In this document: in pieces, positions 1 to 64,000 of the stretch
Layout: each line of letters starts with the position of its first letter
Numbering within the stretch: the first letter of the stretch is position 1
DNA from: Candidatus Altimarinota bacterium
GTDB taxonomy: Bacteria; Patescibacteriota; Gracilibacteria; BD1-5; UBA2023
Direction: 5' to 3'
NCBI GenBank assembly: GCA_023230505.1
Contig: JALNXF010000004.1
Location: 1-64,000, forward strand
Length of the DNA: 64,000 nucleotides
Position numbers and translations under genes: made by a program
Notes under the pieces: generated by a model
What the model saw: the letters and a program-made list of their open reading frames with translations, nothing else
Database searches by the model: none
Told to the model about the DNA's origin: nothing

Positions 1-21
1 GAGCGAGAAATTCACTTTTAG
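1..21 (+). CDS. C-terminal tail of an upstream ribosomal gene (probably L3), partial
   Basis: In frame 1 the window opens with six codons (ERE-IHF) followed by TAG at 19-21; frame 2 is also open to a TAA at 38-40, so the frame is not certain. The next gene is L4, and L3 precedes L4 in nearly all bacterial S10 operons, so this is probably the end of rplC. There is too little sequence to recognise the protein itself; the assignment rests on gene order. Confidence 0.35.
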   Translation, partial: EREIHF

Positions 22-49
22 TTTTAACTTTTTAATTTAAAATAGATTA

Positions 50-670
50 ATGGAAGCAATTTTATATAATTCAACATGAGTTGAAACATGAAAAATTAAA
101 TTAAGCGATAGTCTTTTTGGTACAGAAGTTAAGACTTCTTTAATTCACAGACTTTTACTTTTACAAAGAGCTAATGCAAGAGTTGCAATTGCTCACACTA
201 AAAACAGATGAGAAAGAAGAGGTTCAACTCGCAAGATTTACAAACAAAAAGGAACAGGTAATGCAAGAGCTGGAAGTGCTCGCTCTCCACTTAGAAAGAA
301 AGGTTGAGTTGCTTTTGGTCCTAGAAATGACAGAAACTTTACAATTAGCATGAATAAAAAAGAAAGAAGATTAGCCCTATTTTCACTTCTTTCATCTAAA
401 GCTGCTAATAATCAAATTAAAGTTATAGACTTAAATAAATCAGAAGAATTGAAAACAAAAAATATTGTAGATATTGCAAAAAATATGAATATTGGAACTT
501 GATTATTTGCGATGTTACCAAATGATAGAGAATTATTTTTAGCTACTAGAAATGTTGCTACAATTAAGCCACTTTGAGTTGGATATTTAAATCCACAAGA
601 TTTACTTAAATATAATGATCTAATTTTTACGAAAGATAGTCTAGACCATTTAAGCCAAATTTATTCATAA
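50..670 (+). CDS. rplD: 50S ribosomal protein L4
   Basis: Ribosomal protein L4 (206 aa), a 23S rRNA-binding protein whose long loop lines the peptide exit tunnel. The conserved loop is clear around residues 55-95: RGSTRKIYKQKGTGNARAGS followed by PLRKKGGVAFGP. TGA codons fall on conserved glycines of this loop, which shows the recoding. It starts at ATG 50 after an AT-rich leader without a Shine-Dalgarno site, and 14 bases separate it from L23. It is the first complete gene of the S10/spc operon in this window. Confidence 0.96.
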
Positions 671-684
671 TTACTTTAGAGCAA

Positions 685-978
685 ATGAAAATTTATAATA
701 CAATTAAAAGACCAGTAGTAACTGAAAAAAGCCAAAAGCTTGAATTAAGTTGAGTTTATACTGTTATAGTTGATCCATCTGCTACAAAAGTAGATATTAA
801 GAATAGTTTTAAAAGACTTTATGGTGTTACTGTTGAAGCAGTTAATATTATTAAAACAAGAGAAAAATTTAGAAATACAAGAACTGGAGCTTCATTAAAA
901 AGAAAAATGGAAACTAAAGCACTAGTAAGTCTAAAAGGGAAAGAAAGAATTTCAGATTTTGCTAAAATTAAAGACTAA
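685..978 (+). CDS. rplW: 50S ribosomal protein L23
   Basis: Ribosomal protein L23 (97 aa), an early-assembling 23S rRNA binder at the exit tunnel and docking site for trigger factor and SRP. The family signature is seen near the N-terminus (IKRPVVTEKSQKL), followed by the ATKVDIKNSFKRLYGV segment and the basic NTRTGASLKRK region. Normal length for the family. It lies between L4 and L2 as in other S10 operons. Confidence 0.96.
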
Positions 979-1000
979 TATTTAAATATAATAAAGTATT

Positions 1001-1849
1001 ATGGCACTAAAAAAATATAAACCAACCACACCAGGTAGAAGACAAATGACAGGTTATACATTTGAAGAATTAACGACTTCAAAACCTCATAAAGCCTTGA
1101 CTCAATCTTTGAGAAAAAAACATGCTTGAAGAAATAATACTGGACGCATTACAGTAAGACACCAATGAGGTTGACATAAACAAGCTTATAGAGTTATAGA
1201 TTTTCATTATATTGATAAATTAGATATTCCAGCAAAAATCGAAACAATAGAATATGATCCATTTAGAACTTCATATATTGCACTTGTTTGTTATAGAGAT
1301 TGAGAAAGAAGATATGTGACTGCTCATAAAGATATGAAAGTTTGAGATGAAATGATTACATCAAAAAACGCTAAATTAATATCTTGAAATAGACTTGAAA
1401 TTTGAAATATTCCAGTTGGATTAAATGTATACAATGTAGAAATTATTGTTTGAAAAGGAGCAAGTTCAGTTAGATCTGCCGGATCTAGCGCAACTATTCT
1501 TTCTCAAGAATGAGAATATACTCAAGTTAAAATGCCATCAGGAGAAATAAGATTAATTCATAAACTTTGCTACGCTACACTTGGAGTTGTATCAAATATA
1601 GATCATAATCAAGTAGTAATTGGTAAAGCAGGACGTTCAAGATGGAAATGAATTAGACCTACAGTTTTAGGTAAATCTATGAATCCAGTTGACCATCCAC
1701 ACGGAGGTTGAGAATGACATTCACCAATTGGTATGCCATATCCAAAAACTCCATGGGGTAAACCAGCACTTGGTGTTAAGACTAGAAAAAGAAAAGATAC
1801 AAACAAATGGGTACTAAGAAAGAGAGATTGAAGATTAATGAAAAAATAA
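1001..1849 (+). CDS. rplB: 50S ribosomal protein L2
   Basis: Ribosomal protein L2 (282 aa), needed for subunit association and peptidyl transferase assembly. It is recognisable throughout: [19 protein letters not shown] near the N-terminus, the SAGSSA and [10 protein letters not shown] segments, and the C-terminal [17 protein letters not shown] block that carries the conserved histidine of the catalytic region. Many invariant glycines, including several of the HGGGEGH block, are TGA, which proves UGA=Gly here. Full family length. Confidence 0.98.
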
Positions 1850-1874
1850 ATTTAATAATTTTAATTAAAAAACT

Positions 1875-2138
1875 ATGACTAGAAGTTTAAAAAAATGACC
1901 TTATATATACGACAGACTTTTAAATAAGGTTATGAAATTAAATGAAACATGAAAGAAAATGGTAATTAAAACATGGGCAAGAGATTGTACTGTAATACCA
2001 GAATTTGTATGACATACTTTCTGAGTTCATAATGGAAAATCTCATATCCCAGTTTTCGTAACTGAAAATATGGTAGGACACAAATTATGAGAGTTTTCTA
2101 TTACTAGAAGATTTATAGGACATTCATGAAATAGATAG
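1875..2138 (+). CDS. rpsS: 30S ribosomal protein S19
   Basis: Ribosomal protein S19 (87 aa), in the head of the small subunit next to the A-site tRNA. The N-terminal MTRSLKKGPYI, the central TWARDCTVIPEFVGHTFGVH and the C-terminal TENMVGHKLGEFSITRRF are typical. Start ATG 1875 with AT-rich leader; stop TAG. Follows L2 by 25 bases in the S10 operon. Confidence 0.97.
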
Positions 2139-2178
2139 TTAATTAAATATTTTACTTTACAAAATTTAAAATTACAAT

Positions 2179-2505
2179 ATGAAAGCATACTGAAAAAACA
2201 TAAGAATATCTCCTAAGAAATTGAGCGTAATTGCTACGATAATTAGAAATATGGAAGCTCCAAAAGCAATAGATATTTTGAAATTTATGCCTAAAAAATG
2301 AGCAGGAGTACTTTATAAAGTTCTTCATAGTGCAATTGCAAATGCAGTAAAAAATGATTGACAAGAAAAAGATAAACTACTTGTAAATTCACTTATCGTG
2401 TCTAAATGAATAGTTTATAAAAGATGAAATCCGATTTCTAGATGAAGAAGTCACGCAATACTAAAAAGAACATCTAATGTTCTAATTGAGCTAAAAGCTA
2501 AATAA
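2179..2505 (+). CDS. rplV: 50S ribosomal protein L22
   Basis: Ribosomal protein L22 (108 aa), whose extended hairpin contributes to the exit tunnel. Visible motifs are RISPKKLSVIATIIRNM, ALDILKF-like core residues (KAIDILKFMPKKGAGVLYKVL) split over residues 30-55, and the C-terminal ISRGRSHAILKRTSNVLIEL tip. Gly in the hairpin is encoded by TGA. Stop TAA at 2503-2505; S3 follows after 28 bases. Confidence 0.96.
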
Positions 2506-2533
2506 TTATTTTAATAGTTTAATTTAAAAAAAT

Positions 2534-3166
2534 ATGGGACACAAAGTTAGTCCAATGGCATTCAGAATATGATATATCAAAACTTGGAAAACAAGTTGAT
2601 ATTTCGATAAAAAAATTTATGCATGAAAAGTTTCATCTGATGTCTTACTAAGAAACTTCGTTATTAAATTTTTAACTTGAATTCCAATTTGAAATGTTTT
2701 CATAAATTATTCTAATGAGCATACTAATTTAGTTATATATACAACTAAAACAGCTCTAGTTTTAGGAAAGAATTGAGAAAATATTGAAAAATTAGAAAAA
2801 GAATTAACAGAAGAATTTGGTCAAAAATTTAAAATTGATGTTAAAGAAATTAAAAAACCAGAATTAAGCGCATCTACTGTTGCAGATATGATTGCAAGAC
2901 AAATTGAAAAGAAACTTCCATACAGAAGAGTTGTAAAAAATGCTATATCAAAAACTATTGAAAAAGGTTGACTTGGTATAAAAGTTATAGCTTCAGGAAG
3001 ATTAAATGGTGTTGAAATAGCTAGAACTGAAACATATAAAGAATGAAATATACCAACTCAAACAATTAGAGCAGATATTGATTATACGACAGAGAGAGCA
3101 AATACTATATATTGAGTTATATGAATTAAAGTTTGGATTTATAAATGAGATATTTACCAAAAATAA
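2534..3166 (+). CDS. rpsC: 30S ribosomal protein S3
   Basis: Ribosomal protein S3 (210 aa), at the mRNA entry pore. An N-terminal MGHKVSPMAFRIG, a KH-type RNA-binding domain around residues 60-110 (VLGKNGENIEKLEKEL), and a C-terminal domain with KLPYRRVVKNAISKTIE, GIKVIASGRLNGVEIARTE and DYTTERANTIYGVIGIKVWI are all present. Length is in the usual range (206-235 aa). Several KH-loop glycines use TGA. Confidence 0.97.
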
Positions 3167-3175
3167 AAAATAAAT

Positions 3176-3202
3176 TTGACTTTTTTATAATAAAATTATA
3201 CT
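3176..3202 (+). promoter_or_regulatory. possible internal promoter before rplP
   Basis: TTGACT at 3176-3181 and TATACT at 3197-3202 are separated by 15 bases just downstream of the rpsC stop codon and upstream of rplP. The spacing is short and the DNA is AT-rich, so this may be chance; an internal promoter in the S10/spc operon would be plausible. Confidence 0.3.
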
Positions 3203-3220
3203 TAATAAGCTTAAAAAACG

Positions 3221-3625
3221 ATGTTACAACCTAATAAAACAAAATACAGAAAGGCTCACAGATGAATTCTTAAAGGAATTGCTGTAAAATGATCAGATAT
3301 TTCTTTCTGAAATTATGCGATAAAAACTGTTGAAAAGTGATTTATTACTTCAAGACAAATTGAATCAGCTAGAAGAGCTATTGTAAGATTCCTAAAAAGA
3401 TGATGAAAACTACGGATAAGAATTTTTCCAGATAAACCATATACAAAGAAACCTCTTGAGGTTCCTATGGGTTGAGGAAAAGGTAGTGTAGAAATGTATA
3501 TTGCTCCTGTAAAACCTGGTAGAATACTCTTTGAAATGTCATGAGTAGGCCCAGAAGTTGCGAGAGAGGCTTTTAGATTAGCTTCTTACAAATTACCAGT
3601 AAAAACTAAAATAATAGTTGATTAA
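3221..3625 (+). CDS. rplP: 50S ribosomal protein L16
   Basis: Ribosomal protein L16 (134 aa), at the A-site finger and tRNA-binding region of the large subunit. Typical features: MLQPNKTKYRKAHRG, KGSDISFGNYAIKTVEKGFI, the arginine-rich RQIESARRAIVRFLKRGGKL, and the C-terminal PMGGGKGSVEMYIAPVKPGR loop with several TGA-encoded glycines. Normal length. The 54-base gap from S3 is longer than other gaps in the cluster and holds the possible promoter described separately. Confidence 0.97.
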
Positions 3626-3636
3626 TTAATTTAAAA

Positions 3637-3843
3637 ATGAAAAAAACAGCAACCGATATAAAAGATATTTCTGCATTAAACCAATTAGACAAAGAAGGTT
3701 TAAATAAAGAATTAACAAAAGCTAAAAAAGAAATGTTTATTTTAAAAATGAAACATTTTGCAAATGAATTGAAGCAAACTCATTTAATTAAAGCATATAG
3801 AAAATATATTGCTAGATTAAATACATTTATTAACAAACTATAA
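3637..3843 (+). CDS. rpmC: 50S ribosomal protein L29
   Basis: Ribosomal protein L29 (68 aa), a two-helix protein at the exit tunnel. LNKELTKAKKEMFILKMKHF and the C-terminal HLIKAYRKYIARLNTFI match the family core (the usual K..IARi.T motif is present as KYIARLNTF). Position between L16 and S17 supports it. The protein contains no TGA codon; it has only one glycine. Confidence 0.93.
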   Translation: MKKTATDIKDISALNQLDKEGLNKELTKAKKEMFILKMKHFANELKQTHLIKAYRKYIARLNTFINKL

Positions 3844-3861
3844 TTTTAATTTGAAATATTT

Positions 3862-4083
3862 ATGAGAACAAAATCTTGATTAGTTACAAGTATTAAAATG
3901 GATAAAACAGTTGTTATAACAATTGATAGTTATAAAATTAATCCAAAATACAAGAAAAAGTTTAAAATTTCTAAGAAATTTTATGCTCATGATGAGAATA
4001 ATTCTTGTGAATTATGACAAATTATTAAAATACAAGAAACAAGACCACTTAGTAAACTAAAGAAATGGATAGTTGTTAATTAA
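3862..4083 (+). CDS. rpsQ: 30S ribosomal protein S17
   Basis: Ribosomal protein S17 (73 aa), an OB-fold 16S rRNA-binding protein. The family motif is seen as GLVTSIKMDKTVVITIDSY, with [38 protein letters not shown] following. Slightly shorter than the E. coli protein but complete. ATG 3862 after 18 bases; stop TAA. Confidence 0.96.
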
Positions 4084-4115
4084 TTTTTACCAAAATAATT
4101 TTAAATTTATTTATT

Positions 4116-4484
4116 ATGATACAAACAGAAAGTAGATTAGTAGTTGCAGATAATAGCTGAGCAAAAATAGCTATGTGTATTAAAGTTTTAGGTTGATCTA
4201 AAAAAAGATATGCTGAAGTTTGAGATATTATTGTTGTATCTATTAAAAAAGCTTTACCACAAGGAAATATTAAGAAAAAAGCAGTTGTAAAAGCAGTAGT
4301 AGTTAGAACTTCATATCCTATGAGAAGAGATGATGGAAGCTATGTTAAATCAGATGATAATGCTTGTGTTATAATAAATGATAATAAAGAACCAAAATCA
4401 ACACGTGTATTTTGACCAGTATTTAGAGAATTGAAAAATAAATGATTCCAAAAAATAATAAGTTTAGCGCCTGAAGTGCTTTAA
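4116..4484 (+). CDS. rplN: 50S ribosomal protein L14
   Basis: Ribosomal protein L14 (122 aa), at the subunit interface. [64 protein letters not shown] and the C-terminal [20 protein letters not shown] are diagnostic. The GG of CIKVLGGS is written GGT-TGA. Exact family length. Confidence 0.98.
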
Positions 4485-4509
4485 TTAATTAAATTCTAAA
4501 TTTTAAATT

Positions 4510-4812
4510 ATGAAAATAAGATCTTGAGATAAAGTAGTTGTAATTGCTTGAAAAGATAAAGGTAAAGAATGAAAAATTCTTTCTGTTGATACAAAAAACA
4601 ACAGAGTTTTAGTTGAAAATATTAATATTGTTACAAAACATATTAAAAAACAAGGAACTACTCCAGGGCAAATTGTAAAAGTAGAAAAAAGTCTAGATGC
4701 TTCTAATGTTATGATTTTATGTCCTACTACTAGCAAGCCAACTAGAATTTGATTTAAAATTGAATGAAACAAAAAAACTAGAGTTTCGAAAAAATCAGGA
4801 AAAAATATTTAA
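4510..4812 (+). CDS. rplX: 50S ribosomal protein L24
   Basis: Ribosomal protein L24 (100 aa), an assembly initiator with a KOW motif. The KOW segment is at residues 5-30 (GDKVVVIAGKDKGKEGKILS), followed by NRVLVENINIVTKHIK and the ...GFKIEGNKKTRVSKKSG tail. Glycines of the KOW motif use TGA as well as GGT. Between L14 and L5 as in other spc operons. Confidence 0.95.
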
Positions 4813-4834
4813 ATTTGTTTTTAATTAAAAAAAT

Positions 4835-5374
4835 ATGAGCTTTAAGAAAAATTATAAGGAAAAAGTTTTACCAAAATTAAAAAAAGATCTTGGTATTAAA
4901 AATGATATGGAAATTCCAAAACTTGAAAAAATAGTTTTGAATATGTGAATTTGAACATATTTAAAAAGTGGATGAAAAGATTATTCTACTTTAAAAAATG
5001 ATTTAGCTTTAATTGCAGGTCAAATGCCAGTTGTTAAAAATGCAAAAAAAGCAATCTCAAATTTTAAATTAAGAGAATGAATGCCAGTATGACTTATGGT
5101 AACACTTAGATGAGATAGAATGTTTTATTTTTTAGAAAAACTAGTTACAATTACTTCTTCTAGAATTAGAGATTTTAGAGGTTTCTCTCAAAAATCTTTT
5201 GATAAAGAAGGTAATTATAATTTCTGAATTAAGGAACATACAATTTTTCCTGAAGTTCCACAATTAGATGTAGTTAAACCATACTGAATGCAAATTACAA
5301 TAAAAATAAAATGAGATAATAAGGACCACAATAAAGCTTTATTAAAAGCATTAGAATTTCCTTTTACAAAATAA
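4835..5374 (+). CDS. rplE: 50S ribosomal protein L5
   Basis: Ribosomal protein L5 (179 aa), a 5S rRNA-binding protein of the central protuberance. Clear blocks: [78 protein letters not shown] and [11 protein letters not shown]. Exact family length and correct gene order. Confidence 0.98.
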
Positions 5375-5392
5375 TAATAACTATTTAATATT

Positions 5393-5617
5393 ATGGCAAG
5401 AAAAGCATTAGAAGTAAAATGTGCAAGAATCAGAGAAAAAGCAAATAGATCTCATGAAGCTTGAAAAAAAGTTGAGTTTTCAACTAAGCTTTATAATAGA
5501 TGTTCTATTTGTGGAAGAGTAAGATGATATATGGGGAAATTTGATATGTGCAGAATATGCATAAGAGAAAAAGCTAACTCTTGAGAACTTATGTGAGTAA
5601 GAAAATCAAGCTGGTAA
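5393..5617 (+). CDS. rpsN: 30S ribosomal protein S14, zinc-binding type
   Basis: Ribosomal protein S14 (74 aa) of the short, zinc-binding (type Z) class. The zinc ligands are two CxxC pairs: CSIC and CRIC, separated by GRVRGYMGKFDM. An N-terminal extension of roughly 13 residues compared with the 61-aa Bacillus form precedes the core. C-terminal IREKANSGELMGVRKSSW is typical. Lies between L5 and S8. Confidence 0.96.
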
Positions 5618-5660
5618 AATACCTAAATTTTAAAACTTTATTTTTTATATTTATCAAACT

Positions 5661-6056
5661 ATGATAAACGATCCAATAGCAGATTTATTAACAAGAATAA
5701 GAAACGCTTATATAGCTAGATTAGAAGTTATAAGCCTACCATATTCAAAAATCAAAGAACAAATCCTAAAGATTTTAGTTAAAAATAAATATATAGTTTC
5801 AGTTGAAACGCAAGATTTATGAAATAACAAAAAAGATTTGATTGTTAACTTAAATAATGTTAGAGTTACAAAATATATTCCAACTCTAAAAAGAATAAGC
5901 AAACCTGGACAAAGAATTTATATTAAATCAACTGATATTAAAAAATCTAGAAACTGATTAGGTATTTATATTCTTTCTACTCCAAAATGACTTATAACTG
6001 GTTATGAAGCTAGATCTTTGAACGTTTGAGGCGAATTACTTTGTGAAATATTTTAA
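5661..6056 (+). CDS. rpsH: 30S ribosomal protein S8
   Basis: Ribosomal protein S8 (131 aa), a primary 16S rRNA binder and, in E. coli, the translational repressor of the spc operon. N-terminal MINDPIADLLTRIRNAYIAR and C-terminal LKRISKPGQRIY, KKSRNGLGIYILSTPKGLIT and GGELLCEIF are characteristic. Normal length. Begins 43 bases after S14. Confidence 0.97.
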
Positions 6057-6079
6057 TTTATTAAATATAATTCTTTATT

Positions 6080-6634
6080 ATGTCTAGAATTTGAAAATTA
6101 CCTATAAATATCCCAGCTCAAGTTAATATCTGAGTTACAGGAAATGATGTTAAAATAACTTGACCAAAATGAGAGTTATCTTTAGAAATTAAAGATTTTG
6201 TATCTTTAAATCAAGAAAATTCACAATTAAGTGTTGCTATTAAAAATGAAAATGATAAATTCCAAAAATGAGTTTGGGGATTAACTAGAACTCTTTTATG
6301 AAATATGATTACTGGAGTGACTACTTGATTTGAAAAATCACTTGAAATAAATTGAGTTTGATATAAATTTGAAGTTGTTTGAACTAATAAACTTATTTTA
6401 TCTGTTGGTTTTTCTCATAAAGTTGAACTAATAACTCCAAAATGAATTAGTTTATCAGCGGATGAAAAAGCAAAAAATATGATTTATATTAAATGAATCG
6501 ATAAGCAACAAGTTTGATTTTTTGCTGCAAAAATAAGAGCTGTTAAAAAACCAGAACCATACAAAGGAAAATGAATTAAATATACAGGTGAATACATAAG
6601 AAGAAAAGCCGGAAAAACTTGAGGTAAAAAATAA
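6080..6634 (+). CDS. rplF: 50S ribosomal protein L6
   Basis: Ribosomal protein L6 (184 aa), beside the sarcin-ricin loop. [54 protein letters not shown] (in two tandem-duplicated domains typical of L6) and the C-terminal motif RAVKKPEPYKGKGIKYTGEY with IRRKAGKTGGKK are seen. Nearly all conserved glycines are TGA. Normal length. Confidence 0.98.
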
Positions 6635-6662
6635 TAATTAATTAAAATTTATTTTAAAAAAT

Positions 6663-7004
6663 ATGTTAGAAAAAGTACAAAAAAGAATTAGAAGACATAC
6701 AAGAATTAGAGCAAAAATTTCTTGAACTTCTTTAAGGCCTAGATTAGCTGTTTTTAGAAGTAATGTTAATATCTATGCTCAATTAATAGATGATGTAGCA
6801 TGAAAAACATTAGTTTCTTTTTCTGATATGAAAATCAGCAAATGAAATAAAATCGAAAAAGCCACTAAAGTATGAGAAGAAATAGCTAAAAAAGCAATTG
6901 CTGCTTGAATAAGCTCATGTGTGTTTGATAGAGGAGGTTTTGTATATATGTGAAGAGTAAAAGCTCTAGCTGACGCCGCTAGAAATAATTGACTTCAATT
7001 TTAA
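6663..7004 (+). CDS. rplR: 50S ribosomal protein L18
   Basis: Ribosomal protein L18 (113 aa), a 5S rRNA binder. RIRRHTRIRAKISGTSLRPR, LAVFRSNVNIYAQLIDD, and the C-terminal GISSCVFDRGGFVYMGRVKA plus LADAARNNGLQF match the family. Length is normal. Sits between L6 and S5. Confidence 0.97.
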
Positions 7005-7024
7005 TTCTTATTTATAATAAAAAT

Positions 7025-7678
7025 ATGGCAGAATTTCATAAAAAATGATCATTTAAGGAAGCACCTAAGGAATTTACTGAGGTATTACTTTGAATTGATA
7101 GAGTTACCAGAGTAACAGCAGGTTGAAGACAATTAAGATTTAGAGCTTCAGTTGTTATTTGAAATATGAAATGAACAATAGGTCTTTGAGTTGGTAAAGC
7201 TTGAGAAGTTGTTGTTGCAATCGAAAAAGCAGTAAGAGATGCTAAGAAGAATTTAATAAAATTTGAAATAGATAATTGAACAATAGCTCATGATATTGAA
7301 GCTAAATATAAAGCAGCTTCAGTTATGCTTCATCCAGCTTCTGAATGAACTTGAATAATCGCAGGTTGAGCTATAAGAAAAGTATTGTCAGTATCTGGAA
7401 TTAAAGATATTTTAGCAAAAAGATATGGTTCTACAAACTGAATAACAAATGCTCTAGCTACAATTAAAGCATTATGAATGATTAAACCAGCTAAAAAAGT
7501 TGCTAAAAAAGAAGAAGAAGTTGCAGTAGAAGCTTCAGTTAAAGAAGAAGTAGGGAACGATAGCAATCGTTCCGTACAAAAAGAGGAAATAAAAGAAATT
7601 AAAAAAGAAGAAAAAGCTCCAGCAAAAAAAGCTCCAGCAAAAAAACCAGCAGCTAAGAAAACACCAGCAAAAAAATAA
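7025..7678 (+). CDS. rpsE: 30S ribosomal protein S5 with long Lys/Ala/Pro-rich C-terminal tail
   Basis: Ribosomal protein S5 (217 aa). The core (residues 1-155) has the double-stranded RNA-binding domain (VLLGIDRVTRVTAGGRQLRF, GLGVGKAGEVVVAIEKAVRD) and the S5 C-terminal fold (MLHPASEGTGIIAGGAIRKV, ITNALATIKALGMIK). Residues ~156-217 form an extra tail of alternating charged stretches ending in AKK/PAKK repeats, reminiscent of histone-like tails. Within the tail, 7550-7576 is a perfect hairpin (GGAACGAT-AGCA-ATCGTTCC) that looks like an inserted element. L30, which normally follows S5, is absent; L15 starts 20 bases downstream. Confidence 0.96.
7550..7576. repeat. palindromic insert in the rpsE tail
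   Basis: GGAACGAT (7554-7561) and ATCGTTCC (7566-7573) form a perfect 8-bp inverted repeat with loop AGCA inside the S5 C-terminal extension, coding for GNDSNRS. The base composition is richer in GC than the surrounding lysine/glutamate codons, and the residues interrupt a run of K/E. It resembles an in-frame palindromic element; the identification as a mobile or repeated unit is an inference. Confidence 0.5.
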
Positions 7679-7698
7679 TTTTTTAAATAAGTATAATT

Positions 7699-8187
7699 AT
7701 GTTAAATCACAATGTAATCTCTCCAAGTGAGAATTCAAGAAAAACATCAAAAAGACTTTGAAGATGAAATGGATCTGGAAAAGGTACATTTTGTGGAAAA
7801 GGTTGTAAAGGTCAAAATGCAAGAAGTGGTAGCAAATACTACCCAACTTTTGAATGAGGTCAAACTCCAATCTTCAGAAGAATGCCTAAAAAAAGATGAT
7901 TTACAGCTAATAATGCTCTAAATTTTTCAGTAATTAACATATCAACTCTTGATAAATTAATTGCTTCTGGAGTTACGTTAATTGATAGAAAAGTTTTAGA
8001 AGAAAACTCTCTAGTAAAAAGAGATTTTCTTATAAAATTACTTTGAAATGGAGAAATTAAAGCTAAAGTTGAAATCCAAGTAAATAAAGCTTCAGCCGGA
8101 GCCATCCAAAAAATCGAAAAGGCTGGATGAAAAGTAGAAATAATCGCAATCCAAAAAATCGAAAAAGCATCAAGTAAAATTAAATAA
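7699..8187 (+). CDS. rplO: 50S ribosomal protein L15
   Basis: Ribosomal protein L15 (162 aa), a late-assembling 23S rRNA protein. The N-terminal glycine-rich rRNA-binding stretch is KRLGRGNGSGKGTFCGKGCK followed by GQNARSG, then FEGGQTPIFRRMPKKRGF. Two cysteines occur in the GTFCGKGCKGQ stretch, common in CPR-type L15. C-terminal KASAGAIQKIEKAGGKVEII is typical. Last gene of the operon; secY, the usual next gene, is not here. Confidence 0.97.
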
Positions 8188-8202
8188 TTTTAAAATCAAA
8201 AA

Positions 8203-8231
8203 AAATTCCAGAGAAATCTGGAATTTTTTTG
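8203..8231 (+). terminator. rho-independent terminator after rplO
   Basis: Stem AAATTCCAGA / TCTGGAATTT with a GAAA tetraloop at 8213-8216, followed by a run of T. It lies 15 bases after the rplO stop and closes the ribosomal operon. Confidence 0.9.
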
Positions 8232-8287
8232 TGTTTTTCTTAAAAAAGGTTATTATTAGAGTGAATTTAATTTTTAAATTTCTTCTT

Positions 8288-9673
8288 ATGTCTAAATCAC
8301 TCGATTATTTCAAACAAATTACTCAAATTCCTCGTCCTAGCAAAAAGGAAGAGAAAATCAGAAATTTCCTTATTAATTGGGCAGGCTCTCGCGGTTTTGA
8401 GAGTGTTGTGGATAAAGTTTGAAATTTAATTATTTATGTTCCTGGAAATAATAAAAGTGAAGAATCTGTAATTTTACAAGCTCACATGGATATGGTTTGC
8501 GTGAAAACCCCTGATTCATTTCATAGTTTTGAATCTGATCCTCTTGATATTTATGAAGAAGATTGATTTTTAAAGGCAAGAAATACAACACTTTGAGCTG
8601 ATAATGGAGTTGGAATTGCAATTGCAATGTCTTCAGTTGATTTCCCTTCGCACCCACCATTAGAACTAGTTTTTACAGTTGATGAAGAAGCATGAATGAG
8701 TTGAGCTCTAGAGCTTGATTATAGTTTATTAAAAAGCAAAAAAGTTATAAATTTGGATAATGAAAATGAGCAAGAAATTTGTATTAGTTCAGCTGGATGA
8801 ATATGACTTAATTTTGGTAAGGATTTAGAATTTAAAAATATAGATAATCCAATTTATATGTTTGAAATTTCAGGAATGAAATGATGACATTCTTGAGTTG
8901 ATATTGATAAAAACCATGGAAATGCTATTGAAGTTTTTTTATGATTTTTAAATTTTACTGATACTATTTCTGGTATTTGAGATATTTTTTCTTGAATTGC
9001 TAGCAATGTAATTCCAAATAAGCTTGACTGTCAAATTTCTCTCACAAATGAAGCTAAATTTAAAAGTGATTTTTGAGCTTATTTAGCTCATATAAAGACT
9101 AAATTTGATTGTCCAGATATTTCATTTAATTTAGAAAAAATTAGTTCAAGTTGAGTTGTTATTAAAAATTGAATGGATTTATTTAAAAAAATCTGAGAAA
9201 TAAAACTCGGAGTATATAAAATGAGTGAAAAAATTGCTGGACTTGTAGAAACCTCAATAAATTTATGAATTATTTGAATTGAAGATAAGAAATTAATATT
9301 AAGTTATTTGGCTAGATCTAGTATAAACACTGAATTACACAATCTCGTAAAACAAGTTGAAAGACACTTTTTATTTATTTGATTTTGCCTAAATCTTGAT
9401 AGATGATATCCAGGTTGGCAAGATGATCCAGACGGAATTTTAGTCAAACTTGCCAGTGAACAAATCTTAAAAATAACATGAAAACCAGCCCAAGTTATTG
9501 CAATTCATGCTTGACTTGAATGTGGAGCTATAGTTTCAGGACTCTGAGAAGATACAAATGCAATCTCAATTTGCTCTACAATGCATAATGTTCACAGTGT
9601 AAACGAACGTGTAGAAATTGCTTCAATAGAAAAAATGGAAAGAATTATAGAAGGGATTTTGGAGGGATTGTAA
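8288..9673 (+). CDS. pepD: Xaa-His dipeptidase PepD (aminoacyl-histidine dipeptidase, M20)
   Basis: Zinc-dependent cytosolic dipeptidase of family M20C (461 aa), hydrolysing Xaa-His and other dipeptides. The first metal motif is LQAHMDMV (residues ~62-69), with NTTLGADNGVGIA for the bridging aspartate, TVDEEAGMSGA for the catalytic/metal glutamates, and the C-terminal HAGLECG and MHNVHSVNE blocks with the last metal histidine. An earlier in-frame ATG (8231) overlaps the upstream terminator, so 8288, which gives the usual N-terminus, was chosen. Likely recycles peptides in an organism with little amino-acid biosynthesis (inference). Confidence 0.93.
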
Positions 9674-9693
9674 ATTTAATTTTGGAAATAATT

Positions 9694-9721
9694 TTGACTT
9701 TATAAATATATTATATATACT
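9694..9721 (+). promoter_or_regulatory. promoter of the DinD/BRO-type gene
   Basis: TTGACT (9694-9699), 16-base spacer, TATACT (9716-9721), about 27 bases upstream of the ATG at 9749. It lies directly behind the pepD stop, so the downstream gene is probably transcribed on its own. Confidence 0.6.
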
Positions 9722-9748
9722 TGGTATATAAAACTTAACTAAAAAATT

Positions 9749-10588
9749 ATGGAAGATAATAATTTATCAGTTTTTGAATGAAAGAAAATTAGAAAAATCT
9801 ATGACGAAAAACAAGAAAAATGGTATTTTTCGGTTATAGATATAATTTGAGCCCTAACAGAACAGAATGATTATAAAAAAGCAAAATCATATTGGACTAC
9901 TCTAAAAAATCGTATAAAATATGAAGGAAGTGAACTGGTCACAAATTGTGACCAGTTGAAAATGTTAGCTTCTGATTGAAAAATGAGACTTACAGATGTA
10001 GCTGATGTAGAAGCTCTTTTAAGACTTATTCAAAGTGTGCCTAGTAAAAAAGCTGAGCCTATTAAATTATGGCTTGCTCGTGTAGGTTATGAGAGAATGC
10101 AAGAAATAACAAATCCTGAAAAATCAATAGTCAGAGCAAGAGAAAATTGGCTAAAAGCATGAAGAAGTGAAAAATGGATAACTCAGAGAATGTCATGACA
10201 AGAAACCAGAAACAAACTTACTGATTATTGGGCAGATAATTGAGTCAAAAAGTGAGATGAATTTGCAATTCTTACAAATATTATTCACTCAGAATGGACC
10301 TGATTATCTGTAAAAGAACACAAAAATCTAAAAAATCTTAAGTCCCAAAACCTAAGAGATCATATGACAGAAGCAGAGCTTATATTTACAAGTCTTGCAG
10401 AACTTTCTACCAGACAAATCGCAGAAAGCATGAAAACAAAAGGATTACAACAAAATAAGATCCCAGCCAAAAAATGATGACAAGTAGCAAAAAATGCCAG
10501 AAAAGAACTCGAAGCAAAGACCTGAAAGCACGTAGTGACTGGCGAGAATTTTTTGAAAGGTAAGAGAAATAAAGAAAAACTTAATTAA
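9749..10588 (+). CDS. DinD-like / BRO N-terminal domain protein
   Basis: A 279-aa protein of the DinD/BRO-N type. Residues ~10-110 look like a BRO-N domain (KWYFSVIDIIGALTEQNDY, MRLTDVADVEALLRLIQSV), followed by the segment shared with E. coli DinD: NLRDHMTEAELIFTSLAE and GGQVAKNARKELEAKTGK. DinD inhibits RecA-mediated strand exchange in E. coli and BRO domains occur in phage antirepressors, so a DNA-metabolism or phage-related role is possible. Not linked to the LexA-type gene of this window by any operator I can see. Has its own promoter and a terminator after it. Confidence 0.75.
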
Positions 10589-10662
10589 TTTTAAAAATCA
10601 GAAAATAAACTTTCCCTTTACTTTTAAAAAATTTCCATATAATTAAACCATCTTTTAAAAAG

Positions 10663-10692
10663 ACCGGAGGTAACTTCGGTTTATTTTTACTA
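10663..10692 (+). terminator. rho-independent terminator after the DinD-like gene
   Basis: ACCGGAG / CTTCGGT stem (7 bp, one G-U pair) around a GTAA loop at 10663-10680, followed by TTATTTTT. Only 23 bases separate it from the typA ATG, so it could alternatively act as a leader hairpin of typA. Confidence 0.65.
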
Positions 10693-10714
10693 TTTTTTTA
10701 ACTTAATTTTTTGT

Positions 10715-12508
10715 ATGTCATATAGAAATGTAGCTATAATAGCCCATGTAGATCATGGTAAAACAACTTTGGTGGACGCACTTTTAAAACAATCTGGGAC
10801 TTTTTGAGAACATGAAAATGTTGGGACTTGTGTAATGGATAGTAATGACCAAGAACGTGAGAGAGGAATTACAATTTATGCGAAAAATACAGCAGTAAAT
10901 TACAAATGAGAAAAAATCAATATCGTGGATACTCCAGGGCATGCGGATTTCGGATCTGAAGTAGAACGTGTACTGAGAATGGTGGATAGTGTAATTCTTG
11001 TAGTTGATGCCTATGAAGGACCTATGCCTCAGACAAAATTTGTATTAAAAAAATCACTAGAACTTGGTCTAAAACCAATTTTAGTAATAAATAAAATAGA
11101 TAAACCTACAGCTCGTCCAAATGAGGTTATTGATATGATTTTTGATTTATTCGTTAAGCTTGGAGCTTCAGATGAACAATTAGATTTCCCAATAGTTTAT
11201 ACTATAGCTAGAGAATGAATTGCAGTAAAAGATTTATCAGATCCAAAAAACGATATTTCTCCACTTTTTGATGTTATAATTAATAGTGTATCAAAGGCAC
11301 CAAATGACATAACTAAGCCATTTAGAATGCAAATTGCAAACCTTGGTTATGATAAATTTTTATGAAGACTTTGAATTGGAAGAGTATATGAATGAAAAGT
11401 AAAAGTATGACAAAATGTTACAATTGTTGGAAATGATTGAGTTAAAAGAGCTTGAAAAATATCAAAAGTATTTACAACTCTTGGACTTAATAAAATTTCA
11501 GTTGACGAAGCTGAGGCTGGAGATATTATTACAATAGCTTGAATTGCCGATATATTCGTATGAGAGACACTTTCTACAGAAGTAAATCCAGAAGCTATGC
11601 CAGCAATTACTATAGATGAGCCAACTCTAAGAATGGAATTTTTAGTAAATGATTCTCCATTTGCAGGTAAGGAATGAAAACTTGTTACTTCTAGAAATAT
11701 CCGCGAAAGACTTGAAAGAGAACTTGAAATGAATGTATGACTTAAAGTTGATTTTGATTCAATTGATAATGGTTTTGTGGTATCTGGAAGATGAGAACTG
11801 CATCTATGAGTGCTTATTGAGACTATGAGAAGAGAATGATATGAGCTCCAAGTTGGTTGTCCTCAAGTAATTTTTAAAGAACAAAACTGATTAAAGCTTG
11901 AACCAATGGAAAATGTTATGATTATAGTTCCAGAAGAATTTAGCTGAGTAGCAATAGAAAAACTAGGAAAAAGAAAATGAATTATGAAAGACTTAAAAAT
12001 CGAAAATGGAATTGCAACTATGGAATTTGAAGTTCCAACAAGATGACTTTTAGGGTTTAGATCTTCATTTACAATTGATACAAAATGAGAATGAATAATG
12101 TATAGCTCATTTTCACATTATGATGAATATAAATGACCAATTGAAAAACGCGATATTGGTTCTATGATTTCTGGATTTCCTGGTAAAGCAATGGCATATT
12201 CTTTGTGGAAGCTTGAAGAAAGATGACCAATTTTGATTGAACCTACAACTGAAATTTACGAATGAATGATTATTGGAGAACATCTAAAATGATGAGATCT
12301 AGTAGTAAATCCTACAAAAAATAAACAACTAACTAATATCCGTGCATCCTGAACTGACGAGGCAATTAAACTGACTCCAATCCGCAGAATGACACTTGAA
12401 GACGCGCTAGATTATATTAAAGAAGATGAATATGTAGAAGTTACACCACTAAATATTAGACTCAGAAAAAAGTGGTTAAGTGAAAATGATAGAAAGAAAA
12501 ATAAATAA
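10715..12508 (+). CDS. typA: Translational GTPase TypA/BipA
   Basis: Ribosome-associated GTPase TypA/BipA (597 aa) acting in large-subunit assembly and stress. G1 is [10 protein letters not shown] (residues ~9-18), switch I ends in RERGITI, G3 is DTPGHADF, G4 NKID. EF-G-like domains follow: domain [23 protein letters not shown], domain V VPTRGLLGFRS, and the TypA-specific C-terminus with [19 protein letters not shown]. Many conserved glycines are TGA, for example in GRGELHLG and RGLLGF. Full family length. Confidence 0.97.
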
Positions 12509-12520
12509 TAAACGAAATTT

Positions 12521-14314
12521 ATGTCTCTAAATATAAAAAAAGAAGACATTTCAAAATTCAAAATTTTCTTGAAATTCTTTTCAAGAATACCTTTAATTCA
12601 AAAAAAGTGGTTTTTAATAGCTCCTCTACTTTTTTTGTATGTATTTTTGACTATAATTCAGCCATATTTCTACAAAATATTTATAGACACAATACAATTT
12701 TACGCACAAAATAATAATTTATCAAATAGTGTAATTTTCTCAGATTTATGAATAAAATCAACTATATTTTTAGCCGCAGCAATACTGCTTATTTTAGTGA
12801 GATTTTTATATAGATTAATAGTTGTGAAAATTTTATATAAATATTGGCAAGAATATCTATTGTTTGCTGCAAAAAATTTTATTTTATTACCGATAAATTT
12901 TCATATAAATAAAAACATTTGAGAAAGAACAAAAATTTATGATAAGTGAACATTTTGACTCTTTTGGTGAGTTTTTTTATCTGTAATTGATATTATACCA
13001 ACTCTTTTTATAACTTTTGCCTTTTTAATTTTCTGATTTTATATAAATTTTAAAATGTCTATTGTTTCATTTTTTCTTTTCCCAGTTTGATTATTATGAA
13101 TTATGTATTTTTGAAAATTAGTTTTTGCTAAACAAAGAGTTATTGATGATATTTGGGATAAAGTTTATTCCAGATTTAGTGATTCTTTAATTAATATAAA
13201 TTTAATAAAAATCTTTGTAAAAGAAAAAAGTGAATTAGAAATACTTAAATTAAGAATAAATGAATCAGTGGTGGCACAATTAAAATATGAAAAATATTGG
13301 GCAGCATTAATGGTTTCTCTAAATAGTTTTTGAATTTTAGGTCAAATATTTTGAATGATTTTTTGAACTTTTTTGGTAATAAAAAAAGAATTAAGTATTT
13401 CTGAATTAGTTATGTTTATAGCTATAATTTCGCAAGTTTATGGTTATATCGCGACTCTTTTTTGGCATATCTTGGATTGAATAATTAAAAATATAATGTA
13501 TTTCTGAAAATTAGAAGAATTAATAGATACTGAAAAAGAAATAGACAATTGAACTATAGAAAATATAGAATTTAATAAATCCTTAGTTTTTAAAAATGTT
13601 TCTTTTAGTTATCCAAATGTATGAAAGGAAGTTTTAAAAAATATAAATCTTGAAATAAAAAAATGACAAAAAATCGCGTTAGTATGACAGACTTGATCAG
13701 GAAAAAGTACAATTGCAAATTTAATTACTAGATTTTATAATATAGAAAAGTGAGAAATTTTATTGGATGATACAAATATATACGACATAAAACTAAGTAA
13801 ATATAGACAAAAATTCTGACAAGTTTTTCAGGATACGACCTTATTTAATGATACTATTTTAAATAATTTAAAATATATAAATGAATGAGCAAATTTTGAT
13901 GATATTAAAAAAGCCTGTCGCGAAGCCGAAATTCTTGATTTTATAGAGTTGCTAGAGAATTGATTTGATACAATTGTCTGAGAGAGGTGATTGAGACTTT
14001 CTGGATGAGAAAAACAGAGATTATCTATAGCTAGAGTATTTTTAGTTAATCCTGAAATATTAATTTTAGATGAGGCGACTTCAGCACTAGATGCGAAAAT
14101 TGAAAATCTTATCCAAAAGGCATTAAAAAAATTAACAAAATGAAAAACTTCTATAATTATAGCTCATAGGTTGTCTACAATAAAAGAAGCTGATAATATC
14201 TTCGTAATAAATTTTTGAGAAATAGTATGAAATTGAACTTTTGAATATTTATACGAAAATAACGCATATTTCAAAGAAATTGTAGATTTACAAAAAAATT
14301 GATTTATAGAATAA
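12521..14314 (+). CDS. ABC exporter, fused permease and ATPase (MsbA/MDR type)
   Basis: A 597-aa half transporter. Residues ~1-340 hold about six hydrophobic helices of a type I exporter membrane domain. The ATPase domain (~355-590) has Walker A VGQTGSGKST, Q-loop [10 protein letters not shown], signature LSGGEKQRLS, Walker [13 protein letters not shown] and H-loop AHRLST. It probably works as a homodimer exporting lipid or drug-like substrates; the substrate cannot be told. It begins 12 bases after typA and ends in a terminator. Confidence 0.93.
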
Positions 14315-14343
14315 TTTGAATAATTTAAAATATTTTATAAGAT

Positions 14344-14375
14344 AAAAGAAAATACAATTTTGTATTTTCTTTTTT
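14344..14375 (+). terminator. rho-independent terminator after the ABC exporter
   Basis: Long AT-rich stem AAAAGAAAATACAA / TTGTATTTTCTTTT followed by TT. It is nearly palindromic. It ends 19 bases before the next ATG. Confidence 0.75.
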
Positions 14376-14394
14376 AAATTGAAAACTAATTTTT

Positions 14395-14424
14395 ATGCGC
14401 AGTGAAACAAGTGCCCTTGGGGCA
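14395..14424 (+). repeat. SETSALG start-codon repeat, copy 1
   Basis: ATGCGCAGTGAAACAAGTGC followed by CCTTGGGGC, directly at the start of the lipoprotein gene. It contains a perfect 5-bp hairpin TGCCC-TTG-GGGCA. Other copies lie at 25528, 26568 (twice), 39740 (twice) and 45679 (minus). Confidence 0.85.
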
Positions 14425-15834
14425 AAAAAATTATTAATTATAACATTTTCTATTTTCTTGTTAATTTCTTGCGGAAAAACTGATGTAGTACAAAATAATA
14501 CTGAGACAAAAAATAACGAAGAGCCAGTTTCTATGACAAAAGAAGAGAAGGTTACACAACTCAAAAATAGATTAAATTTTAGATCTTTTATTACAAAGTG
14601 AGATTTTTATTCTATAAAAAATATGAAAGAAGTGGCGCTTAAATACTATTTGAGTGTTTATTTAAAACTAAAAGATGATATTTTATTGGAGAGAAAAATA
14701 GCTGATACTTATTTTGATTTAAAAAATTTCCCAAAGGCCTATGAGTATTATAAAAAAATACCAAAAATGGAAATTGATGAAAAATCAAAACAAAAAATGG
14801 CTTTAGCACTTACTTATTCAGAGAGTGAAATAGATAAAAAAAATGAATTATCTCAAATGCAATTATCAGCTTGAGATAGGGATTATTATAATATAGTTCT
14901 TGATTGTAACAGTTGAATTAAAGTATGTATCGGTGCCATAAAAGCTTATACTTGAACTTATGAAAAAACTACAAAACTTCAAACCTTACTTTATAATTTT
15001 GAAAAAACCTGAAATACAGACTCAAATTATAAATATGCACTTTTAGAATGACTTTTTATTGAAAATAAAGACTATCTTATTTGAGGTAAAATTTGAGAAG
15101 AAGTCTTGGCTAAAAGACCAGATTATAGATCTATTCTAAAATTAACTTGATACACATATTATGAGCTCGGTGATTATAAAAAAGCAAATAATTATTTACA
15201 AAAATATTATAATTTTGATCCAAAAGATGTAAAAACTACATATTTACTTTGAGTTATAAATTTTTATTTGGAAAACTATATTTCCTCAAATTTGTATTTT
15301 AATGCTGCAATTCTAAATTGATATACTCCAAAAATAGAACTAGAAAGAAGACTAGCTTATAATTATTATATTATTGGAGATAAGAAAAATATGTTTAAGG
15401 TTTACAGATATTTGCTTGATGAAAAATGAGTAGAGGAGGATGATTATAGTGTGGCTATTTTTACAGCAATAGAAGATAAGGAATCATCAAAATCTATGCT
15501 TTGGGCAAATAAATGAATTACAAAATTTCCTAATTCTTCTAATATGTATGCTTTTAGATGATGGATTTATAGGCTTAGGAATGAAACTGAAAATGCGCTA
15601 AAAGACCTAGAAAAATCACTTACTCTAAATCAACAAAATCCCGTTACACTTTATAATAAATGAATGATTTTCGAAGAAAGGCAGAATTATTTATTGGCAA
15701 AAAAATATTTTATGGATACAATAGAAAACGATAAAAACTGAACCTTTTGAAATCAAGCAGAAATTGAGCTAAAAAATATTGAAAATAAGGAAAAATTAAT
15801 GCAAAGCTGAAGCACTTTAGATGCTAATTGATAA
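14395..15834 (+). CDS. TPR-repeat lipoprotein with SETSALG start-repeat
   Basis: A 479-aa predicted lipoprotein. The first nine codons (MRSETSALG) are the start-codon repeat; then AKKLLIITFSIFLLISCG is a lysine-started signal peptide with lipobox LISC (Cys ~26). The rest is helical with TPR-like units (AYEYYKKIP, YYELGDYKKANNYLQKYYNF, YNKGMIFEERQNYLLAKKYF). TPR lipoproteins often organise outer-surface complexes; the role here is unknown. The natural start may once have been nearer the KKLL segment. The two last codons are TGA (Gly) then TAA. Confidence 0.8.
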
Positions 15835-15861
15835 TTGAAATAATAAATAATTTGCATTAAT

Positions 15862-15883
15862 ACATATTTTATATAATATATGT
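15862..15883. promoter_or_regulatory. possible operator/promoter of the RHH-MazF pair
   Basis: An AT-only inverted repeat ACATAT ... ATATGT overlaps a TATAAT hexamer (15872-15877) 25 bases upstream of the antitoxin ATG. RHH antitoxins normally bind such palindromes to repress their own operon; sequence support is modest because the whole leader is AT-rich. Confidence 0.4.
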
Positions 15884-15907
15884 AATATATTTTGTAATAT
15901 AAAAATT

Positions 15908-16144
15908 ATGGCAACTATAACAATCTCTACAAGATTATCAGAGGAATCAATTAAATTACTTGATAAACTTGCTAGAAAAAACCAAAAAACAAAATCAAAA
16001 ATAATAGAGGATTCTCTTAAAATATATTATGAAAATGAAATGAAAAAAAATATTATTTCATCATATTCTAATATTTGAAAAGATGATGAAAGTATAGAAT
16101 TAACAGAAACTTGAGTTAATGATTTTTTACTTTCTTATAATTAA
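15908..16144 (+). CDS. Ribbon-helix-helix antitoxin
   Basis: A 78-aa protein. The N-terminal ~45 residues (ATITISTRLSEESIKLLDKL then KNQKTKSKIIEDSLKIYYEN) fit a ribbon-helix-helix DNA-binding fold of the MetJ/CopG type; the C-terminal ~30 residues would bind the toxin. It ends three bases before the start of a MazF-like gene, the usual antitoxin-first order. Confidence 0.8.
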
Positions 16145-16147
16145 CAT

Positions 16148-16483
16148 ATGTATTCTCAATGAGATATTTATTTAGCAAATCTTAATCCGACTTTATGACA
16201 AGAACAATCTTGAATATGACCAGTTTTAATTGTTTCTGGAAATTCTTTTAATCAGAATAATAATATATTTATTGTTTGTCCAATTACATCAAAATTAAAA
16301 AAATATTATTGAGATTTAATTGTTAAACCAAATAAAACAAATTGACTATCTGAAATTTCTGAAATTTTAGGATTTCAAATAAGAACTTTATCTAAGGAAA
16401 GATTAATAAAAAAAATTTGAAATATAGAAAAATTTGAAGTAGATAATGTTTTAAATTGAATTAATATACTTTTAACACTTTAA
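16148..16483 (+). CDS. MazF/PemK-family mRNA interferase toxin
   Basis: A 111-aa MazF/PemK-like toxin. The family start is clear: QGDIYLANLNPTLGQEQSG with GPVLIVSGNSFNQ, followed by VCPITSK (the conserved PIT segment) and QIRTLSKERLIKKIG. MazF toxins cleave mRNA at short motifs. Arg/Thr residues of the active site are in the GIGPVLIVS and PITSK blocks. Paired with the preceding RHH antitoxin. Confidence 0.88.
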
Positions 16484-16486
16484 TTT

Positions 16487-17062
16487 ATGTCAGAAAAAAA
16501 GGATTATAGAGTTGAGAAAAAACCAGAAGTAAAAAATATTGAAGCTGGAATTTTGAAGGAAAAAGAAAAAAAAGATCTTGAGGATAAAATAGTTGATACT
16601 TTAAAAAAATTAAATTCAGGTCTTACAAAAAAAGAAATAATGTCACTTTTTAATAAAATTGAAGCCTCAAAATGACTTGATTGATTAAAAAAAGAACTTC
16701 AAAAGGAAATAAAAATTTGATGAAAAGAAATTCCAGAGGAAATCCTTAGGTCTATCCTAGATTTAATTAAAGAATCAAAGGAAATTACTCTTAAGTGAAT
16801 TGAAGAGTTGAAAATTGAGCTTGGAAAAGTGTTGAATGAATCAAAAGAATACGAAATAGATACTGAAGTTTATCTTAGCTCAAAATTTAAATTCATCAAA
16901 AAACTTGAGGAAAGTGAACTTTGAAAAAACATAATTCTTGATATTGCTGGAGTTACAGTTTGAGCTCTGGATTCAGCACAGGCCATATTTAAACTTCTTT
17001 TGTGATTGATAAAGGATTTACTTTTATTACCAAGAGATGTAGCGAGAAAAATTAAAAAATAA
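16487..17062 (+). CDS. Hypothetical helical protein
   Basis: A 191-aa protein that I do not recognise. It is lysine/glutamate-rich and mainly helical (residues 1-125) and has a hydrophobic stretch near the C-terminus (NIILDIAGVTVGALDSAQAI then FKLLLGLIKDLLLLP) that could be a membrane hairpin or amphipathic helix. It begins three bases after the MazF stop, so it may be co-transcribed with the toxin-antitoxin pair, but nothing shows a functional link. Confidence 0.6.
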
Positions 17063-17084
17063 ATTAATTTCTAATTTAATAAAA

Positions 17085-18266
17085 ATGAGTGATAACACAA
17101 TTATTTGTCCAAAATGTGCGACAGTTATAAATCTTGATGAAATGCAAGCAAAGAAATACAAGGAGCAACTTGAATTAAATGAACAAAAACTAAAAGCAGA
17201 TTTTGCAAAACGTGAGGAAGAAATTAAAAAAGAAATGTGGACAAAAGCCCTAAAAGCAGCTGAAGAAAAGAAAGAGCTTGAGACAAAAGATCTTACAATT
17301 CAATTGGAAGAATTTAAGAAAAAACAAGAAGAATCTATAAAAAATGAACTAGAGCTTCGTAAAAAAACTAGAGAATTAGAGGAAAAGGCAAAAAATCAAG
17401 AACTTGAAAACATTAAAAAATTAGATGAAGAAAGAAAGAAATTAGAAACAAAAATGTTAGAAGAATCTAAGAAAAAGGAAGAAGAAATTCTTAAAAAAAT
17501 TCAAGAAGATTTTTCAAAACAATTAGCAGAAAAGGATAAACAAGCCGAAATTCTAAGAAAATCCTTAGAAGAAGCAAGGCAAAAATCAATTCAATGATCT
17601 CAACAAATTCAAGGTGAAATTCAAGAAAATGAATTAAAGGAAATTTTAACTAGAAATTTTCCACTTGATATTATTGAAGATGTACCAACTTGAATAAAAT
17701 GAGCTGATTTAATTCAAACAGTTAGAAATGAAAGATGACAAAATATCTGAGTGATTTTGTGGGAATCAAAGAATACAAAAACCTGGTCAGCCGATTGGAT
17801 AAAAAAACTAAAAGATGACAGAATTTTAGCAAAAGCAGATGTTTGTATTTTAATTTCAAATACGCTTCCAGATAATATTAAACATTTTGGATTAATAGGG
17901 GATGTTTGGGTGTCAGAATTTGCTTATTTTCTAGCACTTACTGTCGCGGTTAGAGATAAATTACTATCACTTCATCAAGTCTCAAAATCACTCGTTTGAA
18001 AAGAGGAAAAAATGGAGCAACTTTATTCTTACCTTTCAAGTTCAGAATTCAAATCAAAAATAGAAAATATAATTGATGCATTTAAATCAATGAAAGAAGA
18101 TTTGGATAGCGAAAAAAGATCTATGGCACGCATTTGGGGAAAAAGAGAAAAAGAACTTGAGCGTATTATCAATAATACAAGCTTCCTCTATGGTGATATG
18201 CAAGGCATTATGTGAGCAAGTCTTGGAAAAATAAATTATCTAGAACTTGATAGTGGAGAAAAATAA
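17085..18266 (+). CDS. DUF2130 coiled-coil protein
   Basis: A 393-aa protein of the DUF2130 family. It starts with a CPKC motif (residues 8-11, probable half zinc ribbon), has a long charged coiled coil (~25-180), and then the conserved DUF2130 nuclease-like region: DVPTGIKGADLIQTVRN, ILWESKNTKTWSADWIKKLK with the E-S-K core of a PD-(D/E)xK-like fold, and the C-terminal QGIMGASLGKINYLEL. DUF2130 proteins are thought to be DNA-associated; function is not established. A typical promoter for the next gene starts at its stop codon. Confidence 0.85.
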
Positions 18267-18268
18267 AT

Positions 18269-18296
18269 TTGACAAATAAAAATTATATACCATAAT
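18269..18296 (+). promoter_or_regulatory. promoter of the 82-aa gene
   Basis: Consensus TTGACA at 18269-18274, 16 bases, then CATAAT at 18291-18296, 42 bases before the ATG. One of the best sigma-70 type promoters in the window. Confidence 0.65.
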
Positions 18297-18337
18297 CTGC
18301 GGGCAAAGGAAAATTTTTAATTTTTAACTAAATAAAT

Positions 18338-18586
18338 ATGGCAATACAAGCAATGTGAGTAAATTCTATGAATCAAACTCTAACTCAAACTTGAGGTGGT
18401 ACTCAAACAGAAGCACCAAAAAAAACTGAAACACCAACAGAATGAGTAAAGCAAGTTGATTGAATTACGGGAGTTAAGACTATGACTAAAAAAGCGGTTG
18501 CTGCTATCTGAAATTCTGAAGATGCTTCAAGAACTGAGAGAAATAAAGCTGAAAAAAAATGAGAAAATGTTTCAGTTATGGCATAA
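18338..18586 (+). CDS. Hypothetical small protein (82 aa)
   Basis: A soluble 82-aa protein rich in Thr, Gln, Gly and Lys (GVNSMNQTLTQTGGGTQTEA), predicted to be largely disordered. No family recognised. It has its own strong promoter and a strong terminator, so it is a monocistronic and possibly abundant product. Several glycines are TGA. Confidence 0.6.
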
Positions 18587-18599
18587 TCTTGATTTTATA

Positions 18600-18640
18600 A
18601 AAAAGAGTTTTTCTGAAAATTTTCAGAAAAACTCTTTTTT
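18600..18640 (+). terminator. rho-independent terminator, perfect palindrome
   Basis: A perfect inverted repeat with 20-base arms (18600-18619 and 18620-18639) with core TTTTCTGAAAATTTTCAGAAAA, shown here by its arms CTGAAAA/TTTTCAG, ending in T6. It lies 13 bases after the small gene. Confidence 0.85.
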
Positions 18641-18673
18641 AGTTAGAGATTTTTTTAAAATAATTTTCATTTT

Positions 18674-18703
18674 TTGGGATTTTTGATATATTAGATTTAT
18701 AAT
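18674..18703 (+). promoter_or_regulatory. probable promoter of the DedA gene
   Basis: TTGGGA (18674-18679), 18-base spacer, TATAAT (18698-18703), 10 bases before the ATG at 18714. The very short leader suggests a near-leaderless transcript. Confidence 0.5.
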
Positions 18704-18713
18704 CAAAAAATTT

Positions 18714-19487
18714 ATGAAAAAACACAGTAAAATTGTCGAATTTTTATTGCAAATATTGAATTTTATATTTGCAGGAATTACTATAGCTCTTGTTATAATC
18801 TGACTTTTTAGACCAGATCTTGTTGAATTATTTATAACATGGGTTTGAACCAAGATTTTATTGCTTTGAAATTTAAACTATATTATAGCTTTTGGTAGTA
18901 GTATTATTGAATCGTTCCCAGTTTTGGGAGTCGTAATTCCAGGTCAACAAATTATGTTGATGGTTTGATGATTTTTCTGAAAAAATAATTTAGTATTTGT
19001 TATAATAGTTGCCATAGCTTGAGCTTTAATTTGAAACTATATTTGATATTTTCTTTGAGTGAGATACTGAGAAGTTTTCTTAAAAAAATACTGAGATTGG
19101 TTTTGATTATGAAGAACAGAGCTTAGAATCTTAAAAAAACAAATAGAAAAAAATGGAGCTTACTTTATAATTTTTTGAAAATTTCATAATTTCACTCGTG
19201 CGTTTGTTCCATTTATAGCCTGATCTATGTGAATGAAAAAACATCATTTCTGGCTTTTCAATATTATCGGATCAATACTTTGGGCTTTTAGTATAATACT
19301 GCTTTGAGTAGTTTTTGTAAGTTTTTATGCTCATATACTCAAATATCTGCCTTATGTTTTAATTTGAATTTTAGTATTAACAGCTCTTTATATTTATTTC
19401 TTCAAAAGAGAGAGTTTTATACAATATTTAAAAGATAAAAATGAAGAAATAGAAGAGAAAATTAATGAAAAAAAGAAAATAATTTAA
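18714..19487 (+). CDS. DedA-family membrane protein
   Basis: A 257-aa DedA/SNARE-associated (VTT-domain) protein, a family with undecaprenyl-phosphate and phospholipid flippase members. Features: ESFPVLGVVIPGQQIMLMVG near residues 65-85 (the conserved E..P..PGe region), AGALIGNYIGYFLGVRYGE, then KYGDWFGLGRTELRIL and FGKFHNFTRAFVPFIAGSMG (the conserved F.R..P..AG motif). About five or six membrane segments. Next to a WecA/MraY-type transferase, which would use the same lipid carrier. Confidence 0.9.
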
Positions 19488-19500
19488 TAACCTTTTTTAT

Positions 19501-20619
19501 ATGAATTTTTTTGATACATGAGTTTTTATAAAATTTTTATTTTTAATTTGAGCTTCTGTTTTTAGTTCTGCTATTTTAACAGTATTTTTTATTTTTCTAT
19601 TTAGAAAACTTAATTTCCTAGATCATCCTGAGAGATATCCTCATGAATGAAAAAGAGCTCCCATTCCTTATGGAATGTGAATAGCATTATTTACGAATTT
19701 TTTATTGCTTTCATCTCTTTTTCTAGATTTATCATTAAAAAAATTAGTTATTATTTTAATTCTTGGATTTATAATTTTATTTATTAGCTTTATTGATGAT
19801 CTAGACACTATTTCAGTTACAAAAATAAAAATTCCGCCAATTTTAAGGCTTATACTTCAAATTTGAGTTTGAGCATTTATTTGAATTACAAGTATAAAAA
19901 TTTGATATATAAGCAATATTTTTTGATGAGTAATACATTTAGACAATTATTTTTTACAACTCGGACTTTATAAAATATATATAATTCCTTTGTTTTTTAC
20001 AATTGCGTGGTATGTTGTTGTTTTTAATTCGCTTAATTGGAGTGATGCCTTGCCAGGCCTTACTTCTTGATTATCATTTATTTCGATGATAATTATGGCT
20101 ATTTTAACAGTTAAATTATATATTACTGATACCTCTTTTTTATCAAAAGAAAATTCTGAATTTGTACTTCTTAATTTAGCCATTTTCTTACCATCAGTCT
20201 TTTTATTTTGGATTTTTGATTTAAAAAGAATGTTTTTAATAGGTGATTCCGGAACTATGTTTTTAGCCTTTATTATTGCTACTCTAGCTATAATTTCTGG
20301 TTGAAAAATAGCCACAGTTGCAACAGTTTTGGGAGTCTATGTAATAGATGCATTTTATGTTATTTTTGCTCGCCTTTATAACAAAAAAAATCCACTTAAA
20401 TGAGATATGACACATCATCTTCATTTTAGACTTAGAAAGTTATGATTTAGTGATGAATTTATTAGAAATCTAGTTTATTCTCTTTCTTTTCTTTTCTGAA
20501 TTTGAGCAATTTTTCTTGATAAAGCTTGAAAATTAATTTTATTTTCTATACTAGTTGTAATTGTTATTTTTATTACAAAAATACTCAATGCTAAAACTAT
20601 TCTTAAAAATGAGAAATAA
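19501..20619 (+). CDS. WecA/MraY-like glycosyl-1-phosphate transferase (GT4 membrane type)
   Basis: A 372-aa polytopic membrane enzyme of the MraY/WecA/TagO family, which moves a sugar-1-phosphate to undecaprenyl phosphate. The usual motifs are there: PERYPHEGKRAPIPYGMGIA (K-R-x-P-x-x-G), the metal-binding IDDLD, GDSGTMFLAF, and the C-terminal histidines THHLHFRL. The normally invariant DGxDGL is changed to SDALPGL (in FNSLNWSDALPGLTSG): the first Asp stays and the second is Pro. About ten membrane helices. Starts 13 bases after the DedA gene and overlaps the next gene by 11 bases. Confidence 0.88.
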
Positions 20620-21307
20620 TAATTGATTTACATTAATTGAGCTTTTAATTGTTGTTACAATTATTGCTATTATGTGAACATTTTCTTTTCTTTCTTTTGG
20701 GAATTTTTTTGATAAATATGAATATGGCTCTTATCAGAAAAGAATTGATAATTATCTGGATATTGAGGATTTTAATATCAAAAATAACGTAAATAGTAGC
20801 TATGAAATAACTTTTTTATCTGGAAGTCCTGGATATACTGTTAGTAAGAATTTTTTTAAGCCAACAAATTTTGTTAAATTAGATAATTTTGATTTTGCCT
20901 CTTTGTCATGAACTTTTACAACAAGTGCTATTTGAGATATATATTATAATAATGATTATTGAAATTGACGTATTATTACTGCCTATTTTTCTGGGTCAAG
21001 TAATATAATTTCACTTAAGGAAGATTATAATTGAAGCAGTAAAATTAATATATTATTTACACTTAATTGAGTTAATTTAAATAATTATGACATAGTTTTT
21101 TTTGAATCAGATATTTTAAGAGGCGACACAATTACATCAATTTCTTCGCTTTCTGGGGCTAACTTGTATGACAAAGTAACTTACAGTAATATTTTATGAA
21201 AAAAAGAAATAAAATGATTTTGGGGAGCTAATTCTTGAAGTATAAATGAGGTTTATATAAATCTTGAAAAATGATCTAAGGAAATTCCAATAAAATTAAC
21301 CAAGTAA
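20609..21307 (+). CDS. Type IV pilin-like protein
   Basis: A 232-aa protein with a class III signal/prepilin N-terminus: MRNNNGFTLIELLIVVTIIA, the prepilin peptidase site being after NNG (Gly encoded by TGA) before F(+1) with E at +5. The rest is a beta-rich, Ser/Asn/Tyr-rich ectodomain without cysteines that I do not recognise. It could be a minor pilin or a surface pseudopilin. It overlaps the preceding transferase gene by 11 bases and is followed by fmt after one base. Confidence 0.85.
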
Positions 21308-21308
21308 T

Positions 21309-22298
21309 ATGATTAAAATTTGATTTTTTTGAACACCAGTTTTAGCCTCTAGGGTTTTAGAGGATATTTATAATAGCTGAATTTTTGATATAAAATTTGT
21401 AGTAACTGCCACTGATAAACCAGTTTGAAGATGATTAAATATCGCCTTTAATCCAGTTAAAAAATTTGCTCTTGATAAAAATATTGCTTTATTTCAACCA
21501 GAAAAAATAAGATGAAATACGGATTTTATAGAGAAAATTAAGTCTTTTGATGTTGATTATTTTGTTGTTGTAGCTTATTCAAAAATAATTCCTGCTGAAA
21601 TTCTTGAAATCCCAAAAAAAATGTGTATTAATATTCATGGTTCTATTCTTCCAAAATATAGATGAGCTTCACCTATTCAATCATCACTTATTGGATGAGA
21701 AACAAAAACATGAGTAACTATAATGAAAATGGATGTCGGAATGGATACAGGCGATATAATTGATATGCAAGAAATTCCAATTGATAAATTTGAAACTTCA
21801 GAGACCCTTTTTAATAAATTCTGACAGGTTTCAGGTAAATTTCTTGTTGATACTTTGCTTAAATTAGATAATTGAATAATTAAACCAATTTCTCAAGACG
21901 ATAGCAAAGCTACTTATTGCTCTAAAATTTCAAAAGAAAATTGACTCGCAAATTTCTCAAAATCCGCTCTTACTCTATTTAATTCTTGGAAATGATTAAC
22001 TCCTTGGCCAGGATTATACACTAATTTTAAAGACAAAAAATTAATTATAGAAGAGTGTGATTTTATTTCCCCTTCTGTCATTCCTCCCCCTTCTGTCATT
22101 CCTGCGGAGGCAGGAATCTCTGAAAATAATAAATTCCAAATCTGAGAAGTTGTAAGAATTGAAGATAAAATTTGAATTACTTGCTGAGATTGATGAATTT
22201 TAATTTTAAAAAAAGTGAAACTAGAATGAAAAAAAACACAGGATATTAAAGATTTCGTGAATTGATACAAAGATTTCGTGTGATACGTTTTAAAATAA
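21309..22298 (+). CDS. fmt: Methionyl-tRNA formyltransferase with inserted repeat
   Basis: Fmt (329 aa) formylates initiator Met-tRNA using 10-formyl-THF. N-terminal domain: GFFGTPVLASRVLED, TATDKPVGRG, VVVAYSKIIPAEIL, the catalytic NIHGSILPKYRGASPIQSSL and MKMDVGMDTGDII. C-terminal OB domain: SKISKENGLANF and LTPWPGLYTNF. Between them residues ~254-271 carry a PPPSVIPAEAGIS peptide encoded by a palindromic element (22068-22122), in a loop of the OB domain; the frame is kept, so the enzyme is probably active. Confidence 0.94.
22068..22122. repeat. VIPAEAGIS-type palindromic element inside fmt
   Basis: A direct repeat of CCCCCTTCTGTCATTCCT-like sequence is followed by the inverted pair ATTCCTGC / GCAGGAAT with GGAG between. 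The reading CVIPAEAGI-type peptide from this DNA element is widely seen as in-frame insertions in bacteria. Here it interrupts fmt without frameshift. Confidence 0.8.
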
Positions 22299-22341
22299 TA
22301 ATATATTTTTCAAATGTTTGGTTGTAATTTTTAATTTTTAA

Positions 22342-22403
22342 TTATAATACATTCATAAAATCTATTCCTCCCATATTTTAGGGGAGGTTAGGTGGGGTAA
22401 TTA
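22342..22403 (+). repeat. promoter-linked CCTCCC/GGGGAGG repeat, copy 1
   Basis: A TATAAT hexamer (22343-22348) followed by AAAATCTATTCCTCCCATAT, then TTTAGGGGAGGTTAGGTGGGG. The CCTCCC/GGGAGG pair can form a hairpin. A nearly identical copy, with TATAAT in the same place, is at 33006-33069 before another surface/membrane gene. Confidence 0.8.
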
Positions 22404-22420
22404 ATTTTTTAACTAAATTT

Positions 22421-23185
22421 ATGTTTAACATTGCTTATAATACATTCAAAGAACTTACGAGAAATAAGATTTTGTATCTAATTCTATTTTTTGGAATAAT
22501 TTTAATAGTTTTTAGTTTGGCCCTAGCTTCGCTTTCTCTTGGTCAGACTGAGAAAATTATTGTTGATTTTGGACTTGCGAGTTTAGAAGTTTTTGGATTT
22601 ATTTCAGTTATTTTTATTTGAAGTCAAATACTTTTTAAGGAGATTGAATGAAAGACAATTTATTTGATTTTATCAAAACCAATCTCAAGATATGAGTTTA
22701 TTTTAGGGAAATTTTTATGATTTGCTTCAATCTTATTTTTTGTGATATTTTTTCAGGCAGTAATATTTTTTGGATTAGCCTTTTATTCACAAGTTCCTTT
22801 TAATATGTTGCTTGTTTATTCAATAGTTTTTATTTACTTAAAATTATTAGTTTTATTCTCTATAATACTTTTTTTATCTTCTTTTGCTTCGTCTATTTTA
22901 TCGATAATTGTAACTATTTTAGTCTACATAATTTCGCATTCAATTACTTCAATTATTGATATGGCTGCATTTAAGAAAAATGAAATTCTAGTTTATATTT
23001 GAAAATTTCTCTATATTGTTTTTCCAAATTTTGAAGCGTTAAATATTAAAAATCTTATCTTGACTCCTGAAAAAATTTGATTTAATTACTTGGTTTGAAA
23101 TACAGCTTATGCCTTGATTTATCTAATATTTATACTCTTTTTCACAATAATTATTTTTAATAAAAAGACTTTTGAAAATTCATAA
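22421..23185 (+). CDS. ABC-2 type permease
   Basis: A 254-aa polytopic membrane protein of the ABC-2 permease class. AYNTFKELTRNKILYLILFF at the N-terminus and EGKTIYLILSKPISRYEFIL in the first loop (the typical 'lsrPisR.efllGK' signature) identify it. Six membrane segments. No ATPase gene is adjacent, so its partner lies elsewhere. The prmC gene begins 14 bases inside its 3' end. Confidence 0.88.
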
Positions 23186-23825
23186 TCTAGAGGAAATTGA
23201 GTTTTTCTATACAAAATTTGCATATAATAAAAATGTATTAACTCCAAGATTCGACACAGAAAGTCTTGTTAGGGAAGCAATTTCTCTTATCAAAAAAGAA
23301 CAAATAAATACATTAATTGATATCTGAGTTTGATCTTGAATTATCCCAATTTCAATTTGAAAAAATACGAAACTCGATAAAATAATTGCAATTGATAAAA
23401 GCAAAAAAGCCCTTAAAATCGCCAAATTAAATGCACAAAAAAATAAAGTTTTAATTGATTTTATTGAAGGAGATTTGTTAAGACCATTCATAAATTCAAA
23501 ATATAACATTTCTTGAAATCTTCTAATTACCGCAAACCTACCTTATATAAAAAATGAAGACCGGATAAATATGAGCTCAGACACTAGATTTGAACCAAAA
23601 ATGGCTTTATTTTGAGGAGAAAAAACTGGATTTGAGATTTATGAGAGATTTTTTATACAAGTCTTAAAATTTAGAGAAATCTATAAAAACAAGATTTACT
23701 TAATTTGCGAAATCTGATTTGACCAAAAAGAAGTTGCCCAAAAATTCCTCACAAAACTAGGTCTTAATTTCTCGTTTTTCCCCGACCTAATGTGAATTGA
23801 GAGATTTATAAAAATAAAATTATAA
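23172..23825 (+). CDS. prmC: Peptide chain release factor N5-glutamine methyltransferase, short form
   Basis: A 217-aa SAM-dependent methyltransferase of the PrmC/HemK type, which methylates the GGQ glutamine of release factors. VLTPRFDTESLVREAI, the SAM-binding DIGVGSGIIPISIGK, and the NPPY-equivalent TANLPYIKNED plus EPKMALFGGEKTGFEIYERF are clear. NLPY instead of NPPY is unusual but occurs. The usual ~70-aa N-terminal RF-binding domain is reduced to ~20 residues. No ATG is available; TTG 23172 is the best start and overlaps the ABC-2 permease by 14 bases. Confidence 0.85.
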
Positions 23826-23826
23826 A

Positions 23827-23863
23827 CCTCACCCCGGCCCTCTCCACAGAAGTAGAGAGGGAG
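23827..23863. repeat. CCCTCTCC palindromic intergenic element
   Basis: CCTCACCCCGGCCCTCTCC followed by a loop and AGAGAGGGAG forms a hairpin. It lies two bases after the prmC stop and could serve as its terminator (T-poor). A related element is inside the giant surface-protein gene at 52885-52917. Confidence 0.7.
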
Positions 23864-23885
23864 AAAAAAATTAAATAAATATATT

Positions 23886-24170
23886 ATGTTCAATTTAAAT
23901 CTAAAAAAATTTTCTCAAAATAGTGAAATAATTATCAGTTCTTTAATTTTTTCAAAATTAAAGAAATTTCTAACTGAAAAAAACAAGCTTGAACTTTTCC
24001 CTTACATTTCATCTATTAAAAACAATAACTGAATAGTATTTATTAAGACATCCAAGCCAATTGTAAACGCCGAACTTAAGTTATTTTACGAGGAAATTAC
24101 AAATATTATAAAAGACGCTTTTGCTACTTTTTGAATTGAGTATAAGGAAGTGAAGGTGGTGTTTAAGTAA
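23886..24170 (+). CDS. DUF721/DciA-like small protein
   Basis: A 94-aa protein (residues ~55-94: GIVFIKTSKPIVNAELKLF ... EYKEVKVVFK) whose C-terminal half follows the pattern of DUF721/DciA proteins (strand, 'SxPIxxxEL', amphipathic helix). DciA is a helicase loader in many bacteria. The similarity is by pattern only. A 5'-truncated copy of the same gene lies 670 bases downstream. Confidence 0.55.
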
Positions 24171-24221
24171 TTTTATCTACCAGATAATAGTTTTTAGTTT
24201 AAATAAATCTTATTTAAGATT

Positions 24222-24791
24222 TTAATCTTCAATTAGTTTATAGATTTTAGTTGCAGAATATAAATTATGAGTAATAAAGAATAGCTCTCAATTTTCATTA
24301 TATAAAGAACAACTTGGAGATATAAAATCCTTCTTTTTAGGTATATAATTTTTTATATCTTCATTTATTATACTTAATATAATATATTTTCTTATTATTC
24401 CTCATAAAATAGAAATTAATTGATTCTTTTTTAAAAAAGATCATCAAGAAAATCTAAGTATAGCAGATTGATTGGTAGTCATAATACCATCATCATCATC
24501 ATAGTTTAAAAATTTATATCCTTGTTCTAATAATTTTTTTCATTCTTCTTTAAAAAAAATTTGATTTTTATATCATTTTATATCTGAATTTAATTCATAA
24601 TATAATTCTTCAACAGAGGAATATTCATATCAATTACATATTACAGTTCATGAGGGAGTTATTTTTAAAATTTTATCCACTCTTTCTTTTGAATCTTTTA
24701 AATATAGCTCAACTTCATTATGAAGTTTTTCATGCTCTTCTAGTGTAACTCTTAATTTTTCAATATTGCTTTCTAATCAATTGATATTCAT
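24222..24791 (-). CDS. Hypothetical protein in duplicated block
   Basis: A 189-aa protein (UGA=Gly), unrecognised. The first 40 residues form a coiled coil (NIEKLRVTLEEHEKLHNEVE), then comes a short acidic run (NYDDDDGIMTT) and a hydrophobic segment (ISILGGIIRKYIILSII) that may be a membrane helix or a buried core. It lies opposite to the flanking genes and between a gene and its truncated duplicate. Confidence 0.6.
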
Positions 24792-24837
24792 ATTTTATGT
24801 TTTTAATAAAATAAACTCAGTTAAAAGTTTATCATAT

Positions 24838-25068
24838 TTATTAATTTTTTCAAAATTAAAGAACTTTCTCACAAAAAAAAATAAACTTGAACTTTTTTCT
24901 TACATTTCATCTATCAAAAATAATAACTGAATAGTATTTATCAAGACATCCAAGCCAATTGTAAACGCTGAACTTAAGTTATTTTACGAGGAAATAGTTG
25001 CACTTATAAAAGAAGCTTTCGCTACTTTTTGAATTGAGTATAAAGAAGTGAAGGTGGTGTTTAAATAA
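24838..25068 (+). pseudogene. 5'-truncated duplicate of the DUF721-like gene
   Basis: From about 24841 the sequence parallels 23942-24170, with ~90% identity over ~225 bases and the same frame to TAA 25066. The first ~20 codons and the ATG are gone, and the open frame upstream has no start codon. It is a remnant made by a tandem duplication or by insertion of a cassette that split a duplicated segment. Confidence 0.8.
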
Positions 25069-25130
25069 AAGATTGAGTATATCTGAACTCTATATAAGTA
25101 ATTAAGAAGCTCTTTTTACTAATTGAAAAT

Positions 25131-25322
25131 TTATACATCTTTATTTGAATAAATATTATCTAAACTAAAACTATATTTAGAAGGCAATCATCATTTTAAG
25201 ATATGGTCACCTTTAATAACTCATTTTCATAAAATACCAGCTATTTTTTCAGCTATAGGATCACTTGTGCTCATTAATGTTTTTCCTGGTTCAGCAAAGA
25301 ACCATTCTTCTAATTTTGACAT
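25131..25322 (-). CDS. Hypothetical small protein (63 aa)
   Basis: ATG at 25322, MSKLEEWFFAEPGKTLMSTS with a glycine-rich middle (GILGKGVIKGDHILKGG) and stop TAA. No family recognised. It is on the minus strand of the duplicated block. Confidence is limited by its size, but UGA-Gly usage and gap to neighbours fit a real gene. Confidence 0.5.
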
Positions 25323-25630
25323 TTTAGTATTAATTAATAAATAATTTTTTTGGAGTAATTTATATTTTACTTTAATTAAAAATGATTTTCGTATGTTCAT
25401 CTCATATTTTAGTTCTTTCTATGGCTTAGTTACTTAATTCTAAAAATTTTTCTACTCGTTTTGTTCTAAATAAATTTAATTATTTATTAAATCTAGTATA
25501 TATTTTCTAAAAAATAGTCAAATATTTATGTGCAGCGAAACAAGTGCCCTTGGGTAAAAAATCTTAGATTAAAAAGTACAAAAAACTATTAAATTCTCTT
25601 TTTCGTAACTTTTGAATTAAATATAAAGAG
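25323..25630. other. Non-coding stretch holding the orphan SETSALG repeat
   Basis: No convincing gene. 25490-25560 resembles the promoter and first codons of the gene at 26568 (both have AGTATATA ... AATCAAATATTTATG-like leader and the start repeat). The rest is AT-rich with no hairpin of note. Confidence 0.6.
25528..25555 (+). repeat. SETSALG start-codon repeat, orphan copy
   Basis: ATGTGCAGCGAAACAAGTGC then CCTTGGGTAA: the reading is MCSETSALG followed at once by TAA. The peptide frame has no gene behind it, so this copy is decayed or remains after loss of its host gene. Confidence 0.85.
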
Positions 25631-25873
25631 TTAAGTAGCTTGAGCATCACAATTAACTAATTTAAGTCAATTTTTTTCATTTTTAAAATAATTTCATCCA
25701 CCGGATAATACAAGTCCTTCAAGCATGAATAAATCTTCTTTAGGATTTCAGTTTTCCATTATAATATCCATTATTTTTTTTAAAAAAGCCACTTTTTGTA
25801 CTTGAGTTTCAAGTCATCTTTCTTTATAGAATGTCTTAAGTTCTCTTTCTTCTTTTATATCAATTAATTCCAT
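25631..25873 (-). CDS. Hypothetical small protein (80 aa)
   Basis: An 80-aa acidic helical protein (MELIDIKEERELKTFYKERG), stop TAA 25631-25633. Unrecognised. Begins 23 bases after the Nudix gene on the same strand and is probably co-transcribed with it. Confidence 0.5.
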
Positions 25874-25896
25874 AAATTAATTTATTAAAAATATTT

Positions 25897-26415
25897 TTAA
25901 TTCCTTATTTGTTTTTCATTTCCGTAGAATTCATTGAAATATTTTTTCATACCCTCAACAAAAGGCGGAGAATATATATCAGAATTTTTTAAAATATCTC
26001 TTTTTAATTCATCTGCATCCATCCATTTTATTTCTTGTATTTCTCTTGCATCGGGTATGATATTGTCATCAGTTTTTCCAATAAAGACACAACGCCAAGC
26101 TTTATCAAGAGTATCAAAAAATGGATAAGTAAATAATCTTTTTACATTGATCGATATTCCTATCTCTTCTTGCATTTCTCTCTCAATACATTCTTCATAA
26201 GATTCATTTGCTACTGTTCCACTAACAGAATATGTAAAAAGATTAGGGTACCATTTTTTTGTTGGAGTTCTATGTTGCAGGAGAATTTCATTTTTTGAGT
26301 TAAATAATATTAAATGTGATGAGCGATGAATATATTTTCCAGTATAAAAATCATCTCTTGGTCTCAATCCTATTTGAGAATCATTTATATCAACTTCAAT
26401 ATTTTGTTCAATCAT
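25897..26415 (-). CDS. Nudix hydrolase (IDI/YfcD-like)
   Basis: A 172-aa Nudix protein. The Nudix box is GTVANESYEECIEREMQEEI followed by G, with the REMQEE core; the spacing from the Gly to the first Glu is one residue shorter than the textbook G-x5-E. Sequence before it (HRSSHLILFNSKNEILLQHR, KWYPNLFTYSVSG) is like isopentenyl-diphosphate-isomerase/YfcD-type enzymes. The gene has no TGA codon: all its glycines are GGN, unlike its neighbours, which hints at recent import or at a different history. Ends with TAA. Confidence 0.88.
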   Translation of the reverse strand: MIEQNIEVDINDSQIGLRPRDDFYTGKYIHRSSHLILFNSKNEILLQHRTPTKKWYPNLFTYSVSGTVANESYEECIEREMQEEIGISINVKRLFTYPFFDTLDKAWRCVFIGKTDDNIIPDAREIQEIKWMDADELKRDILKNSDIYSPPFVEGMKKYFNEFYGNEKQIRN

Positions 26416-26567
26416 ATTTATTTAAATTATTATAAAAATATATTTATTCTTAAATAGGGTCCTAATGTGTCATTATTTCATCCAAACTTAAATTTGCTTT
26501 TATTCCTTTTTGGATAAAATTTAATCTAAATTCCAGTATATAGATTATATAAAATAATCAAATATTT

Positions 26568-26625
26568 ATGTGCAGTGAAACAAATGCTCTTGGGGTGTGC
26601 AGTGAAACAAGTACTCTTGGGGTAA
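26568..26625 (+). repeat. SETSALG start-codon repeat, tandem copies 2 and 3
   Basis: Two adjoining copies (26568-26595 and ~26596-26625), coding MCSETNALGV and CSETSTLGV in the same frame, directly on the ATG. The second copy repeats the GTGCAGTGAAACAAGT core, so one insertion landed at the edge of another or arose by slippage. Confidence 0.85.
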
Positions 26626-27665
26626 AAAAACTTAAACTAATATTAGTTTCATTTTTCCTTCTACTTTCCTCATGTTCCAATGAATATATCGCTTTTCATA
26701 GTCAAAATAATGCTTATTTGGAGAGTAAAACTAGTGTTTCACAGCAAGTTGAAAAATATGATATTTCAAAAATTTGAGAGAGGGATGTGGAATTGTTTTC
26801 GCTTCCGGATAAGAAGTGAGTCGATAAAATAGTTAATTTTATAGATAATGCCAAAAAGCGAATTTATTTGGAAGTTTATATTTTGACGGAAAAAAGGATA
26901 ATTGAGGCTTTGGTAAAAGCAAAGAGTAGATGAGTAGATATTAGGATAATTTTAGAGAAAAATGTATTTTGATCTCCAAAAATTAATGATAAGGCAATGC
27001 AAACTCTGCTTTGAGCTGGAATTTCGGCCATTTACTCAAGTGAAGATAATTATACATTTACTCATTCAAAATTTTATATAATTGACGATTTTTTCTTGGT
27101 TTCTACGGGAAATATGAGTCATTCCACATTTGTTACTAATAAGGAATTTTTTGTAAAATCAGATAATATTCCTGATTTAAAACTTCTTGAGAAACTTTTT
27201 TTAGATGATTTTAATTATAAAAAATCAATAATTTGTGATTATAATTTAATGAGTTCTCCTAATTGTTCTCGTGAAGTGATAAGAAATTTATTAAAATCAG
27301 CCAAATCCTCAATTTATATTTACAATCAAGAAATAAGTGATGAGCAAATTTTATCTATTTTAAGAGAACAAAAGAAAAAATGATTAGATATTAAATTAAT
27401 TATTTGAGATATAAACAAAGTTAAGAAAAATAATCAAATTTCAAAAGATTTAAAAAATCTTGGAATTGAAGTAATTTCTCCAAAAAAACCTTATATTCAC
27501 GCTAAATTGGTTTTAATTGATACTAGTTATATTTACGTTTGAAGCGTTAATTTTACCACTAATTCTTTTGATAACAATAGGGAAGTTTGAGTTATTTTTA
27601 AAAGTGAGAAAACTTGATGAGAAATAAAAAAAGAGTTTTTGAAAGACTTTTCAAATTTACAATAA
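26568..27665 (+). CDS. Phospholipase D-like lipoprotein with double SETSALG start repeat
   Basis: A 365-aa lipoprotein with two PLD (HKD-type) motifs: HSKFYIIDDFFLVSTGNMSH (~aa 165-185) and HAKLVLIDTSYIYVGSVNFT (~aa 310-330). Residues 1-18 are two tandem copies of the start repeat (MCSETNALGVCSETSTLG), then VKKLKLILVSFFLLLSSCS is the signal peptide with lipobox LSSC. Family members are phosphodiesterases, transferases and nucleases (Nuc-like); substrate unknown. Signal peptide plus double HKD motif suggests a surface-anchored nuclease or phospholipase. Confidence 0.85.
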
Positions 27666-27711
27666 AAGATATTAGTATATAATAAAGGCATATTATTAAT
27701 TTTTTTAAAAA

Positions 27712-30396
27712 GTGAGAAAAATAATTTATTTTGTCCTAGTTGGATTGTTTTCCTTGAGTTTAATATATTTGACTCTATATACAAAAAATGAGAAAGTAAT
27801 TGATGAAAAAGCTGTTAAAAATTTTTTAGATGATAGTGAAATGCTTTATAAAATATCAAAAACTTGAGATAAATATAGTTTTGATGAAGTAGAGAATTGA
27901 GAGAAAAACTGAGATTATTTTTATCAAAAACTATCTCCAATAGATGGAATTTATTATTTTTCTAACGACAAAAATCCTCTTAAAATAACTAAAACCAAAG
28001 ATTCTAAAACTTCTATTTCTCTTTGAGAGGGAATATTTATTTTTTCACTAAACGATACTTTTAATAATTATGAGATAAATTCACCATTTCTTAAGATTAA
28101 TCAAGTACAAAAATGATTTTTTGTAGTAAATAATATTAAAGATAATTATAAGGTTTACTCATATAATTCTATTTTAAATATTTTTTTATTAGACAATAAT
28201 CTTAAAGAAATTACTAATTTTCAACTTTTTCCATCCCTACTTTTTGTATACAATCCAGAATATAATGATCAGGTAAGAAATGCTGATTTACTCAGAATTT
28301 CAACCATTGATAAAATTTATTATTTTGATGCAAAAAATGAAAATAAAAAACCTCTAGTTAGTTCAAATATTGAAAAAGAATCAAAAGAATTATTTAAAAT
28401 TCTAAACTCTGATTTAGAAGATAAATTTAAAATTTATAATAAATTATCAAATCAAGTTATTTCTATTACACAGAGTCCAAATATTAATTGAACTAGCTTG
28501 ATAGAAAATTATCCATTTTTATTCTTAAATGACACAAAAAAGGATATAATTTTAAAAAATAATCTGTCACAAAATATATTAAATTTTATTAAATCATCGA
28601 ATTCAGATGAGAAAGATTTTTATCAGAAAAATAAAACTTTAATTAAAAATTCTTTAGAAGAAATGAAACAAAATCAAGCGACTTATGATGATTGATTAAA
28701 AATTTTAAAAAATTATTATTATCTATCTTACTATCCTTCTATTTTTCAAAATAATGACAATATTTTAATTAAAGATAAAAATAATTTTACCAAGCTTTTA
28801 AATGAGATTTTAAATGATTGATGAAATGATAATTATGTTACTTTATCTGATATTTATTTGGCTTATAGTTTTTATTGACTTAGTTTTAATTCCTTAAATT
28901 CCTATATTGATTTATATTTATGAAATTTAATTAGTTCAAAATCTATATCAAAAGAAAGATTTTGATGATTTTCATTTTTCTTGAGAGAATATTTGATTAA
29001 TAATATTAATTCTTCATCAAATTCACTAAATATACTTAAATATATGTTTGATTTAACAGAAAAATATTACAGTAATTTTAAGGGAACAAATGATCAAAAA
29101 ATAAGTCTTTTATCAAATACATTCTATAATTACAGAAAAATAATTTCAAAATTAAATATTATTATTGTAGAATCATTTTTTGTTAAAAAAGACAAATGAT
29201 ATGTACTAAAAGATGAGTTTTGATGAGAAAATTCTGTACAATTACCGGCAGGCATTTTAGATAATTTAAAATTTATTTACAAAGTTTGAGTATCAAATTT
29301 AGCTCAAAAGAAAGATTTTTATTATAAAGCATTATGAACTGCTGCATCTCCAAATATTATTGAATATTATAGTTCTTTAATGAAAGAGTATGATAGTTTA
29401 AAATATAAAATAAGTATTTTTGAAGATTATAATTCATATATTGTTAAATTAAATTTAAATAAAGAAAATAAGGATTTAAAATGATTAGACTATAATAACT
29501 CAGATAATCAATTAAGCGTTTCAAATATAAGAAATTATTTAAGTCAATTCAATCAAGTTGATATTAATTCTTTAAATATTTTAAATTCCTCATCTTTAAA
29601 AAAAGATTGATTTTATGATGTTTCAATTAACATAAGTCAAGTTCAATTCAATTTTAAGCTAAATCCAAATTGAAATACTGTATATAATTTAACTTATAAG
29701 GATCCAAATTGAAATGTAGTAGATACATTTATAGATTCATCACTTCCATTTGATGATAAAGAAATTGTTTGGACTGATTTATATGCTTCTGCAGAGACTC
29801 CAAAAGACAAAGAGAAATATGATTTTAAAAATATTTTCTATAATCTATATCTTAGTCCAAGTGCTAAAACAAATTTAACTCAAAATTGAGATCCTGATAT
29901 TAAAACCCAGACAGATAATACTCCAATTGCTATAAAATTATTTATTCAAAGAGAATTAATAGACAAGGATTTTAAATATATATATGATTTTTTACCTATT
30001 AAATTTAATAATATTAAAGTCTCAATTGAGAATTGAAATTATTTAATAAACGTAATTGATGCAGAAAAATCTTTTAATTCTAAAAATACGTATTATTCCT
30101 CATTATTTAGCTCTGATTATAATATAAAAACCCATTCATTTACAGATATTACATTAAAAGTAAAAGATGAAAATTCAGTCTGAGATAATATTACTTATAA
30201 ATTCGATGCTTTAGATATTTCAATTGTTCCAAATAGTATTGAGGTAAGAAGTCTCTCATCTAAGCTAAAAGATATATGATATTATATTGATACAATTTCA
30301 CAAAATTATAATAATTTAGCTCAAATTTTAAAAATAGACTTGAATTTAAAAAAAGTTTTTATAGACTCACAGAGTTTTAATGTTAATTTTGAATAA
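27712..30396 (+). CDS. Large exported protein of unknown function (894 aa)
   Basis: Begins at GTG 27712, an N-terminal signal-anchor (RKIIYFVLVGLFSLSLIYL) and then a long Asn/Ser/Lys/Tyr-rich ectodomain that I do not recognise. It has many helical runs and a beta-like segment near residues 620-760, no cysteine pairs or obvious enzyme motifs. A 31-aa membrane peptide gene follows after one base and polysaccharide genes follow that, so a cell-surface role is likely. No internal repeats found by eye. Confidence 0.75.
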
Positions 30397-30397
30397 T

Positions 30398-30493
30398 ATG
30401 AAAAGAAAAGTAGTTGCAATAATCGTTGTTATTTGACTAATAGCTTCAGTAATAGTGTCATTTTTGCCAATTATTACAGATAGTGGAATTTAA
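30398..30493 (+). CDS. 31-aa single-span membrane peptide
   Basis: MKRKVVAIIVVIGLIASVIV followed by SFLPIITDSGI: a basic start, one membrane helix and a short polar tail. It starts one base after the stop of the 894-aa gene and is 22 bases from the next ATG. Small peptides of this form are typical companion subunits, but that role is inferred. Confidence 0.55.
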
Positions 30494-30515
30494 TTCATAC
30501 CTTAAAATATAAAAT

Positions 30516-31775
30516 ATGTTTGATAAAATTTCTAGAGTATTTTTAGTAATACTGCCGTTTAATGTAATATTGTCAGTATTTTTTCAGTTTAAATTATGAC
30601 TTTGATTTGCTTCTTTATACAAAGAAATTTTGGTTATAATTCTTTTTTGAATGCTGGTTTTTGAATATTACAAAATTAAGAAAATCCCAAAATTCGATTT
30701 TATAGATTATTCAATTTTTTGATATATTGCGTATTTAACCATAATTTCACTAGTTAATTTCGCTTGATTTAAAGCACTTATTTACGGAGCTAGGTATGAT
30801 TTTTTATTTTTGATAGTTTTCCTTATTTTTAGACATTCTCGCTTTTTGCTTTCGGAAAAATTATCCTACTATATTAAGTTATTTCTTGTTTCTGGGGCTT
30901 GGGCATTATTAATTTGAATGTTAGTTAGGTTTGTGCTTTGAGAAAATATTTTAGTCCATTTTTGATTTTCACCAAACATAAGTTCATGGAGTTTGGGTCA
31001 AAGTACACCAATTTATCACTGAATAGAATGAGCAAGTGTCCGTAGATTTCAGTGAATTTTTGACTGACCAAATCAAGCAGCATTTTTTATAATTTTATAT
31101 ATTTGATTTTTAGTTCATTACCTAAAACAAAAAAAGGATTTTGCAATATATTTATTTACTTGAGTTTTTGTACTTTTAGGATTACTTTTTCTTACTTATT
31201 CCAGAAGCTCTTTGCTTTGAATAACATTTGCAACTTTCTTTTTATTTTTACTTAATTTTAAAAAAGTTTTTAAGAAATATAAAAATGAATTTATTATTTT
31301 TTCTATTTTAATCGTTTTTATTTGAAGTTTTTTCTACCTCAGATATTGAAATAATATAACAGATATTGTACTCCGTGCCGGCTCTTCAAAATGACATTCA
31401 GAAAGAATGATAATTTGAGTAAAAGAATTTGTAAAAAAACCTTTTTGAGCAGGACTAGCTTCAAGCTGACCAGCTTACAGACCGACTCACGATACTACAA
31501 ATATTGATGAGAAATTTTTCATCCCAGAAAGTTGGTTTATTCAGCAATTAGTTGAGGGATGAATTATCGGTTTCCTACTTTTTGTATTTATAATGTTTTC
31601 AATTTTCCTAAAATTATATAGCTTCTCTATCCCAATTACAGCTTCATTTATAGCTATTATGGTTATGAATTTATTTTTGCACACTTTTGAGGCAACTTAC
31701 GTTGCTGTCGCCTTATTTGCAATTTTATGAATAATATTATCATCTGAAAAAGTAAAAATTTTAAAAAATAAATAA
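30516..31775 (+). CDS. O-antigen ligase-like membrane protein
   Basis: A 419-aa polytopic protein of the WaaL/Wzy class. The hydrophobic profile shows ~11-12 helices and a large external loop with RRFQGIFDGPNQAAFFIILY (the conserved R.G.f..pN..a motif) and a later TYSRSSLLGITF plus FGAGLASSGPAYRP, typical of the 'S.RsgwlG' and 'GvG...' blocks. It would join or polymerise surface glycans. The next gene is a glycosyltransferase. Confidence 0.85.
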
Positions 31776-31781
31776 TAATTT

Positions 31782-32912
31782 ATGAAAGTAGCAGTAATTC
31801 ATGAGATGTTAATTAAGCTTGGATGAGCTGAAAATGTTGTTGATGATATTTTGTCTTTATACCCAGAAGCTGATTTATTTACTCTAATTTACGATGAAGA
31901 TAAAGTTAAAAAACTTTTTCCAGCCTCAAGAATAAAAAAAGTTCCGCGTCTTACTCAATTTATCTATAATATTACAAAAAATCAAAGATTTTGTCTGCCA
32001 TTTATGGCTCGCGCAATTGAAAGTCTTGATTTAAGCCAGTATGATCTTGTGATTTCTTCATCTAGTGGGTTTGCACATGGTGCTATTACTAAGCCAGAAA
32101 CTCTACATGTAGTTTATTATCATTCTCCGGCTCGTTACCTTTGGGATTGGACTTTTGAGGGAAGAAAGGATATGAATTATTCACCATTTTTCAAAAAAAT
32201 AATTTTAGTTTTTCTTGGATACATTTTTCATAATTTGCGCATCTGGGATTATATGGCAAGCCAGAGACACGACGTAGCCATCGCTGCATCATCTCAAATT
32301 AAGCTTAGAATTAGTAAATATTATAAAAGACCAAGTGATGTTATCTATCCATCAGTCTATACCGACGAATTTGAGATTTGAGAAAAATTATTAAAAGATC
32401 GTCATTATTATGTAATTACCTCGGCATTAACTGAATTTAAGCGTGTTGATATTTTGGTAAATGCCTTTAATGTACTCGGATATAGATTAATTATTATTTG
32501 AACTGGAGCTCAAGAGGCTTATTTAAAAAGCATTGCAAAAGAAAATATAGAATTTGTCGGGTATAGACATACTTTTGAAATTAATGAATATTATAAAAAT
32601 GCTAGATGATTTATTTTGCCTGGAAGAGAGGATTTTTGAATTGCTCCAATTGAGGCAATGGCAGCTGGAATTCCAGTTTTTTGACTAGCTGAAGGTTGAC
32701 TTACAGAAACTTCAATTGACTGACTATCTTGAGAATTTTTTCATGACAGAGAATGACTTGATTTTATCGAGAAATTTGAACAATTTCATTCAAATATTGA
32801 ATCTGGAAAATATGACAGAATTAAAATTAGAAATCACGCCCTAAAATTTAACAAAGATAGATTTTTACAAGAATTTCAAGATTTGGTGAATAGAGAAATG
32901 GGTAGAATATAA
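31782..32912 (+). CDS. GT4-family glycosyltransferase
   Basis: A 376-aa retaining glycosyltransferase. N-terminal domain starts IHEMLIKLGGAENVVDDILS (the usual GGAE motif); residues ~110-130 have the acceptor-side VVYYHSPARYLWDW. The donor-binding end shows PGREDFGIAPIEAMAAGIPV (E-x7-E motif) and GLAEGGLTET. Likely adds a sugar to a lipid-linked or surface glycan. Six bases after the O-antigen-ligase-like gene. Confidence 0.92.
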
Positions 32913-32935
32913 AAGAATTTTTAAATACACAAAAT

Positions 32936-32959
32936 GGTACCCACAAGGAGCACCCCTAC
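32936..32959. repeat. CCACAAGG repeat, short copy
   Basis: GGTACCCACAAGGAGCACCC then CTAC, 24 bases after the glycosyltransferase stop. The same element, longer and with its inverse, occurs at 33630-33692. Confidence 0.6.
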
Positions 32960-33005
32960 AGAATATAACTAAATTTTAAATTTAAATTTCATTTTTTTTT
33001 TTTTT

Positions 33006-33069
33006 GATTATAATACTACTACAAAATCTATCCCTCCCATATTTTAGGGGAGGCTAGGTGGGGTAATTA
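33006..33069 (+). repeat. promoter-linked CCTCCC/GGGGAGG repeat, copy 2
   Basis: TATAAT (33009-33014) then AAAATCTATCCCTCCCATAT and TTTAGGGGAGGCTAGGTGGGG. It differs from the 22342 copy at only a few bases; both sit in the leader of a membrane or surface gene. Confidence 0.8.
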
Positions 33070-33092
33070 TATTACAATTTAACTATTTTTTT

Positions 33093-33605
33093 ATGTACAA
33101 TAAAATAAATACACTTAAATCAAAAATTCTACCAAAGAATCTCTATTCCCGCCTAACCCTAATAACTCTAGTTACAGTTATAACTTGATATGCCATAATA
33201 TATGCCTGGACATATACAGATCCAGTTCCAGTTACTAGCTGACAAGCTCTTACATCTAATTGATGGAATGCAGTAGTTGAATCCTTGTTTTTCAAAAGAA
33301 GCTGAACAAACGATATATCTTTTAACTGAGGGAATGTGGGAATTGGAACAGCGAGTCCGGGGTCGAAACTAGATGTAGTAGGAACAGTTAAAGCAACTGG
33401 GTTTAGTGGTCCTATAAATTGATTAAAATTGTTTGTTAAAGCAGGAAATAATGGTACAGTTACTTGTGATCAATTTTGTGCCTGATCTCAATGGGTTGGA
33501 GGAGTTGGATCTTGTACAGGACAGAAGAGAATTTCTGATGCTACATTCTATAGCTGTTCAACTATAGTTAGTAGTACAGTAGAATGTGCTTGTGTTTCTT
33601 GGTAA
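33093..33605 (+). CDS. Surface protein with N-terminal anchor and phage-fibre-like motif
   Basis: A 170-aa exported protein. Residues ~20-37 form one membrane helix (LTLITLVTVITGYAIIYAW). The motif NGGNVGIGTASPGSKLDVVG at about residues 76-95 is the beta-structured 'VGIGT.sP..kLdV.G' unit found in phage tail fibres and in many CPR surface proteins. The C-terminus has seven cysteines (TCDQFC, SCTGQK, YSCSTI, ECACVSW). Its leader holds the 33006 repeat. Possibly a pilin-like tip or an adhesin. Confidence 0.75.
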
Positions 33606-33629
33606 TATTTAATATCTACAAATTTAAAA

Positions 33630-33692
33630 GGGCCCCCACAAGGGGGCACTCCTACGGGATAAAATGTAGTGGTACTCCCTTGTGGTTACCCT
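33630..33692. repeat. CCACAAGG...CTAC inverted repeat element
   Basis: CCACAAGGGGGCACTCCTAC and, after 12 bases, GTAGTGGTACTCCCTTGTGG (imperfect inverted repeat, 16 of 20 pairs). It forms a large hairpin downstream of the surface-protein gene. A shorter copy of the left arm is at 32936. Confidence 0.75.
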
Positions 33693-33726
33693 GATAATTA
33701 TAAAAAACGGTTGCCCATATTTCACA

Positions 33727-33819
33727 AATTTATATAAATTTATAAAATAAACTTGCCTAATTTGTATAAATTCAGTTATTAGTTTACTAGATTTATATAA
33801 ATTTATAAAATAAACTTGC
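33727..33819. repeat. Direct repeat ending in ATAAACTTGC
   Basis: TTTATATAAATTTATAAAAT followed by AAACTTGC occurs at 33727-33756 and again at 33791-33819, 63 bases apart. The last copy gives the TTGC part of a promoter (see next). The ATAAAATAAACTTGC core recurs at 43859-43873, and 46378-46392 is similar. Confidence 0.6.
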
Positions 33820-33843
33820 AATTAGTTTGATATTTTATATAAT
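33816..33843 (+). promoter_or_regulatory. promoter of the AAA ATPase gene
   Basis: TTGCAA (33816-33821), 16-base spacer, TATAAT (33838-33843), 33 bases before the ATG at 33877. Confidence 0.6.
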
Positions 33844-33876
33844 TAGGTCAATTAACTGACTTAATTTATAGAAATT

Positions 33877-35007
<1,131 letters not shown>

Positions 35008-35083
35008 AAAATTAAATTTTTAGTTGATTTTTTGGCTTAATTATATAAATTGGTAGTATATTTAATTTATAACTATTTCACCT

Positions 35084-36202
35084 ATGAATTTTGAAATAGA
35101 TACAAAAGCCTTAAAAGAGGGAATAGACGTGGTAAATCACGCCAGCGTCGGAGCCTCTATGACTCCCATTCTTGAAAATATTATGATAAATGCCGGATAC
35201 AAAAAAGTTGTACTTACAGCAAATAATTTGGAAATGGCAATAGAATATATGATTTCAGATTGAGTTGATGTAAAAAGTGAAGGAAGCTTTACGGTTTCTT
35301 CAAGATTTATTTCATCTTTTATCTCTCTAGTTTCTGAAGAAAAAATTCACATTTCACTTCTTCCAAATTCTAGTTTATCGCTAATCACTCCAGCTTCTGA
35401 CACAAAAATTAAATGAATAGAAGCTTCAAAATTTCCATTAATTCCATCATTTAAACAAGATTATTCATTCACAATGACTGCTCTAGAACTTAAAAAAGCG
35501 ATAGACAAGACAATTTTCTCGACTGCAGAGTGAAATATTAGACCAACTCTCGCTTGAATTTATCTTTCTATTACAGATGATGAGATTATTTTTGCATCAA
35601 CAGATAGTTTTAGACTGAGTGAATACAAAACAAAAAACAAAGCTAATATTATAAAACCAATCTCAATAATTATTCCTTCTAAAACTGCACTAGAATTATC
35701 AAGAATTTTACCAGAAAATTGACCAGTTGAGCTTTTAATTAGCGAAAATCAAATTCTATTTGTATTCTGAAATATTAAATTATTTTCTCGTCTTTTAAAT
35801 GGGCATTTCCCAGATTACCGCACATTTTTTCCAAAATCATATTCGACAAAATGAGTGATTCAAAGACATGATTTAATCCAAGCGCTAAAGCGCATTAATC
35901 TTATTTCAAAAGAAAATAATTTTAACACAAGAATGGCTTTTAATTCGGATTTTTGAATAGAATTATCTACAGGAGATACAGAAATTTGAGCTTGAAAAAT
36001 TAGTCTTCCAGCCTCAGTTGAAGGAGAAAATTCTATAATTTGATTAAATTCTACATATCTAATTGAAGCTCTAAATGTTATAAAAGACGACTATGTATCC
36101 CTCGATTTCGAGACAAGCCTCTCACCAATTATGCTCCGCGGAATCACCGAAAAAGAAAGCGAATTCGAATACAAACACATTATAATGCCATTAAAGATAT
36201 AA
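35084..36202 (+). CDS. dnaN: DNA polymerase III sliding clamp (beta)
   Basis: The beta clamp (372 aa), a ring-forming processivity factor for DNA replication. Three repeated clamp domains are seen; typical segments are MTPILENIMINA, TASDTKIKGIEASKFPLIPS-like residues near 115, TRPTLAGIYLSITDDEIIFA (written RPTLAGIYL), STDSFRLSEYK, and the C-terminal EYKHIIMPLKI with the MPL.. end. dnaA is not beside it, so the origin position is not shown here. Confidence 0.95.
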
Positions 36203-36209
36203 TTTTTTT

Positions 36210-37235
<1,026 letters not shown>

Positions 37236-37241
37236 AAAAAT

Positions 37242-38024
37242 ATGAGATTTAAATTACAAAATATTGCATTGGGTTTTTTTATAAAATCTAAAAAAGAAAA
37301 CCCCTCTCTTATTACAGAAAAATGATTTTTTGATATAGATTGAAAAGCGATTTCATATTCTCCTAATGACACTATTGTCTCTTGACTTAGAGAATTAGTA
37401 TATCCTTTTATTAAAGCACTTAACTTTGATTCAACAAGTTGAACTTTTAATAATAATCAAATTTCATTAGAAAATTTAAATAAAATAAAGGTTTTAAATA
37501 AAATATTATTCAAAACCCTAGAGCGTCTTGCCTTTAAAGAGAATAATTGAAAAATTGAAATAACTAAAATTAATATAGCTAATAGAATATTAACTATTAT
37601 GAACGATAGTACTTTTTTATTAGAAATTAATCAAGATATGATAGATAATGTTATTTCTTGGCTTCATACTTTATGAAAAAATAATCCATGATTATTAACT
37701 AAACAGGAATTAAATGAGCTTGAAAAATTTTATAACTGAGAAAAATTAGAATCTATAGAGTTTTGAATTGTTGATGAATTATATATGAAAAATAGGCTTA
37801 ATTTAGCTAAAAAAGAAAATAATATCACTCTTCATGAATGAAGAAATTGATTATGATTATTAAAAAGATGATTTTGAGTAAGAAATTTTAAAGCAGAAGT
37901 TTGAAATATTTTATTAAATACTGACTTAACCTGAGAAATTGAAATCACAGAAAAACATCCTTCATTTTTTGTAAGCACATCCCCTAGATTAACAGAAGAA
38001 GCCGTAGATATTATTTTAAACTAA
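37242..38024 (+). CDS. Hypothetical protein (260 aa)
   Basis: Starts six bases after pheS. Soluble, mixed alpha/beta, no signal peptide; the centre (EKFYNGEKLESIEFGIVDELY then MKNRLNLAKKENN) is helical. I do not recognise the family. UGA-Gly density is high (about 11), so it is clearly coding. Confidence 0.65.
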
Positions 38025-38075
38025 AAAAACTTTTGCTTTTTTCAAAAAATCTATAAAATAAGCACACCTTTTTGG

Positions 38076-38097
38076 GAGACATTTTATTTTGTCGCTC
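38076..38097 (+). promoter_or_regulatory. leader hairpin before rplA
   Basis: GAGACA (38076-38081) and TGTCGCTC (38090-38097) can pair in the 101-base leader of rplA. L1 often represses its own mRNA through such a rRNA-like leader; the match is suggestive only. Confidence 0.35.
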
Positions 38098-38125
38098 GAA
38101 CCAATATTTTTTAAAATAATTTTTT

Positions 38126-38809
38126 ATGCAAAAAAGAGGAAAGAAATATAGACAAGCAATTACCCTTATTGAAAAGGATAAAGCTTATACTATTGATGAA
38201 GCTGTTGAGCTTCTAGAGAGAACTAATACAGTAAAATTTGACCCTACTGTTGAAATACATTTTAATCTTGGAATAGATCCAAAATATAGTGATCAAATGA
38301 TTAGATCGACTGTTACTCTGCCAAATGGATCTGGAAAATCAGTTAGAATTTGAGCTTTTGATGATAGTGGAAACGAAAAAGCACTACTTGCTGCTGGAGC
38401 ATCTGTTGCTGGATGAGAAGATTTACTTGATATAGTGGCTTCTGGTAAAATAGAATTTGATGTAGCTATTGCTACTCCTGCGATGATGAGAAAAATGTGA
38501 AAAGTTGCAAAAGTACTATGACCAAAAGGTCTTATGCCAAATCCAAAAGCGGGAACTGTTTGAGATGATTTACTTGCAATAATCAAGGAATTAATAGCTT
38601 GAAAATTTGAATTTAAAAATGACAAACAATGAAATGTTCACTCAATTATCTGAAAATTATCATTTTGAAGTGATAAATTAAAAGAAAATTTAGTACATTT
38701 CATCAAAGTACTTAAAGATGTAAAACCAGCTTGAGTAAAATGAAATTTCATAAACACTGTTTATGTATGTAATGCAATGTGACCTGGAATAAAATTAGAC
38801 GTTAAATAA
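38126..38809 (+). CDS. rplA: 50S ribosomal protein L1
   Basis: L1 (227 aa), of the L1 stalk, which moves E-site tRNA. Seen: GKKYRQAITLIEKDKAYTID, PTVEIHFNLGIDPKYSDQMI, TVTLPNGSGKSVRI, KVLGPKGLMPNPKAGTVGDD and KPAGVKGNFINTVYVCNAMG. Full length. rplK is not adjacent. It is followed by a terminator. Confidence 0.97.
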
Positions 38810-38831
38810 AAACTAATTAAATAATTAAGCC

Positions 38832-38867
38832 AAATAAATCCAACTGTATAGTTGGATTTATTTTTTT
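38832..38867 (+). terminator. rho-independent terminator after rplA
   Basis: 14-bp stem AAATAAATCCAACT / AGTTGGATTTATTT around GTAT, then T-run. Confidence 0.9.
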
Positions 38868-38961
38868 ATTTTGAAAATATCATTTTTTTGATATAATGAA
38901 CAAACCCTTAAAATTCTTTTCAAACAAAAATAAATATCAAAATAAAAAGAGGTGAAGTAGA

Positions 38962-39594
38962 ATGAAGAAAATGGTAGTTCTCGGATATCTTTTGAGCAGT
39001 TTAATTTTTGTGTTATTAATGCCATCTATTGGCTACAGTAACCAGGAGGCAAAGGATGTCTATGAACAAAAACCCACAAAAATAGAAACAGAAACAAATG
39101 TGCAATCTGATTTCCTAGAAATTTATTACACATATTTTTCCTCATCAAATCAAAATCAAGACAAAAATCAGGAGGATGTAAAAGACGCAAACGAGCGAGC
39201 AAAAATAAAAACCTTTTTGAAAAATAAAGAAGTTTTAAATTACGAATTTTATGGGGAATTAATTTGTAACTACTTTGATAACTGGGATGACAGAAAGCTT
39301 TTTGCTTCAATTTTGGTTATTGAGTCTCACGGTAAAACCAGAGCAAAAAGCAAAAAAGGAGCTCGAGGACCATGGCAAATTATGCCTTTTTGGAAGGCAG
39401 TTCTCAAAATCCCAGGATCTTTATATAATCCAGAAGTTAACATAAAGTATGCAGAAAAAGTCCTTGATATTCATACCTACGAAGCAAATGGTAAGTTATG
39501 GGGGCACAAAGGAGGACTTTATCGTTATTCTGGAAAATCCAAGCATTACGCCAAAAAAATACACAAACTTATGAATGAGATTGAAAAAGCCTGA
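38962..39594 (+). CDS. Exported lytic transglycosylase with standard-code gene structure
   Basis: A 210-aa SLT-type protein: signal peptide MKKMVVLGYLLSSLIFVLLM ending near GYS, then a charged linker, and the catalytic domain with LFASILVIESHGKTRAKSKK (Glu in VIES) and GARGPWQIMPFWKAV. It cleaves peptidoglycan. The gene is unlike the rest of the window: a real Shine-Dalgarno AGAGGTGA (38948-38955), every glycine GGN, TGG for Trp and a stop codon TGA (39592-39594), followed by a GC-rich terminator. In code 25 it would run on to TAA 39667-39669 (235 aa) right through the terminator hairpin. Confidence 0.9.
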   Translation: MKKMVVLGYLLSSLIFVLLMPSIGYSNQEAKDVYEQKPTKIETETNVQSDFLEIYYTYFSSSNQNQDKNQEDVKDANERAKIKTFLKNKEVLNYEFYGELICNYFDNWDDRKLFASILVIESHGKTRAKSKKGARGPWQIMPFWKAVLKIPGSLYNPEVNIKYAEKVLDIHTYEANGKLWGHKGGLYRYSGKSKHYAKKIHKLMNEIEKA

Positions 39595-39632
39595 CAACTT
39601 TTATTGATTTCAACACAAGTTTGCAGAAATAC

Positions 39633-39660
39633 AAAAAGAGCCCGCTCGCGGGCTCTTTTA
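39633..39660 (+). terminator. GC-rich rho-independent terminator
   Basis: AAAAAGAGCCCG / CGGGCTCTTTT around CTCG. Its composition contrasts with the AT-only terminators of the other genes, in line with a foreign origin of the transglycosylase unit. Confidence 0.92.
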
Positions 39661-39739
39661 ATTTTTTAATTGATATTCTATTATTTTTTATATAATAATT
39701 TTGTAAGACATATTTTTTATTTCTTTAATCCCATTTTTT

Positions 39740-39799
39740 ATGCGCAGTGAAACAAATACTCTTGGGGTACACAGTAAAACAAGTGCCCTTGGGGCGAAA
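39740..39799 (+). repeat. SETSALG start-codon repeat, tandem copies 4 and 5
   Basis: Copy 4 ATGCGCAGTGAAACAAATAC.TCTTGGGG; copy 5 TACACAGTAAAACAAGTGCC.CTTGGGGCG. Frame is kept into the transporter gene. Copy 5 keeps the TGCCC/GGGC hairpin; copy 4 has lost it. Confidence 0.85.
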
Positions 39800-40933
39800 A
39801 ATCAAGAAAAAAATATTTTTTTAATTAAGGAGGAATACTTGAGTTTCCTGATTAAACTTATAATCACTGTTGCTTTCTGATTATCGCTCTGGTTTTTGTA
39901 TGAAATATGAGGAATACTAAAAATTTTATTTTTATGAGTTTTTTTGAATTTACTTTTTACTCCATTTCTCGATAAAACCAAAAAATATAAAATCCCAGAT
40001 TGGCTTGGAATTCTGCTTATTTATCTAGTTATTTTAATACTCGTAACTGTATTTTTATTTGTACTTATCCCAATTTTTACCGAGCAAATCTGAAAAATGA
40101 GTGTTCGTTTGTTTGACTATATTGGCTTTCTGCAGGACTCATACAAGACCTGATGAATTAGAGCCTTGTGAATTCCAGATTTCCTATTAAATTATCTAGA
40201 TTGATTCTTAGACAAAGTAGATTTTAATTCATTATTTGACTTCCTCAAAAATAATTTGGGCGAAATTTCGAAATTTTTTGGTAAAAATATTGGCTTATTT
40301 TTGACAAATTCGAGCTGATTTATATTTTCTCTCACTGGAAGTTTATTTAATTTTGTCCTAATTTTTGTTTTCTCATTTTTTATATGAATCGAGAGGAAAA
40401 AAATCAAAAAATTCAGTTATGACATACTACCCGAAAATATCTCAAAATACCTAAAATCAAGAGAAGACAAAATTATCTCAAATATGCATTTCTGGCTTAG
40501 ATGACAACTAATTCTATCTTTCTCAATATTTGTCCTCACCCTCCTCTGACTAAACATCGCCAGACTTTTTTGAATAAATTTCAGCTTCTGAGAAACCTTC
40601 GCCCTAGCCCTAATCTGAGCCATGATGGAATTTATCCCCTACATCTGACCCTTCATCTCAATCCTCCCAGCCCTAGCCATCGGAGCCACATTCTGACTCC
40701 AAAAAATTCTAGCCATCATCCTTATCTACATCATCATCCAACAATCCGAAGAAAAAGTCCTAGTTCCCCTAGTTATGAGCAAATCCCTAGACCTTTCGCC
40801 TTTGGTCGTTCTCCTCTGAATGATGATTTGAGCCAGCCTTTTCGGAATCCTCTGAATCATCATCGCCGTGCCAATTGTCTCACTTCTCCAAATTTTTGTG
40901 GGGGATTTTGTGAAGTGGAAGAAGGGGAAGTAA
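39740..40933 (+). CDS. AI-2E-family transporter with double SETSALG start repeat
   Basis: A 397-aa polytopic membrane protein of the AI-2E/PerM family (autoinducer or unknown-substrate exporters). The C-terminus has GETFALALIGAMMEFIPYIG, PFISILPALAIGATFGL, then EEKVLVPLVMSKSLDLSPLV and the final GIIIAVPIVSLLQIF, all typical. The first 19 codons are two tandem start repeats (MRSETNTLGV, HSKTSALGA). An older start could be TTG 39839, which follows an AAGGAGG (39827-39833). Confidence 0.88.
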
Positions 40934-40956
40934 AATTAAAATAATTAACTTAAAAT

Positions 40957-41715
40957 ATGCATTTTCTAGATTTAGATTTAGTAAAAAATTATAAAAGTAA
41001 TTCTCAGAAAGCCAGAGTTATGACAGAATTTTGGACTGGGGAAAATATTTTTTGTCCGAGTTGTTGAGATTCAATTTCTCATTACGACAATAATAAACCT
41101 GTTGCGGATTTTTTCTGTAAAGGTTGCAAAGAAGATTATGAGCTAAAATCTGGAACTTCACTTGGAAATAAAATTACAGATTGAGCTTATTCTACAATGA
41201 TTGAAAGATTGTGAAGCGATAATAATCCAAATTTCTTCTTTCTAAATTATAAAAAAAGTTATGAAATAAATAATTTTGTCGTAATCCCAAAACATTATTT
41301 TACATCTGAAATTATAGAAAAAAGAAAACCTCTACCAATTACAGCCAGAAGAGCCGGATGGATTGGATGCAATATTTTGCTCTCACCAATCCCAGAAAGT
41401 GGCAAAATTTTTTATATTAAAAATTGAGAACAAAGAAATAAAAAAGAAATATTGCAAAATTGGAATAAAACACTATTCTTAAGAGACAAAAAATCACCAG
41501 ATTCTAAAGGTTGGATTCTTGACATAATGAAATGTATCGAAATGCTCCACAAACAAGAATTTACCCTCCAAGAAATGTACAATTTCGAACCAACTCTAAA
41601 ACTAAAATATCCCAACAACAATTTTATCAAAGATAAAATTAGACAACAACTCCAATTTCTGAGAGACAAAAGATATTTAAAGTTTGTGAGTAGTGGGAAG
41701 TATAGAGTTTTGTAA
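40957..41715 (+). CDS. dpnI: DpnI-family methyl-dependent restriction endonuclease
   Basis: A 252-aa relative of DpnI of Streptococcus, which cuts DNA at GATC when adenine is methylated. The match runs over the full length: FLDLDLVKNYKSNSQKARVM, zinc finger CPSCGD...CKGC, PVADFFCK, the catalytic EDYELKSGTS (PD-(D/E)xK type), DNNPNFFFLNYKK, ITARRAGWIGCNILLS, and the C-terminal winged helix ending KDKIRQQLQFLRDKRYLKFV. Glycines use TGA, so it is adapted to the host. No Dam-like methylase is near. 23 bases behind the AI-2E gene. Confidence 0.95.
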
Positions 41716-41739
41716 ATTTTATTTTTTTAATTTTTTTTT

Positions 41740-42921
41740 ATGTTACCTATTAGAAATTTAATAAAAATTAATCAATGACCGAATTTTTTATTTATCTTTT
41801 CTTTAAAAGCAAAGGACTTTCTATTTTTTTCCAAAATAGAAAGATCTCGTGAGTGAGAGAAAAATATTAAGAATAAAAAAGGATTTCAAAGAAAATTAGA
41901 TTTAAAAAGAGTTTCCAGAATAAGAGATTATTTATTAAGTGATAATTCTTATATTCCTACAAATTTTATTGTAAATATATGCACAGAAGATCATAATGAT
42001 GTTGATTTTAAATCAAAAGCTAAAATTACTAATAATTCTTTAATTGAGTTAAATTCTGAAAATGATTTATTAGTAATTGATTGACAGCATCGATTAGCAG
42101 CACTAGATTATATTAACTATAATTCTGAACTAAATTGATCTTGAATTAGATTTAAGGAATTATCTAATAAAGATAGAGAAAAATTAGATAATTATGAAGT
42201 TATAATAACTTGATATTTAAATATTTCAAGAATTGAGATGGCCAAGGTTTTTATAACAATAAATAATAATCAAAAAAAAGTAAATAAATCAGTTATTTTT
42301 GATTTATTACATATTTCTTGAAAAGATATTGATAATCTAGACCAAGAAACTGAGGAAATCTTGATGGCATGATTAACATTAGAACAAATTAAGGCAACTT
42401 CAATTATAGAAGAATTATATGAAAACAATAAAAGTTATTGGTATAATGCTGTTAATTATGAATGAGGTAGATTAAAAACAATTGAGCTTTGAAGTTTTGT
42501 AGAGCATTTATCATTAGCTTTATGAAAATATAGATTTTTAAATAATGAGAATTTCATTTATCATGAAAGAAGAGTTGAAACTATAGATTTATTTTATAAA
42601 AAATTGATTGATTCAATTTTTCAAGAAAAAAAAGAGGGTGATGTACTTATATCAAAATATGATCAATTTATCGATAAAAATTGTATTTTATCAAAAGCAA
42701 GTTGAGTTTGAATAATATTCAATAAAGATATATTTGATAAAGTATTAGAACTTTCTCTAGACGGGGATATAATTAACGAAAAGTATTTAGAAAAAATCTT
42801 TTTAAATTTTAATGAAAATGATTTCTTATCAACAAATCCTGAATATAAGTGAAAATTATCATCTAAAGCATGATATTCAGAAATCATCAAAATTTTAAGT
42901 AATAAAATAAAATTATGATAG
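41740..42921 (+). CDS. DGQHR-domain protein, DndB-like
   Basis: A 393-aa protein with the DGQHR motif (LLVIDGQHRLAALDYINYN, ~aa 108-126), the hallmark of the DndB/DGQHR family linked to DNA phosphorothioation and 7-deazaguanine DNA-modification systems. ITINNNQKKVNKSVIFDLL follows as in the family. It lies 24 bases after dpnI and its last codons overlap the next gene by 7 bases. DndB represses or recruits the Dnd system; no Dnd enzymes are next to it here. Confidence 0.85.
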
Positions 42922-43862
42922 ATTTTACAATATTTAATACTGCAAATCTAATTAAGCATTATAGGAATGATAATATTTTCCCTTCTGTAAGTAGATTGTG
43001 AACAATAAAATACTTAAAGCGTGAATCATTAAATACACATCAAAAAATAAATAAAGGCTTTGGTCCATTATTAAATCCGACATCATTTAATACTGATTCA
43101 TATTTAAAATTATCATTAAACTATTCTATACAAAGCCTTATAAAATGAATCATGTTTTATATATATTCAGAATTGACAGATATTTCTGTTAAAGATAATT
43201 TAAGTATAAAATTTTTAAATCTATATTATGCTCATGTATTTTTATCTTATTCAATATTACAATTCAATTGAATTAATATTGATTTCGAAAAAGATTCAAC
43301 TGTAGTGTATGATAAATATTTTATTTTAATAAAATATTTAAATATATCTAGTAATTCTTTAGAAATATTTAAAACTTCAAAAAATGAAAAGAAGAAAGAT
43401 ATTAATCATAAAAATTTTTGGGATATATATTATTGAATTATTAAAGATAATAAAAATGATTTCTTTATTGATTTAATACCAGGCTGACAAAATTATTTTC
43501 AAGAAAATAATTTTTTAAATAAAAAAAATGAAAGTGAATGTAGAAACTTCTATACATATAATTATTCATCTATTTATTCTTGGGAAAATAAAATAAGAAA
43601 TCCGTTATTTATTGAAACTATTAAAATTTGAAATAATTATAATTCAAATAGCTTAATTCAAAGAACGGATTTTAATAAGATAAAAACAACAGTTGAAAAG
43701 GAAATGATTTATATTATGGGGTTATTAAAAAAACTTTCATATAAGAAAGATTTCTCCGAGGAATTATTAAGTATGTTTAAAAATCCAAAATTAAAGTTAA
43801 ATAAAGATAAAATATTAAGTTGAATAGATGATTTTATTTATAATCTAGACAAAATTTTATAA
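42915..43862 (+). CDS. Unknown partner of the DGQHR protein
   Basis: A 315-aa, Asn/Ile/Lys-rich protein that I do not recognise. It is mainly helical, and has no membrane helix except a weak hydrophobic stretch (IKGIMFYIYSELT). The start ATG overlaps the DGQHR gene by 7 bases (ATGATAG), so translation is coupled and the two products likely work together. Confidence 0.65.
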
Positions 43863-43927
43863 AATAAACTTGCATTTTCACAAAAAATCGTTAGATCATG
43901 ATCGTTTATATTCTAACAATTTTTTTT

Positions 43928-44275
43928 ATGAAAACTATAATTTTGGACTTTACTGATTGAAAGGTAAAAATACTTAAACATAAGCAAATGCAGATTGAAG
44001 AAGTGGAAGATTTAATGTTTGAGAAATATGATTTAAGCCCAAATAATATTCAATGGATGACAGTGAATGATTTAATATTTGAATATTTAGGAGAGAAAGA
44101 AATATGAAAAGCCATATTTTCTATTGATAAAAATGAGATTAATGATTTTGCATGAAAAAAATTATCAAAAAGAGAATTAATAGAGATATTTTCATTTATT
44201 GAAAATGATGAGTGAATTTGGAATGCTATTGAAAAATCAAAAAAAGAAGCTTTAAATTATATTTCTAAAAAATAA
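43928..44275 (+). CDS. Hypothetical acidic protein (115 aa)
   Basis: Starts at ATG 43928 after a leader with a small hairpin (GTTAGA...TCTAAC then T-run). Acidic, helical (LFEYLGEKEIGKAIFSIDKN), no family recognised. It is separated by 65 bases from the unknown partner and may have its own promoter (ATAAACTTGC motif upstream). Confidence 0.5.
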
Positions 44276-44302
44276 TTCTTTTATTCATCTTCCAAAAATA
44301 AC

Positions 44303-45679
44303 CTAACCCACCAATTCCCCCCTCAAATCATCCACACTCCCAGCTCAGAGAAGCACTATGACGCTCGAGTTGGGATTTTTTTGGTCGTATTCCTTAATTA
44401 ATTCCAGAGTATTTTCGAGTCCGTTTCAGTTAATTGTATTTGGATAATTTTGTTTTAGTTCTGACACAAACCTGTCTGTTGTCATAAATTCGACATCTTC
44501 TTTTTTGTCGCGCGAGAAGTAGATATCGGGGATAATGAGTGAATCTGCGCTATTGAATGATGTCTTGAAGCCGTCGAGAAGTTCGATGGTTCTGGAGTAT
44601 TGGTGGGGTTGGAAGATAACAAAAATTTGTTTGTCGTGGTATTTTTGTTTGATTGATTCGAGTGTTAGTTTGATTTCTGTCGGATGATGTCAGTAATCAG
44701 ACATTACGAGATTTCCGGATTTTGTAGTTCAGACAATTTCAGATCTTCTCCAAATACCGGTGTAAGAGTTTATTTTTGAGATTATGTGCTGGTCGTCTAG
44801 TCCGAGTAATTTCGCCACTGTATAGGCTAATTTTGCGTCAAATTCGATGTGGTCTCCGGGGATTTGCAAGTTAAATTCTGGGAAATAAATTTTTTCAGAG
44901 TCGAGATTTTCAAAATATTTATCGTATACAAAAATTTGTAATTTTCAGATACTCCTTAGTGCGAGACAATTTGGGTCATTTCAATTTAGGATAATATAGC
45001 CTGATGTTTGGCTTTGTAAAGACTTGTATGCGTCTATATAATCATCTAAATCTCTGTAGTAATCCAGGTGATCTATTTCGATATTTGTGATAACCGTGAT
45101 AAATGGCAAGTATTTCAGAAAAGACCTCTTGTACTCGCAGGCCTCTATGACAAAATAATCTCCAGCTCAAAAATACAAATTAGAATTATTAAATTGCTTC
45201 ACTGGAGCCCCGACAAGTACTGAAGCATCTGTAGTTCCTCCAGCTAAAATCACTCACAAAATCGAGGTAGTTGTGGATTTTCCGTGAGTTCAGGCTACAG
45301 CGATACATTTTTTCTTATTTACAACTTCCGCAAGAGCTTCTGGATAGCTGAGACTTTTAATATTTAGCTTTATCGCTTTGGCAAGCTCTGGGTTAGCATT
45401 TAGATTTTCCTGCTTACTCAAATCTGGTTTTGTAATAATAGCTTCGCTATAAACTACCAAATCAATATCATCTGATAAATTCTCTTCTTTATGCCCGAAA
45501 AATACTTTCACTCATTCCGCTTCCAGAGTATCCGTGATAAAAGTGGGTTTTCCACCGTCAGATCAGGATACCTCGTATCACAACTTTCTATAATATCTAG
45601 CCAGAGCTGAAACTCCGACTCATCAGATTCCTATAAAAAAGATTTTTCCCGCCCCAAGGGCACTTGTTTCACTACACAT
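44303..45679 (-). CDS. murC: UDP-N-acetylmuramate-alanine ligase with SETSALG start repeat
   Basis: MurC (458 aa) adds L-Ala to UDP-MurNAc in peptidoglycan synthesis. GKIFFIGIGGVGVSALARYY is the nucleotide-binding N-terminus, AVAGTHGKSTTTSILGVIL the P-loop, IEIDHLDYYRDL the central domain motif, and YGHHPTEIKLTLESIKQKY plus FQPHQYSRT the C-terminal domain. The first nine codons are MCSETSALG, so the repeat replaces or extends the natural start, which would be about the GKIFF segment. It lies 3 bases downstream of a membrane gene on the same strand. Confidence 0.95.
45650..45679 (-). repeat. SETSALG start-codon repeat, copy 6
   Basis: On the minus strand: ATGTGTAGTGAAACAAGTGC then CCTTGGGGCG, at the murC start, in frame. 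It again keeps the CCC-TTG-GGG core. The upstream gene stops three bases before. Confidence 0.85.
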
Positions 45680-45682
45680 AAA

Positions 45683-46171
45683 TTATATTAATGATATTAG
45701 TTTTAAAATTAATGGAATTAAAAAACCAGATATAAGTATTAGTAATCAAATAATTGATAAGCTTTTATCAATTCATGTAAGGATATTATTCTCAAAGGGA
45801 TTTTTAAAAGATGTTTTAATTTGTGTAATCCAAAAAGAGAAAATTCAAACTTGTCCGAAAAAAAATATTATTAGTGGTATAAAAACTAAAAAAGCACTAA
45901 TTAGAAATATTCAATAGCCAGCGCCTGCAAAACCTTCAATACCTTTAATGGAACAAGATGTTACTTTTCAGCTACCTTCATTCCATCATTTACATAAAAA
46001 AGTGCTTCATAGACTGATTGTAATTAAGGAAATAATTACTGTGGCCTCTATAGCTAAAACCTTTAGTGTTATTTTTGAGGCAGCATTTTTTTCTGAATGA
46101 AAGAATATTTTAACAAGTAATATTGGAATTATTACACATAAAAATGTAACAGCTATTAATTTATCTAACAT
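45683..46171 (-). CDS. Polytopic membrane protein, unknown
   Basis: A 162-aa protein with about four membrane spans (LIAVTFLCVIIPILL, LKVLAIEATVIISLITI, YGIFLISAFLVFIPLIIFFF, IIGLLILISGFLIPLIL). Cysteines at the first loop (STFLCKG, TSCSIKG) may form a pair. No family recognised. Probably in an operon with murC, which starts three bases after its stop. Confidence 0.65.
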
Positions 46172-46504
46172 CTTATTTTAACTAAAGTATAAATTATTTT
46201 TTTAAGAATAACTTTTTTGAATGAAAAATCAAATTTTTATGGATAGACAATATTTTTTCACGTTCAAAATTTTAGTTCAACTATAAAAAAAATAACTTGA
46301 ATTTATCTTAAAATAGGTATGATAATTAAATCCCCGCGAAAAGGGAGATATACATATTGGCAAATCCAAATTTTATTTTATAAATAAACTTGACTAAATT
46401 ACGAAAATAATTATTGTAAAGAAAAACTAAAATAAAAACAAATATACAGATACACGTTTAAAGGCGAGAGATATCTGTTTTTTTATTTTTTAATTTTAGT
46501 AATT
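46172..46504. other. 333-base intergenic region between divergent transcripts
   Basis: Contains the leaders of the minus-strand membrane gene and the plus-strand giant surface gene. It holds a TATAAATAAACTTGAC motif (46378-46393), a GC-rich spot (46331-46352, CCCCGCGAAAAGGG), and a hairpin ACAGATA/TATCTGT followed by T7 (46446-46485). A 21-codon ATG frame near 46220 is not convincing. No RNA family recognised. Confidence 0.5.
46446..46485 (+). terminator. leader hairpin with T-run upstream of the giant gene
   Basis: ACAGATA (46446-46452) pairs with TATCTGT (46472-46478), followed by TTTTTTTATTTTT. Located 20 bases before the ATG, it could work as an attenuator rather than a plain terminator. 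Confidence 0.5.
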
Positions 46505-49500
46505 ATGACTAATTTAAAATGGATTATAAACACGGTAAATAGAAAAAGAGTAAGTAAAACTCTACTTATTGCTTTTACTTTTAATATATTTGCTCCTGTT
46601 TTAACTTTTGCTGCTCCAGCTAGTCTGAGTGCAGTTGAGACTCAAGCTAATGTAACACCACAAGCTCAAGTAAATAAAGTGGTTCTTCCAAGAGATGTGG
46701 TTCCAGGTGATACACTTTCTATTACAATTAGCGGTTCTACAATTAATCAGGCATTTTTAACAGATAATCTCGATACTTCTAATGCTTTTAGTGCTCAAAT
46801 AGATGCTTTAGCAGAAGTTACTTCATCCTATGATGATAGCACTAAAACTTTTACTATTTGATCTCAAATTCCAGGAACTCCATTTACGATAAGTGATTTA
46901 TTAATTACCAGAGCAACAATAAATCCAAATACAACTGTTGCAAATGTTGTAGCAATAGCTCAAGTATCTGAGCTTTCTATTCCACAAGAATTATTTGCGG
47001 GAGATTCTCTTAATTTTACAGTTAATTGAGTTGGAATAATTACAGCCTTTTCTTGAAGTACAGATACTACATTAACTGATTTTGCTGACCAAATTACCCA
47101 ACTGACTGTGGCTTCTGGATCATATAATAGTGGTACTAAAAAAATCACACTTACCGCAAAAAATGCTTGAACTGCTTTTTCAATGTCAGAACTAGTAATT
47201 ACTTCTAATTGAATTAGTGTTACAAATGCTCAACCAAATATTGTACCAATTGCACAAGTTGAAAAAATAACTTTCCCAAGAAGTCTATATAGCGATGAAA
47301 CAGTTACTGTAAATATAGATTGACAAACTATAACTCAACCATTTTCTGTAAATACTTCAACTACCCTAGATAATTTAAGTTCTCAAATAAATGGAGCTAA
47401 TTTAAGCTCAATTGTATCTGGAGGTGATATTACAATTACAGCTAATAATCCTGGAGTTGCATTTGCAACTGGAGCCATAACTGTAGAATGAGGAACAGTA
47501 AATTCTACTACTATAGTTCCAAATATTGAAGCTGTAGCTCAAGTTGATTTTATAGCACTTCCTAGAGCTTTAGTTAATTGAGATACTTTAAATTTAAATT
47601 ATTCAGGTACTGACTTTGCTCAAGCTTATAACTCTTCGTCAGACAATACAGTTGACCTTATAATTAATCAATTAAATGCTGGATTTTCAAGTGATATACT
47701 AGCTTCTAATACTGGAACTGGAATTTTAATAACATCAAAAATTCTTGGAACTCCGCTAGCTAGCTCTAGTATTTATATTAGTTCCACTCTAAATAGTCAA
47801 AATGTTACCGAAAATGTTGTACCTCAAGTTCAAATTTCAGAATATAATTTACCTAGAAATTTAGTTAGCTGAGATAATGTTTATGTTAACCTAAATTGAA
47901 GTCCATATCAAGTGGATTATGCAACTTCTCATTTAGCTACAATAACTGACTTTAAAAATACTATTCAAAATAGTATGTCTGGAGTTTTAACTGTTACTTT
48001 AATTTGAGGAAATACCTGAATTAGACTTACTGCTAATACTGCCGGAAATGCCTTTACAACCTCTCCTTTATATATTACAAATACCCTCACTCCTGTTGTT
48101 TTAGTTCCAAATATTGTACCAACTAAACAAACCGAAACAGTAAATATTGCAAATACTCTAATAGCTGGAGATACTCTTTCTCTAACACTGAATGGAACTC
48201 CTATTTCAGAACCATTTGCAGTGGATGAAGCTACAACATTTTCTAATCTTGAATCTTCAATTAATACTACATTTGCAAGTTCTTTGTCTGGAAATATTAC
48301 CTGAAAAACTCTTACTATTGAATCAATTGTTCCTGGTACTCCTTTTACGATTTCTAATTTAGTTACAACTTGATCTGATTTTACTGGAAGTGTTTTGACA
48401 CCAAATTCATCTGAGACTAAAGCTAAGGTTTCATTTGATTTAACTGGAATTCCAACTACTTGAGAAACTATTGAAATTTGAACTTGTATAGTTGCTTTTG
48501 TTGGATGAGCTTGAACAGATAATGATTGTAGTGATGATGCTGCAAATATTGATACATCTTGAATTTGAAGCGTGTCTACAGTTGCTACTCTACTAAAATG
48601 ATTAACATGAATAAATGATGTAAATGCTTTAAGTCTTGTTGCTGGATGAACTGGTCCTACTAATATTTCATTTACTCAAGTAAATACTCCAACTAATACT
48701 TTGCCTATTATTTTTACTGACTCGACTACTTGAAATATTACTTGAATTACTTTTGTATCTCCTGTAGTTCCAGAGGCACAAGTAAATGAAATTGTAATGC
48801 CTAGAGATTTTGCGATGGGGGATAGTTATAAATTAAAATTTGGAAATGGAGTTACTGTAACTCAAAATTTCTTATGAGATGCAACTTCTACATTTAATGC
48901 GCTTGTAGCTCAAATAAATGATTTAACAGATATGGTGACAGCCACTTGATCAAATGATACTATTACAATTACTGCAAAAACTGCATGAGAATTTTTCTCT
49001 ATAGTTGAATCTAGTTTTACAAATACTCAAGTTTCGACTACTACTATTTCAAATACTATAGCTCAAGCTCAAAAAGAAGAAGTAGATTTTAAATCTGATT
49101 TTGTAGCAGGAGATACAGCTTCAATTTCTATTGATTGAGTAAGTATTACAAAAGATTTTGATACAGACCATACAACTACTATCTCAGATTTTGCTTCTTT
49201 AATTACTGCTTGAACTTCTGTAAATGCAACACTTTCTGGGGCTTTATGACTTGTACTTGAGGCAAAAACAGCCGGAGTAGCATTTACAATTAATTCTGTT
49301 TGAGTAGTAAATAATCTTGCAGTTAATCCTGTGCAAACTAATGTAGTTTGAGTTGCTCAAGTGGATACACTCTGAGTACCATTTACTCTTTCTAGTTCAG
49401 ACACGCTCACTGTAAATGTAGACGGAACTATTGTCTCTCAGGCTTTTAGTTCAGATTCTGATACAACTCTCTCTCTTCTAAGTAACGAATTAACTAATTT

Positions 49501-52500
49501 AACTTCTGTATTCTCTCAATATGATGCTGGATCTTTTACACTTACTGCTAAAACTCCAGGAACGGCTTTTACTGCAGCATTTATTAATACTGGAGCGACA
49601 ATAACGAGCGATACTATAACTCCAAATGTGGACTCTGGATCTCAAGTAGATAGCCTAAATGTAAATAGAGAAATAGCAGTTTGAGATTTATTATCTTTAG
49701 ATATTGCAGGACACACTCTAACTCAAGCTTTTACTACAGATAAAGCCACAACTCTAAATAATTTAAATACTCAAATAGATGGACTCGCTGAAGTTAGCTC
49801 GATTTTTGATGGAAATTCTACTTTTACAATTACAGCTGAAGTTCCTTGAATTCCTTTTACTTCTGGAATTTTAACAATTTCTTCATCAATATTTAGTGTA
49901 AATCAAACTCCAAATGGACTACCTCAGACTCAAATAGATAATGTGGTTTTACCAAGAACTCTAATTGCCGGAGATGTTATTTACTTAAATATAGACGGAA
50001 CTCAAATATCTCAAAGTTTTAATTCTACACACGATACAACTTTATGAGATTTAGTAAGTAATATTAATTCATCTCAAAGCGGAGCTGTAGCCTCATTTGT
50101 ATGAAATACAATTACTCTTACTGCCTCAGTTTCTGGAGTTCCATTTGTTGCTTCTAATTTTATTTTAGAAAATACAATGACTCCAGTTACTACTGTTGCA
50201 AATGTTGCTCCAGTAAAACAAGAAACTGAAATTAGTATTCCAACTTTTGTAGCTGGAGATATGTTATCTTTTGTATTAAATGCTACTCCAATAATCCAAA
50301 CTTATACAATAGATAATTCAACAACTGTAAACCAACTTGTAGATAAAATTAATGCTGTTGCCTGAACTCCTGTAGATGCCACATATAATTCAGGGTCTGG
50401 AGTTATTCATATGATCTCAACTGTTGCCTGAACTCCGTTTGCTGTGAGTCAAGTGTCAATAATCAATACAACTCCGACAACTCTAGATACTCCAAATATT
50501 TTACCAGTTGCAAAAATTGTAGAAGTTACGCCAGACGGAGATTTAAGAGAATGATTAACATTTAGAATTACAATTGATGGAACTGATTACGATTATTTAA
50601 CTACTCCAACTTCGACTTTAACTGATATTATTAGCTGACTTAATGTTGCACTATCTGCAAATTTATGAATTATAGTTGCAACTGATGCTACGAAATTAAC
50701 TATTTCATCAGCAACACCTTGAATTGATTTTACTCTAACTTCTCAAGTAATAGACATTACTCCACCAACTATAACTCTACCAACAAATACGACTGAAACT
50801 CTAAAATCTTGAATGACATCTTCGACTGAGGTAAGTATTAATGAAGACTGAGTAGTTTACTTAGTACTTTCTGGTACTACAATAAATGATTTGTCAGATG
50901 TAACAAATGCAATAGCAAATAATACTGCTTTTGAATGACAAAATCCAGCACTAAAAGATTCAGTTTACAATATTACAATTCCTGCTAATCCATCGCTTGT
51001 TGATGGACAATATAATTTTGTCGCAAATGACAATAATAACACTCTTGTGACTATTATGCCATCTGGAATTACAATTCATAATGCACTTCCTACAGTAAGT
51101 GGAGTTAATCTTCCTGCTGCAGTAAATACTTGAAGTCTAGTTTTAACTGGAATGACTGAACCTGACTCTACAGTTGTAATAACAGGTTGATCTGGAGATG
51201 TTACAGTTACTTCAGATTCAAATGGAGCATTTACTGGAACTGTAGTACTTAATCCAGATAGCGTAAATACTCTTGTTATTACTGTAACTAATTCACTTGG
51301 AAGTGTTTCAACTTGAGATACATTTGTTGTAATATGTGATATGACTTGACCAGTAGTATTTAACTTAAATACAATTACTCCAGTTGCTTGAGCTATAATG
51401 AATTTAAATTACGGATTTACCACAAATGAAAATTCTACTTCGACTTTTTATGTTTGAACTGGATTAGATGTAATGGCTACACTTGTTTGATCTGGTACAA
51501 CAACCGGAACTGGTCATATTGGAATTATTCCAAATTTAGCATCAAATACAACTTACTATTATTTTATAGAGTCTACTGATGATTTATGAAATATTTCTAC
51601 TACAAATGTGACTGCAATTAATAGTAGTGATTCTACAGCACCAGTAGTAATTTCAAATGTTATTAGCAATATTACAGATACAAGTGCTCTACTTACTTTC
51701 CAATTCCAAGATTCTAATTTCACTCTATGATCTGCAACATGAGTAATAAATATTACAGACTGAACAAATAATTATGTAGTAAATCCAACACTTACTTACG
51801 GTAATTTAACAAATGACTGAACTGGAATAATAAACTGACTTACTGAATCTACTACTTATAATTATACAATTTCTTTAACTGATGATTTTGGAAACAATTC
51901 TCAGACAGCCGGGTCATTTACAACTTTGACAAATGTAGTATCAAGTGGAACTGTAATAACTACCACTGGCGCAATTGTTATGGATACTACATGAGCTATA
52001 GGTAATACTCTAGATTTAAGTGGAACTTTAATTACAATAAATTCAGACTCTGCTATTAATTCTATTTCTACTGGAAGCTTAATTTTCTCAGGTGATTCCC
52101 TAACTTACTGAGCTTGATGGGATGGCATAATTTATGCTCCAACTTTTGTAAGCTCTGGAAGTAGTACATATGCTACAATTTGAGAACTTTCTTCTCTAAT
52201 TGGAGCTCTAAATACTTCTTCTATGACTTATGCTGGAACTATTCTAGATACAATTCAAGTTTGAGGAAATGCAAGCTTAACTATTAGCGGATGATATTTC
52301 AATATCGATGCATTTATCTCACTCGCAAATGTATGAGAAACTCTAAGAATTTATAGATCTACTGATTGAAATACTTGGCAAAATAATACTCCAGATGCGA
52401 CTTGTGTTGTAAATGCTTCAAAAATGTGTGATTTTAGATCTGACCATCTTTCTTACTTTGCATTTGCAAGATTGACTGGAACTCCAGTAGTTCCTGTATC

Positions 52501-53686
52501 TTCTGGTTGAGGTGGAGGCGGAGGATGAGGTTGATTATCTATGGATTATTGTCCTACAGGAGATTTCTCTCCAAGTTATTATGATAGAACATGTGGAACA
52601 AAACCAGAAACTGCAACTTGAACAACTACAGCTGATTGAACAAATGTTACATTAGTAGAAGCTGATCTAGTTACAAAAGCTATAAACAATATCAAAAATA
52701 CTTATTACGATAAAGTTCCAACAGTATCAGGGAAAGTACAATTATGGGAAAGTGTTATAAGAAAAATAAATTCAGAAATTTCATACGGAGATATTTCTTC
52801 AGTGAAAAAAGATTTATTTGTAGCACTTCGCACTAAGGCTGAATCAACTTTAAGTGATTTATATAAAGAGCAAACTAAGGCAATCCCTCACCCTACCATC
52901 TCGAGAGAGGGAGAGGGAATAAAAACTCCAACAAAAGTTGTAGTAAAAGTTCCACAAGTTCCAGTTAAAATAACTGATATTATAGATTCTAGAATTGAGA
53001 GAAAATTAGATACTATTACATTTAAATATCTAAATGTAGATAATAGTTACGCAATTAGAGCATCTGATTCATTTAGCTCTAAAATAATTAGCTACCTACC
53101 TCGCAATTACAAAGTTCAATTATTATCTGAAATTAATAATGGATGGAGTAAAATTGAATTTGATTGATACACTTGATTTATTAGAAGTAAGTATTTAAGA
53201 AATGAAATGGGAACTGATGTAACTCCATTATTTAAAGTATTCAAATATCTAAATGTAGACAATAGCTATGCTATAAGAGAACAAGATTCATTTAGCTCTA
53301 AAATAATTAGCTACCTACCTCGCAATTACAAGGTTCAATTATTGGCAGAACTTCCAAATGGATGGAGTAAAATTAGTTTTGATTGATATGAATGATATAT
53401 TAGAACTAAGTACTTAAGAGGTGAAAATGAAAGTGATAGGAATAGACATCTTCCATACAAAACTTGGCTTGAAGTAAATTCAAATGCAAATATTGACTGG
53501 AAGAAAATCAAAGCAGAAAAAAGTGTATTTGTAAGAGAAAGACCATATCCACTTAGTAAAATAAAAACTGTTTTATTTAAAGATCAAATAGTAATTATTC
53601 TAGACCAAATCGACTGATTCTACGAAGTAAAATGGAGTGGCTGAACCGGATTTGTCTGAAAAGATTTTGTATGAGATTATAGATAG
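46505..53686 (+). CDS. Giant repetitive surface protein with C-terminal SH3b domains
   Basis: A 2393-aa protein read only with UGA=Gly. It starts with a long signal peptide (KTLLIAFTFNIFAPVLTFAA, ~aa 19-38). Residues ~45-1420 hold about 13-14 degenerate tandem modules of ~95 aa, each with a strand such as AQVxxxxLPRxLxxGDTxxxxxxG and a TxxxLxxxI...tITAxxpGTxF end. Then come Ig/fibronectin-like blocks (STVVITGGSGDVTVTSDSNG), a TGGAIVMDTT-type beta region, a run of nine glycines (~aa 2000-2010), a helical stalk and three SH3b domains (~2165-2393), the first two ~75% identical. It is a likely S-layer, adhesin or cell-cell contact protein, SH3b binding the wall. Confidence 0.9.
52885..52917. repeat. 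CCCTCACCC palindromic element in the giant gene
   Basis: CCCTCACCCTACCATCTCGA then GAGAGGGAGAGGG, coding for PHPTISREGEG between the helical stalk and the first SH3b domain. It is related to the intergenic element at 23827-23863 and is in frame. Confidence 0.75.
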
Positions 53687-53700
53687 TTTGGATACAGAAG

Positions 53701-53737
53701 AAAAAATATCTCTCACCTGCGTGAGAGATATTTTTTT
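53701..53737. terminator. bidirectional terminator between giant gene and dinB
   Basis: AAAAAATATCTCTCAC / GTGAGAGATATTTTTT around CTGC, with A-run and T-run on both sides, so it can end both the plus-strand surface gene and the minus-strand polymerase gene, whose TAA (53736-53738) overlaps its edge. Confidence 0.88.
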
Positions 53738-54965
53738 AACTCACCTCATACAATATCTCCAATTCTTCTCTTTTCTCTTTATGAATATTTTTAAATCATG
53801 TGTGGATAATTTGGTCTCAGTATCTTCTTTTTAGTCATAGAATAACTTCGCTTACTTTTTCGTTTAGAGTGTGTTTTTTATTGGTAATATCAAATAGGGA
53901 AATTTGTTTTGGGGTGTAGGGCTGTAGTTCAAAAAACTCAATTCCGGTGGTTCTGTATATAATTCCGGCTTGAAATAGACTGTCAAATAAATCCCTTATT
54001 CCATTTGTAATAATAGCTCTATCAATAGTGTGAATTCATAAATCTTTTGTAAGAGAATAAATCTGAAATTCCTCATCTTTTAGAAAAATTCAAATAGTCC
54101 TGACTTCTTGTTTTTCTGTAATAAGAGTAAAATAAGCTCTCTCTAAATTCTCGAGTAAATGCCTCCATAATCTGGAATACTGTGTTGTCATATCATGATT
54201 AAAAGAGCGACTACAAACTAGACTTTTTCTTTTTCTTGCGGTATCATTACCTTTCCAGACATCAACTCCGTGTAATTCTAGCCAAAGCGTTAATCATGGT
54301 TTTCATAAAATTTCTCTTACTTTCATTCCCTCCATCGTATAAAAATCATATACAGTCTTTATTCAAAGTCCTAGTTTTTCAGAGTTTCATTTGGCAATGT
54401 AGGGAATATCTCTGACTGGCAATTTCTTAAATAAATTCTCGGTATTTTCCTTATTAAAACTCACAAAAGATCAATATGGTTTATTAATATCAGAAAAAAT
54501 TTTTGCCTTAATTCTGGTATTAGAAATTCAAACTGAGACTGGCAATCCGACATTTTTATAAATATCTGCTTTGATTTTCTCGGCAAGAATTGAATAATCT
54601 CACTGAGTTTCTTTGTCTCAAATATCCGTCAAATCAGCGAAAAACTCATCGATAGAAAAAACCTCAACTCATCAAACAAGTCACCTCATATAGCTCATTA
54701 ATTTATTCGACATTTGAGTATAAAAACTATGGTCTGGCAGGATTTTAATTAGTCTATTTCACAAAATTCTCTCGGCTTCCCAAATAGGAGTTCATGTTTT
54801 TATTCAATATTTTTTTGCCTCATAACTACACGCAATACTTATCTGGTCTCAAACACACACAAATTTCCCCTTAAGCGCAGGGTTTCTAAAGACTTCACAA
54901 CTAACAAAAAACGAATTACAATCAATGTGCGCATAAGCAATTTTTGACTGTTTAAATGTCATCAT
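53736..54965 (-). CDS. Y-family DNA polymerase (UmuC/DinB-like)
   Basis: A 409-aa translesion polymerase of the UmuC class. Catalytic blocks: AYAHIDCNSFFVSCEVFRNP (metal Asp), YEAKKYGIKTGTPIWEAERI, and FSIDEFFADLTDI (S-I-D-E). The thumb/little-finger regions follow (LPVSVGISNTRIKAKIFSDI, LGLGIKTVYDFYTMEGMKVR) and an UmuC-type C-terminus with ITNKKHTLNEKVSEVILGLK. Start at ATG 54965 (or 54962). The gene follows the LexA-like gene after 6 bases on the same strand and is probably under its control. Confidence 0.92.
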
Positions 54966-54971
54966 AATTTT

Positions 54972-55556
54972 CTAATTATATTTTCTAATCGTTCAAACCA
55001 CTACGCCGAGTATCTCAGCATTTGTATTAATAACAATTGGCTTAAAATTAACATTTGCTGGAATCAAAAACACCACTCATTTTTCTTTTTTATAATATTT
55101 AATAGTCACATCTCACTCAAAAGACGCTATTATAATATCCCCATTTTTCACATTTCTAGACTTATCCACAACCACTATGTCTCACTCCATAATCCCAGCA
55201 TCCTTCATCGAATCTCACTTTACCTTCACCAAAAAAGTAGAAGACGGATGCTCCACCAAAAATTTATCAATTTCAATATTAGAATTGACCTCATTTCACT
55301 CCGGAGTAAATGGCAATCCCGCACTCACAAATTCAAAAAATGGCAATCAACTAATCAAACTGGTCGGATAATATTTCCTATTTCTAACTTCAAAAAGCCC
55401 ATTTTTAACAAGCTTCTCCAGAAATTTCCTAGCCCCCGAACGATTAGCATAACCCAAAAGACCCGCGATTTGCCCCAGGGAATTAATAACTCATCAATTT
55501 TTAATGTAATCAGTTATAATCCCAATTTTCTCACCATATTTTTTATCTGTGTTCAT
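54972..55556 (-). CDS. LexA/UmuD-like S24 repressor-peptidase
   Basis: A 194-aa protein. N-terminal ~70 residues look like a winged-helix LexA-type DNA-binding domain (LGQIAGLLGYANRSGARKFL). Then a self-cleavage site VSAGLPFTPE (Ala-Gly), catalytic Ser in VKGDSMKDAGIMEGDIVVVD and Lys in GDVTIKYYKKE. Family members cleave themselves when RecA is active. With the following Y-family polymerase it forms a LexA/UmuD-UmuC cassette; the palindrome just upstream is the expected operator. Confidence 0.9.
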
Positions 55557-55558
55557 AA

Positions 55559-55596
55559 AAATAGTATTAGTAAACATTTGTATACTAATACTATTT
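55559..55596 (-). promoter_or_regulatory. SOS-type operator palindrome and promoter
   Basis: Perfect 14-bp arms AAATAGTATTAGTA (55559-55572) and TACTAATACTATTT (55583-55596) with 10-base spacer, directly upstream of the LexA-like start (55556). On the minus strand TTGCAT (55610-55615) and TAGTAT (55588-55593), 16 apart, form a promoter whose -10 box sits in the arm. This is the layout of an autoregulated repressor gene. Confidence 0.85.
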
Positions 55597-55662
55597 ATTT
55601 TTTGAGAAAATGCAAGGGGAAGTTTTTTTAAAATAATATAAAAACGGCAAATAAAATATAGA

Positions 55663-55694
55663 AGACCATCTCCGTGAAGTCACGAAAATGGTCT
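55663..55694. repeat. two-part hairpin
   Basis: AGACCAT (55663-55669) pairs with ATGGTCT (55688-55694), and inside CGTGA (55673-55677) pairs with TCACG (55680-55684). No T-run of length on the plus strand; on the minus strand it is followed by TCTATATTTTATTT, so it may end hsdR. Confidence 0.5.
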
Positions 55695-55805
55695 AAATAA
55701 TATTTATATTTTAATTAAAAATGGCTTACAGATAATGAAATTGTCATTTAGCTCATGTGAGCGAACCCCAAAATTAGAAGCTTAAATAATAACCAAAGTC
55801 AAATT

Positions 55806-55839
55806 ATATGTATCATTTTTTAATTTTTTTGATACATAT
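55806..55839. repeat. inverted repeat ATATGTATCA / TGATACATAT
   Basis: 10-bp perfect arms, 14-base T/A-rich spacer, between hsdR and the LexA-like operon. Could be a terminator of the minus-strand hsdR transcript or a binding site. Confidence 0.5.
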
Positions 55840-55982
55840 ACTAAAAACGTGTAAACAGTTTTTTTTTATGTTTCTCTTACTAAATCTCAACTAAAAGCCT
55901 TTTTCAAAATAGATTGTTTCAAATTAATATTCTCTAGAAGAAGTAAGAGGGGATTTGGCGACAATTCATATAATTGAAATAG

Positions 55983-58859
55983 TTAATATTTTTTTTCTCT
56001 ATTCTCATTATAAATAACTCTAAATAAGTTATCTTTTAAAGTTTTCTTTAATTTATCATTATCAACAATTTTTTTATAAAATCACATATTATTATCAAGT
56101 ATTTCAACCATTACATTATCAAAATAGTTATCAAAAACTGCTAATACATTTTCTTTTGAATTATTTTTAATCTTATTTACCAAATCTTCATTTCATCTTA
56201 AATTATTAATCATTCTAGAAACAAAAACTTTATCTTCATCAGTAAAATCAGTTCAAAAAGTATCATTTAAAGATTTTATAATCACTGATAATTCTGATTC
56301 ATTTCTTTCAATATATCAACTTCATCAAGAAGACATAGAATCCAATTCTCAATCTGCTTCTAAAGAAATAGATTTTTCTCATTTATTTACTATTTTATAA
56401 CTATCAACATCAACATCTTCTAAAACTCAAAATGGTAATGGTTCATTTATAGTTGGGAGTTTTTTTGTTAAAAACTTTGAAAATATAAATAATTTTTCTA
56501 AAGCTATATCATTAAAAGGAATTAATTGTGATAAAAACGAATAAATACTTTGAAATCTTTTTAAAGTCTTTTTAAAATCTACTTGTTCTTCCTTTTCTTT
56601 TGATTTAAAAGTAGCAACAACAGAATTTAAAATATTATGAAGTATAGCTTGGTTAGCTCACGATTTATATTTAGAAAAATATTCTTCAACTTCATTTTGA
56701 TCAAATATTAAAAAATCAAATAACTTATCATACAACTCATAAAGTTTATTATAATCAGTTCACTCAAGTAAATAAGTTTCTTCATAATATGGTTCAAATG
56801 CTTTTTTTATTACTTCTGTATCATTAGCAAAATCAAGTACAAGAGTATCATTTTTTCAAGCATAAATTCTATTTGCTCTACTTAATGTTTGAACTGCCGT
56901 AATTCAATTTAGCATTTTATCTACATACATTGTATGAATTAATGGTTCATCAAATCAAGTTTGAAATTTGTTTGCAACTATAAGTATTTTATAATCATCT
57001 TTTTCAAAAGTTGTTGGAATATCTTTCACTTCTGATCAATTTAAACTATTTTCAGTATATTCAACATCATCATGTTTTACAGTTCATGAAAAAGCTACTA
57101 AAGTTTTAATATTTAGTCATAATCCTTTTATATAAGCATCAAATGCCTTTTTATACAAAACAGCATGCAATCTTGAACGAGTAACAACCATTGCTTTTGC
57201 TTTTCCTCAAATTTTAAATCTAGTTGATGAATTAAAATGATCAAGCATTATTTGTGTTTTTCTTGCAATTGTATTTGGATGTTTTTCTACAAAATTTCTC
57301 AGTAATAATTTTGCTTTTTTTTCATCATATTTTGGATCTTCTTCTACTTTTTTAAATAATGCAAAATAAGTTTCATAACTTAAATAATTTTTTAGTACAT
57401 CCATAATAAACCCCTCTTTCATTGCTTGTCTCATACTATAAAGATGAAATGGTTTATAATTTCATTCTTCATTTTTTGTACCAAATAATTCAAGTGTTTT
57501 ATTTTTAGGAGTTGCTGTAAAAGCAAAGAAACTAGCATTTTTTAGATTTTTTGATTTTGCCATCTCATCATATAACTCTTTATCTTCTTCATTTTCAAAT
57601 TCTTCTTCAAAAAGTTCAGCTTCTTCTAGTGAATTAGTTGATAATACTTGTTTCATTTTTTTAGCATTATTTCAAGTTTGACTTGAATGTGCTTCATCAA
57701 TTATTATAGCATATTTTCTACCATCCATAGCTCATAATTCATCAAGAATATATGGAAATTTTTGTATAGTAGTTACAATAATATTTGTTCATGACAATAA
57801 AGCCTCTTTTAATTGAGCTGAATTTTTATCTATTTTTTCTACAATTCATTTAATTTTTTCAATAGCTTGAACTTGTTCTTGTAATTGTTTATCTATAACT
57901 TTTCTATCTGAAACTACTATTACAACATCAAATAATCTATTATCATCACTATCAAACTTTCCAAGTAAACTATGAGCCAACCATGCTATAGTTTTTGTTT
58001 TACCACTTCAGGCACTATGTTGGATTAAATAACTATTACCAACTTTAACATCGTTTAAAACACTATTTACACAATCTAATTGATGAAATCTAGGAAAAAT
58101 ATTTATTCATCCTTCATTATAAATAAATCATGATATAAGTTTTGAAAGTTTATTTTTTTGTAAAATATCTTTGTATAAATAACTCGTTTTAAAATCTCAT
58201 TTTATTTCAGGATTTTGTGTTCATCTATTGAATGGTAAAAATCTTGTTTTTTCTCAAGCAAGTTTTGCTGTCATATAGATTTTCTCATCACTCATAGCAA
58301 AATGAACCAAACATCTACTAAAAAATGTTTCATTTGGATTTCTATCGTATCTATATTGATTCATTGCTTTTTCAACTCATTGAGAAAAAGTATCTTTTAG
58401 TTCGATACTTGTTATAGGTAATCAATTTATAAAAACAACTAAATCGATTCTATTTCACATTTCCATTTTTTCATATTCTAGTTCATCTATAACTGAAAAA
58501 ATATTTGCTTCGAATAATTCTTGTAAATCTGGATTTTTATTGTTATTAGGTTTAGAATAAAATAATTTAAAATGACAACCACTATCTTTAAAACCATCTT
58601 TTAATACTTCAATAGTTCATTTATTTTCTAAAGATTGATTCAATCTAAAAATAAATTTTTCACTTGCTTTGTCTCAATATAAAGACACAAACCTATCCCA
58701 AAGTCTTTTTTGAGTTTTTTGTATAAATTCTAAAACAAGTTCTATATCAATACAAACATCTTTATTGAAAGATTTTGTTTTTCGTAAAGTATATCATGTA
58801 TTTTCAAGATGTTCTAGTACTTGTTTTTGAAAATCCTTTTCATTAGTATTAGTTGTCAT
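55983..58859 (-). CDS. hsdR: Type I restriction enzyme R subunit
   Basis: HsdR (958 aa), the motor and nuclease subunit of a type I restriction enzyme. The PD-(D/E)xK nuclease is seen at ~aa 130-155 (NRIDLVVFINGLPI...ELKDTF), the P-loop at ~290 (QHSAGSGKTKTIAWLAHSLL), and DEAH box AIIIDEAHSSQTG at ~aa 385. Walker glycines are TGA-coded. It is the last gene of the minus-strand locus; higA-ImmA is directly upstream. Confidence 0.95.
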
Positions 58860-58870
58860 TTTAATTAAAA

Positions 58871-60001
58871 TTAAGAATTAATTATATTTAAAGGTTTTCT
58901 ATAACTTGATAAATCTCAATAGACATGATCATGTCACATTTTATCAAAATAGTGAGCTATTCTTCAAGCAAGTAAACTAGTTCAAATTCATTGTTTTTCA
59001 GCAAAGTTTAGAAAATTACTTTGAGAAATAGGTAAATTTTTAACAAATTCACTAAAATCATTTGAATCAATAAAATAACTACTTGCCCAATTATTTGCTT
59101 CAGCTTCTATATCTTGTTCTTCATCAAACACATTTATAAATACATCATCTTTTTTTGATAAATGTAATTGAACATGAGCTAATTCATGAAATAAAGCAAA
59201 CCAAAATGAATCATTTCTTTTTCCTCTATCACTTACTTGAACAAAAGGAATTCATTTATATTTTCTAGTAATTCAATATACTGGCACTTTTGTAAAAGAT
59301 GGGACAAATGAAAAGTTTATTCATGCACTAGCAAGTAATTCTTTAATTTTCTCCACATCTACATTCTCATCATTTGTCATGGATTTTAATTCTTTTAATA
59401 CTTCATCTAGTTTCTTTTTTGAATATTCTTCAATTTCTTTATCTTTTATTTTTAATTCTCAAGCTCTTAACCAACAAACTAGATTATATTTATTTAATTT
59501 TAATGAATCTGATTTTTTAAAAGCAAAAGTATTTATTTTAAAAATATCTAATATATTTTTTAAAGATGATACTCAAAAAAAACTATAAAGATTATTTAGG
59601 ATTCTTTCTTTATTTTCATTTCATACAAAAGTCAATTTTTCTACAAAACCTTCATCAGCTAAGTTTTTATAACCATCTTTTATTTCTGCTAATATATCCT
59701 TATCTAATTCTATTTTTTTTGTCATTAACTTCTTTTCTTCAATCCTAGCTTTATCTTCATCATATGATTTTTGTAAATTATTCCAAAATTCAGCTGACAT
59801 ACCAAAAACTTTTTCTAATATTAATGCTGTTTCAGGTGTTATACTTGCTTTCCCCTGGATAATGTTACTAATATGTTTTTCACTTATATCTGTTCTTAAA
59901 CATAAGTCTTTTTGACTCATTTCCTCTGACTCTAAAATATCTTTTAAAGTTTCTCATGGATGAATTAGTATTTCAGGAAAAAAACTTCTTTTATTTACCA
60001 T
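58871..60001 (-). CDS. HigA-type antitoxin fused to ImmA/IrrE metallopeptidase
   Basis: A 376-aa fusion. Residues ~10-90 form an XRE helix-turn-helix of the HigA class (HPGETLKDILESEEMSQKDL, RTDISEKHISNIIQGKASIT, FGMSAEFWNNLQKSYDE). The C-terminal half has ImmA/IrrE zinc peptidase motif HELAHVQLH (~aa 268-276) with EAEANNWAS. The Zn-peptidase may cleave the repressor or other targets. It lies 11 bases before hsdR (its stop to the hsdR ATG), and 43 bases after higB. Confidence 0.88.
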
Positions 60002-60044
60002 AACTTTTTTTAAATAATTATTATATTTAATATCTTTTATTATT

Positions 60045-60395
60045 TTAGTGGGTTTTATCAGTAACTTCAAGTATTTTTATCTTTGTTACTAATTTAAATT
60101 TTTCATCATTCATGAAATCGTCACATACAATTTCTGTAGGATCAGTTTCAAAAATAATTCTAAAAACATTTTTTCTCCCATCTATATCTATAGATAATTC
60201 ATATTTTCTATCTCAAGTTAAGGGGTGCAAATTGTATAAAGTTCTTTGTTTCTTTATATCAAGTAGATTAGGAGCTCTATCTAATTCAGTTAATCTTTGA
60301 ATTAATTTTTTATTCATGTGAACATTTTTCTTTTTGAAAAAAGTTCATGTTTCACACTTTCTTCTCAGTGTATCTGTTTTAAAATCCAGCTCCAT
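60045..60395 (-). CDS. HigB/RelE-like toxin
   Basis: A 116-aa protein with the pattern of HigB-type (plasmid-killer) toxins: NKKLIQRLTELDRAPNLLDI, RTLYNLHPLTGDRKYELSID and RKNVFRIIFETD, i.e. the 'L..l.g....G..wr..v...yRi.f' core. It has an extra C-terminal part. Toxin-first order before a HigA antitoxin is the higBA norm. The leader carries ACCAA/TTGGT-type operators. Confidence 0.8.
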
Positions 60396-60428
60396 TTACA
60401 TATTGTTAAAGATTATAAAATAAAGATA

Positions 60429-60495
60429 TTAACCTAACTGGTCAATATTTTATATATTTTTTTAAAAAAAGCAAATTTATTTACCAAGTTGGTTA
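60429..60495. promoter_or_regulatory. paired operator-like boxes upstream of higB
   Basis: TTAACCTAACTGGTCAAT (60429-60446) and its inverse ATTTACCAAGTTGGTTAA (60478-60495) share the TTAACC.AACT.GGT pattern; ACCAAGTTGGT is itself palindromic. The second box overlaps the stop codon of the upstream gene. Fits an autoregulated higBA operon. Confidence 0.55.
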
Positions 60496-61188
60496 ATTTT
60501 TAGGAAAATCATATCTTTGTATATTGTTCATTTTATCAATTCTTAAAAAATTATTTTCATCTTTAAACTTCCATAATTCACTATTTACTGTAGTATATTG
60601 TATAGCTCAATTAGAATCATAATATATTTTTCAAAATTTTACATTTATAGATATAATTAAATCATTTCAATAAGGGGTTCATATATCAATAGGAAATAAT
60701 AATACTCTATTGTTTTTATTAAAAGCAGCACATTCATAAGATGGTCTTTCAAGTCTTTTATATTTACTATACATTGCAATATCAACATCATGTTTTTTAA
60801 ACCAATCACAATTTACTCAAAATGAATTAGTATAATCTTTTGCAAACATATCAACTTCTTTTTCAATCTCTGTTTTTGTAGGAATTTCAACCTCTGAATA
60901 TTTTATAGAATACTCTCTATACTTCCATTTTCACCAGTCAAATATTGAATTTAATGGTAAAAATATTGAAAACCAAATAATAACAGAAAATGCAACAATT
61001 GAAGATAATTTATATTTCCAATTTTTATCTTTAGATATTAAGTCATAAAAAAACATCTTTATAAAATCCCAAAAAGATAAAATCCATTTTTTTGAAATAT
61101 TTATTAAATCTATAAATATTTCAAAAAACCAATTAACTCAATTATTAGTATGTTTTTTAATTTTTGAGTATTTTTCTTTTTCATCCAT
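60493..61188 (-). CDS. Hypothetical membrane-anchored protein in the type I R-M locus
   Basis: A 231-aa protein with two aromatic hydrophobic stretches (WFFEIFIDLINISKKWILSF, then one clear membrane helix ~aa 70-88: KLSSIVAFSVIIWFSIFLPL) and a soluble C-terminal domain (~100-231) rich in Tyr/Asn. No family recognised. It starts 17 bases after the hsdS stop and is likely co-transcribed. An unusual passenger inside an hsd operon. Confidence 0.65.
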
Positions 61189-61205
61189 AAATCTTAAATT
61201 AAAAA

Positions 61206-62510
61206 CTAAACTTCAACTTTCCCAGTAACCACATTATAAATAATTGATTTTTTATATTCTTCATAAAGATCTATTCTTCTTTCAACTTTTTTAATATGAC
61301 TATCAATTTTTACAGTTTCTTTATCTAAAAAATCAACTATTTCTTGTTGTTCTTCTAACGAAGAAAGTCATATTTTTAAATCTTTAACTAACTCTGTATT
61401 TAAGTTTGGTTGTCATGAACCTTGAACAATATCTCTTAATTCTTTTGTTAATTGAGAAAAATAATAAAACAGAAAATTTATATCTATATTTTTTAAATCT
61501 AAAAATGCTACAGATCCATCATTTATACATCATTTTATTTTAGTAATTTTAGGGACTCATAATGTTGCTCAACTATTTGAAAGTAATAATGTATTTACCT
61601 TAATAATACGACTATTCAAACTTCACTCTTTTGTTAAAAAAGATTCAGTATTATATAAATATTTTTCATTAATTCATTTTGTAACTTCTGCAACAGTAAT
61701 CCAATTTATATAATTTCAATCAAAATACAATGGGCTTCATGCTGGACGTGGGGATGCTCACCTAACAATATTTGCAATACGTCTAATAGACATAATCTTC
61801 CAACTCTCAGGAATCTCTCAAATCCATTCAACTCAACTTTCTTTCATTTTTATATCCCTTTTAATTCATTTTGTAACTGCTTGGTTTATTAAACTCACTC
61901 TTTTTTCCTTTAAAAGTTCAATTAAATTTCTATCTTTTTTTATAAGTTTTTCTATTTGTGAAGTTTTTGAATCTAGGAAAGATGAGATTTTTTGTTGATT
62001 TTCTAATAATGGAATTGAACAAAAAATATCTCTTACATTTTCTTGATTTATTCATCATTGAGCTCATCAAGTTTGATTTATTAAAATTTGTTCTTTTTGT
62101 GTTAATAAATAATAAAATAAATATATTGAATCTACTTTATTAGTTTCAATTCATATTACTGATTGGTTTGCAGTAGCTTTAAATGGTAAATATGATATAT
62201 TTCAACAAGTTGCTCAAGTAAGAGCTATTAAAACTGAATTAGGTTTTATCCATTTTGTAGAACTATTATTTAATGCCTCAAAAGAGATAAATTTAAAAAC
62301 TTTATCTTCTTCTATTATATTATCATGGACCATTCATGAAGGTAACCATGGAATATTTCCTTCCCAAAAACTTTCATTTGCTGTAGAAGGAGTTCATCAT
62401 GCAACAGTCTTAGCAAAATGTTTAATTTTCATAATTTGCCAATCTTCAGGAATTTCTCAAATCCAATCAATTCATGAATTTTTGTATTTTGAATATTTTT
62501 TTAATTTCAT
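61206..62510 (-). CDS. hsdS: Type I restriction specificity subunit S
   Basis: HsdS (434 aa) gives the target specificity of the methylase and nuclease. It has two target-recognition domains, each opened by the typical start (SGIDWIGEIPEDWQIMKIKH; SGVEWIGEIPESWKIMSIRR), with GGTPSTANESFWEGNIPWLP in TRD1, and conserved helical spacers (SFLDSKTSQIEKLIKKDRNL, EKRVSLINQAVTKGI; FLDKETVKIDSHIKKVERRI). TRD2 begins INYINW-like residues. The unknown 220-aa gene precedes it. Confidence 0.93.
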
Positions 62511-62552
62511 AGCCAATGATTTAATTATAATTCTTCTTTTAATAATGTATCT

Positions 62553-63215
62553 TTATACTAAACTTCTTCAAAATATAAATAAAAAAAGTTCTACTTTTCA
62601 AGTTTCAATTTTTTCTTTATTTAATAATTCTAAATATTTAAAATAATGTTCCGAATTTCAATATTTAAATACAATATTTTCACTAGATTGATAAAAAATA
62701 TTAGAATTTAAAACCTCTATTATTTGTAAATCTAAAATTGCAGGTTTTAAGTTATCTATCTTAATATCTAAAAAATAAATAATTTTAGTTATACTAGATA
62801 AACCTAATCAATCTAATTCATTAACTATTTTTTTAAATTGTTCCGATCCTATTACTTCTTGTTTTAAATTAGTTTTTAAGCATCTTGCCATTGTTTCTAT
62901 ATTCTCATCTTTAAAAATCTTTCTTGAATTTTTATAAGTTCAAATTCTTCAGCTAGAATACCCCCAAGCTAAGACATAAAGAATAAATTTTTCATAATCT
63001 ACTAATTTTTCTGACTCTATAGCTTTTTTACCTAAAGAAAATAACATTTTTCTATTAATTGAAATATCTTCATTCGATTCAAAAAGAATAGAATATATTT
63101 TTGTGAATTCTGAAGTAAAATTTTTTTTCCAGTTTTTATATTTTACTAAAAAACCATGATTATCTAAAGGTAATTCTAGAATTAATGTTTCATACTTATC
63201 AATATTTAATTTCAT
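62553..63215 (-). CDS. Hypothetical protein between hsdM and hsdS
   Basis: A 220-aa soluble, mostly helical protein (MKLNIDKYETLILELPLDNH at the start) unlike any family I know. It lies 14 bases after hsdM and 42 bases before hsdS, in the same operon, at the place where some type I systems carry accessory genes. Confidence 0.6.
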
Positions 63216-63229
63216 ACTTCAATTATTAA

Positions 63230-64000
63230 TTATAATTCTTCTTTTACAAGTTCATCAATCTCAGCAGTAATCTTAAAAATATCAGCTTCAATATCTTCTA
63301 AACTTCTTGGTGGTTCGTATTTATAAAAATATTTAGTAAAATTAATTTCATAACCAACTTTATCTTTACTTCTATCCATCCAAGCATCAGGATAATATGG
63401 TAAAACTTCTTTTTTGAAATATTCTTCTATATCTTGATCTAATCTAATCTTTTCACTATCTCTTAATGCAGTATTTGCTTGTTTATTTCATTTTTTATCT
63501 AGTATAAAAGGAGCTGTTTCATCATGTTCTGATAAAGCCATGATAATTTGATTGATAAAAACTGGCTTTAAATTATTTTTTTCTAAAGCATTATTTACCT
63601 TTTTTGAGAAATCTTCATAATCTTGTGATAAAATTTCTCAGATAATTTTTAGAGAAGTTATAATATCATTCTGTAATTGTATTCCTGCTTCTATTTCTTG
63701 TTCTTTTTTTGTAATATCCTTTTGAGTTGATTCAGATAATTTAGAAAAAGTTGAAATAGAATAAAGATTTTCAATTCTTTCTTCATTTATTTGAAAATTA
63801 AGTTGTAAAGGTCTTTCTACAACTACTTTTGTATATCAAAATTCTTCATTTTTAAATATTTTACTAAATTCAGTTTCCTCAAAATTATGATATAAATCAA
63901 TAAGTTTTTGTTGGTGTTCTACTGGATGTAATTCTCTTCTTTTTTCTCAAAGAGATTTTCTCATTTTTTGCCAAAAATTAGTTCAGTCTATAAGTTGTAT
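63230..64000 (-). CDS. hsdM: Type I DNA methyltransferase M subunit, C-terminal part
   Basis: Only the last 256 codons are in the window, beginning within TNFWQKMRKSLGEKRRELHP. The C-terminal sequence LRDSEKIRLDQDIEEYFKKE then VLPYYPDAWMDRSKDKVGYE and NFTKYFYKYEPPRSLEDIEA is a hallmark of HsdM. It adds methyl to adenine at the HsdS-defined site. The catalytic motifs lie beyond the window edge. Confidence 0.93.

What the first reader, a model, noticed from the sequence alone, without database searches (positions are those of the whole stretch)
14395..45679. A short repeat that inserts exactly on start codons: SETSALG
Seven copies of a ~28-base sequence (ATG-T/C-GC-AGTGAAACAAGTGC-CCTTGGGG) were found at 14395, 25528, 26568 (two), 39740 (two) and 45650-45679 (minus). 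Wherever a gene follows, it is in frame and supplies the ATG, giving MxSETSALG in front of unrelated products: a lipoprotein, a PLD lipoprotein, a transporter and MurC. It always comes with the same T-rich upstream 'TTTATG'. A TGCCC-TTG-GGGCA hairpin lies inside. It could be a selfish element specialised for start codons, a translational regulator, or a targeting signal. Its occurrence in front of signal peptides and in a cytosolic enzyme argues against targeting.
Basis: partly seen in the sequence, partly recalled or inferred. Interest (0 to 1): 0.9.

Follow-up and report, generated by a model that had tools for sequence, protein, structure and literature searches.

The report
Tiny mobile repeat after start codons
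A 27-base mobile DNA repeat, found nearly unchanged in unrelated bacteria, sits in some of them exactly between a gene's start codon and its second codon and so would add the same nine amino acids to unrelated proteins; what moves it, and how it finds start codons, is unknown.

Summary
In detail: seven copies, chance expectation 0.01. The repeat is a 27-bp unit, codons CGC AGT GAA ACA AGT GCC CTT GGG GTR, inserted behind a G. In Gracilibacteria and Sulfurimonas-type genomes all 34 sites I class as this unit follow an ATG; 29 lead into a gene-length or still open frame. Untagged orthologues show an exact 9-codon insertion: lipoprotein M[RSETSALGA]KKLLII against MKKLLII, MurC M[CSETSALGA]GKIFFI against MGKIFFI, and 27 of 32 compared fmt genes untagged. 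So the gene, not the repeat, supplies the ATG. In five Clostridia genomes, mostly rumen, the same sequence sits in dispersed repeats, 0 of 28 units behind an ATG; copies of those repeats without it exist. A sister hairpin sharing the 3' half occurs in the same genomes, 12 of 16 units not behind an ATG. I read it as a REP-like, non-autonomous mobile element with a start-codon-compatible subfamily. No mobilising enzyme was found beside copies. An ATG motif plus selection, or a regulatory role, is not excluded. Paper searches for the sequence found nothing relevant.

The parts
14395..14397 (+). ATG of the host gene (TPR lipoprotein 14395-15834)
   Evidence: untagged orthologue P0122 starts MKKLLIITFSIFLLISCGK
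14398..14424 (+). 27-bp unit, codes RSETSALGA
25531..25556 (+). single unit behind ATG 25528, one base short, stop after 9 codons; apparently part of a duplicated start region of the 26568 gene
26571..26597 (+). first of two tandem 27-bp units, codes CSETNALGV
26598..26624 (+). second tandem unit, codes CSETSTLGV; PLD-domain protein 26568-27665 follows
39743..39769 (+). first of two tandem units, codes RSETNTLGV
39770..39796 (+). second tandem unit, codes HSKTSALGA; AI-2E family transporter 39740-40933 follows
45650..45676 (-). 27-bp unit, codes CSETSALGA, behind ATG 45679-45677 of murC (44303-45679, minus)
   Evidence: closest MurC relatives lack it

Best explanation
The repeat is a non-autonomous mobile element of REP-like size (27 bp). 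Shown by sequence: filled and empty sites differ by exactly 27 bp behind a G, with no other consistent change, and the unit can be present twice in tandem (re-insertion or duplication). It belongs to a family of small repeats with the 3' half AAGTGCCCTTGGGGT (or AAGTACTCTTGGGGT). The SETSALG unit differs from the sister hairpin CGCCCTGAAAGAAGT... at three bases, which removes the long stem, so in the fold its 5' half stays unpaired. Inferred: an unidentified enzyme acting in trans moves it. In AT-rich hosts it prefers ATG of gene starts. There it is tolerated because it is 9 open codons long, leaves the upstream region and start codon in place and keeps the frame, so the gene would be made with a 9-residue N-terminal tag. 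Copies then decay, mostly by G-to-A and C-to-T changes. Not shown: the enzyme, actual translation of the tag, and any benefit to the host.
For: Copies of four host repeat families without the unit match the flanks joined across exactly 27 bp. Exact 9-codon insertion against orthologues: lipoprotein, MurC, fmt. fmt was tagged in 5 of 32 rows of the tree; the fewest changes are 4, and well supported branches force at least 2. murC carries a variant tag RTETS[IV]LG in 2 of 120 listed relatives, both only 58-59% identical to the window MurC, while the 86-88% identical ones lack it. Same 27-mer in Clostridia, Gracilibacteria and Campylobacterota. All 34 sites of the unit outside the Clostridia follow an ATG; 29 of 34 lead into a gene-length or open frame, against 54 start ATGs and 98 intergenic ATGs in the window, P = 3e-9. 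Sister units in the same genomes. Folding contrast. Unrelated target genes.
Against: No mobilising enzyme is linked. Y1 transposase (PF01797) occurs in 8 of 14 carriers and 3 of 5 non-carriers searched, with no unit in the 19 Y1 loci of 1.9-3.3 kb; G011, with five start-codon copies, has none. Reverse transcriptases occur in 10 of 14 genomes (3 of 14 controls), with no unit in 16 RT loci. The Clostridia units show no start-codon preference (0 of 28), and 16 of those 28 lie in a repeat family with only a weak predicted hairpin, so 'insertion into hairpin loops' is not the rule either. Sister units also sit behind ATG in 4 of 16 cases, two of them inside one long open frame, so an ATG motif rather than a working start codon may be what is read. 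Two weak matches in Gracilibacteria genomes are not behind ATG (L280, L270). Two of the 34 sites were found by routes that favour starts: G759 by orthology to fmt (much decayed) and G765 with a pattern that contains ATG, though a pattern without ATG found no other there. Carriers are rare: of 242 and 288 genomes drawn from the class, 3 each had a match.
Confidence: 0.65

Rival explanations
1. The element reads only a DNA motif, ATG (or RTR) followed by the cut, anywhere in an AT-rich genome. Purifying selection then removes most hits inside genes, so most survivors are at start codons, where an in-frame 9-codon insert does least harm.
For: Sister units are preceded by ATG in 4 of 16 and by RTR in 10 of 16 cases. 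Five of 34 SETSALG sites have an ATG but no long ORF behind it. Clostridia copies show only a G before the unit.
Against: Intergenic ATGs are more numerous than start ATGs in the window (98 against 54), yet 29 of 34 sites lead into genes or open frames (P = 3e-9; 3e-8 for 25 of 29 after dropping likely dependent sites). fmt needs more than one gain or loss on its tree, and murC carries two different tag variants in distant relatives.
Confidence: 0.21
2. A domesticated cis-regulator. The unit is kept at start codons because its 3' mini-hairpin or early codons tune translation, and it spreads between genes because it is useful there.
For: The 3' hairpin is kept in 146 of 155 pair cells over 31 units; 7 of 5000 base-matched reshuffles break as few. 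The third base of the GGG codon, free at protein level, changed in 1 of 31 units (to GGT). Near-intact units stand at fmt in species whose fmt genes differ much.
Against: No shared function among target genes. Most fmt and MurC relatives examined lack the unit. Some units at starts are badly decayed (G759). The same unit lies away from start codons in Clostridia. The hairpin is not more stable than shuffles, and the GTACTC form may be inherited rather than independent, which inflates the pairing count.
Confidence: 0.1
3. An inherited N-terminal peptide or localisation signal of a protein family.
For: In frame with the following ORF in the tagged genes.
Against: In front of signal peptides, transporters and cytosolic enzymes alike. 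Orthologues lack it. Also present away from gene starts in another phylum.
Confidence: 0.01
4. Assembly or library artefact.
For: Identical short sequence in MAGs from several studies.
Against: Copies carry their own substitutions, tandem units differ from each other, and placement is codon-exact in unrelated genes.
Confidence: 0.01

Closest known systems
REP elements (GTAG and CGTC superfamilies; GTAG class associated with RAYT tyrosine transposases), PMC3733652
   Same: 20-40 bp, hairpin-forming, many copies, singles and inverted pairs (sister units in G712 and G662), sometimes inside ORFs, including at NH2 termini; the CGTC class also has no known dedicated transposase (passages read).
   Different: No conserved GTAG or CGTC tag; no Y1 transposase gene next to copies; codon-exact placement behind start codons is not described in the passages read.
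Rickettsia palindromic elements (RPE)
   Same: Mobile palindromes inserted in frame in unrelated protein genes (passages in PMC10969869; PMC3733652, which also reports that R. [quoted passage not shown]
   Different: RPEs are about 150 bp and, as recalled, lie at various places in ORFs; this unit is 27 bp, in other phyla, and stands at the second-codon position in its AT-rich hosts.
Enterobacterial RU small mobile sequences (PMC2759123)
   Same: Small mobile repeats fused in frame to ORFs, in the passages seen also at an N-terminus (YP_0349).
   Different: 103-168 bp (abstract), other sequence, no start-codon rule in the passages seen.
byp elements of fungal mitochondria (recalled, not looked up)
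   Same: Short inserts in coding regions of similar length.
   Different: Those are, as recalled, bypassed in translation; here the insert is an open in-frame stretch and nothing suggests bypassing.

Membership tests
REP (GTAG/CGTC superfamilies) | terminal unpaired GTAG or CGTC tag | tested here: not met
   among 75 distinct units of the wider family a tag or its complement occurs near the 5' end in 1, near the 3' end in 3, inside in 7
REP (GTAG/CGTC superfamilies) | 20-40 bp palindrome able to form a stem-loop | tested here: inconclusive
   two sister units fold at -17.7 (z -4.2) and -10.9 kcal/mol (z -1.8), the SETSALG unit at -6.1 (z 0.5)
REP (GTAG/CGTC superfamilies) | RAYT (Y1 transposase) gene flanked by the repeat (GTAG class only) | tested here: not met
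   Y1 in 11 of 19 genomes (8 of 14 carriers), no unit in any of the 19 Y1 loci, only three partial matches with 4 mismatches
REP (GTAG/CGTC superfamilies) | many dispersed copies, often in inverted pairs | tested here: met
   28 matches in G001; inverted pairs of sister units in G712 and G662
Rickettsia palindromic elements | palindrome of about 150 bp with in-frame insertion in ORFs | tested here: not met
   unit is 27 bp; in-frame insertion itself is met
MITE | terminal inverted repeats and target site duplication of a parent transposon | tested here: not met
   empty and filled sites differ by exactly 27 bp; at most a 2-bp GC duplication is possible in the Clostridia sites; no parent element seen in the loci held
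Rfam RNA families | match above gathering score | tested here: not met
   0 matches in the window and in 12 loci
RT-borne element (retron, DGR, group II intron) | reverse transcriptase next to copies | tested here: not met
   16 RT loci, 116,865 bases: no unit, four partial matches with 3 mismatches

The most novel reading that the evidence does not exclude
A mobile sequence whose insertion machinery finds start codons as such, through translation initiation or the open mRNA at the start site, so that insertion passes through RNA or through DNA coupled to translation: a new class of targeting, with a 9-residue tag as by-product.
Probability: 0.1. Interest if true: 0.95.

Novelty: new variant of a known kind. 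Interest (0 to 1): 0.77.

Why it matters
Codon-exact placement between codon 1 and codon 2 of unrelated genes is not described for REP or RPE elements in the passages read here. It is a natural experiment on how a genome can tag many proteins at the N-terminus without evident harm, it affects start-site annotation in code-25 bacteria, and it makes the question 'what moves REP-like repeats that have no transposase' testable, because fmt in Sulfurimonas-type species offers filled and empty alleles of one gene.

Tried and rejected
Y1/RAYT transposase as the mover: present in 8 of 14 carriers and 3 of 5 non-carriers, not found in carriers G002, G006, G007, G011, G013, G016, and never beside a unit; not supported. 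Reverse transcriptase: in 10 of 14 genomes (8 over the cut-off; controls 3 of 14, not matched for kinship); three were typed, with best PADLOC models RT_III-A, a general RT model with Cas1_IIIb second, and Drt9; no unit near any of 16 RT loci; not supported. Known RNA family: none. Footprint of a larger element with the two halves as its ends: in 49 non-redundant loci, half-units without the full unit gave 4 hits, two of them related units and two the same weak site. Phage or plasmid carriage: one 27-base match at 88.9%, E 0.2, in 50,697 phage records, no plasmid match, none in E. coli. The viral collection gave one contig with two true copies (L041); looser scans added L072, a GC-rich look-alike, and four codon coincidences in genes with the motif CETSAIG. 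Hits dropped: of the 40 genome contigs stretches, I set aside L006, L018, L020 and L028. In one search, of 15 genomes with a match among 121, 4 carry the unit (G007, G008, G651, G662), 2 the sister unit and 9 something else. In one search, of 3 genomes with a match among 379, G104 and G285 are not the unit. In one search the further 'empty' matches listed for AT-rich start sites have up to four mismatches in 24 and are not used. A protein search on the first 40 residues of the window lipoprotein found only itself and one untagged orthologue. A viral scan for the RTETS variant found nothing. Limits: no whole genome of the window's organism is held; the metagenome collection could not be scanned.
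Full report
OBSERVATION. The pattern AGTGAAACAAGTGCNCTTGG with up to three mismatches occurs seven times in the window; dinucleotide shuffles give 0.01. Copies stand in frame behind an ATG at 14395, 26568, 39740 and 45679 (minus), and 26568 and 39740 have two tandem 27-bp units. The genes behind them are a TPR protein with a lipoprotein-like signal, a PLD-domain protein, an AI-2E family transporter and a Mur ligase, the last named UDP-N-acetylmuramate--L-alanine ligase in named relatives. The frames are read with TGA as glycine (code 25). The fifth site, 25528, has an ATG, a unit one base short and a stop. Its upstream 75 bases resemble those of 26568 (55 of 79 aligned columns; none of 300 random window segments scored as high), so it looks like a duplicated, decayed start region.

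EXACT UNIT. The repeat does not bring the ATG. An orthologue of the 14395 lipoprotein from an 'uncultured bacterium (gcode 4)' (P0122, 76% identical over 73% of the first 40 residues) starts MKKLLIITFSIFLLISCGK, where the window has M[RSETSALGA]KKLLIITFSIFLLISCGK. The 86% identical MurC P0002 starts MGKIFFI, the window MurC M[CSETSALGA]GKIFFI; the 88% identical P0001 also lacks the tag. At DNA level 32 fmt starts were compared (the 30 loci returned, which had matches in 53 of 60 genomes, plus L009 and L125): 5 carry the unit, one of them much decayed, and 27 do not. The unit is best written as nine codons, CGC AGT GAA ACA AGT GCC CTT GGG GTR, placed behind a G.

OTHER HOSTS. One scan of 84,980 species genomes with AGYRAAACAARYRCYCTTGGG gave 40 stretches. 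By their flanks I set four aside. The rest come from five Clostridia MAGs (three titled Ruminococcus, one goat-rumen Clostridia, one Ruminococcaceae), two MAGs titled Gracilibacteria, one titled only 'uncultured bacterium' (G015, whose Y1 match reads through TGA) and four Campylobacterota MAGs (three Sulfurimonas, one Helicobacteraceae). In Ruminococcus RUG11404 (G001) there are 28 matches with up to three mismatches and none for the reversed pattern. Of 28 Clostridia units in the loci, none is behind an ATG; 16 lie in one dispersed repeat with only a weak predicted hairpin, 8 and 3 in two hairpin repeats, 1 elsewhere; 11 of 28 fall inside an open frame of at least 150 codons in some frame, so that they are non-coding is likely but not shown. 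Joining 12 bases of flank on either side across exactly 27 bp finds copies without the unit for four repeats: GGGAGCGCAG^GCTCTGCGCC, AGCACCGACCGA^GCCGACAGGCGAGA, CGGCGGCAA^GCTGCCG and, in a viral contig, GGGCCGATGTGG^GCATCGGCCC, with 0 to 4 mismatches in 24. The first, third and fourth fold as hairpins with the insertion at or in the loop. Because unit and target both begin with GC, a 2-bp duplication cannot be told from none. Filled copies of one repeat may have multiplied together, so these may be about four independent events.

START CODONS. In Gracilibacteria-type and Campylobacterota genomes I count 34 sites of the SETSALG unit: window 5, G003 12, G011 5, G015 3, G465 1, G765 1, and 7 in Campylobacterota (five fmt, one SerA, one MiaB/MtaB-like). 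All 34 follow an ATG. Five lead to a stopped or short ORF (25528; L081 54 aa, L083 17 aa, L085 24 aa, L109 13 aa); 29 lead into a longer ORF or one still open at the end of the stretch, L058 after only 38 aa. Not counted: sister-type units (below) and two weak non-ATG matches, L280 in G003 and L270 in G011. G759 was found by orthology and G765 with a pattern containing ATG, routes that favour starts. The target genes are unrelated. Of 16 tagged ORFs scanned, Pfam names ResIII/DEAD helicase, thioredoxin/DsbA-like, ABC transporter, Bro-N, pyridine nucleotide-disulphide oxidoreductase, EPSP synthase, two FemAB, T4SS pilin, Kazal, T2SSF, DsbD with HMA, D-3-phosphoglycerate dehydrogenase and radical SAM UPF0004; one gave only a match below its cut-off and one nothing. 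In the window, by my gene list, there are 54 start ATGs, 98 intergenic ATGs and 1,939 ATGs in all, both strands. If start and intergenic ATGs were equally open, 29 of 34 at starts has P = 3e-9, or 3e-8 for 25 of 29 after removing likely dependent sites. Carriers are rare: 3 of 379 genomes of the phylum had a match, one of them real, and 3 of 242 and 3 of 288 of the class.

RECURRENCE. On the fmt tree the five tagged genes need at least 4 gains or losses, 2 of them forced by well supported branches; 112-113 of 500 label shuffles were as low, so the tags are not clearly clustered. Nearly intact units in G008 and G662, whose fmt genes differ widely, argue for separate insertions or for conservation of the unit. 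In MurC, 2 of the 120 listed relatives (of 7,972 above threshold) start MRTETSILGV or MRTETSVLGA; the DNA of one variant, ATGCGCACTGAAACAAGTATCCTTGGGG, is in G765, its only match there.

WIDER FAMILY AND STRUCTURE. Searching the 3' half AAGTGCCCTTGGGGT with up to two mismatches in 12 of the genomes gave further units with another 5' half, CGCCC(T)GAAGGAAGTGCCC..., in G003, Sulfurimonas-type genomes and rumen G013 (34 matches there, 4 for the reversed pattern). Sixteen distinct sister units, from 13 genomes searched with up to three mismatches, were examined: 4 of 16 are preceded by ATG and 10 of 16 by RTR; two form an inverted pair inside one 417-codon open frame. Two sister consensus forms fold into closed hairpins (-17.7 and -10.9 kcal/mol); the SETSALG unit leaves its 5' half open and keeps only a 3' mini-hairpin (-6.1, no better than shuffles). 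That would keep an AUG before it accessible, a possible reason why this subfamily lives at starts. Over 31 units, 75 of 95 substitutions against the consensus are G-to-A or C-to-T, many change the amino acid, and the 3' arm GGG is seldom hit; 9 of 155 pair cells are broken against 18.7 (sd 3.3) in base-matched reshuffles, 7 of 5000 as low. The one-base-short 25528 row is counted there as substitutions, and shared ancestry of the GTACTC form makes the figure optimistic.

MECHANISM. Shown: exact 27-bp gain, several host groups, start-codon placement in AT-rich hosts, nine in-frame codons, tandem units. Inferred: movement in trans by an unknown enzyme, tolerance at starts, translation of the tag. 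Candidate enzymes were looked for and not linked: Y1 transposases in 8 of 14 carriers and 3 of 5 non-carriers, none beside a unit; reverse transcriptases in 10 of 14, none beside a unit, and three typed ones differ. The main rival, an ATG motif plus selection, is weakened by the 29-of-34 figure but not excluded, since sister units also follow RTR.

KNOWN SYSTEMS. [quoted passage not shown] Our family has no conserved GTAG or CGTC tag. Passages of PMC10969869 describe Rickettsia palindromic elements of about 150 bp inserted in frame. Passages of PMC2759123 describe enterobacterial RU repeats fused to ORFs. PMC12306157 was seen in passages only. Literal searches for the repeat, its complement, its 3' half and the peptide in 5.39 million open papers found none for the full strings and two papers on other subjects for short ones; the listings of topic searches (titles and abstract starts) showed nothing about start-codon insertion of such repeats. 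I therefore file it as REP-like in behaviour, not as a member of the GTAG or CGTC REP families.

Noticed in passing
window 16148-16483: PemK/MazF-like toxin gene (Pfam PF02452) shortly behind the first tagged gene.
   Followed up: no
window 46505-53686: A 2,393-codon open reading frame under code 25, by far the largest in the window.
   Followed up: no
L284 1500-1655 (genome G662): Two sister units in inverted orientation 128 bp apart, both behind ATG and both inside one 417-codon open frame.
   Followed up: partly
L281 (genome G712): Inverted pair of different sister units about 77 bp apart, like a REP dimer.
   Followed up: partly
L159 (genome G007:C62:37049-37563): A related unit GCGTGAGTGAGGAAGTCCCCTTGGGGT directly before what reads like the start of surE (my reading of KILVTNDDG), apparently having displaced the usual ATG.
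   Followed up: no
L015 6021-6794: In the tagged Sulfurimonas fmt the unit's TGA, read in another frame, is the stop codon of the upstream ORF, which looks like a glutamate 5-kinase (my reading).
   Followed up: no
genome G013 (L090, L102, L114, L129-L144): A rumen Ruminococcus MAG with some thirty matches to the 3' half, many in hairpin repeats like GTGCGCGCCCGAAGGAAGTGCCCTTGGGGTATGACCGCAC.
   Followed up: partly
L073-L076: Viral contigs with a coding motif CETSA(I/V)G that resembles the tag by coincidence of codons.
   Followed up: partly
L072 4518-4544: A GC-rich viral contig with GCGCCGCGAAGCAAGTGCCCTTGGGGT next to a further GCGCCGCGA, a possible distant relative or chance.
   Followed up: no
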